DNA of 64,000 nt, taken from Amphiura filiformis. Lineage: Eukaryota > Echinodermata > Ophiuroidea > Amphilepidida > Amphiuridae. The stretch covers positions 32,396,353-32,460,352 of the forward strand of contig NC_092639.1 of assembly GCF_039555335.1 (NCBI RefSeq). Direction: 5' to 3'. Below the pieces are notes generated by a model. It ran no database searches and was not told where the DNA came from. It worked only from the letters and a program-made list of their open reading frames with translations. A program made the translations under genes and the position numbers. Shown piece by piece: positions 1 to 64,000 of the stretch. Every line of letters begins with the position of its first letter. Position 1 is the first letter of the stretch.

Positions 1-83
1 CTTTTTTGAACGGAGCATAACATTTACATGTAATTCAGTCATACATATCACATTGATGCCGTGCTTAATCAGATAATATACAA

Positions 84-241
84 TTATTGAATGTTTATGA
101 GTTCAATGGTAAGAATATTTCATGAAGTGAAATATGGACTGTTCCATTCAACGAGGCTTTGCCGAGTTGAATGGAACCGTTCATATTTCACCGAATGAAA
201 ACTTTCCTTCCATTGAACGAATAAAAACATTCAATATTTGT
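84..241. repeat. Foldback (imperfect inverted repeat)
   Basis: The left arm (84-150) carrying TTGAATGTTTATGAGTTCAA is answered by an inverted right arm ending near 241 with ACATTCAA. Inside it, GTTCCATTCAACGAGGC pairs with GAGTTGAATGGAAC. It is a MITE-like hairpin with no coding potential. Confidence 0.7.
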
Positions 242-370
242 TTTATGTAACTCATAAATAAGTTCCCTTGCTTCCACTTAATTTTATAAATCACCAGGAA
301 AACAAAAAATATTTAACGATACCTAAATGCATCTTTATTTAAGAAGCAAAACCCGCACCTATAATTGGCT

Positions 371-545
371 AGACTACCCCGTAGTCCACTTGCTCATTCT
401 GCATATACTCTGGACATTGTATTTAAGCTTAAAACTCTGATTTAATTAATGTGTGCACAATTGATAGATTTTCACATCTGATCTTTTCAGTCACCCTACA
501 CCCTCTGTTTGTTAGCTCCCCAAGTGGACTACTGACATTGGATTG
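371..545. repeat. Repeat copy 1 (partner at 16715-16868)
   Basis: This stretch resembles 16715-16868, which lies in intron 1 of gene B. Both carry GTAGTCCACTTGC, then GATAGATTTTCACAT, then CTTTTCAGTCACC and CCCTCTGTTTG. A further shared piece, AATAAACTGGTAGATT, is at about 930 and 16880. It is either a dispersed repeat or a remnant of the duplication that made genes A and B. Confidence 0.65.
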
Positions 546-2333
546 CGGTTTTCATGCTTAACACGGCTGTCTATGAGCTTCTATGGATGAGATTATCGGA
601 AATCTGGCCTACTAAAATTGGCCATGATGTAATGCATGTTTAAATGGATCTGGCTTGTGATTGGTCGCCCAGATCTCGTTATGGTTTAAATCCTCCGGGT
701 ACCTATCATTACCATTAATAACTACATGATACACAAGTATGCCGCCATTGTGTTATGTAATTGCATGAACGCGTCAATAAGTGCATGAGCGCGTATTGTA
801 TTTGCTTGCGGTTAAATTTGATTGATAAACAAGTATGATTGACAGTGTGAGTGTTAGGGACTTTGCCCGCTCAAAATCCCGTCTAAAATTAAAAGTCCAT
901 AGTCTATTTTTAACCTGGAATTTCGCGATTAATAAACTGGTAGATTTTAAAATCAGAATTGTTCAGTGAAGTGCCAATACAATTATGACATTATGATATG
1001 TTGCATTCAATAATATAAGCCTAGTACGTACACTTTACTTTTACTGTCACTAATATAATTATATAAACTTTTTTCATAACAATTTTATACTAGTATATAA
1101 TTTGATGTAATAAATATCAGTATAATTTCGAGTTCAACTGAATGCTTTCATCATGATTAACATTAATAACATGTTTTTATTTATCAAAAATAGACTATGG
1201 CATAGTCTAATAATTGGCGAGTCGACAGTTACCATAGGGTATTAAATAAAAGACACTAAATTTAATGCCCACCTGACCTATGGGCGCCGCGAGTTATATA
1301 AAAGTGCCTTATGCACAAGGCATGAAAGCGGTAAAAAGAAAAGAATATATTAAAAAGCTTTAGTTATTAAATGAAATGGTGAGGTGTTAACCACTGTTAA
1401 AGACATTCAAAGAAGGTGTTTCCTTAACGGCATGTGAAAGAAAGGGGTAGAGGAAAGACTAAAATAAACTACAATTAGTTGGACATCAAGGACGTTGGTC
1501 AGGGGGTTCAAGTGATGTGGGTCATAATAGGTTCATCTGTTTTAGGGATTCTGCAAGATTTGAATCACCCATGGCCATTAGCACCGCACCCTTCATCAGC
1601 ACCAATGAAGTGTCAAACTTGGGAAGGGGGCAAGTTCCCCTCCCCTACTCAATCGAGACACAATTTGTGATTTGCATGATCAAGTTTACCTGTTTTAGAC
1701 CCAAAATTAACCCATTTCGGCCCATTCAGCATTAAAATGCCAAATATTTGCGCGCGTCCCAGTAAAGCCATTCTTAGAGCATATCAACCAGACGGCCTCT
1801 GCATAATTGCTTTTTCATGCTCGAACAGTCAGAAATCAGCGCTATAATTCCATCCTTTAGAAGGTAACTCTCCTGATGCCTGCAAAAAGCCCAAAACTTG
1901 GAGTTTCTGAGAGCCACTGAGCCCTCGCCCTTTTGCTCCTGAATGGACCCTATCGACCGGGGCTGGATGGAGAGGAAATGTTTGTTCCCTGGTTCGAAAT
2001 GCCGAGACTACATTGACCAACAGATGTAATGTGCATCATCCTTTGACCCGGTTCGACATGTTTTAGAACACAAATTGTCCTCAATGTGTTCATTTTAACA
2101 CTGAAATGGCAAATGTTTTGACCCCTTGTATTGGTGACTCCCTTACGTCCCTGGACACCAACGTCAGGGAGCCTAGTGGGCCCTTGAAACTTTCACCCAT
2201 TTGAGAAAACGCTCGAGCTCGACACATTATTATCAATACCAGCACAAGTTATTTTTCTCCTTCATTTCTTTGTATCTTCTCCTAATGGTTTAATTCCGAA
2301 TAATTTGCACAACCTATTTATCCTTTCTGACAG
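546..2333. other. No gene recognised; probable intron of gene A
   Basis: No convincing exon is visible. The short frames here do not have an acceptor, coding-like sequence and a donor together. A transmembrane exon for gene A (phase 1 in, phase 2 out, as in gene B) was searched for and not found, so it probably lies left of the window. Near 2130-2175 there is a stretch (AGGGAGCC, GACACCAACGT) that reappears inverted near 5150-5180. Confidence 0.5.
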
Positions 2334-3246
2334 GAAACACACTACCAATAACAAGGAGAATAACCCGGCGACAGCTTCAAAAGGACAAGACCATGGATAC
2401 AGCAACAAAATCAACACATCTTCGGAAGAACAAAACAAGGCTCACCATTCTGATCAACCAGAGAATAACAAGTATCAAAATATAGATGAGACTACGCACG
2501 GTGCTAAAAATGAACAAACAAGGGACACGGAAAAGACAAGTTCTGTTATTTACGCGATGCCAGAAAAGAATAAAGCAAAGAAGGGTAATGGAGGTGACAA
2601 TCAGGCACTAACCCATTCAGAGCCAACTGTCAAAATGCGAAACGGTCAAACGGCAAACGGTACGCATAAAAATGAAAAGAGGGATCCTGAGAAGACAATG
2701 TCGGTCGTTTATGCAATGCCGGAGAAGAATAAACCAAAGGAAGAGAATAGAGGTGACAATCAGGAATTATCCCATTCAGAGCCAACTGTCAAAATACGAA
2801 ACGGGGAAACGCAAAGCAGTGCACGTAAAAATGAAAATAGGGATCCTGAAAAAACAATGTCGGTCGTTTATGCAATGCCAGAAAAGAAGAAAGGAGAGGA
2901 AAAGGTAGGCGTTGACAACAGCGCCTTTGTTTATTCTGAGCCAATGGATAATGCCTCGGAAGAATACGAGAGCGTTCAAGCAAACGCTGCATCTTCTGTT
3001 GCAATCACTGATTCTCAAAAGAGTACCGATAATTTGCCAGAAAACAATATGGCGCCTGAATATGCCTACGCTTCAGTATCTGCCGATTCTCACGCCAATG
3101 AAGATACTTCCACTGTTCTTTATGAAGATGTAAAGCAAGCTTCTGCACAAAATGCAGATTCGCGCGTAACTTCTCAACCACGACCGGCTGATACTGATGA
3201 TGGCCAGTCTGGGTGGATTGAAAACTCAATTTATTCAAGCAATTGA
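2334..3246 (+). CDS. Gene A, terminal exon: tyrosine-rich cytoplasmic tail
   Basis: This is the last coding exon (303 codons after one split-codon base) of a membrane protein whose earlier exons lie outside the window. The acceptor is TTTCTGACAG at 2324-2333; upstream in-frame sequence is intron. It enters with one base, as do the tail exons of genes B, C and D. The product is Lys/Glu/Asn-rich and has no Cys-rich or enzyme domain. Three copies of a 53-residue module carry SVIYAMPEK or SVVYAMPEK; their Tyr codons are at 2551, 2710 and 2869, exactly 159 nt apart. Then follow YSEP, EEYESV, EYAYASV, VLYEDV (fits the ITIM pattern) and the end SGWIENSIYSSN. YxxP is a known ligand class for Crk/Nck-type SH2 domains. 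The role as a phosphotyrosine scaffold is inferred from motifs and from paralogy to gene B. Confidence 0.85.
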
Positions 3247-3954
3247 CAGATTACTATAATTTATGCAGTGCTACAAACCCGATCACTACCGGGTTATGAC
3301 ATGATTACAGTATAATTTATATCAGACGTTCTTATGTGCGTTTTTTCGTTGCGACTGGCGTTGCTTCTTCGGGACTCAATACCGAGTTGAAATTTTCCAT
3401 AACAATTATTGGTCTTGGCTGCAATTTTACGCTCAAATTATTGACTAAATTTGTTACGGAGCTTTGTTCTGCTTCTCGATATGTGTGAAAATATTCTGGT
3501 CTCCCATCTGGTCTTGACTTTTTAGACACTTAAGAGATTGCTACTTTTACACCAACTGCTTGTGCTCGTGTATGTACATTATAATGTTTGCAGTGAATAC
3601 TTTCGATATTTCTGTGAGTAATTTTGTTGGGTAGGCGTTGACTTCGCATGCTAAACGAGAATGTGTTTACACGCACCTACAATTCGAGGAGGTTAGAAAC
3701 GAAAACCAATAGCTTGAGGAGTTCCTCAAAGTGGAGAACCAAACGAGGATTATGGCGTCTTTTCTGGCATTTTTGCCTGCAATTCGAGGAATTCCATAAT
3801 TGTATTTATGCTAAAGTTTCCTCACACACCTACCTCCTCACATTCCTGTGAAAACTCCTCGTTTTGGATGTAGAGTGTGTACAGTTTTAACACACTTCAC
3901 ATACTGCTTTTTCAGTCTTCCTCGTTTAGTCTAATGTATAAGTATGGATATGAT

Positions 3955-4135
3955 GTAATGTGTGTGTTGGGGCGGGGTGTGTATGTAGTACTGATGTGGG
4001 GTGGGGTGTGTGTAGGGGGGGGTTGGGTGGGTGTGTGTTTTGTTTGTATTTATATTGTATGTCGTCTTGGTGGGGTACGTGTTTTAGGGTGTGTTTGTAG
4101 GGTGAGTGTGTAGGGGTGGGTATGGGGTGTGCGTT
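3955..4135. repeat. GT/G-rich low-complexity tract
   Basis: Runs of GTGTGT and GGGG, which also generate spurious frames on both strands. The counterpart after gene B is at about 31005-31300. Confidence 0.85.
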
Positions 4136-4649
4136 CTTACTTCTGCTCCTTCTTGGTGCATTATTGTAGATGTTGCTTGATAGTTTCTTGATCTGTTTCC
4201 AGCAAATAAGGCAACACTGCCCCATAAATCAGTACTTTTAAGTCGATTAAAATTTTTGTGATACGTTTTTGCTTTTTTTTTTTTTTTTTTGCTTTTGTTA
4301 CATTAACACAGTTCTTAATTTCAAATTTACATTTTTAGTCATTCAATTAAGTTTGCAGTTTGCAAGATTTGCAAATATGTGTTTTCAGTGTAAAACAACG
4401 CATTGTCTATTTTTACGCAGTATCGTCATGTATACTTTGTGTCTGTGAGAATTTCTGGTGAAGTGTGTGATATGTGTATTGGGATTGGGATGGGTGTGGG
4501 GGGTGTGTTTGGGGATATGTAAGTGTGCATTGTAATCGTGTTTTTACTTATCTAAATACTGCTTGTATAATTATCATTTATTAACACAATCTTTAATGCA
4601 ATCCGTCTCAAAATAATTGGCATCCATCAGTTTCCAGCAGATTTGTAAT

Positions 4650-4815
4650 AAGTCATGACTCGAGACTCGGCTTTTCAAAAATGGAATGACTCGAGTCGGA
4701 TCTTGACATTTTCCCCATAAAGATTGTACAGTGACTCGAGTCATTTGACTCAACTCGATTCGAGCTATTGCTAGAAATGACTCGACTCGACCATGAAATG
4801 ACTTGACTCGTTACA
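4650..4815. repeat. Cluster of GACTCGAGTC-like palindromes
   Basis: At least six copies of (T)GACTCGA or its complement lie within about 165 bases, several forming GACTCGAGTC. It could be a degenerate short tandem repeat; protein binding is possible but untested. Confidence 0.6.
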
Positions 4816-5237
4816 ACTCTGAATAATGACAAGTCTGTCACATCTTAATTCATTGTTACATATAGTTGATATATTGGCAAGTCTTAAATCTATGAACTCT
4901 AATCGTTTCAAGTGGATCCAATGTTGTATTTGGAATGAAGAGGTTAAATCTTCGATATGTTTTCAATCGACAACCTACGACTTCCAGACTACCAATCATT
5001 TTGATGCAATTTGTATGTATTGTTATTTAAGAAATAACAATTTTGCAATATGAAACTAAAATAAACCTTAAATAATATCTGCTCTCTGAGTATTGAAAGT
5101 ATCAACGTAATAAGATACTTTTTCTGAAAAGACTTTATTTTCCCTAGACTCCCTCACGTTGGGGTCCAGGGACGAACGGGAGTCATCGAGACAATGTGTC
5201 AAAAACATTTGCTATTACTGGATTTAAGCATAATTTA

Positions 5238-5357
5238 GGGGTTCATTCATATATTTTCATGACTAAACGGTTGCTTATGCCCGAGGGGCCGCTTGCGGCC
5301 CGAGGGCATAAACAACCGTTAGTTGTTATTAGTCATGAAACTATATGAATGAACCCC
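5238..5357. repeat. Foldback element
   Basis: GGGGTTCATTCATAT at the left pairs with ATATGAATGAACCCC at the right. Nested inside, CTTATGCCCGAGG pairs with CCGAGGGCATAA around a GC-rich loop. A separate 27-bp palindrome built on CCGGGCATAAAC lies at 5486-5512. Confidence 0.75.
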
Positions 5358-5514
5358 GTTCATACATACCAGAACATTTTGTGATTCTTATTTCATCAAA
5401 ATAATAACAAAAAAGTACAAGTAACATTATTAAAAATCATGATTTTCCTTCATTTTTCCTACCCGGCGATCGCACATCCGGGACACCGGGCATAAACAGC
5501 GTTTATGCCCGGCT

Positions 5515-6087
5515 CTCGACCAATCACGCGCGCCGTTACAGAGCGTGTATGTATGAATATTCGTTATTATATTAAAACATGTAAGAGAAAATTAGCAATC
5601 ATGGTCGAAAAATAAATCACACTGGGACAAATTTAAATTTGTTTGTTTTATTCGTTTTCTGTTGTTCTTTTCTTTTAGTTCTTTTGACCACCATTGCCAT
5701 TATTAAAGGGAGTCTCCGGCAATCACAAAATTATGCCTTATACGTTAGAAAAATAATTAAAAGACAATTTTGGTGCCCGGGAATTTTGAATATCGCGTGT
5801 TGAGAGACGGCTGTATAATTTTCAATATGAGTTCGTTTTAAATAAAACCCTTTGATTCGAGCTTGATAATTTTTATTCTAACATTTAAGGCATAATGTTG
5901 TGATTGCCGGACACTACCTTAAATAGCAACTGATGTTGCACAAATGATGTTGATAACAACATGTTGTACCTGACGAGGCCAGTGGAACAATCGGGCATAA
6001 AGAGGCTACTTTAGTTTTTAATTATCTCCACCCTTATCAAAACTTATTAAACATCCTAAAGAAGAGGTAAATAAGAGAAAAGAGCCT
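5515..6087. other. No gene seen
   Basis: AT-rich sequence with no coding frame, splice pattern or clear repeat boundary. Confidence 0.5.
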
Positions 6088-6310
6088 CCCAGCAAACACA
6101 AAACGTTTCGACATTATTGCAAATGGTTAGAAAAGGGGTCAGAAAACGTTTAAATGTCGGGTATAAAGGGTATAAAACGTTTTTATAACATTCAGAAACA
6201 TTGTTGAAATCTTACTGCAAAGTATTCTAAAGTTTCTAACCAAACAATGTTGCTGTATTATGTTTTCATTCAAAACTTTTTAAACATTTTCATAAAATTT
6301 ATAAAACCCG
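6088..6310. mobile_element. MITE of the CCCAGCAAACACAAAACG family (partial)
   Basis: It begins with CCCAGCAAACACAAAACG, the terminal repeat seen complete at 15109-15570. It has the same interior words (AACGTTTAAATGTCGGGT, TATAAAGGGTATAAAACG), but the right terminal repeat is missing. Confidence 0.7.
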
Positions 6311-6589
6311 ATATTTAATGTATTAAATTGCCAAATGACTTGTGCTAATCGTATGTCCATCCATGGCGACAGGGGCTCATTTCAGCGAAAAAAAGAAATT
6401 GACCTACCATAACACTACCACTTATATTAGGACGTAATGTGAAAAAAGGGAGACACCTTATCCCACCGTATCCCAGGTGTCGAGGAGCTGAAAATTACCT
6501 TTTGCCAGCATTTTTGGCACTTGTGCCAACTCTTTCCATCTATGCTGGATTTTCTCCAAATGGGTACCAACACCTTGTCCCATTTTGGA

Positions 6590-8825
6590 TACTACTAATA
6601 ATAATAATAATAAATAAAATTTATAAAGCGCCTTATAATGTAAAAACAAACTCAAAGCGCTGAACAAGCGTAAACTATATTATAGATTTACATGAGAACA
6701 ACATATTAAACAAAATTAAAAGTTAACTACAAGATTAAAATGCACTTATATAATTTACACTTAAATAGATTTACCAATGAAACATGTTAAGAATCAATAA
6801 AAGTCAATAATATACAAATTATTCATAAACAACTTTAAAAAACATACAATTGCAGAAAAAATATTAGCACGGAGGAATCACACAGCGATGCAATCGCAAT
6901 AGCAGCGCCAAAAGTATGGTGTGTGTAGCTAACAAGAACTAAACAGGTGTGTCTTTAAGTCCTTTTTGAAAGTGTTTAAGTTCTTGTTAGCACGTAATGT
7001 AGATGGCATACCGTTCCATACCTTTGGCGCTGCCATTGCAAAAGCCCGTTCACCATAAAATTTGGTTTTGGGGATCTTTGGTGGGCATAAAAGAACTTCT
7101 GAAGCCGATCTCAGGGACCTCCGTGGCTTGCGCTCTTTAACGAGGTCTAATAAGTACACCGGAGCTAACCCGTGCAGTGCCTTGAAAGTGAGCAAAGCGA
7201 TCTTATACACAATACGCTGTTGCACGGGCAGCCAATGGAGGTCCCTAAGAACAGGCTTCATATGTTCTCGCTTTCCGCATTTGGTTACAAGTCGTGCCGC
7301 GGAATTCTGTACTCTTTGTAATTTCGCGAGTTGATATTCCTGAAGACCGTACAGCAATGCGTTACACGAGTCTAACCGAGAAGAAACAAATGCATGGACG
7401 AGGCGTTCCACAGACTCCTTGTCAAGATAACGGCGAAGTTGTCCAATCCGGTAAATGGCAAATGATGCAGCTCGAACGACACTATTTACGTGATCTTTCA
7501 TGTCCAAGGAACCATCAAATAGTACACCAAGACTTTTTGCTACTCGCGATGTCTCAAGTTCAGACGTGCCGATGGTGATTTTCGGGAAAGACGGTGTTTT
7601 CACGAATTTGGAACTAATGTGAATCACCTCCGTCTTGGAGTCATTCAACACCAGTCTATTCACAGCAGTCCATGTCTTGATGTCACGGAGACAGCGCTCC
7701 AGCCGAGGGATGACAGATTCGCGTTCGCTCGGATGGAGAAGCAGGTATAGTTGCGTGTCATCCGCATAAGTCATAAAATTGATGTCATGTGCATCAATGA
7801 CATCACCAAGAGGAGCAGAGAACAGTGTGAATAGAAGTGGACCATTTACCGATCCTTGAGGGACACCCTCGTCGAGACAGGTACTATCAGATGTCTCACC
7901 CTTTATGACAACTGTTTGATATCTGTTCTTCAGATATGATTCGTACCACTTAAGTGCTGTTCCACGTATACCATATCTCTTACGTAGACGTTCGAGCAAA
8001 GCATGATGGGAAAGCGTGTCAAACGCTGCAGAGAAATCAAGTAAGATTAGAACAGCCTCGAGGTGTTTGTCTGCAGCTAGAAGGATATCATTATGGATTC
8101 TTGTGAGAGCAGTTTCTGTCGAGTGGTATTTCCGGTAAGCCGACTGGTTAGATGCATACAGATTATTGTTCACGAGATATTCCGTCAATTGGGTAGCCGA
8201 TACACGCTCAATTGTCTTTGATAGGAACTTAAGATTTGAGATCGGCCGATAGTTTTTCATATCGTTTCTGTCACAGTTGGCTTTCTTTACTAGGGGAGTA
8301 ACTTGCGCTACTTTCAGAGATGGGGGCATCAGACCAGAGAGCAGTGAAGAATTTATGATGTTAGTCAAATGCGGTAGGAGTGGATCCAAGCATTTCTTCA
8401 GCAGATCTGTAGGGATTGGATCCAAGGGGCAGGATTTTGTTGCCGATTTCAGCACAATCTGATGGACGTCCTCAGGTGACACTTCGCGAAACGCAGTAAA
8501 TGTACTCTCACATGACTCAGACAAAGTGATGGACAACTCAGGAGGATCAATGTTGTCAAGCTTATACAGGAGTTTACACACTTTCTCCTTGAAATAATGT
8601 GCAAAGTTGTTTGCGAGATCCGTGCGACATGAATGATCCGGCAGAACAGTAGATGTAGTTGATTGACTGAGTTTGTCAACAATCTTGAACAGCTGTCGAT
8701 CATCACATGCGGCGATTTTAGCACGATGGTATTCACACTTTGCATCCTCAATTTTCTTGCGATGGTCTTTGCAGTACTGCGTATATACTTGAGTACTTTG
8801 CAGTACTGCGTATATACTCCTACCT
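6590..8825 (-). mobile_element. 5'-truncated CR1/L2-like LINE
   Basis: A non-LTR retrotransposon on the minus strand. It contains the reverse transcriptase frame 6929-8581 and ends (at the low-coordinate side) in a TAT/TAATAATAAT microsatellite at about 6592-6615, typical of CR1/L2-type 3' tails. The 5' end stops near 8820 beside a short local duplication (GCAGTACTGCGTATATACT at about 8774 and 8801). No endonuclease domain remains, so the copy is 5'-truncated and cannot move by itself. Confidence 0.85.
6929..8581 (-). CDS. Reverse transcriptase of the 6590-8825 LINE
   Basis: An open frame of 550 codons; it stays open upstream to about 8760 without an ATG, so the start is arbitrary. Visible reverse transcriptase blocks in order are NYRPISNLKFLSKTIER (fingers), LILLDFSAAFDTLSH (first catalytic Asp), EGVPQGSVNGPLLF, and MTYADDTQLY (catalytic YADD box). 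The C-terminal part has SRLDSCNALLYG and LHWLPVQQRI, standard in CR1/L2-like elements. The frame has no internal stop, so insertion may be fairly recent, but the N-terminal endonuclease is lost. Confidence 0.9.
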   Translation of the reverse strand: MCKLLYKLDNIDPPELSITLSESCESTFTAFREVSPEDVHQIVLKSATKSCPLDPIPTDLLKKCLDPLLPHLTNIINSSLLSGLMPPSLKVAQVTPLVKKANCDRNDMKNYRPISNLKFLSKTIERVSATQLTEYLVNNNLYASNQSAYRKYHSTETALTRIHNDILLAADKHLEAVLILLDFSAAFDTLSHHALLERLRKRYGIRGTALKWYESYLKNRYQTVVIKGETSDSTCLDEGVPQGSVNGPLLFTLFSAPLGDVIDAHDINFMTYADDTQLYLLLHPSERESVIPRLERCLRDIKTWTAVNRLVLNDSKTEVIHISSKFVKTPSFPKITIGTSELETSRVAKSLGVLFDGSLDMKDHVNSVVRAASFAIYRIGQLRRYLDKESVERLVHAFVSSRLDSCNALLYGLQEYQLAKLQRVQNSAARLVTKCGKREHMKPVLRDLHWLPVQQRIVYKIALLTFKALHGLAPVYLLDLVKERKPRRSLRSASEVLLCPPKIPKTKFYGERAFAMAAPKVWNGMPSTLRANKNLNTFKKDLKTHLFSSC

Positions 8826-9725
8826 ACACTACTCTATATTTTCATATTTCTACCTGTCTACTACCTTGAAACTTCCTTTCGCAACACAGCTGGTTAGGAA
8901 AGGTGAGCCAAATTAGTTGGCTTGGTAGCTTGTTTTTGTTTTGTCTGGTGCTGTTTTTGGATGGGAGCTTCCGTCCTAAGTCTCGTAGAGGTTGGGAGCT
9001 CTTATTCCACATACTAGGGTAAAGGCGCTGAAATCCCAGTACAGATGGGCACATAACCCATATCACACTGGTGGTACACGACACAGATCCCCAGTGTGAA
9101 GGTGACGGCGCAACCCCACACGGACATTAGGAAATCAGCGATGCTGTCAAATTAAAATCCGGACTGTGGACTAAAAGGTTGTCCACAGACGGACAACGTC
9201 GTCCTTTTCCTTTGTCGGGTCAAAGCTAGTGTGGGTGCCAGCTTGTGTTGTGACTATTTTACCTTTTTTCTTCTTTTTCTCACTGTCCCAATCATAGTGT
9301 TTAGTGTAGGAATGTGGATGCATATCACTCAGGGGGCGCTGAGACCTCCTGTCAGCATAACAGCAAGAGCTGACTTCAAGAACTCTTCTTTTCCAACTTG
9401 GAGCTCATCCAGCCTCTACCATTTCACCTCGCCAGTGCGGTATGAGTAGGCAGAAGAAAGGGAGACTTTGTTGCAGAGCAATGTCGAAGAAGCAGAGAAT
9501 GACCTTTAACCACACAGGCAACCTTGTTTGTAGAGATGCAGTGTTAATCGTGCTGTAAATCTTGTGGTGGTTTTTCCCGTAGGGTGCTTCTTTACAACCT
9601 CCTTAAGGGCTGACATCCCTATTTCTGCATAGTTTGTCGCTAAAAGTTATAAGGATAAGCCTCGAAATGGAACAGATTCAACGACGACGAACTCTGGAAA
9701 CGTCCAACGACTACGATTAAGGAAT

Positions 9726-10793
9726 GTGAATTTATGGCTGTTAAACATCAGAGGTCTAAGATCAAACATTGGACAGCTACAGGCAAGGATCCACCTCACT
9801 CCACCTTCTTCAAAGCCAGATCTAATTTTGATTACTGAATCAAAACTTGACAGCTCTGTGCCAGATGATAGCTCACATATCAACATCAATGGCTATTCTC
9901 ACATGCGTAGAGACAGGAGCGATGACAGTGGTTGGGGCGGTTGTCTTATCTATTACAAAAATGGCTTTCCTATAGTGAGAGAAACCAACTTAGAACCAAA
10001 GTTATACGAGCTGATGGTGTTTTCCATACAATCTGAAAGTGGAACTGTGCTACTTTCATTGGTGTACTGCCCTCAAAAGAAAATAAAAGGATCACTTGCA
10101 TGGTATGATAAAAACCTAGACCACCTGCTATCCAAAACGAAGGCCAACATCTGCATCCTAGCTGGTGATTTTAACTGTCACCATCAGGAATGGCTTGGCA
10201 GCAGATCTCCAACTGATGAAGAAGGCAGGATTGCACTGAATCTGTGTAATTCTCATGGACTGACTCAAATTGTCAATGGACCAACCCACCAACTGGGAAA
10301 TCGTCTTTACCTCATCATGACTGATGCACCAAACCTATTCACACCAACTGAGATTGAGTGCAATGTGGGTACCTCAGACCACTTCCTTGTCAAAACTGCC
10401 TTAGAGGTGTCTCCTCTCTCTGAACCATCTCCTCCAAGACATGTATGGATGTTCAAAAAGGCTGATTGGGACAACTTAAGAAACGACCTGGCTGCCGTCC
10501 CGTGGAATGAGCTTTTGACAAAAGAAGATCCGGAGACTGCTTTCTCTAACATCACAAATGCCATCCAGACAGCGATGCACAGCAACATCCCACAAAAGAC
10601 TGTCCGTTCTTTTGTCAATCATCCTGAGTGGTGGAATGAGGAGTGTGATGAGGCTTTAAAGAAGAAAACTGGCAAATGGAGAAGATGGAAGGCGCTTCAA
10701 ACACCTGAGTCTCGCCTAGAGTATAATCAGGCACGAAACACCTACACCTCTATTTCCCGAAAGGCTATATCCTCCCACAAAATACGGGTGTGA
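9726..10793 (+). pseudogene. LINE endonuclease (EEP family) part
   Basis: 355 codons of an apurinic-like endonuclease. The N-terminus LWLLNIRGLRSN, then ITESKLD (catalytic Glu), LAGDFNCHHQEW (catalytic Asp/Asn pair) and GTSDHFLV (SDH box) are all present. TGA at 10791-10793 interrupts a frame that simply continues (EKMTTELKTGSKSWW), so this is a premature stop in one polyprotein rather than a gene end. Confidence 0.85.
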
Positions 10794-12576
10794 GAGAAGA
10801 TGACTACTGAACTGAAAACAGGGTCAAAGAGCTGGTGGTGGACAGCTGGGAAGGGTGGAAAGTCTGAAATTCCAGTACTGAAGGCCAATGGAAATACACA
10901 CATCTCTTCAGAAGACAAGGCAGAATGTTTATCTTCCCTTTTCTGTGAAAAATCTACCATCCCTGAAGAACACAACAACAAAAGTGTCCCAGAGTTGCAC
11001 ACTAGGGCTTCCTCCAGCTGCTCGAAGGTCGTGTTCTGGCCCAGCAAAGTTAAGAAAGAGTTACTGAAGCTACATATCAACAAAGCTTCTGGCCCAGATG
11101 ATGTTCCTACTCTTGTCCTGAAGATGGCGACTCCTGAACTTGCTACTCCACTCACTCGCCTCTTTCAAATATGTTTTGACAAAGGTTACATGCCAGCTCA
11201 GTGGAAGTGTGCGCATGTCATCCCATGCTACAAGAAGGGTGATAAACATACACCTGGAAACTACAGGCCCATCTCTCTGCTGTGTATCATGTCAAAAGTG
11301 ATGGAGAAGCTCGTTAGTAAGAAAATGTGGAAACACCTGGATGAACATCATCTGATCTCCCCTCGGCAGTTTGGTTTCAGGGCTGGTCACTCTACATCAG
11401 ATGCTTTGACATATGTCTCTCAATGTCTTGCCAACTCACTCAACAGCAGAGAAGTAACACGGGTCGTCTGCCTTGACATCAGCAGAGCTTTTGACCGTGT
11501 GTGGCACACTGGTCTGCTTGAGAAACTTTCTGCACTAGGGTTTTCAGGTACTCTTCATGCTTGGCTGACGGACTATCTCAAAGATAGGTCACTGAAGGTC
11601 GTCCTGAATGGGAGGGAGTCTGGATCAAAAAGAATCAATGCTGGGGTAACCCAGGGCTCCATACTAGGCCCCTCCTGTTTATCATCTTCATTGACGACAT
11701 CTCACAAGATCTGAACAACCAGTCCATCTTGTACGCAGATGATGCTACCATTATGTCCTTCATCAAATCCAGAGAAGATAGACTTCCTGCTGCCGCATCT
11801 CTCAACCAGGATTTGGCCAAGATCGAGACATGGGCTAAGACATGGAATGTCCTGTTTGGTGCTGCCAAATGTAAAACCACTACCATCTCCAACCGAAGAG
11901 ATGCTGATGGCAACCATCCACCACTTCACTTTTTCGGTGTAACTCCTGAAGAAGCTGGCAGCGTGGACCTTCTAGGTCTTACATTGAATAACAACTTGTC
12001 CTGGAACCAAGTAGTCACTAAAATGTCTAAGACAGCCGGTCAGCGACTGGGACTCCTCTTAAGAGCTTCGCCCTATATTCTACCTGCACAGAGAGCCATC
12101 ATCTACAAGGCCATGATACGATCAAAATGGAATATGCCAGCAGTGCTTGGACTGGTGCAACTCCCACCTCACTAGCTCAGCTTGACTCCATCCAAAATAG
12201 AGCTAAGCGTGTCATTGGTCTGCCAACAAATGAGTATGAAGATCATCGTATTCAGCCACTGAGCCACCGCAGGGCAGTTGGAGCAGCCACCCTCTTCCAT
12301 CGTATGTTTTACAAAGAGGCCCCTGAGTTGTTATGCCAGCTGATGCCAGACATCCATGTCCATGACCCCAGGTTGCGACGGTCTGTGAGATCCCATGACC
12401 TAGCAGTGGAAGTCCCAAGATCAAACCTTGTTAGCCATGAAAGATCATTTCTACCATCTACAGCCCAATTATGCAATTCTCTACCTGCCCAAATTCCAGC
12501 CGTTAGATCGAGGGCCAGCTTTAGCAGGGAGGTTAATCGCTTTCTGGGTGCATCCTCGTCAGCAGCTTCTAAATGA
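10794..12576 (+). pseudogene. LINE reverse transcriptase part, frameshifted
   Basis: It continues the frame of the endonuclease. Blocks seen: HVIPCYKKGDKHTPGNYRPI, VCLDISRAFDRVWH (catalytic Asp), AGVTQGSILGP, then after a frame change near 11670 ILYADDATIM (catalytic YADD). Near 11670 one base appears lost in GGCCCCTCCTG. A second loss near 12136 moves the C-terminus (MEYASSAWTGATP) to a third frame ending at 12576. Not functional. Confidence 0.85.
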
Positions 12577-13020
12577 TTTATTTGTATCTGCTGTTAATGC
12601 CCAGTTATGCCTTGTCGTAAAAAAAAAAGAATGTTGGTACTTATCCTAGATAGAGGAGATCTATACTAGCTATCCTTTGGTAACAAATATAGGAGAATAT
12701 AGAAATCCGTGGAAGAAGCGAGTAACACGGTAACCAAAAACAGTAAGTATAGGCTGTAACCAAACAGCCAAGAATATTATAAGTCACACAACTTGCTATA
12801 TTACATTTTGATTTCACCAATATGCAATGACCAGTGTAAACCCTTATATTGTAAGGGCTTTGTACAGAAATTATACTTTCATATCGTTTCCCTATCTTTG
12901 CAATGTTATTTGACTACATTCTTTCCGGGAAAGATGTTTTCATAGCATGGGTTCCTAGAACTCAGTGATTGCTGAACGTTTGGTCAAATTTGTAAATGGC
13001 TTATCCAATTTTTTTCTAAA

Positions 13021-13490
13021 ATCTTAAGGCGTGGAGTATGGGCGAACTTGAAGTACAGGTATCTGGAGAGGGGAAGCAACGAGTTACCCCAAATCACAGC
13101 GGCAGGTAGTCACTGGGCCTCCGAGTGCGAATATGTATTTATTTTGGAAGGTATTATTTTGGGGCGTTTTTCCAAAATTCGATATTTTTGGTGATATTTC
13201 AAAAAAGCGACATGCCAAAGACAACACTTTGGGCACATAGTTTGTTATTGTTATTGCAGTTCTTTTCCACATACCTACGTTGCCATTTGCTTTGGTGATT
13301 TACTAATATTATATATTTTGTGACTGCAATTTGTCGTTTTCAATGAGTTTTAAGCTTATCATGAAATTAACACGAATATCTAGTCAAGCTACTTTTATAA
13401 TTTGTACCTGATCGTCGGCTTTTGCAGGCAACAGAATGCAGATTGGCTCACGATAGATGTCGTATTCCTCTATGTGGGTCACTTGATTAT
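13021..13490. repeat. Dispersed repeat, unoccupied copy
   Basis: Very similar to 25773-26026 joined to 28264-28336 and 28859-28985. This copy lacks both insertions present there, so it shows the empty target sites of a Tc1 element and a TTAA-site MITE. Shared words include GAGTATGGGCGAACTTGAAG and GATGTCGTATTC. It is non-coding, and 12633-13020 before it shows nothing recognisable. Confidence 0.85.
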
Positions 13491-14006
13491 AAAATTACTT
13501 TGAATTCCTTGTAACAACATACAAATTTGCATCTGGAAACCGGGTCTGGAACTGATTTTGGAATAGCTATAGACTCCAGCGCTGTATCAAATCTCATAAA
13601 AAGGCCACGACTGGCGAGTATGTCTTTATGCTTGCGTCAACATCTATACTATACTTCTTTGGAAACGTTGACCTTTGACCATTTTTTTGTAAATGCCCTG
13701 CTATGACTTTGATATGTAGACTTAATTGGGTACTGTAAAAGCATCCACTTTACTGAGTTGTTTAGCACCTGGTCAGTAGATAATCCTACAGGGATACAGT
13801 CAGTAGTTTAACATGGTGTGAGCATGGTGAAAGACCCATTATTGATTAGGCGCGGATAATAATAGCACAGGTCCTTTGCGTGCATAGCAGAAAATTATAA
13901 TAGAATGTTTGGAATTTTCTAACTAAAATACTAAAATACTAACAGCATTCTGCATTATGTATTTATTTGTTTATTTAGGCCTTTGCCTATTTATTTATTT
14001 ACTGAC

Positions 14007-14037
<31 letters not shown>

Positions 14038-14717
14038 TTTGGTAGATTAGTAAGTAATTAGTAATATTCCATGATTCATCGGTTTATTATTGATTGTTGA
14101 TAACTTGAAAACTTGATTGATTGATCAATTGACAGTCATTTCACATTATATTCCTAGTTTATATTAATTTTGATTTTTGTTTGTTTTGTATTTTTGTAGA
14201 TTTGTATGGCGCTTTCAACTACTTTGGTTATTTGCGCTAGTATATCATTGTACATTAGATAAATATATTGATTTATTCTATTCAGCAATATCAAGGATTA
14301 CTATCTCTGCCTATTTTTTTCAAGGCTGAGAAAATTTTTAAAAAATGCAATTTCTGAACTGCAAACTTATTTGGCGCGCGATCTGAGCTTGTCCTTTTCT
14401 GGTGGCTGTGTCTGTTACAGGCACACTCCCTCTGGAATCCAAACCAGGTTCATGCCCATTACACTTCCCTTAATGGATTCGGACAAAAATATGGATATAA
14501 TCCCCCCCCCCCCTCCCCCAATGAATGAGATGATACATTAATTATGAATACGTTTTTAAGAAAGTAAATCTCACATGTTTATCTTTAATAATACACAAAT
14601 TATTAAATGACTGGAACTATGTCTACGAACTTGCTTAAACAAAGAAAGAAAGAAATTTGGCATGTATATTATAAATTGTGTTTTATCTTTTCATGGATAT
14701 TTTCTTGGTTTTATCAG
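13491..14717. other. No gene; TTTA microsatellite inside
   Basis: AT-rich, with a (TTTA)n tract at about 13975-14040 and a C-run at 14502-14518. No coding frame was recognised. Confidence 0.6.
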
Positions 14718-15001
14718 ATTGTACTTCTGATTATATTAAAAGATTGTATTTTGTAGGTAATATCACTTCAACTGCGGTAATGTTTACGTTCAGAGCGGTA
14801 TTTCCTCGTTTTTCAAGTTGCGATTGCGATTACTGGAATCAGCTTGAGAACATCCTGTACGCCATGTACATAAATGGTCCAAGAGATAGCAGGAATTTCT
14901 TTGACAAAAATGACCAGGTGTCTTGTTATGATAGTTGGATAGAACATCCCATGGGACATCTGAAAGGTGAAGTCTTGAGTGTTGTGAGCGGTGGAGCGTG
15001 A
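14718..15001 (+). pseudogene. Orphan ectodomain-like exon related to gene B exon 3
   Basis: After the acceptor TTGGTTTTATCAG (ending 14717) a frame opens with two bases then TGT, as in gene B exon 3 (two bases then TGT at 21056). It encodes a Cys-rich, beta-strand-like stretch: TAVMFTFRAVF, CDCDYW, ILYAMYI and SWIEHPMGHLKGEVLSV. These weakly match TISFEYY, WIIEIFYTL and GWEHSLTHNIHHDGSYFTV of gene B. The frame ends at TGA 14999-15001; a possible donor AAAG/GTGAAG is at 14966/14967. No matching next exon is seen before gene B starts. It may be a leftover of a lost paralog or an alternative exon. Confidence 0.4.
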
Positions 15002-15108
15002 CATCAGAGGTCAATGACCTCAAATTTGACCCGTTTTCCTGTATAATTCGTTTTATGCATGCCATTTATTTTAAACAACAGCCTCGATTTTCACGTTTTT
15101 GGTGTCTA

Positions 15109-15570
15109 CCCAGCAAACACAAAACGTTTTAAAAACGTTTTAAATAAGTTATATTTTGGCTTTTGGTTTATGTAAAAACGTTTTAATAACATTAAAATGT
15201 CGGGTTATATAAAGGTCATGAAAACGTTTTTAAAACGTTATTGAAAATATTTTGGGCAAACATGTTTCGCAAAATATTTATTCAACCCCAAAATAACATT
15301 CTGTTTAGAATGTTTTGTATCAAGTTTTTAAGAATGTTTTTGGAATGTTGTTAAAACATTTTTATACCCTTTATATAACCAGACATTCAAACGTTTTCTG
15401 TAAAACATTTTTGTTTGCTGAGCAGTAGATTATCAAAAAATGTTTTTTAAAGTTATGAAAACGTTTTATACTCTTAATATACCCTTCATATAACCCGACA
15501 TTTAAACGTTTTCTGACAACCTTTTATAACGTTTTGCGATTGATGTCGAAAACGTTTTGTGTTTGCTGGG
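15109..15570. mobile_element. MITE, CCCAGCAAACACAAAACG family (complete)
   Basis: A 462-bp element bounded by inverted CCCAGCAAACACAAAACG and CGTTTTGTGTTTGCTGGG. The interior repeats AACGTTTT/AAAACGTT and contains AAAATGTCGGGTTATATAA. Other copies: 6088-6310, 23531-24167, 59990-60320. Confidence 0.9.
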
Positions 15571-16239
15571 TAATGAAAGATATTCAAATTATCTATCAAA
15601 CAAAACCAATATCAATGAGATTTAACAATGTTTCGACCCAATTTTGAGCCAAAAATGTCAAAATTTAGCAAGTTTTAGAAAGTTACTAAGCTGAAATTGT
15701 GAAAGTATTTGAATTGTGAAAGTATTTAATTTTGAAAGTATTCAAGACTACAATATCATGGTAAAAACAAGAATAAATTCTCTTTTATTACAGCACGGAA
15801 ATAGTGTTTGAAAAAATGTGTAAAGGCACTGCAAAGATGAGATTTTTCAATTACATACACCTACTTTTGAAGGTATTGCCTCGGGTTTTTTTAATCCATC
15901 GCAATATGACGTCATGCTTTGATTCCATAGTAATATCGTAATTTTTTTGAGTATCGCAAACGTTCATTCGAGAAATACCCAACACAATTCACCTTTTTTG
16001 AAATATCCGAAATTGCAGACAGGAACGTCTTTTCGTTGCGAACTAGACTGTACTAGAATATAAAACAGGTATTTCATTGGGGAAGATCGCTGTAATTTGG
16101 GTTCATCTATCTGTCTGTAGTTTAACTGATGGAACTAACAGTGCAATAATACTAAACGAACTTGTCGACGTCACACGCAGCAAGTACAATTATGAGATTA
16201 TTTTGCGTAATGATAAGTAAAACACACGCTTTTAACCCC
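15571..16239. other. No gene; upstream region of gene B
   Basis: AT-rich and free of a recognisable exon. It would hold distal promoter and 5' untranslated sequence of gene B if transcription starts near 16.2-16.4 kb; no TATA box can be assigned with confidence. Confidence 0.4.
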
Positions 16240-16389
16240 ACAAGGAAGTACAAAGTTTAATGTATGGACTTAAATTGACACCATATTATGCATAAAATAG
16301 TATTATTACATGATTAATATAATAGCAAAGGGTAAACTGTATTAATCAGTATTATGCATGTGATTGTTATAAGACACAAGGAAGTATAG
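16240..16389 (+). promoter_or_regulatory. Repeated ETS-like motif upstream of gene B
   Basis: ACAAGGAAGTACAAAG at 16240-16255 and ACACAAGGAAGTATAG at 16374-16389 both hold AGGAAGTA, which matches the ETS-family core GGAA(A/T/G). The second is only 20 bases before the ATG. The same CACAAGGAAGTACAAAGTTT word appears at 34846-34865, upstream of gene C. Binding is inferred only. Confidence 0.35.
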
Positions 16390-16409
16390 CTGTAGCTGGC
16401 TGTTACACC

Positions 16410-16455
16410 ATGGTGCTAATTACTTTTTACATTTTTCTGTTCGTAATTTTGCAAG
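16410..16455 (+). CDS. Gene B exon 1: signal peptide
   Basis: ATG at 16410 opens MVLITFYIFLFVILQ, a strongly hydrophobic 15-residue start, followed by donor GTAAGC at 16456. It leaves in phase 1, as expected for signal-peptide exons of modular receptors. The first Cys of exon 2 follows directly, so cleavage probably lies near the junction. Confidence 0.75.
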
Positions 16456-19400
16456 GTAAGCCAGACATTCATAATTAAGATATATCTATAGTTAAGCTTA
16501 TAAGATGCTTTAAAAAATCATAATGAATCTTTATCCAACCTACATGACCAATTATTAGGCCAAAAGATAGTTCGGCTGTCCTCCACAACTTTTCTGGATG
16601 GCAGCGGGCTGGCAGAAAACTTCTCTTTTAGATTATTATGAAATAATTCTCGATCAGGAACAAAATTCATCAAAACGTGTTATAAAAATTAAAAAATTGA
16701 CCTGTCTCTTACACTTCTCCGTAGTCCACTTGCCCATTGTGTATACTCTGGCTTTTATATTTTGCATAAAACTCTGTTTTGTATTAATTTGTGTGCAATT
16801 GATAGATTTTCACATGTGATCTTTTCAGTCACCGTACTCCCTCTGTTTGCCAGCTTCCCAAGTGATTTATTACTCGGGTTTAAAATAAACTGGTAGATTC
16901 CAAAAAAAAGTACACGTGATCGAAAGGCATGGAAGTCATACCCTATGTTGAAGGCGTGGCGGAGAAACTACAAAGAATCTTCCGGAAACATAATATTTCC
17001 ACAGCCATGACAGCCTACCAACACTCTGAAAAGGACAAGAAGGACATTGAGCAGACTATTGATGTGGTATAATTATAATATTCCGTGCAAAGGATGCGAC
17101 AAGTCTTATGTAGGGGAGACTGGAAGACAGTTTGGTACAAGGCTAAAAAAAGGACTCTGGAACTATTGCAGAAAGAAAGTTCACGAGAGCAAACAGAAAA
17201 GAATCCACCTCAGAACAGCACAAATCAGCCATCACAGACCACATAGCACAAGAAAACCATATCATAGAATGGGACGGGGCGACCCTACTCGACAAGGACT
17301 CAAATGCCTTCAGCAGGAGAATTAGCGAAGCAATCTACATTCGCAAAAAGGGGGCCAAAGCAATCAACCGCGACGAAGGTCTCGTATCTCTCGATCACGT
17401 GTACGATCCACTGCTCAAAACAAAAACATCTTCACTTCCGGGAAATGACAACAAGCCGTTTCGCGGGAAAAATGGATTTGTCAAGCTAAAAAGTTTGAAT
17501 TATTTATCTAGAATCCTACAAATGCATCTATTTACTGATATCTTATTAATGTTTCTAGTACTTCATTCAGTATATCATTTCATTAAAATTGCTATTGATA
17601 ATAAAATACACAATTTATCTAGGAAATATCAAAAACATTTCTCACATGTTTAAAGTTTTCTCTTAAGTGCAAAATCTTTTATCTTCCCTATTTGAAATTA
17701 GTCCGACGAGTAGGACCTGTTTTTGTTCTTAGTTACCAACTATAACTTTAACACTTACTGATAAAAACACGAAAGTTTCCAAACATGAAATACATGGTCC
17801 AAAGTTTATTTTAAGATTTAGAGCCATTTTAATTTTGACACTGTGCACAAAACAGGTATAGACCAGGTCTAATTTTAGACTTTGTTAGTAGTAAACAATG
17901 GAAAGAAACGATTAAAGGGATCCCTCCCTAAGTCTAACCTCCATAGCTAGATCAGGTTCAAAGTTAAATCCGGACCTTAGTGACCACTAGAGGTCAAGAA
18001 AAGTCATACAGAAGTTTAAAAAAAATATAAACTGTCTATTTGTCTGATCACAAGGATTTAAAAATGTAGTTTGTTCTATCTATACCTATCGTTACAGAGT
18101 TATTCTACAAAAGCGTCACTTTTGAATAAAGTTATACAGGGGGAAATTATAAATTGCTACAGCTCGATGTCAACTTTCAAATTAAATTTTTTGTAATCTT
18201 GTTGTTGATTGTTTGGGGGGGTTGTTTGTTTATTTTTTGTAGAGTGTTTACTGTAAAATAGAGTGCACCTAACAAAAAACAAAAACATTCACTCAAAGTA
18301 TGTTTCCCAGATTTTAAGAAATTGGGATAATTTTCCTCTACTCTCTAAATGTGAACCAGTGAACCAAAAGACTGAATATTAATGAATTCCAAAAGAGTGA
18401 AATCTCATTCCAAAAGAGTGAATTTCAAACAAATTTCTAAATTTCTAAAAATTTCAGGAATAAATTGTATTTCAAAATATTTCGTTTTCTAGAAAGTAAT
18501 TAGAAATATTGGACAAATGTTTTTACTTGTCTTTTTTACTTTCTGTTCTAGCTTGTCAAGGTAATAGCGAATCCCTTTGCGGATCTTCATGTGACAGGCA
18601 GAAAGAATTTAATGGTTTTTCCAATGATAATACAACACTATACAACAGTGTATGGAATGCAACGAATGACTGTGAACTTGGTATTGTTACTCAGAAAACA
18701 GGTACCATTTGATATTTCTATGAAATTCACCAGTTTGCTGAGAATCATTCATACTACTATAGAGGGGCCGTTCTTGGGAAATTTGATGAGGGAATCCGAA
18801 AATTGTTGTGGGTCTAGACGGGTAATCTGATTTTTAAAACCACGAGGGGATCTGAAGTTTTAGAATATAAATAAGATGGAGAAAAAAAATTCTGACCTTG
18901 GGCGGAAATGCAACAATGTGCTGGTGTAGCTGAGTGTGAATGGCCATTTTACTACTTTCTCGACACCACTGAACTGTAAAACTGTGCAATGTGTCCCATA
19001 GAATATTGTTCTTATGACGCTTTGCTAATGTCCAGGCTGTCAACGAGCTTCTTCTCTGCTGTTGATGGTGTTGGTGATATGGTATGTTGGGATACATATC
19101 AGTGAGGGTATCGGATGTTGAGTGGCCATCTCTGAAACCAAACTGCTGCTTGGAGATCAGCTTCTGATCATTGAAATGTTTCCACATAGCCTCGTTGATC
19201 AACCTCTCCATGATCTTGAAGATTACAGCGAGGAGATAGATTTCCCGGTAGCTGCTCGACGAGTATTTCTCCACTTTCTTGAAGATTGGGATTACATCAG
19301 CAACTTTCCATTGTGCTGGCATGTGTCCACTGTTGAAACATAGCTGGAAGAGCCACGCTAGAGGAGTGACCATTTCAGCAACTGCAATTCTCAGATTAAT

Positions 19401-22400
19401 GCAGGAATCCCATCAGGCCTAGAGTTTTGTTGATATCCAGTTTGGGTATATGTTTTCTTACTATCTTTCTTAAACCAGAAAATCACAATGGAGCATTTGG
19501 TGGTTGTTCCCGACGGAAGGTAGGGGAATTGGTTGACTTGTCACTTTTTACTTTTCCTTAGCAGTGACGAAAGTCTGGCCTTTGGTCTTGGTCCACCACC
19601 AAGATTTCAAACTAGTTTGAAGCTCGTCTGTCATCTTTCTTCTGACCCTAGCTTTGTAAAGAGAGCAGGCCTTCCTGGATATTGTGGTATACTCATTCCT
19701 TGTTCGGTTATTATCAAGGTGAGCTTCGAAAGACTGTAGAGCTTTCTTTATTCTCCATGTGTTTTGTCATTTCTCTTCAGAGCCTTTTCATAGCACTCAT
19801 TCCACCACGCACAGAGCCGGATTTACCATTGGGCCAGATGGGCCCTCAAATTTTGGGCCCCCAAATTGCCCTATGCATGTTACTTTCTATCTGGACCAAA
19901 ATAGGGTAAAATTGCAAAATTGGCCCATTTTATAGCAAAATGCACCTTCATTTTGGGCTAAATAGTCTGAAATTGACAATTGTATCTCGTGCTTCGAGCG
20001 CAAATGTCCTAGTAAAATCTAAGCTCGTCTCCCTCTAAATGTTAATGCTCCCGCAGTAACTGTCGATCTTACCCCTAAACCAAACAACCTGGCCACTTGA
20101 GTGTACATGTCTTCCTCTAGGTGAGTATGGGGCCTCCAAATTTTGGCCTGCCCCATGACCCCTAAGTCCTGACCACGCAAGATGGTCGATGAATTAGGGT
20201 GCAGATTTTTATGGTATGATTCGGTTCATGGCGTCAGCGATCGTGTTGGTGGCTTTACTGCAAGATCATTTTATAGGTCATCTTTGGTGAAAAGGCGGTC
20301 ACAGGGTGCACCAGCCAGCTCATATCTTAAGGCATGCCCGTTGGCTTTCTTGTAGAGAAAGAGTCAATCGTGGAGGAGGATTTTCAGAGAGTGGTGAAGT
20401 TCAACATAGTCTGCACGAGGAAATGCTCTGAACAACCGATGTCGTGGTCGATGGTGATTGGAGAAAACATGTTTGGGGCATCAGTAATTATGAGATCCAG
20501 GCGGTTTCCATGTTGGTGGTTTGGCTTGTCGACAATTTGGGTAAACTCATGAGTACAGTATAATGTTGAAGGCTGCTTTCCCTTTGGTATCAGTGATAAA
20601 CCTTCACTTGCAAAGAATTCGTGATATGAATATTTAGAGTTCAATTTGTAAAGTTCATTGCATCTGCTTCAATCAGCCATGAAGGTAACTTCAAGGTAAC
20701 TTCAGGGAGTTCCACGATCAAAACTCAAAATCCCAAAAGCATACCAGAATGTATCAAAATGATTGGCACCCATCAGTTACTGGCGACTATGGGCAAACCT
20801 GTCAAATCAGAATGCAACATAGGATCCACCTTAGAATGTGTAGATTAAGTTGTAATAAAATGTCATATAACTATACATTCTGGTCCTTGCAATAGGATCC
20901 AATATTACTGAGAAGCAGGCTTTTCAATAAACTTTAATACTGTTGAGTACCACTCTCTGTAGTACAGTAACTCCTACAAGAACTCCAACTCCAATCAAAA
21001 CATGTGGTACTGTATTATTTTTAATGGGGAATTTTAATTCATTCACTCGACAGAATGTTATCTATTTGTGAAACAAACCCCTGGATCTAATGAAACTACT
21101 GCTATGTTACAGTCACCCTGTTACACACCAGTAAAATCAACGCCGTCAACCATTTCATTCGAATACTACAAGCCATATTGGGACACTGATGGATGGATTA
21201 TTGAGATATTTTATACATTATCTTGTGACGACATTTCGAATCAAACCAGCTTGGATCCAATAAAGTATGCTAATAGGAATGGCTGGGAACATTCACTTAC
21301 TCATAATATCCATCACGATGGGTCATATTTTACGGTAAAAAAATTCTTTGTTTGTTGGTATCATGTATAAAATCAAGTACTATATACAGTAATGGACAAA
21401 AGTTTGGAATATATTTATTTTTGCATCAAATACAGTTTTCAATCATTATTAGGAACGGATTTATTGTTCCGGAGTAGTGCTCAGTTGAATTTAATTGAAA
21501 GATACAAATGTCCTTTGATGTTTACATGACACATTTTGTCAATTAAGCAAAGAATTACATGAGGGAGCGCATTACAATGGAAGGGTTCACACAATTGTGC
21601 AAACACTTTTTGGCGGTCTCTTTGTATTACAAAATGAGATTAAAGACACTGGCAAACTTTATTGTTTGAACTGTGGTATGTTCAGATAAGTCTCTTGCTT
21701 GAGAAAACACAACTCAATATTTGGTGTGTCCACCCCTTGCCAGCTCAAGTTCACGTATGCGACGTGGCATTCCCTCGACCAGGTTTACCAAGGTTCCTTG
21801 TGAAATATCTCGCCAGCAAGCAATGAGGGCGTGTCTAAGTTCCTGCAGGGTGATTGGTTGGTTGGCCATATTACCTAACCTGCGAGATACTTCTGCCCAT
21901 AAGCAGTGTACTTCTATTTTATAAGTGCGCGTTTATAAATACGCACGTGACCCATGGGCACGATAAATCAAGACCAGCAAGCATGACCAAATCCTCATGA
22001 ATTGACCACTATACAGAAAATGATAGGAACTCTGCAGATAAAAAATATCATCAACTATTAATTGAATAGCAAAATAATTACACATGGGGGGTTCCGAATT
22101 TGTAATATGTTATCAAAAACAAAATTTTGAAAGTATTTGACGACGGAAAAATATTCAACGACGGAAACCTTTACAATAATTATAATCACAAAGTTGAACA
22201 AACAGTAGTCTCATGTCGTTTCGCCTTTGCATTCAAATGTATAGGAAGACCACCTGCTATGTAGAAGATCACTTCGAGATTTACTGTCTATAAGCTGTTA
22301 TGGCAGCGCGGAGGTGGTCACGTGCGTATTTATAAAAGCGCATTTATAAATATAACCGAAGTACACTGATAAGTTCTCTAAAGGGTTCGTATCCGGGCTC

Positions 22401-25400
22401 AAAGCCGGCTAGTCCAGGTGTTTTGCATTCTCATTTTCAAGGAAGTCCCTCACGCGCCGGGCTCTATGCGCCGTGGTGTTGTCCCCTTGGATCACGAAAT
22501 TGTTCCCGAAGCCTCTTCTTTGCAAACAGACGCATAATTGTATCAAGAACATGCAGGTATTGGTCCTGGTTCATGTGTCCTTTTAGCATGTAGAGGTGCG
22601 ATTTCCACCTATTGTGAATGCTCCCCATATTAGAGGAGGAACCGGGCCTCGTCACTGTAGATCATATTACCCCAGTGGCTTACTGTTAAATTGAAATAAA
22701 AATTATAATGTGTCTCTGTGACCAACGCAAGCGCGCATGCCGATGTATTTACAGAAGTATCGACTTTCTTATTGGTCGTCTTGTGCACAAACCTGCACTA
22801 ACCAGTCTATTGTTCACACGTTTCCTGGTAACAGGCGCGTTCATGGAGCCATTCTGTTCGTAGCCGAGATGTAGGCTTCGTGCAGCCATTGCGGCAAAGT
22901 CTCAGGAGAGATCGGTCTTCCCTTACGGTTGTCTTTCGGGGCCGACCTGACCATGGTCTAGGTGTAGTAGTTCCGGTCTCTCGACGTCTCTTCAAAATTT
23001 TAGAAACGGCACCTTGTGTAATTCCGAAAACGGCACCAATATCTTTCTGTTTGTAGCCGCGATTACGTAAGTTAATGACGCGGGTGTAAGCTAATGCAAC
23101 CTTATGAATCATATCGCTAAAACAACCGCGAAAAGGATACCCGATGGTTTATTAGACTTTTGCAGGGTATGTTAGTTTAATAAGGTACATTGCAATCGTG
23201 TAAAAAAACATTTAGAAAAATATTGATGACGTCTTCCTCAGCAAATGTTACAATATGTCTTTAAATAATAACACAAGAATGGCTCTTAGAATTTTGTTAA
23301 AAACAGTTGAATAGTGTCAACATTAAGGGTTACGATTGTGACAATAAACATTTCGGGTTATTGAACTAAATCCGTTTTTCCATAACTGAATCGTTGTCAC
23401 CTTGCAAAAGCTACCTCCCTCCATATACCATATACCACTACACTTCTCAACGTACATCCATACATCTTGGTGGGTGGGTTTTAGCAACTCGCAAATTTGA
23501 ATATTTTTGTTCCATTTCTTTTCAGACATTCCCAGCAAACACAAAAACGTTTTAAAAACGTTTTAAATAAGTTACATTTTGGCTTTTGGTTTAGGTAAAA
23601 ACGTTTTAATAACATTAAAATGTCGGGTTATATAAAGGCCATGAAAACACATTACAACAATATTTTTAAAATGTGTTCAAAATACTATTGTAAACTATTT
23701 TTGCAAACATTTTTTGCCAAATATTTTGTCAACACTTAAATAACATTATATGAAAATAGTTGCACCCAGCCAACACAGAAATGTTCTTAAAATGTTTTTC
23801 TCAAAACGTTTTAATAACCTTTAAATGCGGGTTATATAAAGGTCATGAAAACATTTTCAAAACGTTATTGCAAATATTTAGGCAAACATTATTCACAAAC
23901 TATTTTTTCAACCGCAAAATAACATTCTGTAAAAATGTTTTTGTAATGTTATTAAAAGGCTTTTATACCCTTTATATAACCCGACATTTAAACGTTTTCT
24001 GTAAAAAAATTTGTGTTTGCTGGGCAGATTTTATCAAAAAATGTTATGAAAACATTTTATACCCTTAATACACCCTTTATACATGTATAACCCGACATTT
24101 AAACGTTTTCTGACAACCTTTTATAACCTTTTGCGAATGATGTCGAAAACGTTTTGTGTTTGCTGGGTTGTTAATGAATAATGCTAAAAGTGACGAAAAT
24201 TGTATGTTTCCATAAGTTCACATACCGACAGTATTTGCCGAAATTTTTGCCCTCCCCGCGCGCTTACAGTCTTTAAAATTTGCCATACCAACACTCTACT
24301 TAAATGACTTACATGCCATAGTTGCTATTACATTATTTTTGCCTTAGAAAAGTATAATGAACCATTTGAATTGCCATGCTTACAAATTGTAATGTTTACA
24401 TAATTACATTACAGGTGCTGATAAGAGCTAACATGTCGGAAAGAGCCGGTAACGAGTCAAAAATGGGAATAGGCGTTAACAACATAGCAGTCAGTGAGTA
24501 GCATACCATTTTCGATCAAGACTTAAAAGAATGCATGTGTATTCAAGTTTAAACATAAATTAATTGGCATATGCTCTCCGCACATCGTCATCATCCCTAT
24601 ATCTTCGTGTCAAAAATTGCAGGGATAGTACAGCGAATCCTCTCGTTTTTCAACAGCTACGCATGGCGATTTTGTTCGAGATAGGCCGAGCGACTCAGGC
24701 TAAGCATACAATTTACACCATATGACTATCATATGAGATACCACAGAGTTTCTATATTCTACACATTATTACGATTTGTGCATGCTCTAGTACCCCATAT
24801 GATGTTGCTATTACAAGAAAAATCGATTTGTTTTCAGGTAAAACCCAGGTTTTGTTTCCAGTACATAACTTTAACTTACACTATAACTTGAAATGCAATA
24901 CACTAATTAGCGGCGACTGCTGTTTGTTGTGTATATATTTTACTGCATTTTGTCTAGGTATAAAGGAATATAGGTATAAAGGAACACGTTTAGCCCATTC
25001 AGTTAAGATCCAGGTGCAAGTCCTATAACACAATTCATATGTAAACTTTCTTTATCTGTGTCAATAATAGAATATTGATTTCAACGGAGTATGGAGCTGT
25101 ATGGAAAAATATTTATAATACAGGGTGTTGACACTGTGCTCCGTGGATTCAGGGGATGATGGGTTATCATTTATTACGTTTGTACATTTTCCATAAAGGT
25201 AATTAATATAATTATTTCTGACAGGTAATATTATTCCGTCGACGCAAATACCGCCCTCACCGATGACATCAAATCTAGCAAGCAGCCAATCACCCTCACC
25301 GATGATATCAAGTAGCCAATCACCAACATCAAAGAATCACTTGCCATCAACAGCACCAGTTACGCCAAGTCCAACAAACGTACTCGGTAAAATAATTTTT

Positions 25401-28400
25401 AAGTGTTTATATTTGGATATTTTGTGTAGGCCTATTGATAAATATGATGAGGATGATGATGATGTTGTTGATGATGGTGACGACGATGACGATGATAATA
25501 ACGATCATTGGTTAATTTGCGTCACGAAAATTTAATTAATTATTGGGGCTTTTCTGTGTACCATCATATTAATCGTTTTCAAATGTACGATCCAACATGT
25601 CTGTAATAAAATATATAAAAAGTGATTTAACTTTCAGCATAAAATTGTAAAATATAGGCATACTATAATCTTTTATTTTCGACGAACGTATGCCTACACT
25701 TTTGCGACCTAAACTCCTCAAATCAAAAAAGTCCGCAGTTATGCAACCTGTTCTCCATCAAAATCTGATCTTGTTAAGGCATGGAGTATGGGCGAACTTG
25801 AAGTACAGGTATCTGGAGAGGGGAAGCAACTAGTTCACAGCGACATGTAATAACTGGGCCGCCAAGTGCGAATATGTATTTATTTTGGAAGGTTCGTGTT
25901 TGTTTTAAATTTTGGGGCGTTTTTCCAATGATATTTTTGGTGATATTTCAAAAAAGCGATATGCCAAAGACAACTCTTTGGGCACATACTTTGTTATTGC
26001 TATTGCACCTCTTTTCCACATACCTACACTACTCCAAGAAATTAGAGGAACAAACCTATATTTCATGTTTTCATCAAAGATAAAACTTAAATACATTGAA
26101 AAATTGGTTCAACTTCATTGCAGACAAATTCCATTGTTTGCTAGACATAATGACTAATGAAAAAATGTGTTTCTCCAATCAGCTGGCCCTCAGAGTATCT
26201 GAGTGTCCAATTGAATACATGAATACAAAACCCACCCAAGTCCATGGGAAGTGATTTTGAGAGAAAAACCTGTGTATCATTTTAATTCCTTAAGTTACAT
26301 TTACCTGGTCAATATGGTAAGTTATACGTGCAAATGGGTGTGTTAAACTGTATAAAGTATGACGATTAGCATTTCAGGGACTTTGTAGGGTTCATTTTAA
26401 ATTTTGGACTTGGGTGGTTTTTGAATCATATACAAAGACAACAACGTTGGAATGAGATTACCACTAGTAAGATAATACAAAATAAAGCACACAGGTATGT
26501 ATAATGTTGATAAGCATTCTGCCATGTAATATAAATCACACACGTTCCTTTATTAAACCAATTTTTTTTTCAAAAGTCACTCTCCAGCAATGAATGTGTT
26601 ACAAGTGGACTTTTATACATACTGGATTTCAATCAATGTGTTACAAGACTCAAATCACGGAATTGGGTGGTTCTTTCATACATGCTATTTCTCACATGCT
26701 CAATAGACACAGATGACGAATTTGAGTTGTTCATTCATACATATGACAGGCCTATGTATAGCAACAATTTCCCATGCTTAACTCCATTTGGCCAACGTAT
26801 GGACTTGGGTGGGTTTTGTATTCATATATTCAATTGTCAAATTTTGGCATTATTTTTGCTTACAAAAGGTTCTCCTAACCTAAACAGTTTTGAAATCAAA
26901 ATCTTCACAAATCATTCTTAAATGGTGCCTAGTAATGGGTATGACCTCCTCGGGCTGCTATACACTCTTCACAACGTCGAGGTATGCTCTGGATCAGGGT
27001 GCGGAGAGAGTCCTGAGGAATGTTCATCCACTCTTCAATCAGAGCATCTCTTAGTGACTGGACATTGTCTGGAACTTGTTGCCGTTGTCTTACCCGTCTA
27101 CCAAGCATGTCACAAGCATGTTCTATTGGATTCAGGTCAGGTGACCTTGCAGGCCAGTCCAGAGTCTCAATTCCCTCATTGTCCAGGAAGTTCATCACAA
27201 CACGAGCGATATGTGGACGGGCGTTATCCTGCATAATAATGAAATGTTGACCAATTGCACCAGCAATGGGGACAACAACAGGTCTCAGTACCTCATCTCT
27301 GTATCTTACACCCGTCAGTGAGCCTCGGTCTATCACAATAAGGTCCGTACGTCCGTTCAAACAGATCCCTGCCCAGACCATGACGGACCCACCTCCAAAA
27401 TGATCAACTTCAACAATATTACAGTTAGCATATCGTTCTCCTTGACGTCTCCATACCCTCACACGCCTATCATTGGTGGAAACAGTGAATCTGCTCTCAT
27501 TTGTGAACAGTACAGGGGTCCAATCACCATCTTGCCAATGTTGGTGATTTCTGGCAAAGTCAAATCTGGCTCTGCGGTGCCGTGGGATCAAAATGGGACC
27601 TGTTGCAGGTCTTCTAGCGTTCATTCCGTCTTCATACAAACGACTACTTTCCGTTTCATTGCTCATATACGCACACCAGCCCCTCTGCGGAAGTCCATAT
27701 TTATGGATCTTGCTGTACTCTGGCGGTTCCGACGAGCAAGCAACTGGAGATAACGGTCTTGCCGGGGGTTGTGATACGTCTGCGGCCTTGGCCTGGTCTT
27801 CTGCCATACAGACCATCTTCCAGGTAGCGATGATATGCACGATTAATGACACTGGGGGATACCCCAAGCTGCTCAGCTGCATAACGCTGTGCGTGACCTG
27901 ATGCAAGCATCTGTACAACCCTAGCAACCTCAACCTCGGTCAATTCGCCATTAACAACATCCCACATGCTCAGAAGACTGAGCGGTACCAGTAGAAATTG
28001 GATTAACATGTTGGAATGAAGAAATCTGAGAAAAGCTTATGGAGTCTGCTTTACATAAAATCAGTGCTTTGAGTGAACACATGGATGTCCAAGGCCGTAA
28101 GTCCTTGAAGACATGCATGATTTCACATTTGACTGTCCAGTATTGCTAAGATTACAATAGGCTACACCTGGTATACAAATGACATGTCCTTGATGCTTTC
28201 TGTTGATGCAATACCCAGTTAAAGTTATTACATAATCTTGTTCCTCTAATTTCTTGGAGTAGTTACCATTCGCTTTGGTGATTTACTAATATTATATATT
28301 TTGTGACTGCAATTTGGCGTTTTCAATGCATTTTAAGGGATCTGGAATGAGCGTTTTGAGCGTTTCGACAGTATTTTTTATGGAACATGAGAGCACCTCA

Positions 28401-30491
28401 GACGTATCGAATTGCATTTTGAATACGAAGCATGTCTTTCTGATATCAAATAATTTACATTTTTTGAAAATCACGATATAATACAAATTTTGACCTTTCA
28501 TATTGAAGATATGGATTTTTTTTCCCAAAAAGACCTAATTTTTGTTGGTGTTTTGGGTACAAATCCATATCTTCAATACGAAAGGTCAAAATTTTCAATT
28601 GATCGTCGGCTTTTCATCCCACCTACATACACGTTAAGTATAAATCATCAGATTTATAAAGTTTACTTCGAGTACTGTTAAATATCAAAAATATCAATTT
28701 TTAATGATTTGCAAAAAATGTGTATTACATTGCGAATTTCAAAAATCAAAATTATTTGATATCAGAATGACATTCTTCGTATTCAGAATGCAATTCGATA
28801 TGTCTGATGTGCTCTAATGTCCCACAATAAATACTGTCCAAACGTTCATACCCTTCCCTTAAGCTTATCATGAAATTAAGAAAAATATCTGGTCACGCTC
28901 CTTTTAGAATTTTTATTTACCTGATCGTCGGCTTTTGAAGGCAGCAGAATGCAGATTGGCTCACGATAGATGTCGTATTCTATTCAATTTAGAGTGTTTG
29001 GTAGCAAATTTGGTAGCAAATTAGAGCTAACAATTCTGCACACAACCCTGTCAATCAAATTGCCATAACAAGATCAGGTTTGGTGTAGGACGGGTTACAA
29101 AAATGCGGACTTTTTTATTTGAGGTGTTTATATGGGTGCATTATTAGGTATGTCCGTCACAACATCACAAGTACTAATAATATAATCAAATTAAGCCATA
29201 ATGTACGATCTTATGATATCAAGTGTTTTTTTTTCAAACCTTACACCCAAATGGAATCAACCAAATGTGTTGTGTTTGTAGTTCAACAGACATTAAGTCC
29301 CCATAGAACTTGGAGTTAAACGGCCAAAATAGCCACTGAGGTTTCTTTCAATCTAACTTTTCCTGACAGTTTTTACTAAATATTATTTCAGTATTTTGGA
29401 CAAAATCTATTAGGTGGTATAACCCCCCCCCCTGGTGCGACCATAATTAACTTACATTGTCTGTTCATCTTCCAAAAATATTTAAATTCAAGAATTGTTT
29501 GTATTAACGAGAATGTTTCGTTATGTAAGTAACATCCCGTAACAGGTCCAAGAAGTGCATTTTCAATTCTGTCGTTAAAGCTTGTTTAAATCACCTTCTG
29601 AATTATTATCATTATTAATATTATTATTATTTTTATTGTTATAGTAATTTCGCTACCATTAATAGGGGCAGTGATTCTTGCAGTTTTTATATTTGCATTA
29701 ATCGGATACAACAACAGACGGTAAGTTGCAAAATGAGAGTGGATTTTGAACATCTATTTTTTTTACTCTAAAGTCCAGAGGTTTCGGTTAAGCAAGTTTA
29801 TATGCGACACGACCTTGTACCAACTCGTCTGCTTTATCAATATTTTAGAACTTACCGTTTTCTTTACATAAATCTTTTACATGCATCGTTTTTCAGGAAA
29901 AACACCAATAGGGGCTACAAGAGAGAATCCGCCGCTGAGAAAAACGATCAAAAGAGAGATCCCGAAAAGACACTTTCGGTTATATATGCAATGCCAGAGA
30001 AGAATGAAGGGAATGGTACCGACAATCAGGCGTTTATTCATTCAGAAGAACCGACTAGCAAGATTGAAATGCAAAATGATAGCAAGCAGAAAAGGGACCC
30101 TGAAAAGACAATATCGGTCGTTTATGCAATGCCAGAGAAGACGAAAAGAGAAGAAAAGGATGGTGTTGACAACAAGGCCTTTGTTCATTCTGAGTCGACG
30201 GATAATGCCTCGGAAGAATACGAGAGCGTGCAAGCAAACGCTGCATCTTCTGTTTCACTCCATAAATCTCAAAAAAGTACCGATAATTTGTCAGAAAAAG
30301 AGATGGCTCCTGAATATGCCTACGCTTCAGTGTCCGAAGATTCTCGCGTCGATGAAGATGCCGCTGTTCTTTATGAAGATGTAAAACAAGCTTCTGCACA
30401 AAATGCTGATTCGCGAGTCACATCTCAACCACGACCGGCTGATGATGGCCAGTCGGGATGGGTTGAAAACTCAATTTATTCAAGCAAATGA
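16410..30491 (+). CDS. Gene B: type I receptor with MAM-like ectodomain and YxxP/ITIM-like tail
   Basis: Seven exons: 16410-16455, 18552-18701, 21054-21334, 24415-24493, 25225-25386, 29645-29720, 29897-30491. All have GT/AG borders, every junction keeps phase, and together they give 1389 nt (462 residues plus stop). Order: signal peptide 1-16; N-terminal Cys-containing segment 17-65 with NTT and NAT glycosylation sites; MAM-like beta-sandwich about 66-185; Ser/Thr/Pro stalk about 186-239; membrane span about 241-259; tail 264-462. Tail tyrosines: Y295 and Y341 in YAMP, Y373 in YESV, Y407 in YASV, Y424 in VLYEDV, Y459 in the SGWVENSIYSSK end. It is a predicted plasma-membrane receptor signalling through SH2 proteins. 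The ligand is unknown. Introns hold Penelope, LINE, Tc1 and MITE insertions. The exon model is my own inference and needs a transcript. Confidence 0.8.
16715..16868. repeat. Repeat copy 2 (partner at 371-545)
   Basis: Lies in intron 1 of gene B. It matches 371-545 through GTAGTCCACTTGC, GATAGATTTTCACAT and CTTTTCAGTCACC. Confidence 0.65.
16926..17490 (+). mobile_element. Penelope-like element fragment with GIY-YIG domain
   Basis: A broken frame gives MEVIPYVEGVAEKLQRIFR, then after a small frameshift NIPCKGCDKSYVGETGRQFG, and further frames AITDHIAQENH, NAFSRRISEAIYIRK. The CKGC...YVGETGR...R block is the GIY-YIG endonuclease of Penelope-like retroelements. At least three frame changes; dead copy in intron 1 of gene B. 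Confidence 0.8.
17491..18508. other. Intron 1 of gene B, no feature seen
   Basis: AT-rich intron sequence. The short frame at 17399-17653 has no recognisable content. Confidence 0.5.
18552..18701 (+). CDS. Gene B exon 2: N-terminal Cys-containing segment
   Basis: The acceptor TTTCTGTTCTAG precedes a 150-nt phase 1-1 exon; the donor GTACCA is at 18702. It encodes ACQGNSESLCGSSCDRQ, then acidic and Asn-rich residues with NTT and NAT sequons, and a fourth Cys in NDCELG. No known domain is recognised. Confidence 0.7.
18834..20644 (-). mobile_element. Decayed antisense Jockey/I-like LINE
   Basis: Minus-strand pieces in intron 2 of gene B. 18834-19373 gives reverse transcriptase words (PAQWKVADVIPIFKK, KQQFGFRDGHSTSDTLTD). 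20384-20644 gives endonuclease words (HGNRLDLIITDAPNMFSP, DIGCSEHFLV). Both resemble the plus-strand element at 8930-12632. Many disruptions lie between them. Confidence 0.75.
21054..21334 (+). CDS. Gene B exon 3: first part of MAM-like domain
   Basis: Acceptor CACTCGACAG; 281 nt; phase 1 in, phase 0 out (donor GTAAAA at 21335). It starts E-C-Y and carries strands STISFEYY and GWIIEIFYTLSCDD, then NGWEHSLTHNIHHDGSYFT. The pattern W...(x)n...hydrophobic strand, continued by exon 4, resembles the C-terminal half of MAM or related jelly-roll domains. Assignment to MAM is tentative. Confidence 0.7.
21905..22367. mobile_element. MITE nested in the decayed Tc1
   Basis: Terminal inverted repeats of about 48 bp start AGTGTACTTC and end GAAGTACACT, with GCGTTTATAAATACGCACGTGAC mirrored on the other side. 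It splits the Tc1 remnant, so it inserted later. Confidence 0.75.
22807..23112 (-). pseudogene. Tc1-like transposase N-terminus (DNA-binding)
   Basis: 101 codons with a paired-like helix-turn-helix: VINLRNRGYKQKDIGAVFGI, QGAVSKILKRRRETG, then the GRPRKTT linker (an AT-hook-like GRPR). The frame is lost after residue 100. A remnant, not a host gene. Confidence 0.75.
23531..24167. mobile_element. MITE(s), CCCAGCAAACACAAAACG family
   Basis: Starts CCCAGCAAACACAAAAACG and ends GTTTTGTGTTTGCTGGG. Internal ends at 23764 (CCCAGCCAACAC) and about 24018 (GTGTTTGCTGGG) suggest two copies, one inside the other. Located in intron 3 of gene B. Confidence 0.85.
24415..24493 (+). CDS. Gene B exon 4: end of MAM-like domain
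   Basis: Acceptor TTACATTACAG, donor GTGAGT; 79 nt, phase 0 in, 1 out. It encodes VLIRANMSERAGNESKMGIG then VNNIAV. The ending IGVNNIAV resembles the IAIDDI strand that closes MAM domains. It contains one NES sequon. Confidence 0.7.
25225..25386 (+). CDS. Gene B exon 5: Ser/Thr/Pro stalk
   Basis: Acceptor TTTCTGACAG, donor GTAAAA; 162 nt, phase 1-1. It is almost wholly Ser, Thr, Pro, Gln and Asn, with an internal repeat (SSQSPSPMIS / SSQSPTSK). This fits an O-glycosylated membrane-proximal stalk. Confidence 0.75.
25441..25505. repeat. GAT/GAC microsatellite
   Basis: A run of GATGATGAT and GACGAC units in intron 5 of gene B, just after the stalk exon. Its translation (poly-Asp) is not coding. 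Confidence 0.8.
26027..28263 (-). mobile_element. Tc1/mariner transposon with TA target duplication
   Basis: Terminal inverted repeats include ACTACTCCAAGAAATTAGAG and its complement CTCTAATTTCTTGGAGTAGT. TA flanks both ends (26025-26026, 28264-28265). The matching empty site is CACATACCTACGTTGCC at 13270-13286. It contains a broken transposase gene at 26929-28009. Confidence 0.9.
26929..28009 (-). pseudogene. Tc1-like transposase, frameshifted, first catalytic Asp replaced
   Basis: The N-terminal frame 27701-28009 has the helix-turn-helix (VVQMLASGHAQRYAAEQLGV, GVSPSVINRAYHRY) and the RPGQGRRRIT linker. A frame change near 27780 leads to the frame ending at 26929. That part carries RRARFDFARNHQHWQ, LFTNESRF, GGGSVMVWAGI, IMQDNARPHIA, LDWPARSPDLNPIEH and the end ARGGHTHY. 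In active Tc1 relatives the first box is TDESRF; here it is TNESRF, so the first Asp of the DDE triad is Asn. Dead element. Confidence 0.9.
28337..28858. mobile_element. MITE with TTAA target duplication (piggyBac-like)
   Basis: TTAA at 28333-28336 and 28859-28862 flank a 522-bp element beginning GGG and ending CCC, with long inverted arms (for example GTATCGAATTGCATTTTGAA against GAATGCAATTCGATATG). Empty-site copy: GAGTTTTAAGCTTATC at 13346-13361. TTAA sites are typical of piggyBac-type elements. A shorter relative is at 32129-32236. Confidence 0.85.
28986..29644. other. End of intron 5 of gene B, no feature seen
   Basis: AT-rich with a C-run at about 29422-29431. No exon was recognised before the transmembrane exon. 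Confidence 0.5.
29645..29720 (+). CDS. Gene B exon 6: transmembrane segment
   Basis: Acceptor TTTTATTGTTATAG, donor GTAAGT; 76 nt, phase 1 in, 2 out. It encodes ISLPLIGAVILAVFIFALIG, then YNNRR at the membrane exit: one span with a positive cytosolic side. The matching exon in gene D is 45629-45716. Confidence 0.85.
29897..30491 (+). CDS. Gene B exon 7: cytoplasmic tail
   Basis: Acceptor TGCATCGTTTTTCAG at 29882-29896; 595 nt ending in TGA 30489-30491. It holds two YAMP modules (Tyr codons at 29985 and 30123, 46 residues apart) where gene A has three. From EEYESV to the end it is close to gene A in protein and DNA. Confidence 0.85.
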
Positions 30492-31519
30492 CAGATTCCT
30501 ATACGTGCCAGTGCTACAAAACGGATTTTGCAAAACGTTTTACTACCGGGTTAAGACCCAGTATACAGTACAATTATTATAGTTTTGTTTTTCGTTGCCA
30601 CAGAAGTTGCGTATTCGGAACTCCATAGCGAGTTTCTTATTTTCCCCAGCGATTTTCGGTCTTGTCTGCAGATTTCCCCTCAAATAATTAGGTCAATTTG
30701 TTACGGAGCTTTGTTCTGCTTCTCGGCGTTTGTCGCTGTGATAATTGCTGCGGCAACAATTACACAAAACATCACACTATATTTTGGCCTTTAATGACGG
30801 TAGTACATATCTTCTACACGTACGCCAATTGAATCAATTCAAAATCACTAAACTGTAACTGTCACAATTGACGTACTCTTTAGAAGTTAGTGTTGGCGTA
30901 AAAGTCGCAATTACTCAACAGTCACTGGTGTACCTTGGTTTGTGTTATGCTTTTAATGTAAAAAAAACCCTTAGTTGTATTATGTAATTATATGTTTGAT
31001 ATGTCGTTGAGGGGTTTTGTGGGGAGGGGTGTGCCATGTGTATTGGCTTTAGGTGATTTAAGTTTTGTGGGTATGGGGTGTGTATTTATAGGTAGGATTA
31101 GGGTGAGTGCATGGGATGTATGTAGGGGTGGTGTTGTGTGTGGGGTATATGTGTATCGTGTTTGTGTGGGGTGTTGACAGTTGGGTTTAGTGGGTATATA
31201 TGTGCTATGTGTATGGTGTGGTGGGGTGTAGGTGTGTGGTATGTGGGGCGTTGAGGTGTTTGTGGGTATATGTGGTGTGTGTGTGCTGTTATGTGCGTTC
31301 TTACTTTCCTCCAGAGTGCGTAGTTATTAATATTATATAAATGTACTTGCTGCTACTTACTTAATTGTCTTTCTAAAACTTTGTTAATAATATACTCCTA
31401 ATACAATCTGTATCAAAACGATCTGTATACATTTCCTGTGAATAATGGCACGACTAGACTGCCGTATCTTAATTTAATGTTAGATACACTTTAACAACTT
31501 ATCACTTCTTCTTACCCTC

Positions 31520-31655
31520 TATGTATTTTACACGAAATTAGGGTTAGGTGTCAGGTTAGGATTAGGGTTAGTTTATGGTTAGGGTTAGGATTAGGGTTCG
31601 GATTAGATTATGGTTAGGGTTATGATTAGCTTACACGAAATAATTACATGAAGAA
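31520..31655. mobile_element. Telomere-like (TTAGGG) element, copy 1
   Basis: Degenerate TTAGGG units flanked on the left by TTACACGAAATTAGGG and on the right by TTAGCTTACACGAAATAATTAC. The same flanks occur at 60820-60955, so this is a mobile repeat rather than a telomere scar. Confidence 0.7.
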
Positions 31656-31768
31656 TCCACCCGACTTCCAGACAACCGATCATGTTGATACATTTCGTAT
31701 GCAATGTTCAGCTTTTTAATAATAATTAATGAAACAACTATAAAAAAAAAAACCCATTAGATTCAAAC

Positions 31769-31862
31769 CTAATAATATCGGTTATCTGAGTATTGAAAGT
31801 ATTTTAATACTTTCAATAGGCCTATATACTTTCAATACCCAGATAACCGATATTATTAGGTC
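31769..31862. repeat. Inverted repeat
   Basis: CCTAATAATATCGG...TATCTGAGTATTGAAAGTAT pairs with ATACTTTCAATACCCAGATA...CCGATATTATTAGG. In the gene A flank only one arm is present (about 5075-5100), so the arm was duplicated in inverse orientation here. Confidence 0.8.
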
Positions 31863-32128
31863 GCACGTAATAAGATATCTTTTCTATTTATTTTTATATT
31901 GTGTTACATTATTTTGAGAAATTTTAGATTATAAGGAAAAATGTACATAATATTATTGGCTTTCTATACAAAGTACTGTTTTATTTTAATATCATTAATC
32001 ATTAAATAAACATGTTAAAACGACCATTCTAAACATATTTATAAATCGAATCTATTGGAAATTGAAAAAGAAAACCTTTGAATTCTCACTTCCCTGGCTA
32101 ACAAGCATAAGTGTTTCAATAATGTTAA

Positions 32129-32236
32129 GGGCTCGGTCACCCACCTTTGCACAGTAATTTTTTGTGGTACCTGAGAGCACATCAGACACACCAAAATGCA
32201 TACGAGGAATACGAAGGTCACAGAGCGGGAGAGCCC
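32129..32236. mobile_element. Short TTAA-site MITE
   Basis: 108 bp between TTAA 32125-32128 and 32237-32240, with GGGCTC...GAGCCC ends. The interior GAGAGCACATCAGACACACC resembles the interior of 28337-28858, so the two belong to one family. Sequence from 32241 to 33224 shows no gene apart from A/T-rich runs. Confidence 0.75.
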
Positions 32237-33224
32237 TTAAACATAAAAGAAAAAGTATGTTTAAGGGAATTCCCCTTTTTCTTTATGTTACCAATATGAA
32301 ACCAGGAAGTGACTCTATTAATTGCAATCAACCTTGTCATTAAAACTAGGCATCGGTTTCTATGATTGTTAGCGGTTATATCTTTAAGAATAAATAATTG
32401 TATCTAGGGTTATATTTTAAAACTAGTGTCTTATTTGTGTGATATAGACTGAAATGCGATAGCTTATTTACTGGAATAATATTATTTGCATTTGTATGCT
32501 GTACTCTTCTCAACTGGATTAATTTCGGTTTTTCAGGACAAATATTGCAACATTCACGGTGAGCTGGTAAGTATCATTCTGTTGTCAATGTATTGTGTTT
32601 GAAGTGTACTGTTGATTCTTTTTAAAGTGTGTGAGATGAAGAATCGTTTTCATTAAAGATTTTGTGATATTGTCAGGAATTGCAACTGTCAGTGTGTCTT
32701 TTATTATGAATCATTGTAAAATGACTCATAATCATCACTTCAAGATAAATATAATTTTTTGATCATCATCATCAAGATCACGACAAATCTCACCATACAA
32801 GATGGGTTGTCAAATCTTTGATTAGGTCTAAGAAAAAAATGATTTGTATTGCTCTTTTCGACCGACCCTAAATTCTGAAAAAATAGAGTCGCATTTTTTT
32901 GTATATTATTTGTTTGTTTGTTTTTTGGGTTTTTTTTTAGAATGTGAGAAGTGAGGGGGGGTATACTGTGTGGGCCGGGTAAAGGGGATGTGCGGCTCAG
33001 TAGGCATGGTAGGATAGAGATCATGTTCTCAAGTCCAGCAAAGGGTTGCAAACAGCGTTTAATTGTTTAAGAGCCCTAATGGGTTACATTATGATTTAGC
33101 TGGTATGTTTTGTACCTTTCTAGGGGCGTAAATCCTTCTTGAAAAGTGGGCGACACAGATTTGTTGAAAGTGGACTTTAGCGCATCATGCAACACGTCGC
33201 AGAGTGTGTGAGGAGCCTATCTAA

Positions 33225-33416
33225 CAGTGGCGACGCCAGGAATTTTTCCGGGGGCATTGTGGGGCCAACGTGAATTTCAGGGGGGCAAAATCAACCAATT
33301 TTGCGCAAAATTACCGCAAAAAGGTGAAATTTTCGTAATGTTTGGTTTTTACTGGGGGGGGCATGAGTTCTGACTGGGGCATTTTCCCCTCATGCCCCCC
33401 CGTAGCGCCGCCACTG
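33225..33416. mobile_element. MITE
   Basis: CAGTGGCGACGCCAGGAATT at the left and CGTAGCGCCGCCACTG at the right form inverted ends of a 192-bp GC-richer insertion. Confidence 0.75.
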
Positions 33417-33825
33417 CTATCTAAGACTTTGGATTTTTTAAATGAAGCCCAAATTTAAAGCCATTTGGTGTACAAAGTACATTTAAACACTATTATTGGA
33501 TAAAGTAGACACAAACCTCAAAACATGACAGTCTACTAGACTTGTGTATGGAGGGGTTCCTTATGTGGGATGGGGGGAGCTCCCCCTCAATTTTTTTGTT
33601 GAAAATGAAGCCATATGATATTTACACTATTATTTTATAGTACCACATACCTCAACAAACTTGTGTCGTGCCCCCTCAGTTTTTAGAACAAAATGAAGTT
33701 CCAATTGAAGCCACTTGGTGCATATTTTTACACATAAACCTTTAACCATGTTAACATATAAACGAACAGGGGTGTGCTTGTGACTATTAATAACCACCCC
33801 TGTCCCCAGGATTGACACCCTTTTA

Positions 33826-34183
33826 CATAGGCGTAGATCCGGGGGATGGGGGATTTATCCCCCAATATTTTGCCAGGGGATGCTCCATACAATCATCCCC
33901 CCCAATGTTGATGCCTGAATATAAGTTTCTGACCAAATTAACCTCATATTTGCCCATTTTAGCCCCAAAAGTACAAATTTTCGCGCGCTTCGCGCACATT
34001 TATTCCACTTTTGCACCATATTTCATCAGTTTAGCTTAAAAATAGCAAAATTTTTCACGCGCTTCGCGCGCATTTGTACCATTAACTTATTCTGTCGTCA
34101 AAAGGTGCTGCTTTCACTATACTTCAAGAATTTTTTCCAACCCCATCCCCCCCCCCAATGTCAAAAAGAAATCTACGCCACTG
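33826..34183. mobile_element. MITE
   Basis: CATAGGCGTAGATCCGGG at the left and AGAAATCTACGCCACTG at the right are imperfect inverted ends. The inside has repeated GCGCTTCGCGC palindromes (about 33985 and 34058). Confidence 0.65.
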
Positions 34184-36770
34184 CCCTTTTAACATATAAA
34201 ACCCATTGTGGTTGTGATGTTTTGCGTATGCTCCGTTTTTACTTTGAGAAATTGAAACTCGTAATTATTTCCATACTTGGGGAGAGGATTGTTTTGGAAA
34301 GAGTATATAGCCTACCAATGTCATCACATGAGATGACAAGCTGTTAGCTTAGGACCGTTCAATATATACGCCAGAGGAGGGGAATTGGAATTTTAATGGG
34401 GGAATCCGAAATTTGTTTGGGGTCCTAAGGGAGAATCTGATTTTTTTATTTGAACCAAGAGCTTAGTTTTATCAGGAAAGTTGAGAAAGTTTATATTTTT
34501 CGTTTCTCTAAAACAAAATATCAAATGGTGAAATATTTGGAAATAATGAATACTTTTTTGACCGGCAATTATCCAGGACCAGGGCGGGTAACGGGAAACT
34601 GAGAATCGACTTTCATTAGCCTAACCGAGTTAAACAAATAAACAAACATAACATCCCATAAAAGTTAAAATCTCAGAATATGCGGGTACTACGTTTATAT
34701 TTGGTAGGGCAGACGGTTGACCTTTGCCCTGTCACGCACCACTAAGCAAATAAATGTTGGTTCATATGACGCTCAGTAGGGTAACTGTACTGATCCCAAT
34801 AAACTTCACAAATTTATGTATTGGGTGTTTTTATGTATACATATCACAAGGAAGTACAAAGTTTACTTCATGAAATTCATTATCACAACGGCTGTTTGTT
34901 TCCCAGGCAATTCAGTGTACTAAACTTCTGTACAACAATTAAAGGTCATAATATGTGTTGCAGTTCACCCAGTATGTAGCTGACAATTAATTCGTGGTAT
35001 TTGTACCTCCAAGGTAGGTGGTTTGATATTTATATTTATTTAAATCTTACTGAGGTATTCAGAAGCAGAAAATCACCATGTAGAGTATTTTTGATCAAAA
35101 TTGTTAGTGCTGCATCTTCATGTAAACATCGCTACTGCTTCATGTGCTAGGTTTAATAAATAATATAACAGACGAAGACGTCTTCATTACATCAATCTTA
35201 ACACACCTGTCACGTCATGCTATTGGTTTTCACTTTTGGTCAATTATTATTTACGAAAGAATAACTATAAAACTATAGTGAGTGTTTACGAGGTGCAGAA
35301 ATGTTTTTCACTCTCTAATCCAGGATGAAATCCGGGATGCAACCAAGGCAATGTCATCCGCTGATCCGAATTTCTCACTAATATAAACATAACATAGGTC
35401 CTGGATATTTAGACCAATTCGATCAAGACAGTAAACAGTTGCGGTGATATGATGTTGCCTTGTCTCACTCCTACGCTATTATAGTCGTAGTTCAGATATG
35501 TGCGCGATGACTTCTGAGATTGACTTGCACTAAACATTGCGAGGTTTTGAAAATGGATTTAAGGAGTCTGATTATCAGAGTTTCAGTGCAGTGCCAGAGC
35601 TCAGGTTCCAGCAATTATATTTGTTTTTCCAAAATCAAAACATGGATTATTTATCTATTACGTTGATTTTGGTAGGTAATCACTTTGCATTGGCTAACCG
35701 TTGCGTTTACGTTGGATTGTGAATTTGGTTAATTTCTCTCTTGATACTGTTTAGCTTCCCATTGTATTGAAAATTCTGAACACGTTGCAGGAATTGACAC
35801 TGACACGATATTAATTATTTATTTTGCTGTCCATCTTGTAAATTTTGCGACCATGTGCAATTTCCTACGTCAATACTGCACAGATAGACCCGGGAAGCTC
35901 CGGGAGCTAGACGATTACCATGTTTTCACCATGTCAGATAATCCCATCCACACAAAACGTGTTGTGGACCCTTATTAATATTATTTTGTTATACTTTCTA
36001 TCATTTTGTTATTATTTCTCGTTCTTACTTCTTTTGCATTTAGGTTCAGCACAAACTCAAAATAATTTAACACATTTAGCAGTTCAGCTAGTTGGACCAG
36101 TTTAAAGCAGAAACTTCAAATGGAATTCATACCACGAGCTGAATATCCAAGGTATACTAACGGACTGTAAGTTTTCATTTTTTGTCATACTGATCCTATA
36201 CTCCTCCTTCTCTTGCTCCTCCTCCTCATCATTCATCATCATCATCATTATCGTCATCATCATCGTCGTCATCGTCCGATCATCATCATCGTCATCGTCA
36301 TGCATCACAATTCATCATCATCATTTTTCCTACGGCATATAAACAATCAAACAAACGTGCGTATTACCCCCAAACGACTTAAGCTTATCGTAGAGCCATA
36401 ATTTGCTTGTGTTAGTGACACAATTGGTATCCCAGCACCGTATGCCGCCCATCAAAATGACCACGGAGGTTGATTTTGCGAGGACACGCTCACATTATAA
36501 CGTCATAGCGATATTATGTTCGGATGTTTGTTCTTTTTTTGGTATCACTGGATAGAGAAGACGCATAGCTATACATTAGGCGAAAATTGGCCGAATGTCC
36601 AACTTACAGTTTTCGTCTAATTCTTCGATGTTACAATACTTTTGTGTGTGCTTTACCATTGTTTGAGCTTCGTCACATCAGGACTCAAGCGTATCTCCCC
36701 ACGTAGGCAGTAGCCATGGCTTAAACAAACGAACAAATAACAGTAGACTACTATTTTGTATTTTTCTCAG
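34184..36770. other. No secure gene; upstream region of gene C
   Basis: The early exons of gene C should be here but none is secure. CACAAGGAAGTACAAAGTTT (34846-34865) repeats the word seen before gene B's start. ATG at 34870 then opens MKFIITTAVCFPG, signal-like but without a normal GT donor. A CAT/CGT microsatellite lies at 36205-36330. Confidence 0.4.
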
Positions 36771-36859
36771 AACTTGAGGACGACTGTCCGATACTTCAAT
36801 CTTGGAGTTCGCCAATGATCACAGTCCAGTCAAATTACTTCTCACATATTCAATATGGG
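36771..36859 (+). CDS. Gene C, candidate ectodomain exon
   Basis: Acceptor TTTGTATTTTTCTCAG, donor GTAAGT at 36860; 89 nt, phase 1 in and 0 out, the same phases as gene B exon 3. It encodes LEDDCPILQSWSSPMITVQS then NYFSHIQYG, which resembles the start of gene B exon 3 (LQSPCYTPVK...TPSTISFEYY). Probable but unproven; the first exon(s) of gene C are not identified. Confidence 0.5.
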
Positions 36860-37181
36860 GTAAGTACTTCAGCAATTACTTCTTCCAAGAAAATAACTTA
36901 TTTCTGATATCTCAATAATTGTATGATAAAACATTATATCTAATTGATCCGTTTATCTGATGTTCAATGTATTTACCTTTAGGTTTTGTACTGTAATGTG
37001 ATATGAAAGAAGATTGTATTCCTTTTGATTTATTGCTTTTGAAACGGTTTATACGACATTTTGATTTTTTGATATTCTAAAAGTAGCAACTTGATTTTAG
37101 GTCAATATTCAAGGGTGCCGTTTTTATCGTTTTATTATAAATATTATTTTATTATTATTCGGATTTTTTAAATTTCCACAG

Positions 37182-37267
37182 TTCTATTGCATTCTGCTCA
37201 GGGAAGGTCAATTGCAAGCTATTGCAAGTAGAATTGCATTATGCGTTTTGCTAGTTCTTCTCATACC
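37182..37267 (+). CDS. Gene C, tentative transmembrane exon
   Basis: After TTTCCACAG a phase-0 frame gives FYCILLREGQLQ then AIASRIALCVLLVLLIP. Ending at CC/GTACAA (37267/37268) gives phase 2, which fits both the preceding exon and the tail exon. The donor is weak and the span is short with one Arg, so another exon may be the real one. Confidence 0.3.
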
Positions 37268-37709
37268 GTACAAGTCCATCTACAAGCATTATACCTCTAA
37301 ATAAGTGTCTTTTGTAACTAAAGAGACGAAAGGCAGACACCCTCCACAAAAACATTACAATAGATTGGTATTACCCAACATACATGTGTGTACAGCCATT
37401 TGCATCAGTGATATAGTTGCTCAAACTCCAAAAATGTTTTTGGAGCATGTCTGCCTTTTTGTCTCATTCGTCAATTTTTTTTAAATCATATAGAGGCATG
37501 TAATATTCTTGTAGATGAATACTGTATTCCAGGACAATTTAATCTTGTTGCAATACTGATCCGTGATGTGTTTTGTGTTAAACATTCGAACTGCATTGTT
37601 TTAATAGGAGTACATATATCCATTATAGCACCTTTTAAGGAGAATCATAGAGCTGTTAACAAAGTATTAAAACTGAATGGGTCTTTTTGCTTTGTAATTT
37701 AATTTTTAG

Positions 37710-39087
37710 GTGCCGACAGTCTAACACAAAAGAAGATGTAGATACTGAAAAAGGTGAAGAGAAAATCAACGAACACAATCATGGGCAAACTCCAGACGTC
37801 CCAACGGGAAACATGGAAAAAGACACCCAACGTGATGAAAACAAAAACCAGCCTAGTCCAGACGACAAAACTATTTCTGAAACGGACACAAAACATGAAA
37901 AAGACAATTCAACTAGCGAAACGGCAAAGCAGAATGGATATGTGCCACCAGAAAGCATGGAGATGACCATCGAACTTGAAGAAGAGAGATTATCGGCGCT
38001 TTACGCAAAGCCTGACAAGAAATTAAAAGCAAATCATAAACCAAACGCAGATGATAATGAAATGAACCTAAACGATCACAATTCATCTAAGAGATCACAT
38101 ATGAACGCAGATGACGCGGAGACAAACGCAGTTGACGCGGAGAGAATACCAATGACTGGCAATCAGTCCGAAGACGAAAGTTCCGATGCAGTGCCTGAAG
38201 GACTATATGCGAAACCAAATAAAAAAGCAGATAAGACAATTGAGGAATATGTGCCGAGTAGTCAAGCTGACGAACCTGAAGATGACTACGCTACAATTCG
38301 TGACACGCAAAAACCCAGTGAACAAAATGCAACAGATGAAAAGTTTGAAAGAGATGCAGATTACGAAGATGTCAATCTTCGGGATGTTGCTCCTCCTCCT
38401 GTATCAAACGATGCGCCTCCGCGTCTTCCAACTGATAGCCTCACTAGACCTCCACGTAAGCCGATTTCGGAAGACGATGATATGGAGCCACCTTATGCGG
38501 AGAGTACCGTATTTGACACGAGAGGTCTACCAGATGAGAAATCAGATGCCAGTAAATCTGCATCTATTGACGAGGACACCGCACCCTATGCGCAAACTCA
38601 AATTGTACCGCTATCGGGGTCTTCGAGAAAACGCTTTAATTCTCATGAAGACGAGGAACCAATAGTAGAGCTGGGAAGCCCTGGTGTAAAAAAACCATCC
38701 ATCCGGATGGCCGGATCAAAGCCTACTGAAATTGATATACCTGATTCGGATTACGAAAAAGTAGTATTGAATACTGAAAATGGCAAAGGAGGCCCTGATC
38801 TGTCAAAGACTACCAAGAGTGGTGACACAAATGACCAGTCGGGATGGGCACAGAACCCTATGTATAGTAGCGTGGATGACCCGACAAGAGATTCAAATTT
38901 TTACATGTCACAGGAGTTGTCTCCAGAAAGAGTTGCTAAGGCAAATCAAGGTAGTGGTCTTGCGACTGAAGAAGACGATTATGAAGAAATACGACGATCA
39001 CTATTTGCAAATACTGATACCATGAACATATCACAGACTGAAACGCATACTATTGACGGTAAAGAAGTACCGGTCACCGAACTTTGA
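37710..39087 (+). CDS. Gene C, terminal exon: long tyrosine-rich tail
   Basis: Acceptor TTTAATTTTTAG; enters with one base, then CRQSNTKEDVDTEKG; 459 codons to TGA 39085-39087. Acidic and low-complexity. Motifs in order: LYAKPDKK and LYAKPNKK (YxxP units related to YAMP in A/B), EEYVPS, DDYATI, ADYEDV, a Pro-rich stretch with RPPRKP (possible SH3 ligand), PPYAES, APYAQT, the conserved block GSPGVKKPSI...PTEIDIP (38674-38742) shared with gene D, SDYEKV (ITIM-like), QSGWAQNPMYSS (true NPxY, shared with A/B), FYMSQE, and DDYEEI (optimal Src-type SH2 ligand; Tyr codon 38980). It joins features of A/B and D in one tail. Inferred role: cytosolic scaffold of a membrane receptor. Confidence 0.8.
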
Positions 39088-39284
39088 GGATTTGTCAATT
39101 TGCTAGCATAATACTTTTCATTATTTGTTCTAATGGTAAAAAACTAAAATAGCTTTTATCTGTCTACGATGAATGATAATCACGTTGTAAACCTTTGGAT
39201 AATACCAAATTTCAGTACAAAGTGCAATTATATGGCTCGATATATGTCCTAGTTACTGAGTTAGATGTATATCTAAGTATATAG

Positions 39285-39414
39285 CGACTGCTCAGTGCCA
39301 GAAGTGGGTAAGTGCAATAGCTACCCCGGGTAGCTACCCTAGTACCCTGTGAACATTGTACTCATCTACACAAGGCAGCTATTGCACTTACCCACTTCTG
39401 GCACTGAACAGTCG
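39285..39414. mobile_element. Short MITE with near-perfect inverted arms
   Basis: TCAGTGCCAGAAGTGGGTAA and its complement TTACCCACTTCTGGCACTGA form arms of about 35 bp around a small loop; CGACTG/CAGTCG extends the pairing outside. Confidence 0.85.
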
Positions 39415-40832
39415 AGAGATAACATAAGTTCCATGACATAATATGGCGTAGGGCACGTATCGCGGATCGATACAATGAAAGTATACCACAATCAATTTTC
39501 CGTCAAGTGATATACCTGTAAATACGCGAAACTTAAAAGGAGGGGGTATCAAAGACAATAAGGGATGTCATTCATAAATAGCAGTCCGTTCTGCAAAAAA
39601 GAAGGGTCATTAAGTTACGAAAATCAAGATTATATTTTAGATTAGATTAGATTATAATTTCGCAGCAATTTGCGTCAAAAGGAGTGCGTATGGGAAAGAT
39701 GATTAGAGGCCAATGTCGTTGTGAGATTTGTTTTTTAAAAGGGGGTTATTTATTTGGCATGCATATGACGTCTGCTTTAACATGAAGGGTGTTTGCTTTT
39801 GCGGGTTGGAGTGGGTATGACCTGTCAAATGGGACATTTTTCCCTTCCTACCCCAAGAGGGCGCAAATAACGTAAACATGTATTTAAAAGTAAGTTCTCC
39901 ATCAAAACAAAATCCCAAAAACAAACCCAAAATACGTTTAAAATGGTGATTCCTCTATCGGCATAGAGTTAGTCCACGTTTGACTGGGCGTTAACTGATT
40001 TGGTCCACAGTTAATTTCGTGTCCTCGTTTTCGGTCCTCAGTCTGTCAGCATGTTTTACCAGAAAGTGTGTATTTTGGGGCGATGTGATTATGTGAAGGT
40101 GTGTGTGAGGAGGGACGGTGTCAAGGGGTGTGTGGAGTGGGGTGGGTGAGTTGTTTGGAGGGGGGTTGTGTTTGTTTTTCCTCCCGGTTTATCTGGATAA
40201 AGACAGCTCGAGCACGTATATAACTCAGTCGTATTCTGAAATAAAAGTGAAAGACTTTTTCAAATTAAACAAATTTGAAATAAAACAATTTAGTTGCGGC
40301 ATGCAACTTTAAATATCACGTGCACTTCTTGTGTGTTATCTTAACTATGATCTATGGAAAGTGAAGGAATATTGAGATACCGGTATGGAGTAGTCAAATA
40401 CAAACCGCAAAAGAATTAAGGTACCCGTTATTTTCACCTTGTATATCCTAAACAAAGACAGAGTATGTCATAATTAGAACCAGCAGCAAAAAGCTGCATG
40501 TTTTAGCTCGGATTTAAGGCCTTGTTCATTAAAATCGGTCAAGAAATAAAAACATGGTGATCCAGAATCCCAAAGAAGATGCAAATTCAAAAGTTGCCGC
40601 TTGCTCCACTACTTGCCCTATTGATTTATACACAAAGCGTTCTTGCTTTCCATAGATTAGAACATTAAAATGCATCTTTTGATTTCGTTCCTTAATTGGA
40701 TTTTAGATCACCGTTTCTTGAATTCTCAACCGATTGCAAGAAATGGGTTCTTAAACTAAAAGAACTAAAAGGTACTTAATTTTGGCTTAATTTTGGCTTA
40801 ATTGGCTTAATTTTGTCATATTTGTCGTTGTG
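39415..40832. other. No gene seen
   Basis: Contains a GT/G-rich patch at about 40070-40175 and AT-rich sequence; no exon recognised. Confidence 0.5.
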
Positions 40833-41502
40833 TACACTCATAGAAATGACTTGTTCGCCTTGTTGGCGCAATTCAAAAGGAGTAAGTTTGGACAACTCAA
40901 AAATAGTGTAAAAGTTACCAAAACAAAATTCATTTTAGTTATCCGAACTTAAAAAATGCTGAAAAAGCTCAAAAAGTTCCGTCAACTAATCAACTTTGTT
41001 GGCATTACTTAAAAAGTTGATGTAAGTCGTTGCGTCAACTTTTTAAGTAATGCCAACTTCTGAATTCAAGTTCAGGGAACTTGAACAAGGTTCAAAGAAC
41101 CAATTAGTTGAGTTATTGTAACTCAACATGTAAGTTGATGTAACTCGTTCATATTAAGTTACTGGTACTTATTGTTTTGCGTTATTCCAATTTGGTACTT
41201 TGTTACTTAATTCACGTAATTGGATCATTTTCTGCACAATTAGCAGTATTCAAATATTTATTTTTGTAATCAGTGCAAAATTTTGTATACTATAGCACAC
41301 CTCTAGAAAATTATGCTAACCTAGTTTCATTTTCTTAGTTGTAACAATTCAATAAAGTAAGTGCAAATGAGTGCGACCATCATGATGATATCGAGTCAGC
41401 GTTACTCAAAATTGTACGCGTTGGCATTACTCGGAAAGTTGACGCAACGACTTACATCAACTTACTGAGTATAAATGCAAACGAACAATTTCTATGAGTG
41501 TA
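40833..41502. mobile_element. MITE, 670 bp
   Basis: TACACTCATAGAAATGAC at the left and TTTCTATGAGTGTA at the right are inverted ends. The interior has multiple AAGTTGATGTAAGTCGTTG / CAACGACTTACATCAACTT repeats in both orientations. Sequence 41503-42611 shows no further gene apart from an (ATTA)n run near 42387. Confidence 0.75.
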
Positions 41503-42611
41503 GGATAATACAGGGTGAATATAACTGGTACCTCAATTCTGTTGCGGTCGGTATTCATATCATTGAATACTTTCATTTCCTGATTGAAATTAATACTTTA
41601 TAGAATAGATCACAAGATAATGTTTTAAAGGCATCAATAGTTTTGTGTGACAATAAAGTAAAAATAAAGATCAAACGATATAATAACGCACATTATAATA
41701 ATCCTTTTTAGAAAGTAACAATCAAAACTTCAAATAGAAACAAGTTTTTATTTTGTCTTTATAGAACGTTAGAATTGGTTGTTCTTTGGCATTTGTGATC
41801 TAATACTTCTGATAATAGGTCGTTAATTGTGGTTACTGTCTTACGCTTTTGTAAGTTTTCAAATAAATTGGCGTGAAGCAGATAATCAAAGGACAATAGC
41901 TCATATTGGATTCGTCAAGAAGATCAAGGTCAAAGATCAAGAAAGGTTGGTATCTGACATGTTTAATATTTCAGTATTTATGTATTGCTATTACACAGTT
42001 CTATATTACAAAAAAAATTAATTTAATTTAAAAACCTGGGTTTTCTTTTTTAAGTAATTTGGTGTAATTTTGTTTATAGTTCACGTTCTTCTTTGACAAA
42101 TTAAAAACAAAACAGTCATAATTTATCATCCTCGTTTATACGACAAACAACCATGTTGCATTGTTAAAAATGTCCGTTTTTTACATTTTCCGTTTTTTTC
42201 ATGTAGCAGCTTGCCGTTTTTGAATTTTACAGATATTTGACAGGAATGCTCTAAACTAAAAAACAACAGAAACATTGTAAAAACAAAACAAGAAAAAAAA
42301 GAAATATTATAGGAAAAAACGCAATTGTTTTTTTGTTTTGTTTTTTGTTTGTTTACGGTTTGTTTTGGCGGGGTATAAAAAAATTAATTAATTAATTAAT
42401 TAATTAATAATTAATTTTTTTAAAACAGTGTGTCCATTTTTTTAACGGAAATATTTGTAATAATGTACCTATTTTTGTTATTTTATATGAACAGAAGTGC
42501 TAGAAAATAAGACTGAATGATGAAGTTTGGATCAGACTGACGGATTTTTAAGAGTTCTCTTTACCCAGTTACGATAAAATCACACGTAATAAAGTTGTCA
42601 ACATAGTCAAT

Positions 42612-42687
42612 ATGGCAGATAGCACCACGGCAACCATGTGTACCTGTAGCTGTCCAGTGCCACAATGTCCATCAATAGGCATGATAG
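42612..42687 (+). CDS. Gene D exon 1: short Cys-containing N-terminus
   Basis: MADSTTATMCTCSCPVPQCP then SIGMI; donor GTAAAT at 42688; phase 1 out. Four Cys in ten residues could pair or be modified. Confidence 0.7.
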
Positions 42688-45600
42688 GTAAATATCACAA
42701 GCATTATCTTTCTACGTATGATATCAGTTATCTATAGGCTATACTATACATACCAATATATTCCTGGAAGTAATGCGGAACGAAGGATTCTATAATTTAA
42801 CAAAACGGTCCTGTTAGTGTTATTGTAGGATTACAAAGGATTTCTTTGAATAAGGCCTGGGATATTTTCTTTCGTTCCTACTTTATGTACTCCCCATAGT
42901 TCAGAACATCCCCGGAGAACATCGACATCCTGTTATTGTATAAAACATTATGAGTACGCGTTATTTCTTTAGGGTCTGGAATGTCCTCTTTCGTTCCTTT
43001 TATTTTATCATTTATCGTTATGTCAATACTCCATGTATTCCAGAAACTTAAACGGAATTAAGGATTGGCTCCATGTATTCCAGAAACTTAAACGGATCTA
43101 AAGATTAACTTGATGGTCCTTTTGTTTGTATTTTAGAAATCGTGCACGGTGGCCGGGCGCGGAAGGGGCTCCGACTCATAATCGGAAGATTGTGAGTTCG
43201 AGCCCCGGCGACGCCATTGTGTTGTCCCTTGAGTACTCGATTACTCCTCTCCACCTAGGTGTATAAATGGGTATCGGCTTTCTTAAATGCTGGCAAGGTA
43301 ACAGGCTCGCTCTGAAGGAGGTGTGACGACCACCCCCACCCCACCCACCCAACAAGTCTAGGCTAATCGCTAACGAAAATGAGATTTTTTTAGCAAGCAA
43401 TCGTTCCCCATTGTGTTTATTTGTTCTTGTGCAGGATGCGTATCCCCATTACCTACTCTACACCAGGCATAAAAGAAACTCGTCAGTTATAGTCATCTTT
43501 GCTGTTCAACAACCTGATAATTTTGGATTATTCTGAAATATACATTTTATTAATTGGACTTTGCTTTCTCATTTGACACCCTGTTCGCAACTTTTCATTT
43601 TGGGGTTTGAGTGTTTGGAGGCGCATATCTTGGTCAATTCTTGCTCGATTTTCACGAACAGGGTGTCACGAACAGGAAAGCAAAGTCGAATTAACAAAAT
43701 GTATATTTCAGAATAATCCAAACTTACCAGGTTGTTGAACAGCAAGGATGACTATACCTGACGAGTTTCTTTTTGTGCCTGGTGTACTTATATTATACTG
43801 GGGAAACGAGTAAGCATCAGTAAGGATCTCCTTCACTTGTGTACCTGTGTAATATTTGTTTGTATGTATTTTGTATACCACGACTGCTAACATTAGACCC
43901 AGTTTTAACCACCGTTTATCAGTAGGAGCTGGTAGCCTAATGGATAAGGCGTCCGTCTAGAGATCGGAAGGTCGTGGGTTCGAGTCCCTTGCTTTTTTTA
44001 TCAAGTTGGGTTGTGTGCCGGTCGGGATTTGTGTTTATTTGTTGTCATGTTTAATATTGTAACACTTTGGGCTGATAAACTGTTCATTCTTTCTTATATA
44101 TTCTGTTTCGTCTTGTAGCGAGCAACCGTTCCCCATTGTGTTCATTTGTTCTTAGCAGGATGCGTATCCCCATTACCTACTCTACTTATAATACTGAAAA
44201 GAGTAAGCATCAGTAATGATCTCCTTCACTTGTGTACTTGCGTAATATTTGTTTGTGTGTATTGTATACCACGATTGCTAACATTAGACCCAGTTTTAAC
44301 CACCGTTTATCAGTGCATGGAAGAAAGAGATAAGAAAGAACCACAACGAACGCATTCACTTTGTTCACTCCCTTTACCGACATTTAATTCACATTGTTAT
44401 TCATGAGGATTTACTTTGATCAATATCCATTAGTTTGGTATTGTACTCCATGCATTTGCATGTCTCCTGGAGCGTGTCTAGATGATGATTTGAACTAATG
44501 ACCTTCCGTTCAAGCACACTGCATGATTTTCTCTGGTGACATGATCATCGGTCATTTTCGGTAATTTCCGTGCGTGATCGAATCGATTCGGCGACACCGT
44601 AATTTTCCGAAAAAACACTCTTGTTGCATGCTGGGAAGGTTTGACTTGACAACAAGATGGCGCCCTTCATCTCTATCTTCCATTTTGCCCAATTTTCCCG
44701 AACTTTGATGACTTTTTTCTCAGAGTTGGCAGTCTTTGGCACTGAAACGAGTTAGCTAGTTACGATTATACACATGTAAGCTATTAAATTCATCAGGTTT
44801 CATGTACCGGACTCAACCAGAACATTTTGAATTATTTAAGAACATTACATATATTTTTTCATCGAAAATTTACGCAATGAAGTCACCAAAATCTTACCTT
44901 ATTTGATCAAGATGAAACTCGGCAAAAAACGGCCGATTTTGATGAACTTTTCGATGTATTAAAGTACATTTTCTACACAACACGATCGAGAAAACAGTTT
45001 GACTGTAAACCCCGAAATAAAGCTACTATGCATGCTCAAAGCATCAGGGAAATTCCAGAATCTTACTTCCGGTAGCGTCTGTTGTTCGTGGATGGGTTTA
45101 TTATATATTTTTTTTCAGTAATGATATCGCCAAGCAGCGATCGCGGTAAATGGACTATGCATGAAAGGAAGTACCATTGATAGCGTCAATAGATAAGCGG
45201 ATTAAAACTTGGCCGATCGAAGTCGTTGTGGTTCCTTCTTATCTCTTTCTTCCATGATCAGTGGGAGCTGGTAGCCTAATGGATAAGGCGTCCGTCTAGA
45301 GATCGGAAGGTCGTGGGTTCGATTCCCATGCCAGCACATTCCCTTGCTTTTTTGTCAAGTTGGGTGGTACCGGTCGGGATTTGTATTTATATATTTGTTG
45401 TCATGTTTAAATGTAACACTTTAGGTTGGTAAACTGTTCGTTCTTTCTGATTATTACGTAGTCAATTCCCCGGGGTCAATTCACCACAAACAGGTGAATG
45501 GGAGATGTCCCCTAACTTTTTCTAATGGCCTTGTCCACTAAATATTGGTTATCCTTAATCTGTGGTCAGTGGTCTTTGTAGACTATCGTCCATTATTAAT

Positions 45601-48527
45601 CATTATTTCATGATTTCTTCAAATATAGGACCTGGTGGAGCCGCAGCTCTTACGGCTGTCATTGTAATATTCATCTGGGTAGTGGTTTACGTAGCAAAAC
45701 GCTTGCGCAAGAGAAGGTAAGAAAGCCTACACCATATGCACTCAATGCATTATACTTTTTGAATACTTAATGTTTGTAGCTTTTACCTCGACGCTAACAT
45801 TCGAACAAGATTCGTCAAAAGACATAAGAACTCTCTTTGAAAAAGATTGTTCGTGGTATGTTACAAAGGACCTTGGCTATATATGGGTATATATGACCTT
45901 GACCAATACAAAAAAAATGTAGATATTTATATAGCGCTTTATGCCGTAAACGGCCTCAAAGCGCTTTACATTTATTCCCGCCGTCATTGGAATATGTCAA
46001 AACCACGCTTGCTGCCTGCAAATGGCGCAGAGTTCATCAGTACAACGACTGTGACTACCCCTAACAGCTTCCCATTGCACCTGGGCGAGCGAAGCAAAGC
46101 GACTTGCCCAAGTGCACAACACGGTGGTGAGACAGGGACTCGAACCCACGCACGTCGAACAAGCTCTTAGATTATGAGTCCAATGCCGTCATGATGCATG
46201 ATTTAAATCATTTTACTTTAAAATGACCGTCAGAAACATGTTTTTGTCCTGTCATGTGTTAGTAATAATATGCCCCTGTTCTGTCTGTTTTGGATGGACG
46301 ATTGGCATACAGGTATCCATATTGTCATTATTCAAAAAGAAAATCTCTCTCGTGTTTTATCTGGCTTGTAATTAAATGGTACAGTGATAAAAATTTTGAG
46401 ACTTTACGTATAATAAATTAAGTGGCCATTTTGAGTGACGAGTCGGCCGGGCGAGTCGGCTGCGTAAATTGCGTCAAATATGCACCACGCGCGCGCAAAA
46501 GCACATCCCGTATCACTATAATATTACTTAACAGTCTCTGCTTTTTTGTAATTGTATACAGGCAGCATGATCATCATACTCGGCCTAATTATGAAACGGT
46601 TGTCGCGGAAATGGAACGACAGAGTAAGCGATTCACGACCAGTTTAAGCAACACACAATTAACACGTAACAGCAATTCCAGTACGGCGTTAAATTTCTTT
46701 GTTCAAGAACAGGGAAGTAATATGACCGAAACGCCCAACACTGAGATACCGAAACGAGCATCCAATAATACACGAAGGTCGACAGAAACGCAAGCTTGTG
46801 AAAGTGATAGACCCTCCCATTCTATGAATACGCGAGCTACATCAGAAACATCATCTGTAATATGTACACAACCGGAAAAGAAATCAAAGAGAAAGCATTC
46901 ATATGAGAAATGTGAGCTTAACCCGATTATCGAAAAGGGAATATCGGTGGAAGTTACGTCAAATGCGCATGCGTCACCGGATTTAAGTTGCCAAACCAAA
47001 GAGGTAATATATGCGATGCCGGAGAAGAAACAAAGCGATTTTACAGGAAACGAGGAAGACAGTGATGAGCATCCGATTACCAGAAATGACAAGGTTGTAT
47101 CTATTGAGATACAAAACTCCACAAATCCTAGAGCAAACTCCTTACATTATGCCAGTAGTAATGTTCATAAAAAGAAAGCGCCCTCTATTATAGAAAGCAT
47201 TGAAAGAGGATTCGATAAAGTTCAAGCCGTTGTTTCCCCCCAGCCTCAAAAGAAGTCAACCAGTGTTAGAGATACTCGTGGTCATAGTGATTCTGCGAAC
47301 AAAAGTCCCGACGTCAACAAGAGCCTATCATTGGATGGTTATGCATTACGTAATAATAGACCATCCTCAGACAACCAGAAATTCGCACGAGGGGCATCAT
47401 CAGAATACGAAGATGTAGCAATAGGTGAACAGCAACACTTGGATACCAACGGACCCCGGTTTTCTCCTGAAGTAAGCAATCGTTCATCTTCACCATGCGA
47501 CCACACTAAAGCTACCAGTGGCTTCAAACGATACCGCCCCGACCAAATCGATAACGACGAAGGCCCTCTTTACACTCAATCAATGAAGAAAGTATCTGGG
47601 TGTAAAACGCTCAATACGTTAAGCAGCGAGGAGCAAGAAAATGACAAAGCAGTGCAAGATGGCGGTTTTCTTATACCAGAAGGAGCCAAGTGTGAGGACA
47701 ACAAGAGTACATCAGGCTATGAAGAAATCCAACTTGGTGGTATTTCTCCACCACAACGTGAGGAGAAGCCGCGAATGCCACCAGGCGCCTTTGACAACCC
47801 GTTACTTGTGGTAATCATGGAAAAGCGAGCACCTGATATGATGGAAAACTCGCTGCATGGAGAAAAGATTGACCATACACATGAAGACGTCACCGGAAGA
47901 CAAGAAGATGAATTGCACTATGTAGCAGAGGATTGTTCGGTGTATGCAAGATCGACAAAAAGTATCAGCAAAGAAGCTGTGTCTTTTGGTGGTGCTCATG
48001 ACTGCACAACGGCGATGGACACTGATCAGACATCGGGAACATCTGGATACGAAGACATTCGACTCGGCGAAATTAGTATGCCATCTCGACCTCAGAATGA
48101 AACACAGTCGAGTTCTACTGATACCAACCTTCCTAGTGACACTAGCGACATCTCACAACTAAAAGCAAGGACCACCGAATCGTCAAAGGGACGCAACCCA
48201 AGTTTATCACAATCCACAGGGATGAAGTCTGCAACGTGTGAAGATGAAAGCAGCGGACCAGCTTACGCTATTTCAGCCAAGTTTAGTTTACCTATCAAGT
48301 TACCTGAGCGTTCGCAATCGTTTACGAGACCAAAAAGTGGGCCATATGATAAGGAGCTACGACCCAAACGAAAGACTGTCCGCGATGTTGCACATCGCGA
48401 CAAGAGCGGCAAAGAAGATGTAATTATGGTGACTCTTGGTACACCTGGAATTAAGAAACCATCAATCCAGAGGCCTGGAGAGTGTCCCACTTCCATTGAT
48501 ATCCCAACAAAATCGTTTAAGAAGTAG
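42612..48527 (+). CDS. Gene D: transmembrane adaptor-like protein with 654-residue tyrosine tail
   Basis: Three exons, 42612-42687, 45629-45716 and 46562-48527, with all phases and GT/AG borders consistent, encode 709 residues. The ATG sits in AATATGG context and an in-frame TAA lies 63 nt upstream. There is no signal peptide. Residues 1-29 hold Cys 10, 12, 14 and 19; the span is about 30-48, followed by KRLRKRR, so N-out/C-in topology is predicted. Tail sites: Y65 (YETV), Y205 (VIYAMPEK), Y337 (SEYEDV), Y441 (SGYEEI), Y551 (SGYEDI), several other Tyr, and the block GTPGIKKPSI...PTSIDIP near the C-terminus. One module reads SSVICTQPEKK, where Cys replaces the YAMP Tyr. The layout (tiny ectodomain, one span, long Tyr tail) resembles LAT/PAG-type adaptors, but there is no detectable sequence relation to them. 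Function is inferred. Confidence 0.8.
43141..43400 (+). mobile_element. tRNA-headed SINE
   Basis: GGGGCTCCGACTCATAATCGG followed by GTGAGTTCGAGCCCC is a tRNA-like B-box region with a CAT anticodon-like loop. The downstream body (GGTGTATAAATGGGTATCGG) and T-run fit a SINE in intron 1 of gene D. Confidence 0.65.
43461..43784. mobile_element. Foldback MITE with TA target duplication
   Basis: Arms of about 110 bp: CACCAGGCATAAAAGAAACT against its near-complement ending GTGCCTGGTG, with GAATAATCC/GGATTATTC inside. TA flanks both sides. The empty site is at 44176-44190 (CTACTCTACTTATAA). Confidence 0.85.
43921..44060 (+). mobile_element. tRNA-Arg-like SINE, copy 1
   Basis: GTAGCCTAATGGATAAGGCG and GGTCGTGGGTTCGAGTCCC give tRNA-Arg-like A and B boxes. 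The body CAAGTTGGGT...GGTCGGGATTTGT...TTGTTGTCATGTTTAA is shared with the second copy. Confidence 0.75.
44316..45256. mobile_element. DNA transposon (non-autonomous) with 7-bp target duplication
   Basis: Inverted ends CATGGAAGAAAGAGATAAGA and its complement TCTTATCTCTTTCTTCCATG. ATCAGTG is repeated at 44309-44315 and 45257-45263. 941 bp, no transposase frame. The uninterrupted form is in copy 1 near 43914-43922. Confidence 0.85.
45263..45420 (+). mobile_element. tRNA-Arg-like SINE, copy 2
   Basis: Same head and body as 43921-44060, with a fuller 3' end of the head (CCCATGCCAGCAC). GCTGG can pair with CCAGC but is out of register with a canonical seven-base acceptor stem, so it is not called a tRNA gene. 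Confidence 0.75.
45629..45716 (+). CDS. Gene D exon 2: transmembrane segment
   Basis: Acceptor TTCAAATATAG, donor GTAAGA; 88 nt; phase 1 in, 2 out as in gene B exon 6. It encodes PGGAAALTAVIVIFIWVVVY then VAKRLRKR. Confidence 0.85.
45905..46195 (-). mobile_element. Antisense tRNA-headed SINE
   Basis: On the minus strand, GGACTCATAATCTAAGAGC and GTGGGTTCGAGTCCCTG form the tRNA-like head. The other end has TAAAGCGCTTTGAGGCCG and ATAAAGCGCTATATAAAT, a common 3' end of animal SINE/LINE pairs, then a T-run. Located in intron 2 of gene D. Confidence 0.75.
46562..48527 (+). CDS. Gene D exon 3: cytoplasmic tail
   Basis: Acceptor TTTTGTAATTGTATACAG (46544-46561); one base completes Arg 55; stop TAG 48525-48527. 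In-frame sequence before 46562 is intron. Two related SGYE(E/D)I(Q/R)LG(G/E)IS units (Tyr codons 47718 and 48048) show internal duplication. Confidence 0.85.
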
Positions 48528-48540
48528 CTGGATCAATCAT

Positions 48541-48660
48541 TATTGCATGCCATCATCATCGTCATCATCTTCCTTATCAACATCGTCTTCGTCAACATCG
48601 CCGTCCTGGTAATCTTCATCGTGAGCGTCTTCGCCGTCTTCTTATCAGCATCAATATTAC
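48541..48660. repeat. CAT/CGT/CTT microsatellite
   Basis: A degenerate trinucleotide run directly after gene D's stop, probably in its 3' untranslated region. Confidence 0.75.
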
Positions 48661-49944
48661 TATAACAAGCCAACTAGAATCAGACAGGAAAGGTGTATCT
48701 GGTTTCTTTTTCATTTTTATTTCTTGTACTGTGCGAAGAAGGTACGGGGATATGATACATGATATATTTATGGTGGGCACAAAAACCATGGCGCTGCACA
48801 AAGTGGGCAAATTCTTTTGAATTTGCGAATTTGCCGGGTTTTTACCCAGATGGAATACTGCCCTCTATTCCATACTTCAAAAGGCTATTTTGAGATTCAC
48901 CGGATACGAAGAAAAAACAGGCTCACCAGTACATTGTACAATAATATAACACGGGGGTGACGGTGGTGAAGATCTTGGAGGCTAGCTGGTGGTTTATTAC
49001 ACTAGTGAATGCGTTCCGAAGTCTTATTATTATCTTTATTAATCTTTGATGTAGTAGCCAAACCTCATCCGTGGACAGAGTGAAAAACGGGTACACTTCT
49101 TTAAAACGGCATATCTTCAAAAGTTGTGAGCCGATTGAAATAATTGTTTTGGTTTATTAAAGCTAAATAATAAAGGTTTCTTTTAATACAAATCAAAATA
49201 TATTTGTTGAACTTTTCAAAAATAGGAGAAAAAGAAGGCGCAATACGGGTTCTGATTTTTTGGGGGGGACCATATCACATCGCGATTCGCACATCGTTAC
49301 TGCTGCTGCTGGTTACTGCGCAGTTCATGTGCGCACTGACGATTTCGCATCGATTGCAATGCATTATGGGATACACCAAAAATCTCGAAAATCAGATCAG
49401 ACCGTGTTCGAAAGAAAGAAAGAGACAAATTGACGACGGGGAAAGATATTAATCCTCCCAATTATGGACAATTATTTTCCCATTAAAGCTGTTCTGAAAC
49501 AATGAGTAATTAGTGTTTAATCAAATAGCCTGAATAAATAGATAGTAATCTTCAACCAACACACCAGTATATCCTTGTTTGGTTTCTGGTTGAAGTTCGA
49601 TGATTTAATCATTGTTTGTGCTATCAGTTGAAATTAAACTCTAGAAATGACATATCTGTCAAAAGGAACTATAACCGGATTGTATAATAATAGCACAGAC
49701 ATGAAGTTTTTTGCATACTTAGTATATACCTAATAAGGTAGGCCTAATTATACACAGCGCTGAGTAGAAAAAAAAAAAAGAATCATTATTCGATAATTCG
49801 AACATAATAATAATTTTGTTACTGCTTTAATTGAATTTTTATGGAAATTAAAGTCCAAAGCAGCGTTGTTTTTGTTATTGTTGTTATTATCAGAAATATT
49901 TTTAATACAAGCCTCCACATAAATGACAGCTATAGCTGGTGAAA
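48661..49944. other. No gene seen
   Basis: AT-rich; the frames at 48923-49120 and 49204-49452 have no recognisable motif or splice context. Confidence 0.5.
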
Positions 49945-50050
49945 AAAATCACTGACCTTCCAGGATTTGAACCTAGGACGCTAGGACGTTCGGATCACTG
50001 GACCAATGCTCTATACCCGGGCTCTATACAACTGAGCTGAATGAATCAGA
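49945..50050 (-). mobile_element. Antisense tRNA-like SINE head
   Basis: The complement reads GAGCATTGGTCCAGTGATCC and CTAGGTTCAAATCCTGGAAG, tRNA-like A- and B-box regions. The body is not delimited, and 50051-50879 shows no other feature. Confidence 0.5.
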
Positions 50051-50942
50051 TGGAGTGATGTTATTATTTATCATGTCTGTAGGTCTTCAGTTCAAAATTG
50101 TTGTGTTGTTGTTTATGGCATGCTGTTGTTTATTGCTATTGCTGTTGTCATTAATTAGTATTATTATTCATCTTCTTTCCATAATTTACATCATATCATA
50201 AACATAACATGACAATAAAAACAAATATTGTAGAGGAAAGCCTAGATGACCGTGTGTATATTTGTATTTTTCGTACTATGTGACACGATCTGGTCCATGG
50301 GGGCCAAAGGAGGCATTTTTGAAAATTGAGTTACTGTAATTATTACATTATACATAGGCCTATATACAATATGCTATCATTTACTGAAAACACCAAAGGT
50401 CTAGCATGCTGTTTCTAAAGTTATGAAGTTATTTGATGTCGATTTTCTTATGTATTTTATTGTTTTTTACTCCATATTTTTACCTTTATCTCAGTTTCAA
50501 ATTTGCCGCCTTTGGCCCCCATGAACCAGATCTTGTCAAATATATTTTTAGAGCATGAGGATACATTACAAATTGGAGTCTTACCAACCAAACGTGCAGT
50601 TTAACTGTCAAAAAACAACGCAATGGGAATCGTCAACTCAATAGAAATATCTCCGTGCATTCTTTTTAGCACCTGAAATGCTGAAATAATAAATGTAATA
50701 AAATTACAAAATTTCGGTCAGAATGTTACATAATTATCCCAAGAACCACAAACCAGCTGAACAAGGATGGAATATCAATACAAGTACCTCTCTGAATAAT
50801 AACTTTCATGCACGGCACTAATATTATTTTGCAATTTTTTATACGTCTGACAATTTTATAAGAAGAAATGGTCTGACAAATTGTTCTGTATAAACCCTTC
50901 TGTGAACTATTCAAATTTCGAATCGTAATTATAAATTTGACA

Positions 50943-51060
50943 GGAGCCACCTACGACGTATACTCTGAATTGGAACTGAATAATTTTGCGAGGGCGTCCT
51001 GTGATATGAATTGTGGGCAACATTCCAAGCGGCTGCGGATCCGTTTCATTAGTTTATGTT
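50943..51060 (+). other. Candidate coding exon with YDVYSEL motif (also 51779-51900)
   Basis: After AAATTTGACAG a phase-1 frame reads ATYDVYSELELNNFARASCD then MNCGQHSKRL, present in both copies of the duplication. VYSEL is a Tyr-x-x-Leu site of the kind found in immune-receptor tails. No donor, upstream exon or stop is clear and the frame then enters the CAT repeat, so this is only a candidate. Confidence 0.25.
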
Positions 51061-51104
51061 TGCATGTTCTAAATAAAGATATCGATAATAATCATTTTTA
51101 TACT

Positions 51105-51143
<39 letters not shown>

Positions 51144-51500
51144 GATCATCATCGTCGTCGTCGTCGTCGTCGTCATCATCGTCATCCTCCTCATCATCAT
51201 TGTCATCGTCGTCATGATGATGATCCTACTCAGTTCCTCATCATCACTATCATCATCATCATCTTCGTCGTCGTCATCATCGTCATCATTGTCGTCATCG
51301 TCATCCTCCGCCTCCTCCTCCTCATCGTTATCATCATCAGCAGCATCGTCGTCGTCATCGTCATCATCGTCATATTCCTCTTCCTCATCATCACCATCAT
51401 CATCATCGCCATCATCATCATCGTCATCAGCGTCCTCATCGTCATCCTCCTCCTCATCATTATCATCATCGTCTTCGTCGCCATCACCGTCCTCGTCATC
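51105..51500. repeat. CAT/CGT microsatellite (second copy 51941-52350)
   Basis: Long (CAT)n and (CGT)n runs with CTC interruptions. All frames through it give homopolymeric His, Ser, Ile/Val or Met/Thr products and are not treated as genes. Confidence 0.95.
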
Positions 51501-51939
51501 CCCTTATCTTATTCATCACCAAACACCCACGCCACCCACCACCCTCTCCATTACACACCCACACCTCCACACACACCCCTGCTTGCCTGTAAAATTGCAT
51601 TTTTATGTTTGAGACTGATTATTGATCATATGGATATTGTGTTACGAGTGTCCGTCCTATAACGTAGACTTTCCTTATCCCGGAACGCCATACAAAATCA
51701 CTATAGCCTTACAAATTGTTCTGTATAAACCCTTCTGTGAACTATTCAAATTTCGAATCGTAATTATAAATTTGACAGGAGCCACCTACGACGTATACTC
51801 TGAATTGGAACTGAATAATTTTGCGAGGGCGTCCTGTGATATGAATTGTGGGCAACATTCCAAGCGGCTGCGGATCCGTTTCATTAGTTTATGTTTGCAT
51901 GTTCTAAATAAAGATATCGATAATAATCATTTTTATACT

Positions 51940-51979
<40 letters not shown>

Positions 51980-52440
51980 GTCGTCGTCGTCGTCGTCGTC
52001 GTCATCATCGTCATCCTCCTCATCATCATTGTCATCAAGCTTATTGTCATCGTCGTCATGATGATGATCCTACTCAGTTCCTCATCATCACTATCATCAT
52101 CAGCATCTTCGTCGTCGTCATCATCGTCATCATTGTCGTCATCGTCATCCTCCGCCTCCTCCTCCTCATCGTTATCATCATCAGCAGCATCATCAGCATC
52201 GTCGTCGTCATCGTCATCATATTCCTCTTCCTCATCATCATCATCATCATCGCCATCATCATCATCGTCATCAGCGTCCTCATCGTCATCCTCCTCCTCA
52301 TCATTATCATCATCGTCTTCGTCGCCATCATCGTCCTCGTCATCCCCTTATCTTATTCATCACCAAACACCCACGCCACCACCACCCTCTCCATTACACA
52401 CCCACACCTCCACACACACCCCGCTTGCCTGTAAAATTGC

Positions 52441-53890
52441 ATTTTCGCCAGCCCATTCGGGGCTGGTACCTGTTTCAGGTTTGGGGTCAGTTTACTCAAG
52501 AGATTATATTTTAGTGGTATTGGAATGATTTTTTTTTTTTACTTTTGTGGTTAAATTTTTTAAAATATTTTAATTCGATTTGTTAGGAAAAGTAAGTATG
52601 TTTTGCCGTTTCAACGAACGAAAACGAGTGAGTATTACCAAAGTTATGTTTGAACTAATTAATTATGACTTTAAAAGTTTAAAGGCCTAAATGTAACAAT
52701 AATAGTTAATATATATAGCATCATATGGTCAGGAGAAAAAAAACTGACATCACCTATGATGTCATATCAGTGTCCTTGACCGGGGGTCCTTACTCCTTGA
52801 CCACTGAACAGCGTGATATCATGTTGATAACAGATCTATAGAATCAAAATCTTCATCATATCCCCGGATCATATCACAGATTCTCAACAATCTGTGATCA
52901 TATGGACCATATTGATGTGAAAGTAGTTATCTATCATATCCTGTGTCGTTTTATGGATAAAAATGACTCAAAATGTTATTGATGAAATGGTTGCTATCAT
53001 AAACATCAGTTTTGTCTTTTCAACGGAAAAAAATCCGATGCAAAATAAAGTTTTTAGGGCCTAGCTATAATATGGGCATAATTTATGCATATAGTATTGA
53101 ACAATGTACCCCATTTGACATGCACTTATAGATAAATAAATTGTCTTACTTTATTAATTTAATAACTTCTTTATTATAAATAAAATGACACATAACTATT
53201 TGATTCATAAAATTACATTCAACAAAATGATTGAAGAGAAAACACACAAGGCACTAGGCAGACTGTTATAGAATGGAGTATGTAAGATGCCATGTCCATA
53301 GCTTCGCAGGAGTTTCCGACTAGCAATCAACATGATCAGCACATTCAGAAAAACACAGTTTAAGAGTGAAGATTGTAGTGAGTAACCATCCTTTATAAAT
53401 GTGCTGGCCACTATCTATTATAATATAGTAGGCTTAAACTATACATTGCGAATTAATTAAGTTATTTTAAAATAAAATGTACATGTAAGTTAACTCAAAC
53501 CGGCAGTGTATATATCGAAAGCAGTGAAATCGGACATTCCTAAGCGAAGATATTGAGTTCGTAAGTTCTGGTATTACAAAATTGGAAATTGAGATATCGT
53601 GGGTAAAAAGCTGAAAAGACAAAAAACCAACGACAACAACAACAACAACAACAACAAAACAAACAGACCAGAACAATTTGGAGTACATGTAATGAATTAA
53701 AAGAGTTGACATGAGATTAGGAATTAATGTTTTCTGCTGTTTCAGTGTGCATGTTCTCATCGTTGATGGTTTGGTGGACTGTCATGTAGATGTAAGCGTG
53801 ATCCTAAAATGCCTTTCACATTGACCAAAACTAATTACAAGACCTCTTCTACATTGAGGCTGGCTTTCCCTTTTAAAGGAATTTTTATTA
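52441..53890. other. No gene seen
   Basis: AT-rich spacer between the tandem duplication and its partial third copy. An (AAC)n run is at about 53628-53660. Confidence 0.5.
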
Positions 53891-54000
53891 TGTTTGAGAC
53901 TGATTAAAATGATCATATGGATATTGTGTTACGAGTGTCCGTCCTATAACGTAGACTTTCCTTATCCCGGAACGCCATACAAAATCACTATAGCCTTACA
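53891..54000. repeat. Partial third copy of the duplicated unit
   Basis: Matches 51607-51713 almost exactly (ATGGATATTGTGTTACGAG, CTTATCCCGGAACGCC). Here the frame CYECPSYNVDFPYPGTPYKI continues differently (TIALHNFDQENMEMGKI). It may be a diverged exon. 54001-54843 holds no recognised feature. Confidence 0.6.
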
Positions 54001-54843
54001 CAATTTCGACCAAGAGAACATGGAAATGGGAAAAATCAAATGCTTTCTAAAACCTTATACACAAGCGGCTCACCAACCCCCACCCATACGTGTATGACCT
54101 GTCAACTGGGAACCAACAAAAGGGAAGACGGGGACAGAAAATATAAAACCATGGACACAATCAGTTTACCGTCAACAGTGGATTAACTCTATACCTACTA
54201 GTATAGAGGACTCACTTTTAAACGCATTTGAAGGCTTTTTGCAATTACAAGATAGGTAGTAGATCGTGGACGTCCACGGTTTATCAGCAGCAGCGTGTAA
54301 CGGGAAAACTCCATGTGATTATATTAAATAGGCTTGTTCTATAGGCCTATGCATGGTAGAAATTAACAATTTTGATATAGGCATTCCCGGGAATTAATCA
54401 TCCTCCTTCCAACGATAATTAATTATTATGTAAATACTACAGACTATGCCCACTTGTTTATATTATTGCTTAATTACGTTATTCATCAACAAGCAAATAC
54501 GCATTTTGAATGTATTGTGGAATTTAGCTTTCATCTGTCAAAAACATTAACGAGGGCACGTGCCATGTACGTTACTAATTTCTAGAAACACCGTATTCCA
54601 TTAATCAAATTGTCCATTTAAGCAGACGATTTTTCATTTTCGGCATCAGTAACCAATCCACGCGTATTCACAAAAAACGATACTTAATTTAACAACAGAG
54701 TATTTTTACTAATATTTATCTGTGATTATCATACGTCACTTTTTGTAAGAACAACATTTTTTGATAAGACCAGCAGTTGCAGGAGTACATTGACAGGGTT
54801 CTGACAAGTAAAATCTTCAAGTTTCAACTTTTGCTTCGTCCAA

Positions 54844-54910
54844 ATGGCAAAAAGAATACTTCAATTGTTTATTATTGCAACTTTAATAAATGCAGTGTTC
54901 AATATACCGG
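54844..54910 (+). CDS. Gene E, first exon: signal peptide
   Basis: ATG in a CCAAATGGC context opens MAKRILQLFIIATLINAVFN then IPG, a clear signal-peptide profile (KR, hydrophobic core, small residues). Donor GTGAGT at 54911; phase 1 out, as for gene B exon 1. It is likely the start of another secreted or membrane protein on the same strand, possibly a fifth family member. Downstream exons are uncertain. Confidence 0.6.
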
Positions 54911-55917
54911 GTGAGTAATGTTTATTATTTTCTTATCTTGATGATGTTTCTTTATATGTTTAAAAAAAAAAAAGAACTTTGAAAATCTGCAACATTTACC
55001 ATTTGCGCGTGTGTCGGAGTGTTACTAATATCCAAGCACTATAAAGGTCAGTTTACCAAAGAGGATAAATTAATTGATACGTCAAACACATCTAATGTGC
55101 TTTTATTATTATCAATTTTATCATTTTCTTTCTAGCTTTACATTTTACTAAAATAAATGGATTGTAAATAGTTACACATGATTACATAATTATTTTTGTA
55201 ATTGTATATAAATTTTGCCCGTTTTATATAAAGTACAACGACGGACTAGAATATGGACTAGAAAATGAACTTTTAATTTGTGTTACAATGGTTACTTCAA
55301 CAAGTTTTTAATTCCATTTTGTGTATACTGTACTTATCCACTGTAAAATCAACTATTTTGTTTTCCATATCATTGATCTTTGACAGACCATATTCGAACT
55401 GATTTTCAGTATCTCCAATAGCACGTTTTTGACTGATTTTCAATATTTTTTAAATACACAATTATCAAAAATACCCCTTTGAGTCTTAAATAATCATGTT
55501 TGAGCAAATTGCCATATCTTCTTCTTTTTGGCAATTACAATTCATTGTGCGACATTTTTTTGTTACTGGCAGTTTTATAGTTATTTTCAATATCGTGTCT
55601 TTATAAATTTAGAAAAAATAAGTCCGATTTGTTTAGATTAATTATGTACAGCTCATACTGTTCATATGACGTCTTGAAGAACGGTTTGGTTTTTGCTAAT
55701 CAATCAGATAACAAATTAATCATACATAATGATTTGTTTACATATATTATTGAACTTGACTGGTAATTGATATATGATACGGTGATACTTTGGTGATATA
55801 TCGATAATCTCTTACACGCACATACCTTGGAACAATTTAATTAATATGAACGTAAAAACTTGGACTTCAAAATGTTAAATAAACATTATTTTTTACCAGG
55901 TTCGCCGTCGCAAATAA

Positions 55918-56010
55918 TAAAGGAGACAAGCAGAAAAAGTGATCCCGCCTGGGAATCAAACCCAGGACCTCAGTTTTACGAGACCTGTGCCTTAACCACT
56001 CATACCACTG
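55918..56010 (-). mobile_element. Antisense tRNA-like SINE head
   Basis: The complement has GAGTGGTTAAGGCACAGG and CTGGGTTTGATTCCCAGG (A and B boxes). A plus-strand frame (55860-56069) runs through it and should not be taken as an exon without transcript proof. Confidence 0.6.
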
Positions 56011-56778
56011 CTTTCCGTGTTCAAAAAGTTAGCTTCCCAATTTGGAGATTCATGTTGAACACATGTTGAAAGGACCAGTTAAAAATAATATTTCGAATTA
56101 TTCAGATTATACCTAAATTTTGTTCAACACACATAATTCTGGTATCTTCATACATGTAAATTTTCCATTATTAACATGCGTGCTCTTTAATCGCTGACAA
56201 TTCACTGAATACGGTCTCATATCTAATACCGAAAATGCGCAATGTGCAGATGTGCAAGAAAATGTCGGTCATCTTTGAACTAGGGTAAAACTAATAAATA
56301 TGATCTTCAACTGATCAAGTTCAAGACTTACATCAAATGTCATTTGCAAAATCTAGTCACTTTTTTATTCAAGAAGCTACACTGTTAAAAATGCAAGATT
56401 TTTTTTTAATAAAACGCAGAAACATTCTGAACTCGCGTTCTGTAAAGAAAGAACAATTATTGCATGGCAACCCAGCTGTCACAGACGTTATTTCTCCGTT
56501 TTAAAACAGAAATGTTTACGGAACTATTTCTAACGAATTTGGTGAAAATACTTGTAATATACTTTTTAATATGAGCAAAATATTCTATATTTAGCTCCTT
56601 TCCTTTCAATTAATTTTGTTTCATTATAGTATTCATAGTCATTTTTGTTATCCCGCATCCCAAAAGGTCCTTGAAATGTTTGTACCGGCAGACATCTTCT
56701 TCAGGCATCCGACATCGGCTTTTATTTTCGTCATCATTATTGGTTACTATATTGTATTTTAATTTACTTGTCTATTAG

Positions 56779-57163
56779 CATTATATACCAAGCTCTTGCC
56801 TAAAATTGTCTCTGTTTTATGAGAATGAATCACGCTTTCTTTGCACCAACTTAAACATTATTGACATGCAAAGAGGAGTAGACGCAAAAGAAATTGTGAC
56901 CAGCAAAATATCCCAAACCCTTTGTTCCTGCTACATGCGCTTATCAATATTTGATTTTGCGTACAAGACGCACATTACCCAGATGTTCCTGGTTTCCTAA
57001 ATGTATTATTTCAACACCAATGGTCTTGCTTTTTCATTTATTATGCAAGAAAACCAAAAAAGACGCTTTTAAAGTATTAATGAGATCCTGTGTTAGCTTT
57101 CCACTTCATTACCTCCATAAATCTAATTCTTTTTGTGTCGCTTTGTTGACGCACAACAATAAA
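56779..57163 (+). other. Possible exon(s) of gene E
   Basis: After TTTACTTGTCTATTAG a phase-0 frame runs 56779-56997 with several Cys (SSCLKLSLFYENESRFLC). A second frame ends exactly at AAA/GTAAGT (57163/57164), phase 0 like gene B exon 3, and reads STPMVLLFHLL then AFKVLMRSCVSF, loosely like TPSTISFEYY and WIIEIFYTLSC. The two frames are mutually exclusive and neither joins gene E exon 1 cleanly. Confidence 0.25.
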
Positions 57164-58968
57164 GTAAGTGAAATTGTACAAATTCGCCATATTATTCGCT
57201 CAAGTGAAACTACAACTGCCTCTTTACAAATGAATGCACTTTAGCAGTGACCTATCTTTTCATCAAATAAATTACTGTTATCGATATTGGGGAATGTAAT
57301 ATGGGAGATGGTGTTTGTTTTACATAAAATGGATAGATTTCAAGATTGCGAGTATTTATTTTCTATTTGGATAAAATACTGTTTGCATTATGTGTTCATC
57401 ATGTTCACATCGTTTAATTTTTTTTTTTAATTTTCCAATCCTTTTCTGGTTACAATGTCACTTTACGATCGAAATCTCATGTACCGTGCTGACTCAAATC
57501 ATCCCGCATGATCAACGAACCAATGTAACATTAGCTAATTAATATTTTTTCAATTATTATTCATATGCAATTAAAATAATTCAACAAAATTTTAACAAAG
57601 CAATTATACTTTCCGTTTACTAAGTTTTTAATTAAAAAAAAACATATTATTCAAAGTGTAACAATTGATAATCCAAATATTTTGGTATAAATGTAGATAT
57701 TTTTCTTAGTGACTGAAAAATTAATGCGCTTCCCATTTAATAATCAAAGTTGTTGTTTTTGTAATTAAAAAATAGTATAATTCAAATTATAAACATTGTT
57801 GACATTACGTGAAAATTTTGGTATTATAAATGTCGATTTTTTTTTCTTAATAATTTACCCAGATACGATATACATTGTAAATACGCAACACTCTTGTATA
57901 GAGCGTGACATTATCCCCTATCTTTTACATTATCCTTTGCATGTTACGAATTTGCGTACGCTTGAAATAATCTGAATGGACAAATTCAAGCAGAAAATCA
58001 TTACCGACTTTTTAGCTGATTTGAATTATTGGTATCCAGGTCAACGAAACGATTTGTTCTTGAACTTGATGTTTGGTTGGATTAGGTCAGAATACAGCAC
58101 AATATTTTTAGGATTGTTATTATACCGTTTTGCCAAATGACACATGGCTCAATCCTAATCCTAACTGCCAATTCAAGTCATATTTGGTCAATTTTTGGAA
58201 ATATGGGCCAAAAACATGTGTTTTAGGGTGTTTTTGTATGCTGTGACAATCAAGCCGTAAGACTTGTACAAAGGCTTTTTTCAAATTATTCATTCTAATT
58301 TTTGTAAAACACATTGTCTAATCTATTTTATCATCAATTATCAAAATTAACATAAGATCCTCATAATTTGAGTGCTTAGACTTGTTTCAAGTGTTTGAAT
58401 TTTGTGACTGCAATATTGTAAGAAAACATGCACCATTGCATGTTTTTGGTGCAATTCAACTCAAATTGCAAAAATACTAACATTTTACATTTGGATTAAG
58501 ATTTAGCTTATGTTTCATTTGACAATATTTTTTGAATCGTAAAACATTAATGTTGTATTTTTCAGGAGTCGGGAATAAATATATACCTTCCTTTACATGC
58601 ATTATACATGTATTTTAAATTTGCAAAAAAATAATGTGACAAATATAATTTTACATACTGCCAATAATATATAGTGCGCCTGAAGTTGCAACCATGATAC
58701 AGGCTTGCAGTTTATACTATAGTACGAATTTAGATTGTGTCTTGGAGATATACTAAAATAAAACAATCAAACAAACAAATAAATACAACAATTATTAGTA
58801 AAAGAACTTTTATAAATAGAATGTCCCACAAAATTAAAATAAAGCTAGTACGTATTCACATAGATTGACAGTAAAATGAACATGCAAAGTTAATTCTCTA
58901 ACATTATTAAATATCAAGCAAGTGTTAATACGAGTTTCAATCTTGGCGTGCTAAATTGGTACGCCTTA
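57164..58968. other. No gene seen
   Basis: Very AT-rich with A and T homopolymers; no exon or repeat boundary recognised. Confidence 0.5.
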
Positions 58969-59862
58969 GGGGCCGTCCATAATTTTCGCCAATTTCACTT
59001 ACGTACAAAGCGTACGTAAGAGGGAGGGGGGGGGTAAAATCCTGGGCATGTGTACGTAAGAAAAATGGCGATTTGTTTTAGCAATAAAAAAATGAAAGTG
59101 AAAAATTATGGTATTTTCCATTATTTTATTCATAAGTTATAACCAATTGACCTAAAATTGTTCAATTCGTTCTATAACAATTTCTATAATATGCCATGCA
59201 AACAATGATTTTCTCTTTATTTTAGAGTCTATGCACAGTGGTCCTTTTTTACATTATGCTTAATTTTATTTCATACCAAAATACATTAAGAAAATATTTC
59301 TATCTGCGATAGGATCAATGGCAGCAGAGGCTCAAGTGTGGATTGTCACTGTTGCGACAAAAGACATGAAACGCATATAGTCTAAATTGCAAGAATATAC
59401 ACCAAATATGCCAAAAGGAAGTCCCCCTGGTTCCCCTATATATGATGTGATCCCGGGGGTTCTTAGTGGAAAAGAGAGTATTGGGGTGTTCGGTAGAGTT
59501 TGGGGTGCATTGGTCTTTTAGTTAAGATTCGGGCTGCATTTTAAGCTATATTTTAATTTATTGATGGCTCTCGTTTTCATGAAAATATGGTATAAAAGGA
59601 AGGGTTTTTTTTAGCATTTCTTAACTTATCTGTAAAAATATTAATCCAGAACCAACTGTTCTCCTGGAACACTAGCCCTAACCCTAATCAAACCGTAACC
59701 TAAACTCTAACCAAAACCCCAACCCAACATCTCAATTTTGCTATAAGTAGTACTCGAAACACTTCGCCATTTTATTTGTAGGCCCTACGTAACTCGAGGG
59801 AGGGAGGGGGGGGGGGTAAAAAAGTTACGTAAGTGAAAATGGCGAAAATTATGGACAGCCCC
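58969..59862. mobile_element. MITE, 894 bp, TTA target duplication (PIF/Harbinger-like)
   Basis: GGGGCCGTCCATAATTTTCG at the left pairs with CGAAAATTATGGACAGCCCC at the right; TTACGTA and G-runs follow inside each arm. TTA flanks both ends (58966-58968, 59863-59865). The interior has a degenerate CCCTAA run at 59675-59740. Confidence 0.85.
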
Positions 59863-59989
59863 TTAAACATGATGAAGTGTTGCCAATTGATCATTAAAGT
59901 GTTGTAATCATGGTTGTGCAACTAAACACCAATCTTAAACGTTTTCAACTTTTAAATTTAAATTTAGCATACTAAGCGTGTGAATATAC

Positions 59990-60320
59990 CCCAGCAAACA
60001 CAGTACAATTTTTAAACGTTATAAACGTTTTATAAGCATTAAATATAAAGGTCATGAAAACATTTTTAAACGTTTTATATGAAAAAAAAAAAAAAAACAG
60101 CAACATTTGAAAAATGTCGTCAAAATGTTATTGTAAAATATTTTAAGCAAACATTTTTGCACAATAAATTGCCAACACTGAAAATAACATTGTATTTGTA
60201 TGTTTTGTAGCAATTTTTCAAAAATGTTTTTTTCGGAATGTTATTAAAAAGTTTTACACCTTACCCTTTATATAACCCGACATTCAAACGTTTTCTGTCA
60301 GACATTTTGTGTTTGCTGGG
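59990..60320. mobile_element. MITE, CCCAGCAAACACA family
   Basis: CCCAGCAAACACAG at the left, TTTTGTGTTTGCTGGG at the right; the interior matches the 15109-15570 copy (TATAACCCGACATTCAAACG). Confidence 0.85.
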
Positions 60321-60819
60321 GGTATATAGCTACAACAGAAATCACTATTGTATTTATGATATAAAAATACGTTTTCAAACATTTTCTTAATGCAAATGGC
60401 TCATCGCATCGATTTCATTAGTATGAACATATCAGAGTAGTGAAAGAACAAAACATTATTTTCAGTTGTATCATCTCTAATTGCTGGCATATTTGTGACA
60501 ATACAATGTCATAATAGATATTCATCATCCTGTTTATTTCTATTTGCTGATCAGATTAATTATGATGCTGTCATTATTATACCACATTGCAATTTGAATA
60601 CTCAAGCACAAATGACTCACGAATCATATTAAAATAAAAATGACATTTTATTATTATCTATAATTAAGCCGATTTAAAATGTCATGTTTATTTTGTTTAT
60701 TACGGCTTGTTATTTAATCATAAGACATACACATTTTGGGCCAACAACATAAACTTTGTTCTTTGTTGCTTGATCTCGTTATTTAAATAAAAATTGATAT
60801 TCTATGATTTGGGTTATTC

Positions 60820-60955
60820 CTTCGTGTAATTATACACGACATTAGGGTTAGGGTTAGTTTAGGGTTAGGATTAGGGTTAGGATTAGGGTTAGGGTTAGGG
60901 TTAGGGTTAGGATTAGCTTACACGAAATAATTACATGAAGGATCGACCATGATTT
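60820..60955. mobile_element. Telomere-like (TTAGGG) element, copy 2
   Basis: TTCGTGTAATTATACACGAC precedes and TTAGCTTACACGAAATAATT follows about 65 bp of TTAGGG and TTAGGA units. The ends CCTTCGTGTAATTA and TAATTACATGAAGG are inverted, so it behaves like a MITE carrying telomere-type repeats. No gene is seen at 60321-60819 or 60956-61604. Confidence 0.75.
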
Positions 60956-61604
60956 GGCTTACTTATACTGTTTGTTTATAGTTTTAAAATAGTGTGTCTC
61001 ATTTTTACATAATACCTACATCAGTGACGTCATTTGGTATTTTTATCTGAGGGCGATAGGGAAATGGGGAGAAGAATCGAAACATTTGTTTAAAATTTGG
61101 CATCTTCTTCATCTTCTTTAGCCCACTTCGCTCCATGAGGGAAGCCTCCTCACCAACTTTCCAATCAAATTCTATCTTGAGGCCCGGCAGTATGCCGTTT
61201 TGTGCTGTTAACTCATCCCTCCATCTCGTGTTTTGTCATATTTTGCCCCAAATAGTGTGATTTTTGGTGATTTCTTGTTCTGACTGACTTGTAACATACA
61301 CACTGACATACATTTTACTTAACGCATTTTGCTTCATTTCAACATTGAATAATTATGAATAATTAAGGTTTAGAAAAGAGCTGTTCCTGATAATTGTGCA
61401 CAAATTGGTACAGGAAAGATTAGATTTGATTATGTCGATCACGTTTCATGGTTTTCTTTCATATAACCTTCGTCACATTTAAAGCATGAAATCGTAGCGC
61501 ATATAGAATCAACATGTTAAATTATTTGGCTAGTATGCGTCCCAGGTATGCGGATCTACGGAAGCATATTAGTGCCAAAAAAAAAAAAAAAAAAAAAATT
61601 AGAA

Positions 61605-61866
61605 ATATTATTGCGAATATTCGCAATAATTATTGCGAATATTCGCAATGTTATTGCGAATATTCGCAATAACATTGCGAATATTCGCAATAATTAGTGC
61701 AAATATTCGCAATAATTATTGCGAATATTCGCAATGTTATTGCGAATATTCGCAATGTTATTGCGAATATTCGCAATGTTATTGCGAATATTCGCAATAA
61801 TTATTGCGAATATTCGCAATAATTATTGCGAATATTCGCAATAATTATTGCGAATATTCGCAATAA
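61605..61866. repeat. Palindromic satellite, array 1
   Basis: Tandem copies of the perfect 18-bp palindrome ATTGCGAATATTCGCAAT, separated by 3-4 bases (AATT, GTT or AAC). Further arrays: 62789-62917, 62947-63187 and 63284-63416. Frames through them (IANIRN/CEYSQ) are artefacts. Confidence 0.95.
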
Positions 61867-62710
61867 TAATTGAGTATAAAACTATCGACAGTAGATAGCT
61901 GGTGCAAAGTGTGAACATAAGCCTATCTAGAGTAGATAGTGTGTGAGTAAAACCTTTCTAAAGTAGATAGCAAAGTGTGAATAAAACTATCAACAGTAGA
62001 TATCAGGTTATGAGTATGACGGTAGGCCTATTTATAGCAGATATCAGTGTGTGGGAATAAAAGTATCTTCAGTAGATAGTAGGTGTGATTATAAAACTAT
62101 CTAGAGTAGATAGCAAAGTGTGAGTATAAAAGTATATTCAGAAGATAGCAGGGTATGAGTGTAAAACGAGCTAAAGTAGATGGCAGGGTGTGCGTATAAA
62201 AGAATCTTAAGTAGATGACAAGGTGTCCGTGCAAATATATCTACAGTAGACAGCAAATCATGAGTATAAAAATATGTAGAGTAGATAGCAGGGTGTGAGT
62301 ACAAAACGTTCTAAAGTAGATTTCAAAGGGTGAATAAAAAAAAAAACAAGTAAAAATCGGGGTGTGAGTATTTATAGTAGATATTAGAGTTTGAGAATAA
62401 AAGTATCTTCAGTAGTAGGCTGTGAGTATAAAAGTATCTTCAGTAGATTAGAGGGCGTAATTATAAAACTATCTAGAGTAGATAGCAAAGTTTGAGTATA
62501 AATGTATCTTCAGTAGATAGCAGGGTATGAGTGTAAAACGAGCTAAAGTATAGATGACAGGGTATGCGTATTAAAGAATCTGATGTAGATGACATATCTA
62601 GAGTAGATATCAGGGTTTGAGAATAAAAGTATCTTCAGTAGATTGCAACATGCAAGTATAAAACTATCTTCAGTAGGTAATAAAGTGTGAGTATCAAACT
62701 ATCTATAAAG
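61867..62710. repeat. Degenerate tandem repeat (GTATAAAA-TATCT-AGTAGATAG), copy 1
   Basis: Units of roughly 40-60 bases built on GAGTATAAAAGTATCT and AGTAGATAGCA. The block recurs at 63416-64000 with an offset of about 1548 bases and near identity; both start with TTGAGTATAAAACTATCGAC. It shows no coding content. Confidence 0.9.
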
Positions 62711-62788
62711 TTATAGAACCGTGACGCCGAAGCATGAAACACCGATTGCATTAATAAGTAGGCCTACATAATCAAACTGGTGGTGTGA

Positions 62789-63416
62789 TTATTGCGAATA
62801 TTCGCAATAATTATTGCGAATATTCGCAATGTTATTGCGAATATTCGCAATAATTATTGCGAATATTCGCAATATTATTGCGAATATTCGCAATGTTATT
62901 GCGAATATTCAACCAGCTATCTACTGTTGATAGTTTTATACTCAATTATTATTGCGAATATTCGCAATAATTATTGCGAATATTCGCAATAATTATTGCG
63001 AATATTCGCAATAACATTGCGAATATTCGCAATGTTATTGCGAATATTCGCAATGTTATTGCGAATATTCGCAATATTATTGCGAATATTCGCAATAATT
63101 ATTGCGAATATTCGCAATGTTATTGCGAATATTCGCAATGTTATTGCGAATATTCGCAATAATTATTGCGAATATTCGCAATAATAATTGAGTATAAAAC
63201 TATCAACAGTAGATAGCTGGTGCAAAGTGTGAACATAAGACTATCTAGAGTAGATAGTGTGTGAGTAAAAACCTTTCTAAAGTAATAATTATTGCGAATA
63301 TTCGTATGTTATTGCGAATATTCGCAATGTTATTGCGAATATTCGCAATTATTGTGAATATTCGCAATAATTATTGCGAATATTCGCAATAATTATTGCG
63401 AATATTCGCAATAATA
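62789..63416. repeat. Palindromic satellite, arrays 2-4
   Basis: Three arrays of ATTGCGAATATTCGCAAT. Between them, 62918-62946 is the inverted form of the boundary sequence of the degenerate repeat (CAGCTATCTACTGTTGATAG), so the units have been inverted as well as duplicated. Confidence 0.9.
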
Positions 63417-64000
63417 ATTGAGTATAAAACTATCGACAGTAGATAGCTGGTGCAAAGTGTGAACATAAGACTATCTAGAGTAGATAGTGTGTGAGTAAAA
63501 ACCTTTCTAAAGTAGATAGCAAAGTGTGAATAAAACTATCAACAGTAGATATCAGGTTATGAGTATGACGGTAGGCCTATTTATAGCAGATATCAGTGTG
63601 TGGGAATAAAAGTATCTTCAGTAGATAGTAGGTGTGATTATAAAACTATCTAGAGTAGATAGCAAAGTGTGAGTATAAAAGTATATTCAGAAGATAGCAG
63701 GGTATGAGTGTAAAACGAGCTAAAGTAGATGGCAGGGTGTGCGTATAAAAGAATCTTAAGTAGATGACAAGGTGTCCGTGCAAATATATCTACAGTAGAC
63801 AGCAAATCATGAGTATAAAAATATGTAGAGTAGATAGCAGGGTGTGAGTACAAAACGTTCTAAAGTAGATTTCAAAGGGTGAATAAAACTCCCAACAAGT
63901 AAAAATCGGGGTGTGAGTATTTATAGTAGATATTAGAGTTTGAGAATAAAAGTATCTTCAGTAGTAGGCTGTGAGTATAAAAGTATCTTCAGTAGATTAG
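63416..64000. repeat. Degenerate tandem repeat, copy 2 (runs off the window)
   Basis: Near-identical to 61867-62450; one visible difference is AAACTCCCAACAAG where copy 1 has an A-run (about 62337). It continues past the right edge. Confidence 0.9.

Follow-up and report, generated by a model that had tools for sequence, protein, structure and literature searches.

We analysed a window of 64,000 nt from the genome of the brittle star Amphiura filiformis (GCF_039555335.1, NC_092639.1:32,396,353-32,460,352, forward strand). Four long tail exons, here called A to D, lie in tandem on its plus strand (Table 1), as the first-pass annotation had proposed, and all four are open frames. Given the rate of stop triplets in the window (0.0546), the chance probability of a frame of such length is 4e-8 for A, 2e-5 for B, 7e-12 for C and 1e-16 for D, and the remaining five frames over the same tail DNA contain 1 to 61 stops. 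Each tail exon starts with one split-codon base after its splice acceptor (6.8, 4.8, 3.8 and 5.6 bits for A, B, C and D), again in agreement with the annotation. The A-D tail frames are real coding exons. They encode 11, 8, 12 and 14 tyrosines, respectively, and at least one of them probably forms the cytoplasmic end of a receptor at the cell surface.

Table 1. Exons and exon candidates of genes A to D, in window coordinates.
Feature	Position	Strand	Details
A terminal tail exon	2334..3246	+	303 codons; 3 YAMP modules; YEDV; end QSGWIENSIYSSN
A in-frame tandem repeat	2549..2892	+	159 bp (53 codons); with YAMP module
B exon 1, predicted signal peptide MVLITFYIFLFVILQ	16410..16455	+	start context ACACCATGG, strong; phase 1 donor, 6.9 bits
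B exon 2, predicted ectodomain part 1	18552..18701	+	phase 1-1
B exon 3, predicted ectodomain part 2	21054..21334	+	phase 1-0
B exon 4, predicted ectodomain part 3 (weaker)	24415..24493	+	phase 0-1
B exon 5, predicted stalk	25225..25386	+	phase 1-1; 58% S/T/P over 53 residues
B exon 6, transmembrane	29645..29720	+	phase 1 in / 2 out
B exon 7, tail	29897..30491	+	197 codons; 2 YAMP modules; end QSGWVENSIYSSK
C marginal transmembrane exon candidate LKCDSLFTGIILFAFVCCTLLNWINFGFSGQILQHS	32448..32558	+	phase 2 in / 2 out (B, D: phase 1 in)
C tail exon	37710..39087	+	458 codons; 2 YAKP; YEDV; YEEI; QSGWAQNPMYSSV; proline-rich stretch; C-terminus VTEL
D candidate first exon MADSTTATMCTCSCPVPQCPSIGMI	42612..42687	+	phase 1 donor; weak, chain scoring at the level of noise
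D transmembrane exon	45629..45716	+	phase 1 in / 2 out; basic end RLRKRR
D tail exon	46562..48527	+	654 codons; 1 YAMP; YEDV; YEEI; YEDI; without YSS end motif

The YAMP/YAKP modules are common to the four tails, as had been claimed. Indeed, a six-frame scan of the window finds the pattern Y[AS]xP[EDN]K eight times, every occurrence falling inside a tail (three in A, two in B, two in C and one in D). YxxP sites, of which A has four, B two, C three and D one, are more frequent than expected by chance in A (P 0.0025) and B (P 0.033) and not clearly so in C (P 0.069) or D (P 0.62). YAxP sites were found above expectation in A, B and C, and YE[DEKS][VI] sites in all four tails. Two further motifs had been described as general features of the tails: YEDV is present in all four and YEEI in C and D only, while the end motif QSGWxxNx[IM]YSS is common to A, B and C and absent from D.

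The similarity of the tails was scored against 500 shuffles per pair. A and B scored 639 relative to a null mean of 63, a value reached in none of the 500 shuffles, and the same was true of the scores of C and D (158), A and D (120) and B and D (86). The A-C and B-C similarities were weak (94, reached in 37 of 500 shuffles, and 83, reached in 8). On these scores the relationship of D to the other three tails is significant, and C is tied to A and B mainly through common motifs. Across 195 codons, the changes between A and B are distributed 32/25/57 over the codon positions, with dN 0.16 and dS 0.52 using NG86, 0.18 and 0.39 using YN00, and 0.16 and 0.48 using LWL85, yielding a dN/dS of 0.31-0.46 depending on the method. 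This shows A and B to be clear paralogues under purifying selection. Tandem expansion is firm for this pair, which is alike over the tail exon and the 3' flank; C and D are distant from it.

All four had been considered membrane genes, and convincing transmembrane exons were indeed detected for B and D. The scores of both exons were reached by none of 100 shuffles, the best shuffles of the same DNA being nearly equal (11.7 vs 11.9 for B and 11.2 vs 11.3 for D). Both exons present the same phases and similar donors (6.4 and 6.3 bits). For A and C, the search also allowed relaxed GT donors and GC donors; it returned no transmembrane exon for A in the 2.3 kb upstream inside the window and a marginal candidate for C (7 of 100 shuffles). 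Another candidate for C, at 35755-35932, was discarded for its poor donor, and a strong-looking exon upstream of C (36771-36859) presented no similarity to the B ectodomain.

For B, we predicted a seven-exon model with consistent phases and an open product of 462 residues. The predicted protein is a type I receptor with, in order, a signal peptide, a cysteine-bearing ectodomain, a mucin-like S/T/P stalk, a membrane span and the tail, and its predicted secreted-type ectodomain is compatible with recognition, one of the tentative roles (immune or cell recognition) put forward in the annotation. Of 14 candidates for the initial exon that were listed in the B region, exon 1 ranks first, under a score that favours hydrophobicity. 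The donor of exon 5 is weak (-0.6 bits), and a donor further on, at 25477, reaches 1.2. The exon-chain search was conducted unmasked, in which case the winning exons fall in transposon sequence, and then with transposon sequence masked. The masked chains scored 12.7 (a variant) and 11.8 (the seven-exon model with a longer stalk exon); these scores were beaten by one of 40 shuffles (18.3; the next reached 9.6), and the reverse complement scored 3.7. The top masked chain departs from the seven-exon model within exon 3 and beyond. Structure prediction of exon 3 alone gave a mean pLDDT of 45.9, and the six sequons in the predicted outside part are not above chance (4.5 expected, P 0.28). An exon at 14757-14966 was rejected as a piece of the B ectodomain: it lies upstream of the B start and has no similarity to that ectodomain (P 0.27-0.53). 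Transposon remnants are present at several places in the window, and an exon with splice scores as strong as those of 36771-36859 falls inside the transposon-rich part of the B region.

The annotation had recognised no named family in the tails, and this was supported by our Pfam search at E 10, in which none of the tails matched a family; the sole hit (tail A, E 0.3) was sub-threshold and unrelated. No Pfam match was found for the predicted B ectodomain either. Raw plus-strand frames of 14001-29002, 30489-37690 and 39088-46589 yielded only a sub-threshold hit (E 0.35) upstream of D, such raw-frame scans being insensitive to short exons. At E 0.1, nothing was detected on both strands of 52600-61601 or on the minus strand of 39090-48592; elsewhere in the window, Pfam covered a few single ORFs. 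DCBLD ectodomains contain CUB, LCCL and discoidin domains, and Pfam matched none of these in the predicted B ectodomain or in the raw frames upstream of B, C and D. A sequence search of the PDB returned no match up to E 1 for tails A, C and D. The B ectodomain obtained seven hits per search, the best being STK33 (E 0.015 and 0.01, with its best single stretch at E 2.1 and 1); these are cytoplasmic kinases, and we attribute them to chance. A MAM-type ectodomain, suggested by eye for exons 2-4 of B, found no confirmation, with no Pfam match and no MAM chain among the PDB hits. Among viral contigs, three pattern matches to the B tail were found and none was a relative. Finally, no description of the A-D tail family was apparent among the papers listed in the literature searches.

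We consider it reasonably probable that this locus encodes phosphotyrosine scaffolds that span the membrane once and form a tandem family, perhaps a lineage-specific one. In the best reading, these proteins would work like DCBLD or PAG/LAT-type proteins. Clustering would allow Src/Abl-type kinases to phosphorylate the tail; the phosphorylated YA[MK]P sites would then recruit Crk-type SH2 adaptors, and the phosphorylated YE[DE][VI] sites would recruit Nck- or Src-family SH2 domains. The QSGWxxNx[IM]YSS(V) motif of A, B and C might bind a third partner with a Csk-like SH2 domain. Alternatively, the third partner in C may be a PTB/endocytic adaptor recognizing NPMY. In-frame duplication of the YAMP module (three in A, two in B) would tune docking strength in evolution. 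With the exception of the YXXP-CRK pair, the SH2 partners are presumed from general motif classes.

DCBLD1 and DCBLD2 are described as type I membrane proteins with seven to eight tail YXXP sites that bind CRK/CRKL after phosphorylation by FYN or ABL (PMC8015000). The A-D proteins may resemble them, as described there, in presenting YxxP sites in membrane tails, with fewer such sites. In contrast to DCBLD1/2, the A-D tails mix YxxP with YE[DE][VI] and YSS sites and form a tandem family, and the predicted B ectodomain contains no Pfam domain.

Vertebrate immunity is the setting in which phosphotyrosine receptors and membrane adaptors are best known. An invertebrate family arranged in tandem, with a tail that Pfam does not recognise and a mixture of Crk-, Nck/Src- and Csk-type sites, would show how scaffolds of this kind originate and diversify, the tuning of site number by module duplication being part of this diversification. 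The family would also offer a concrete target for functional tests. Among invertebrates, the Alr allorecognition genes of Hydractinia are clustered membrane genes with signalling tails and Ig-like ectodomains; compared by description, A-D share with them the clustering and the signalling tails, and the Ig-like ectodomains constitute the difference.

It is possible, if unlikely, that C and D, but not B, belong among the TRAP-type transmembrane adaptors, with few outside residues, one span and a long tyrosine tail, and that C is PAG-like. TRAPs are defined in a review by an ectodomain of few residues, a juxtamembrane palmitoylation cysteine and a long tail with several tyrosine motifs (PMC4861716). 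The A-D tails are, like those of PAG1/Cbp, LAT, NTAL, LIME and SCIMP, long and rich in tyrosines. No exon chain scoring above 1.1 was found in the 6.5 kb upstream of D, and the first exons listed there are short and at noise level. D looks nearly devoid of an ectodomain in these predictions, and the tiny ectodomain that is possible for D, as in TRAPs, hints that one member might be an adaptor rather than a receptor. The C tail contains NPMYSSV, PPP/PPR stretches and a C-terminal VTEL, and its first residue is a cysteine; no cysteine opens the tails of A, B and D or occurs in the transmembrane exons of B and D. Its YSSV, proline-rich stretch and PDZ-type C-terminus recall PAG1 and other TRAPs, with VTRL reported as the C-terminus of PAG (PMC4861716) and WYSSV reported in SCIMP (PMC5253658). 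However, the Pfam PAG model (PF15347) finds PAG1, the positive control, at E 2.5e-226 and matches no A-D tail at E 10. Similarity to this PAG1 sequence, based on 500 shuffles, gave P values of 0.21, 0.32, 0.046 and 0.81 for A, B, C and D (uncorrected, four tests); the result for C, which has the lowest P of the four, is nominal only. The transmembrane exon of C is just a marginal candidate, the A-D tails differ from PAG1 and TRAPs by their YAxP modules, and B differs by its predicted signal peptide and ectodomain.

A rather unlikely scenario is that, inside one tandem cluster, a conserved phosphotyrosine tail was placed on different membrane front ends, with B as a receptor that binds a ligand, D as an ectodomain-less adaptor and C as a PAG-like Csk/PDZ scaffold. 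The A/B pair fits this scenario: A and B are similar in tail exon and 3' flank, and the 2.3 kb upstream of A present no similarity to the transmembrane exon or the last intron of B. If true, tail duplication at a single locus would have produced both the activating and the restraining components of an invertebrate signalling circuit, in convergence with vertebrate TRAPs.

We regard it as improbable that C is an alternative terminal exon spliced onto the transmembrane exon of B, yielding one receptor with two tails: the phases agree (B's transmembrane exon ends in phase 2, and the C tail starts in phase 2) and the interval from 30.5 to 37.7 kb holds only one marginal transmembrane candidate, but the gap measures 8 kb and that candidate (32448-32558) could be C's own transmembrane exon. 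It is equally doubtful that A or C is a decaying duplicate whose tail persists without function. The lack of a transmembrane exon for A in the window, the marginal one of C, the transposon remnants and the fact that D stops where C continues would fit decay, but all four frames are open and the A/B dN/dS is 0.31-0.46.

Compared with these alternatives, the scaffold family remains our preferred reading, and SHP/SHIP-type sites, which the annotation had also listed, hold for D at best. In A, B and C, ITIM-like sites do not outnumber the chance expectation significantly (one each vs 0.26-0.39 expected, P 0.23-0.34), and D alone exceeds chance (three vs 0.65 expected, P 0.026, uncorrected). It is very improbable that these genes encode inhibitory immune-type receptors acting via ITIM sites and SHP/SHIP phosphatases: D's sites and an amphioxus precedent, BbLcLRR, described as an LRR receptor with ITIM-type sites that signals via tail tyrosines (PMC8211107), are in favour, but the enrichment concerns YAxP and acidic YE[DE][VI] sites. 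Compared by this description, BbLcLRR is, as predicted for A-D, an invertebrate membrane protein with tail-tyrosine signalling, and differs as an LRR receptor with ITIM-type sites.

The four long open frames described by the first-pass annotation are all present on the + strand, each reading one base past its acceptor as had been noted, and their lengths (303, 197, 458 and 654 codons for the tail exons A, B, C and D, respectively) are far above chance expectation in this sequence. Intron structure, together with LINE and Tc1-type remnants, gives the window the look of animal DNA. Genes A-D make up a real tandem family, probably functional, whose members are membrane phosphotyrosine scaffolds and which includes at least one likely receptor. 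No named family had been recognised, and indeed the family is absent from Pfam; none of the open papers listed by literature searches appears to describe it.

Exons of genes A-D and neighbouring elements (window positions; TM, transmembrane)
Feature	Position	Strand	Remarks
Tail A	2334-3246	+	after acceptor
LINE-type element	6932-8833	-	open 634-codon frame, reverse transcriptase domain
LINE-type element	9633-12576	+	endonuclease/reverse transcriptase, frame-broken
Candidate exon	14757-14966	+	phase 1-1, three cysteines
B exon 1	16410-16455	+	signal peptide, strong start context
B exon 2	18552-18701	+	predicted
LINE-type remnant	18834-19412	-	antisense, in predicted B intron
B exon 3	21054-21334	+	predicted
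Tc1-type transposase remnant	near 21717-21932
B exon 4	24415-24493	+	predicted
B exon 5	25225-25386	+	predicted
Tc1-type transposase frame	26932-27939	-	DDE_3 + HTH_Tnp_Tc3_2, in predicted B intron
B TM exon	29645-29720	+	phase 1 in, 2 out; donor 6.4 bits
Tail B	29897-30491	+	after acceptor
Best C TM candidate	32448-32558	+	fitting outgoing phase; donor 5.6 bits, weak acceptor 0.6
Tail C	37710-39087	+	after acceptor
D first-exon candidate	42612-42687	+	short
tRNA-like sequence	43926-43995	+	Rfam
tRNA-like sequence	45267-45336	+	Rfam; tRNA-Ser by ARAGORN
D TM exon	45629-45716	+	phase 1 in, 2 out; donor 6.3 bits
Tail D	46562-48527	+	after acceptor
Recurring block	50877-52434
Satellite arrays	61607-63888

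Over 195 aligned codons, A and B yielded dN/dS values of 0.31 (NG86), 0.46 (YN00) and 0.33 (LWL85), with an excess of third-position differences (32/25/57 by codon position); both tails have thus been retained as protein. Their 3' flanks are similar (score 137 vs a null of ~20-27). In the 2.3 kb upstream of A, nothing resembles B's TM exon or last intron, and any likeness to the 1.9 kb upstream of B is marginal (31, where the highest of 20 shuffles gave 30). D is kin to A, B and C (0/500 shuffles reached each pair's score); C resembles A and B weakly overall (37/500 and 8/500 shuffles as high, respectively), and the 3' flanks of C and D show no likeness.

The exception to the weak likeness of C to A and B is QSGWxxNx[IM]YSS, proposed as a common end motif, which was found in A, B and C but is absent from D. 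C and D share KKPSI...IDIP, just past which D terminates, and the module YE[DE][IV]xLxx[IV] occurs once in C and twice in D. YAMP modules (YAxP-type tyrosine sites) number three in A, where they are spaced by 53 codons and form a 159-bp tandem repeat, and two in B (spacing 46). The tail of C carries NPMYSSV, a proline-rich stretch and a C-terminal VTEL. Motif counts were judged against 2000 shuffles per tail, with P values uncorrected for the 32 tests. YE[DEKS][VI] was over expectation in all four tails (P 0.001 or less), YAxP in A, B and C (P 0.0015 or less; D, P 0.06), and YxxP in A and B; the SHP/SHIP-type (ITIM-like) sites also proposed exceeded expectation in D but not in A, B or C. From their motifs, we take the YE[DE][VI] sites to be putative Nck/Src ligands and YSSV to be a putative Csk ligand.

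In published accounts, the YXXP tails of DCBLD1/2 recruit CRK/CRKL once phosphorylated by FYN/ABL (PMC8015000), TRAPs combine a tiny ectodomain with a tyrosine-rich tail (PMC4861716), and PAG, one of the TRAPs, has in addition proline-rich stretches and a C-terminal VTRL PDZ ligand (PMC4861716), which the proline-rich stretch and end of C recall. The Pfam PAG model, although it detects PAG1, matched none of the four tails, and direct comparison with PAG1 gave at best a nominal similarity for C (P 0.046, one of four tests). This points to tails that would work like DCBLD/PAG-type proteins but are not members of those families.

TM exons were sought as exons with a hydrophobic span and outgoing phase 2. 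The scores of those of B and D were matched by 0/100 shuffles each, with the best shuffles close behind. The description of four membrane genes is thus supported for B and D, is marginal for C, and may apply to A, for which no TM exon was found in the 2.3 kb upstream within the window. The tail of C might instead be an alternative exon spliced to B's TM exon, whose phase is compatible; we consider this unlikely, and slightly more so given C's own TM candidate, equalled by 7/100 shuffles.

The predicted exons 1-5 of B join its TM and tail exons in an open chain with compatible phases throughout, encoding a predicted type I membrane protein of 462 residues; exon 1 has the top score among the 14 initial exons listed for the region. 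With transposons masked, the top-scoring chain of the B region (12.7) was a variant that has exons 1-2 in common with the B model, along with a portion of exon 3; the model itself, given a longer stalk exon, reached 11.8. Among 40 shuffles a single one did better, at 18.3, and the score on the reverse complement was 3.7. Without masking, the winners were chains built on transposon sequence. Exons 1-3 are therefore fairly supported, and exon 4 and the stalk donor weakly so. Sequons are not enriched in B, and Pfam and PDB sequence searches returned no identity for its ectodomain, which by eye is reminiscent of a MAM domain, an identity that we do not claim. The candidate exon upstream of B's start is unlike this ectodomain and may have been left behind by a different gene.

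Ahead of the TM exon of D, the chains starting from a first exon all scored 1.1 or less. Since 6.5 kb yielded no ectodomain exons, D seems to be a nearly ectodomain-less protein, although some exons may have been missed; its first-exon candidate would encode a 25-residue N-terminus with four cysteines. The two tRNA-like sequences near D have similar translated flanks and are probably a tRNA-derived short repeat. Further along, a block beside long ATC repeats occurs again, with an ORF identical over 77 codons, and an unusual satellite is made up of arrays in which a palindromic unit of 21-22 bp, TATTGCGAATATTCGCAATAA, alternates with one of 35 bp.
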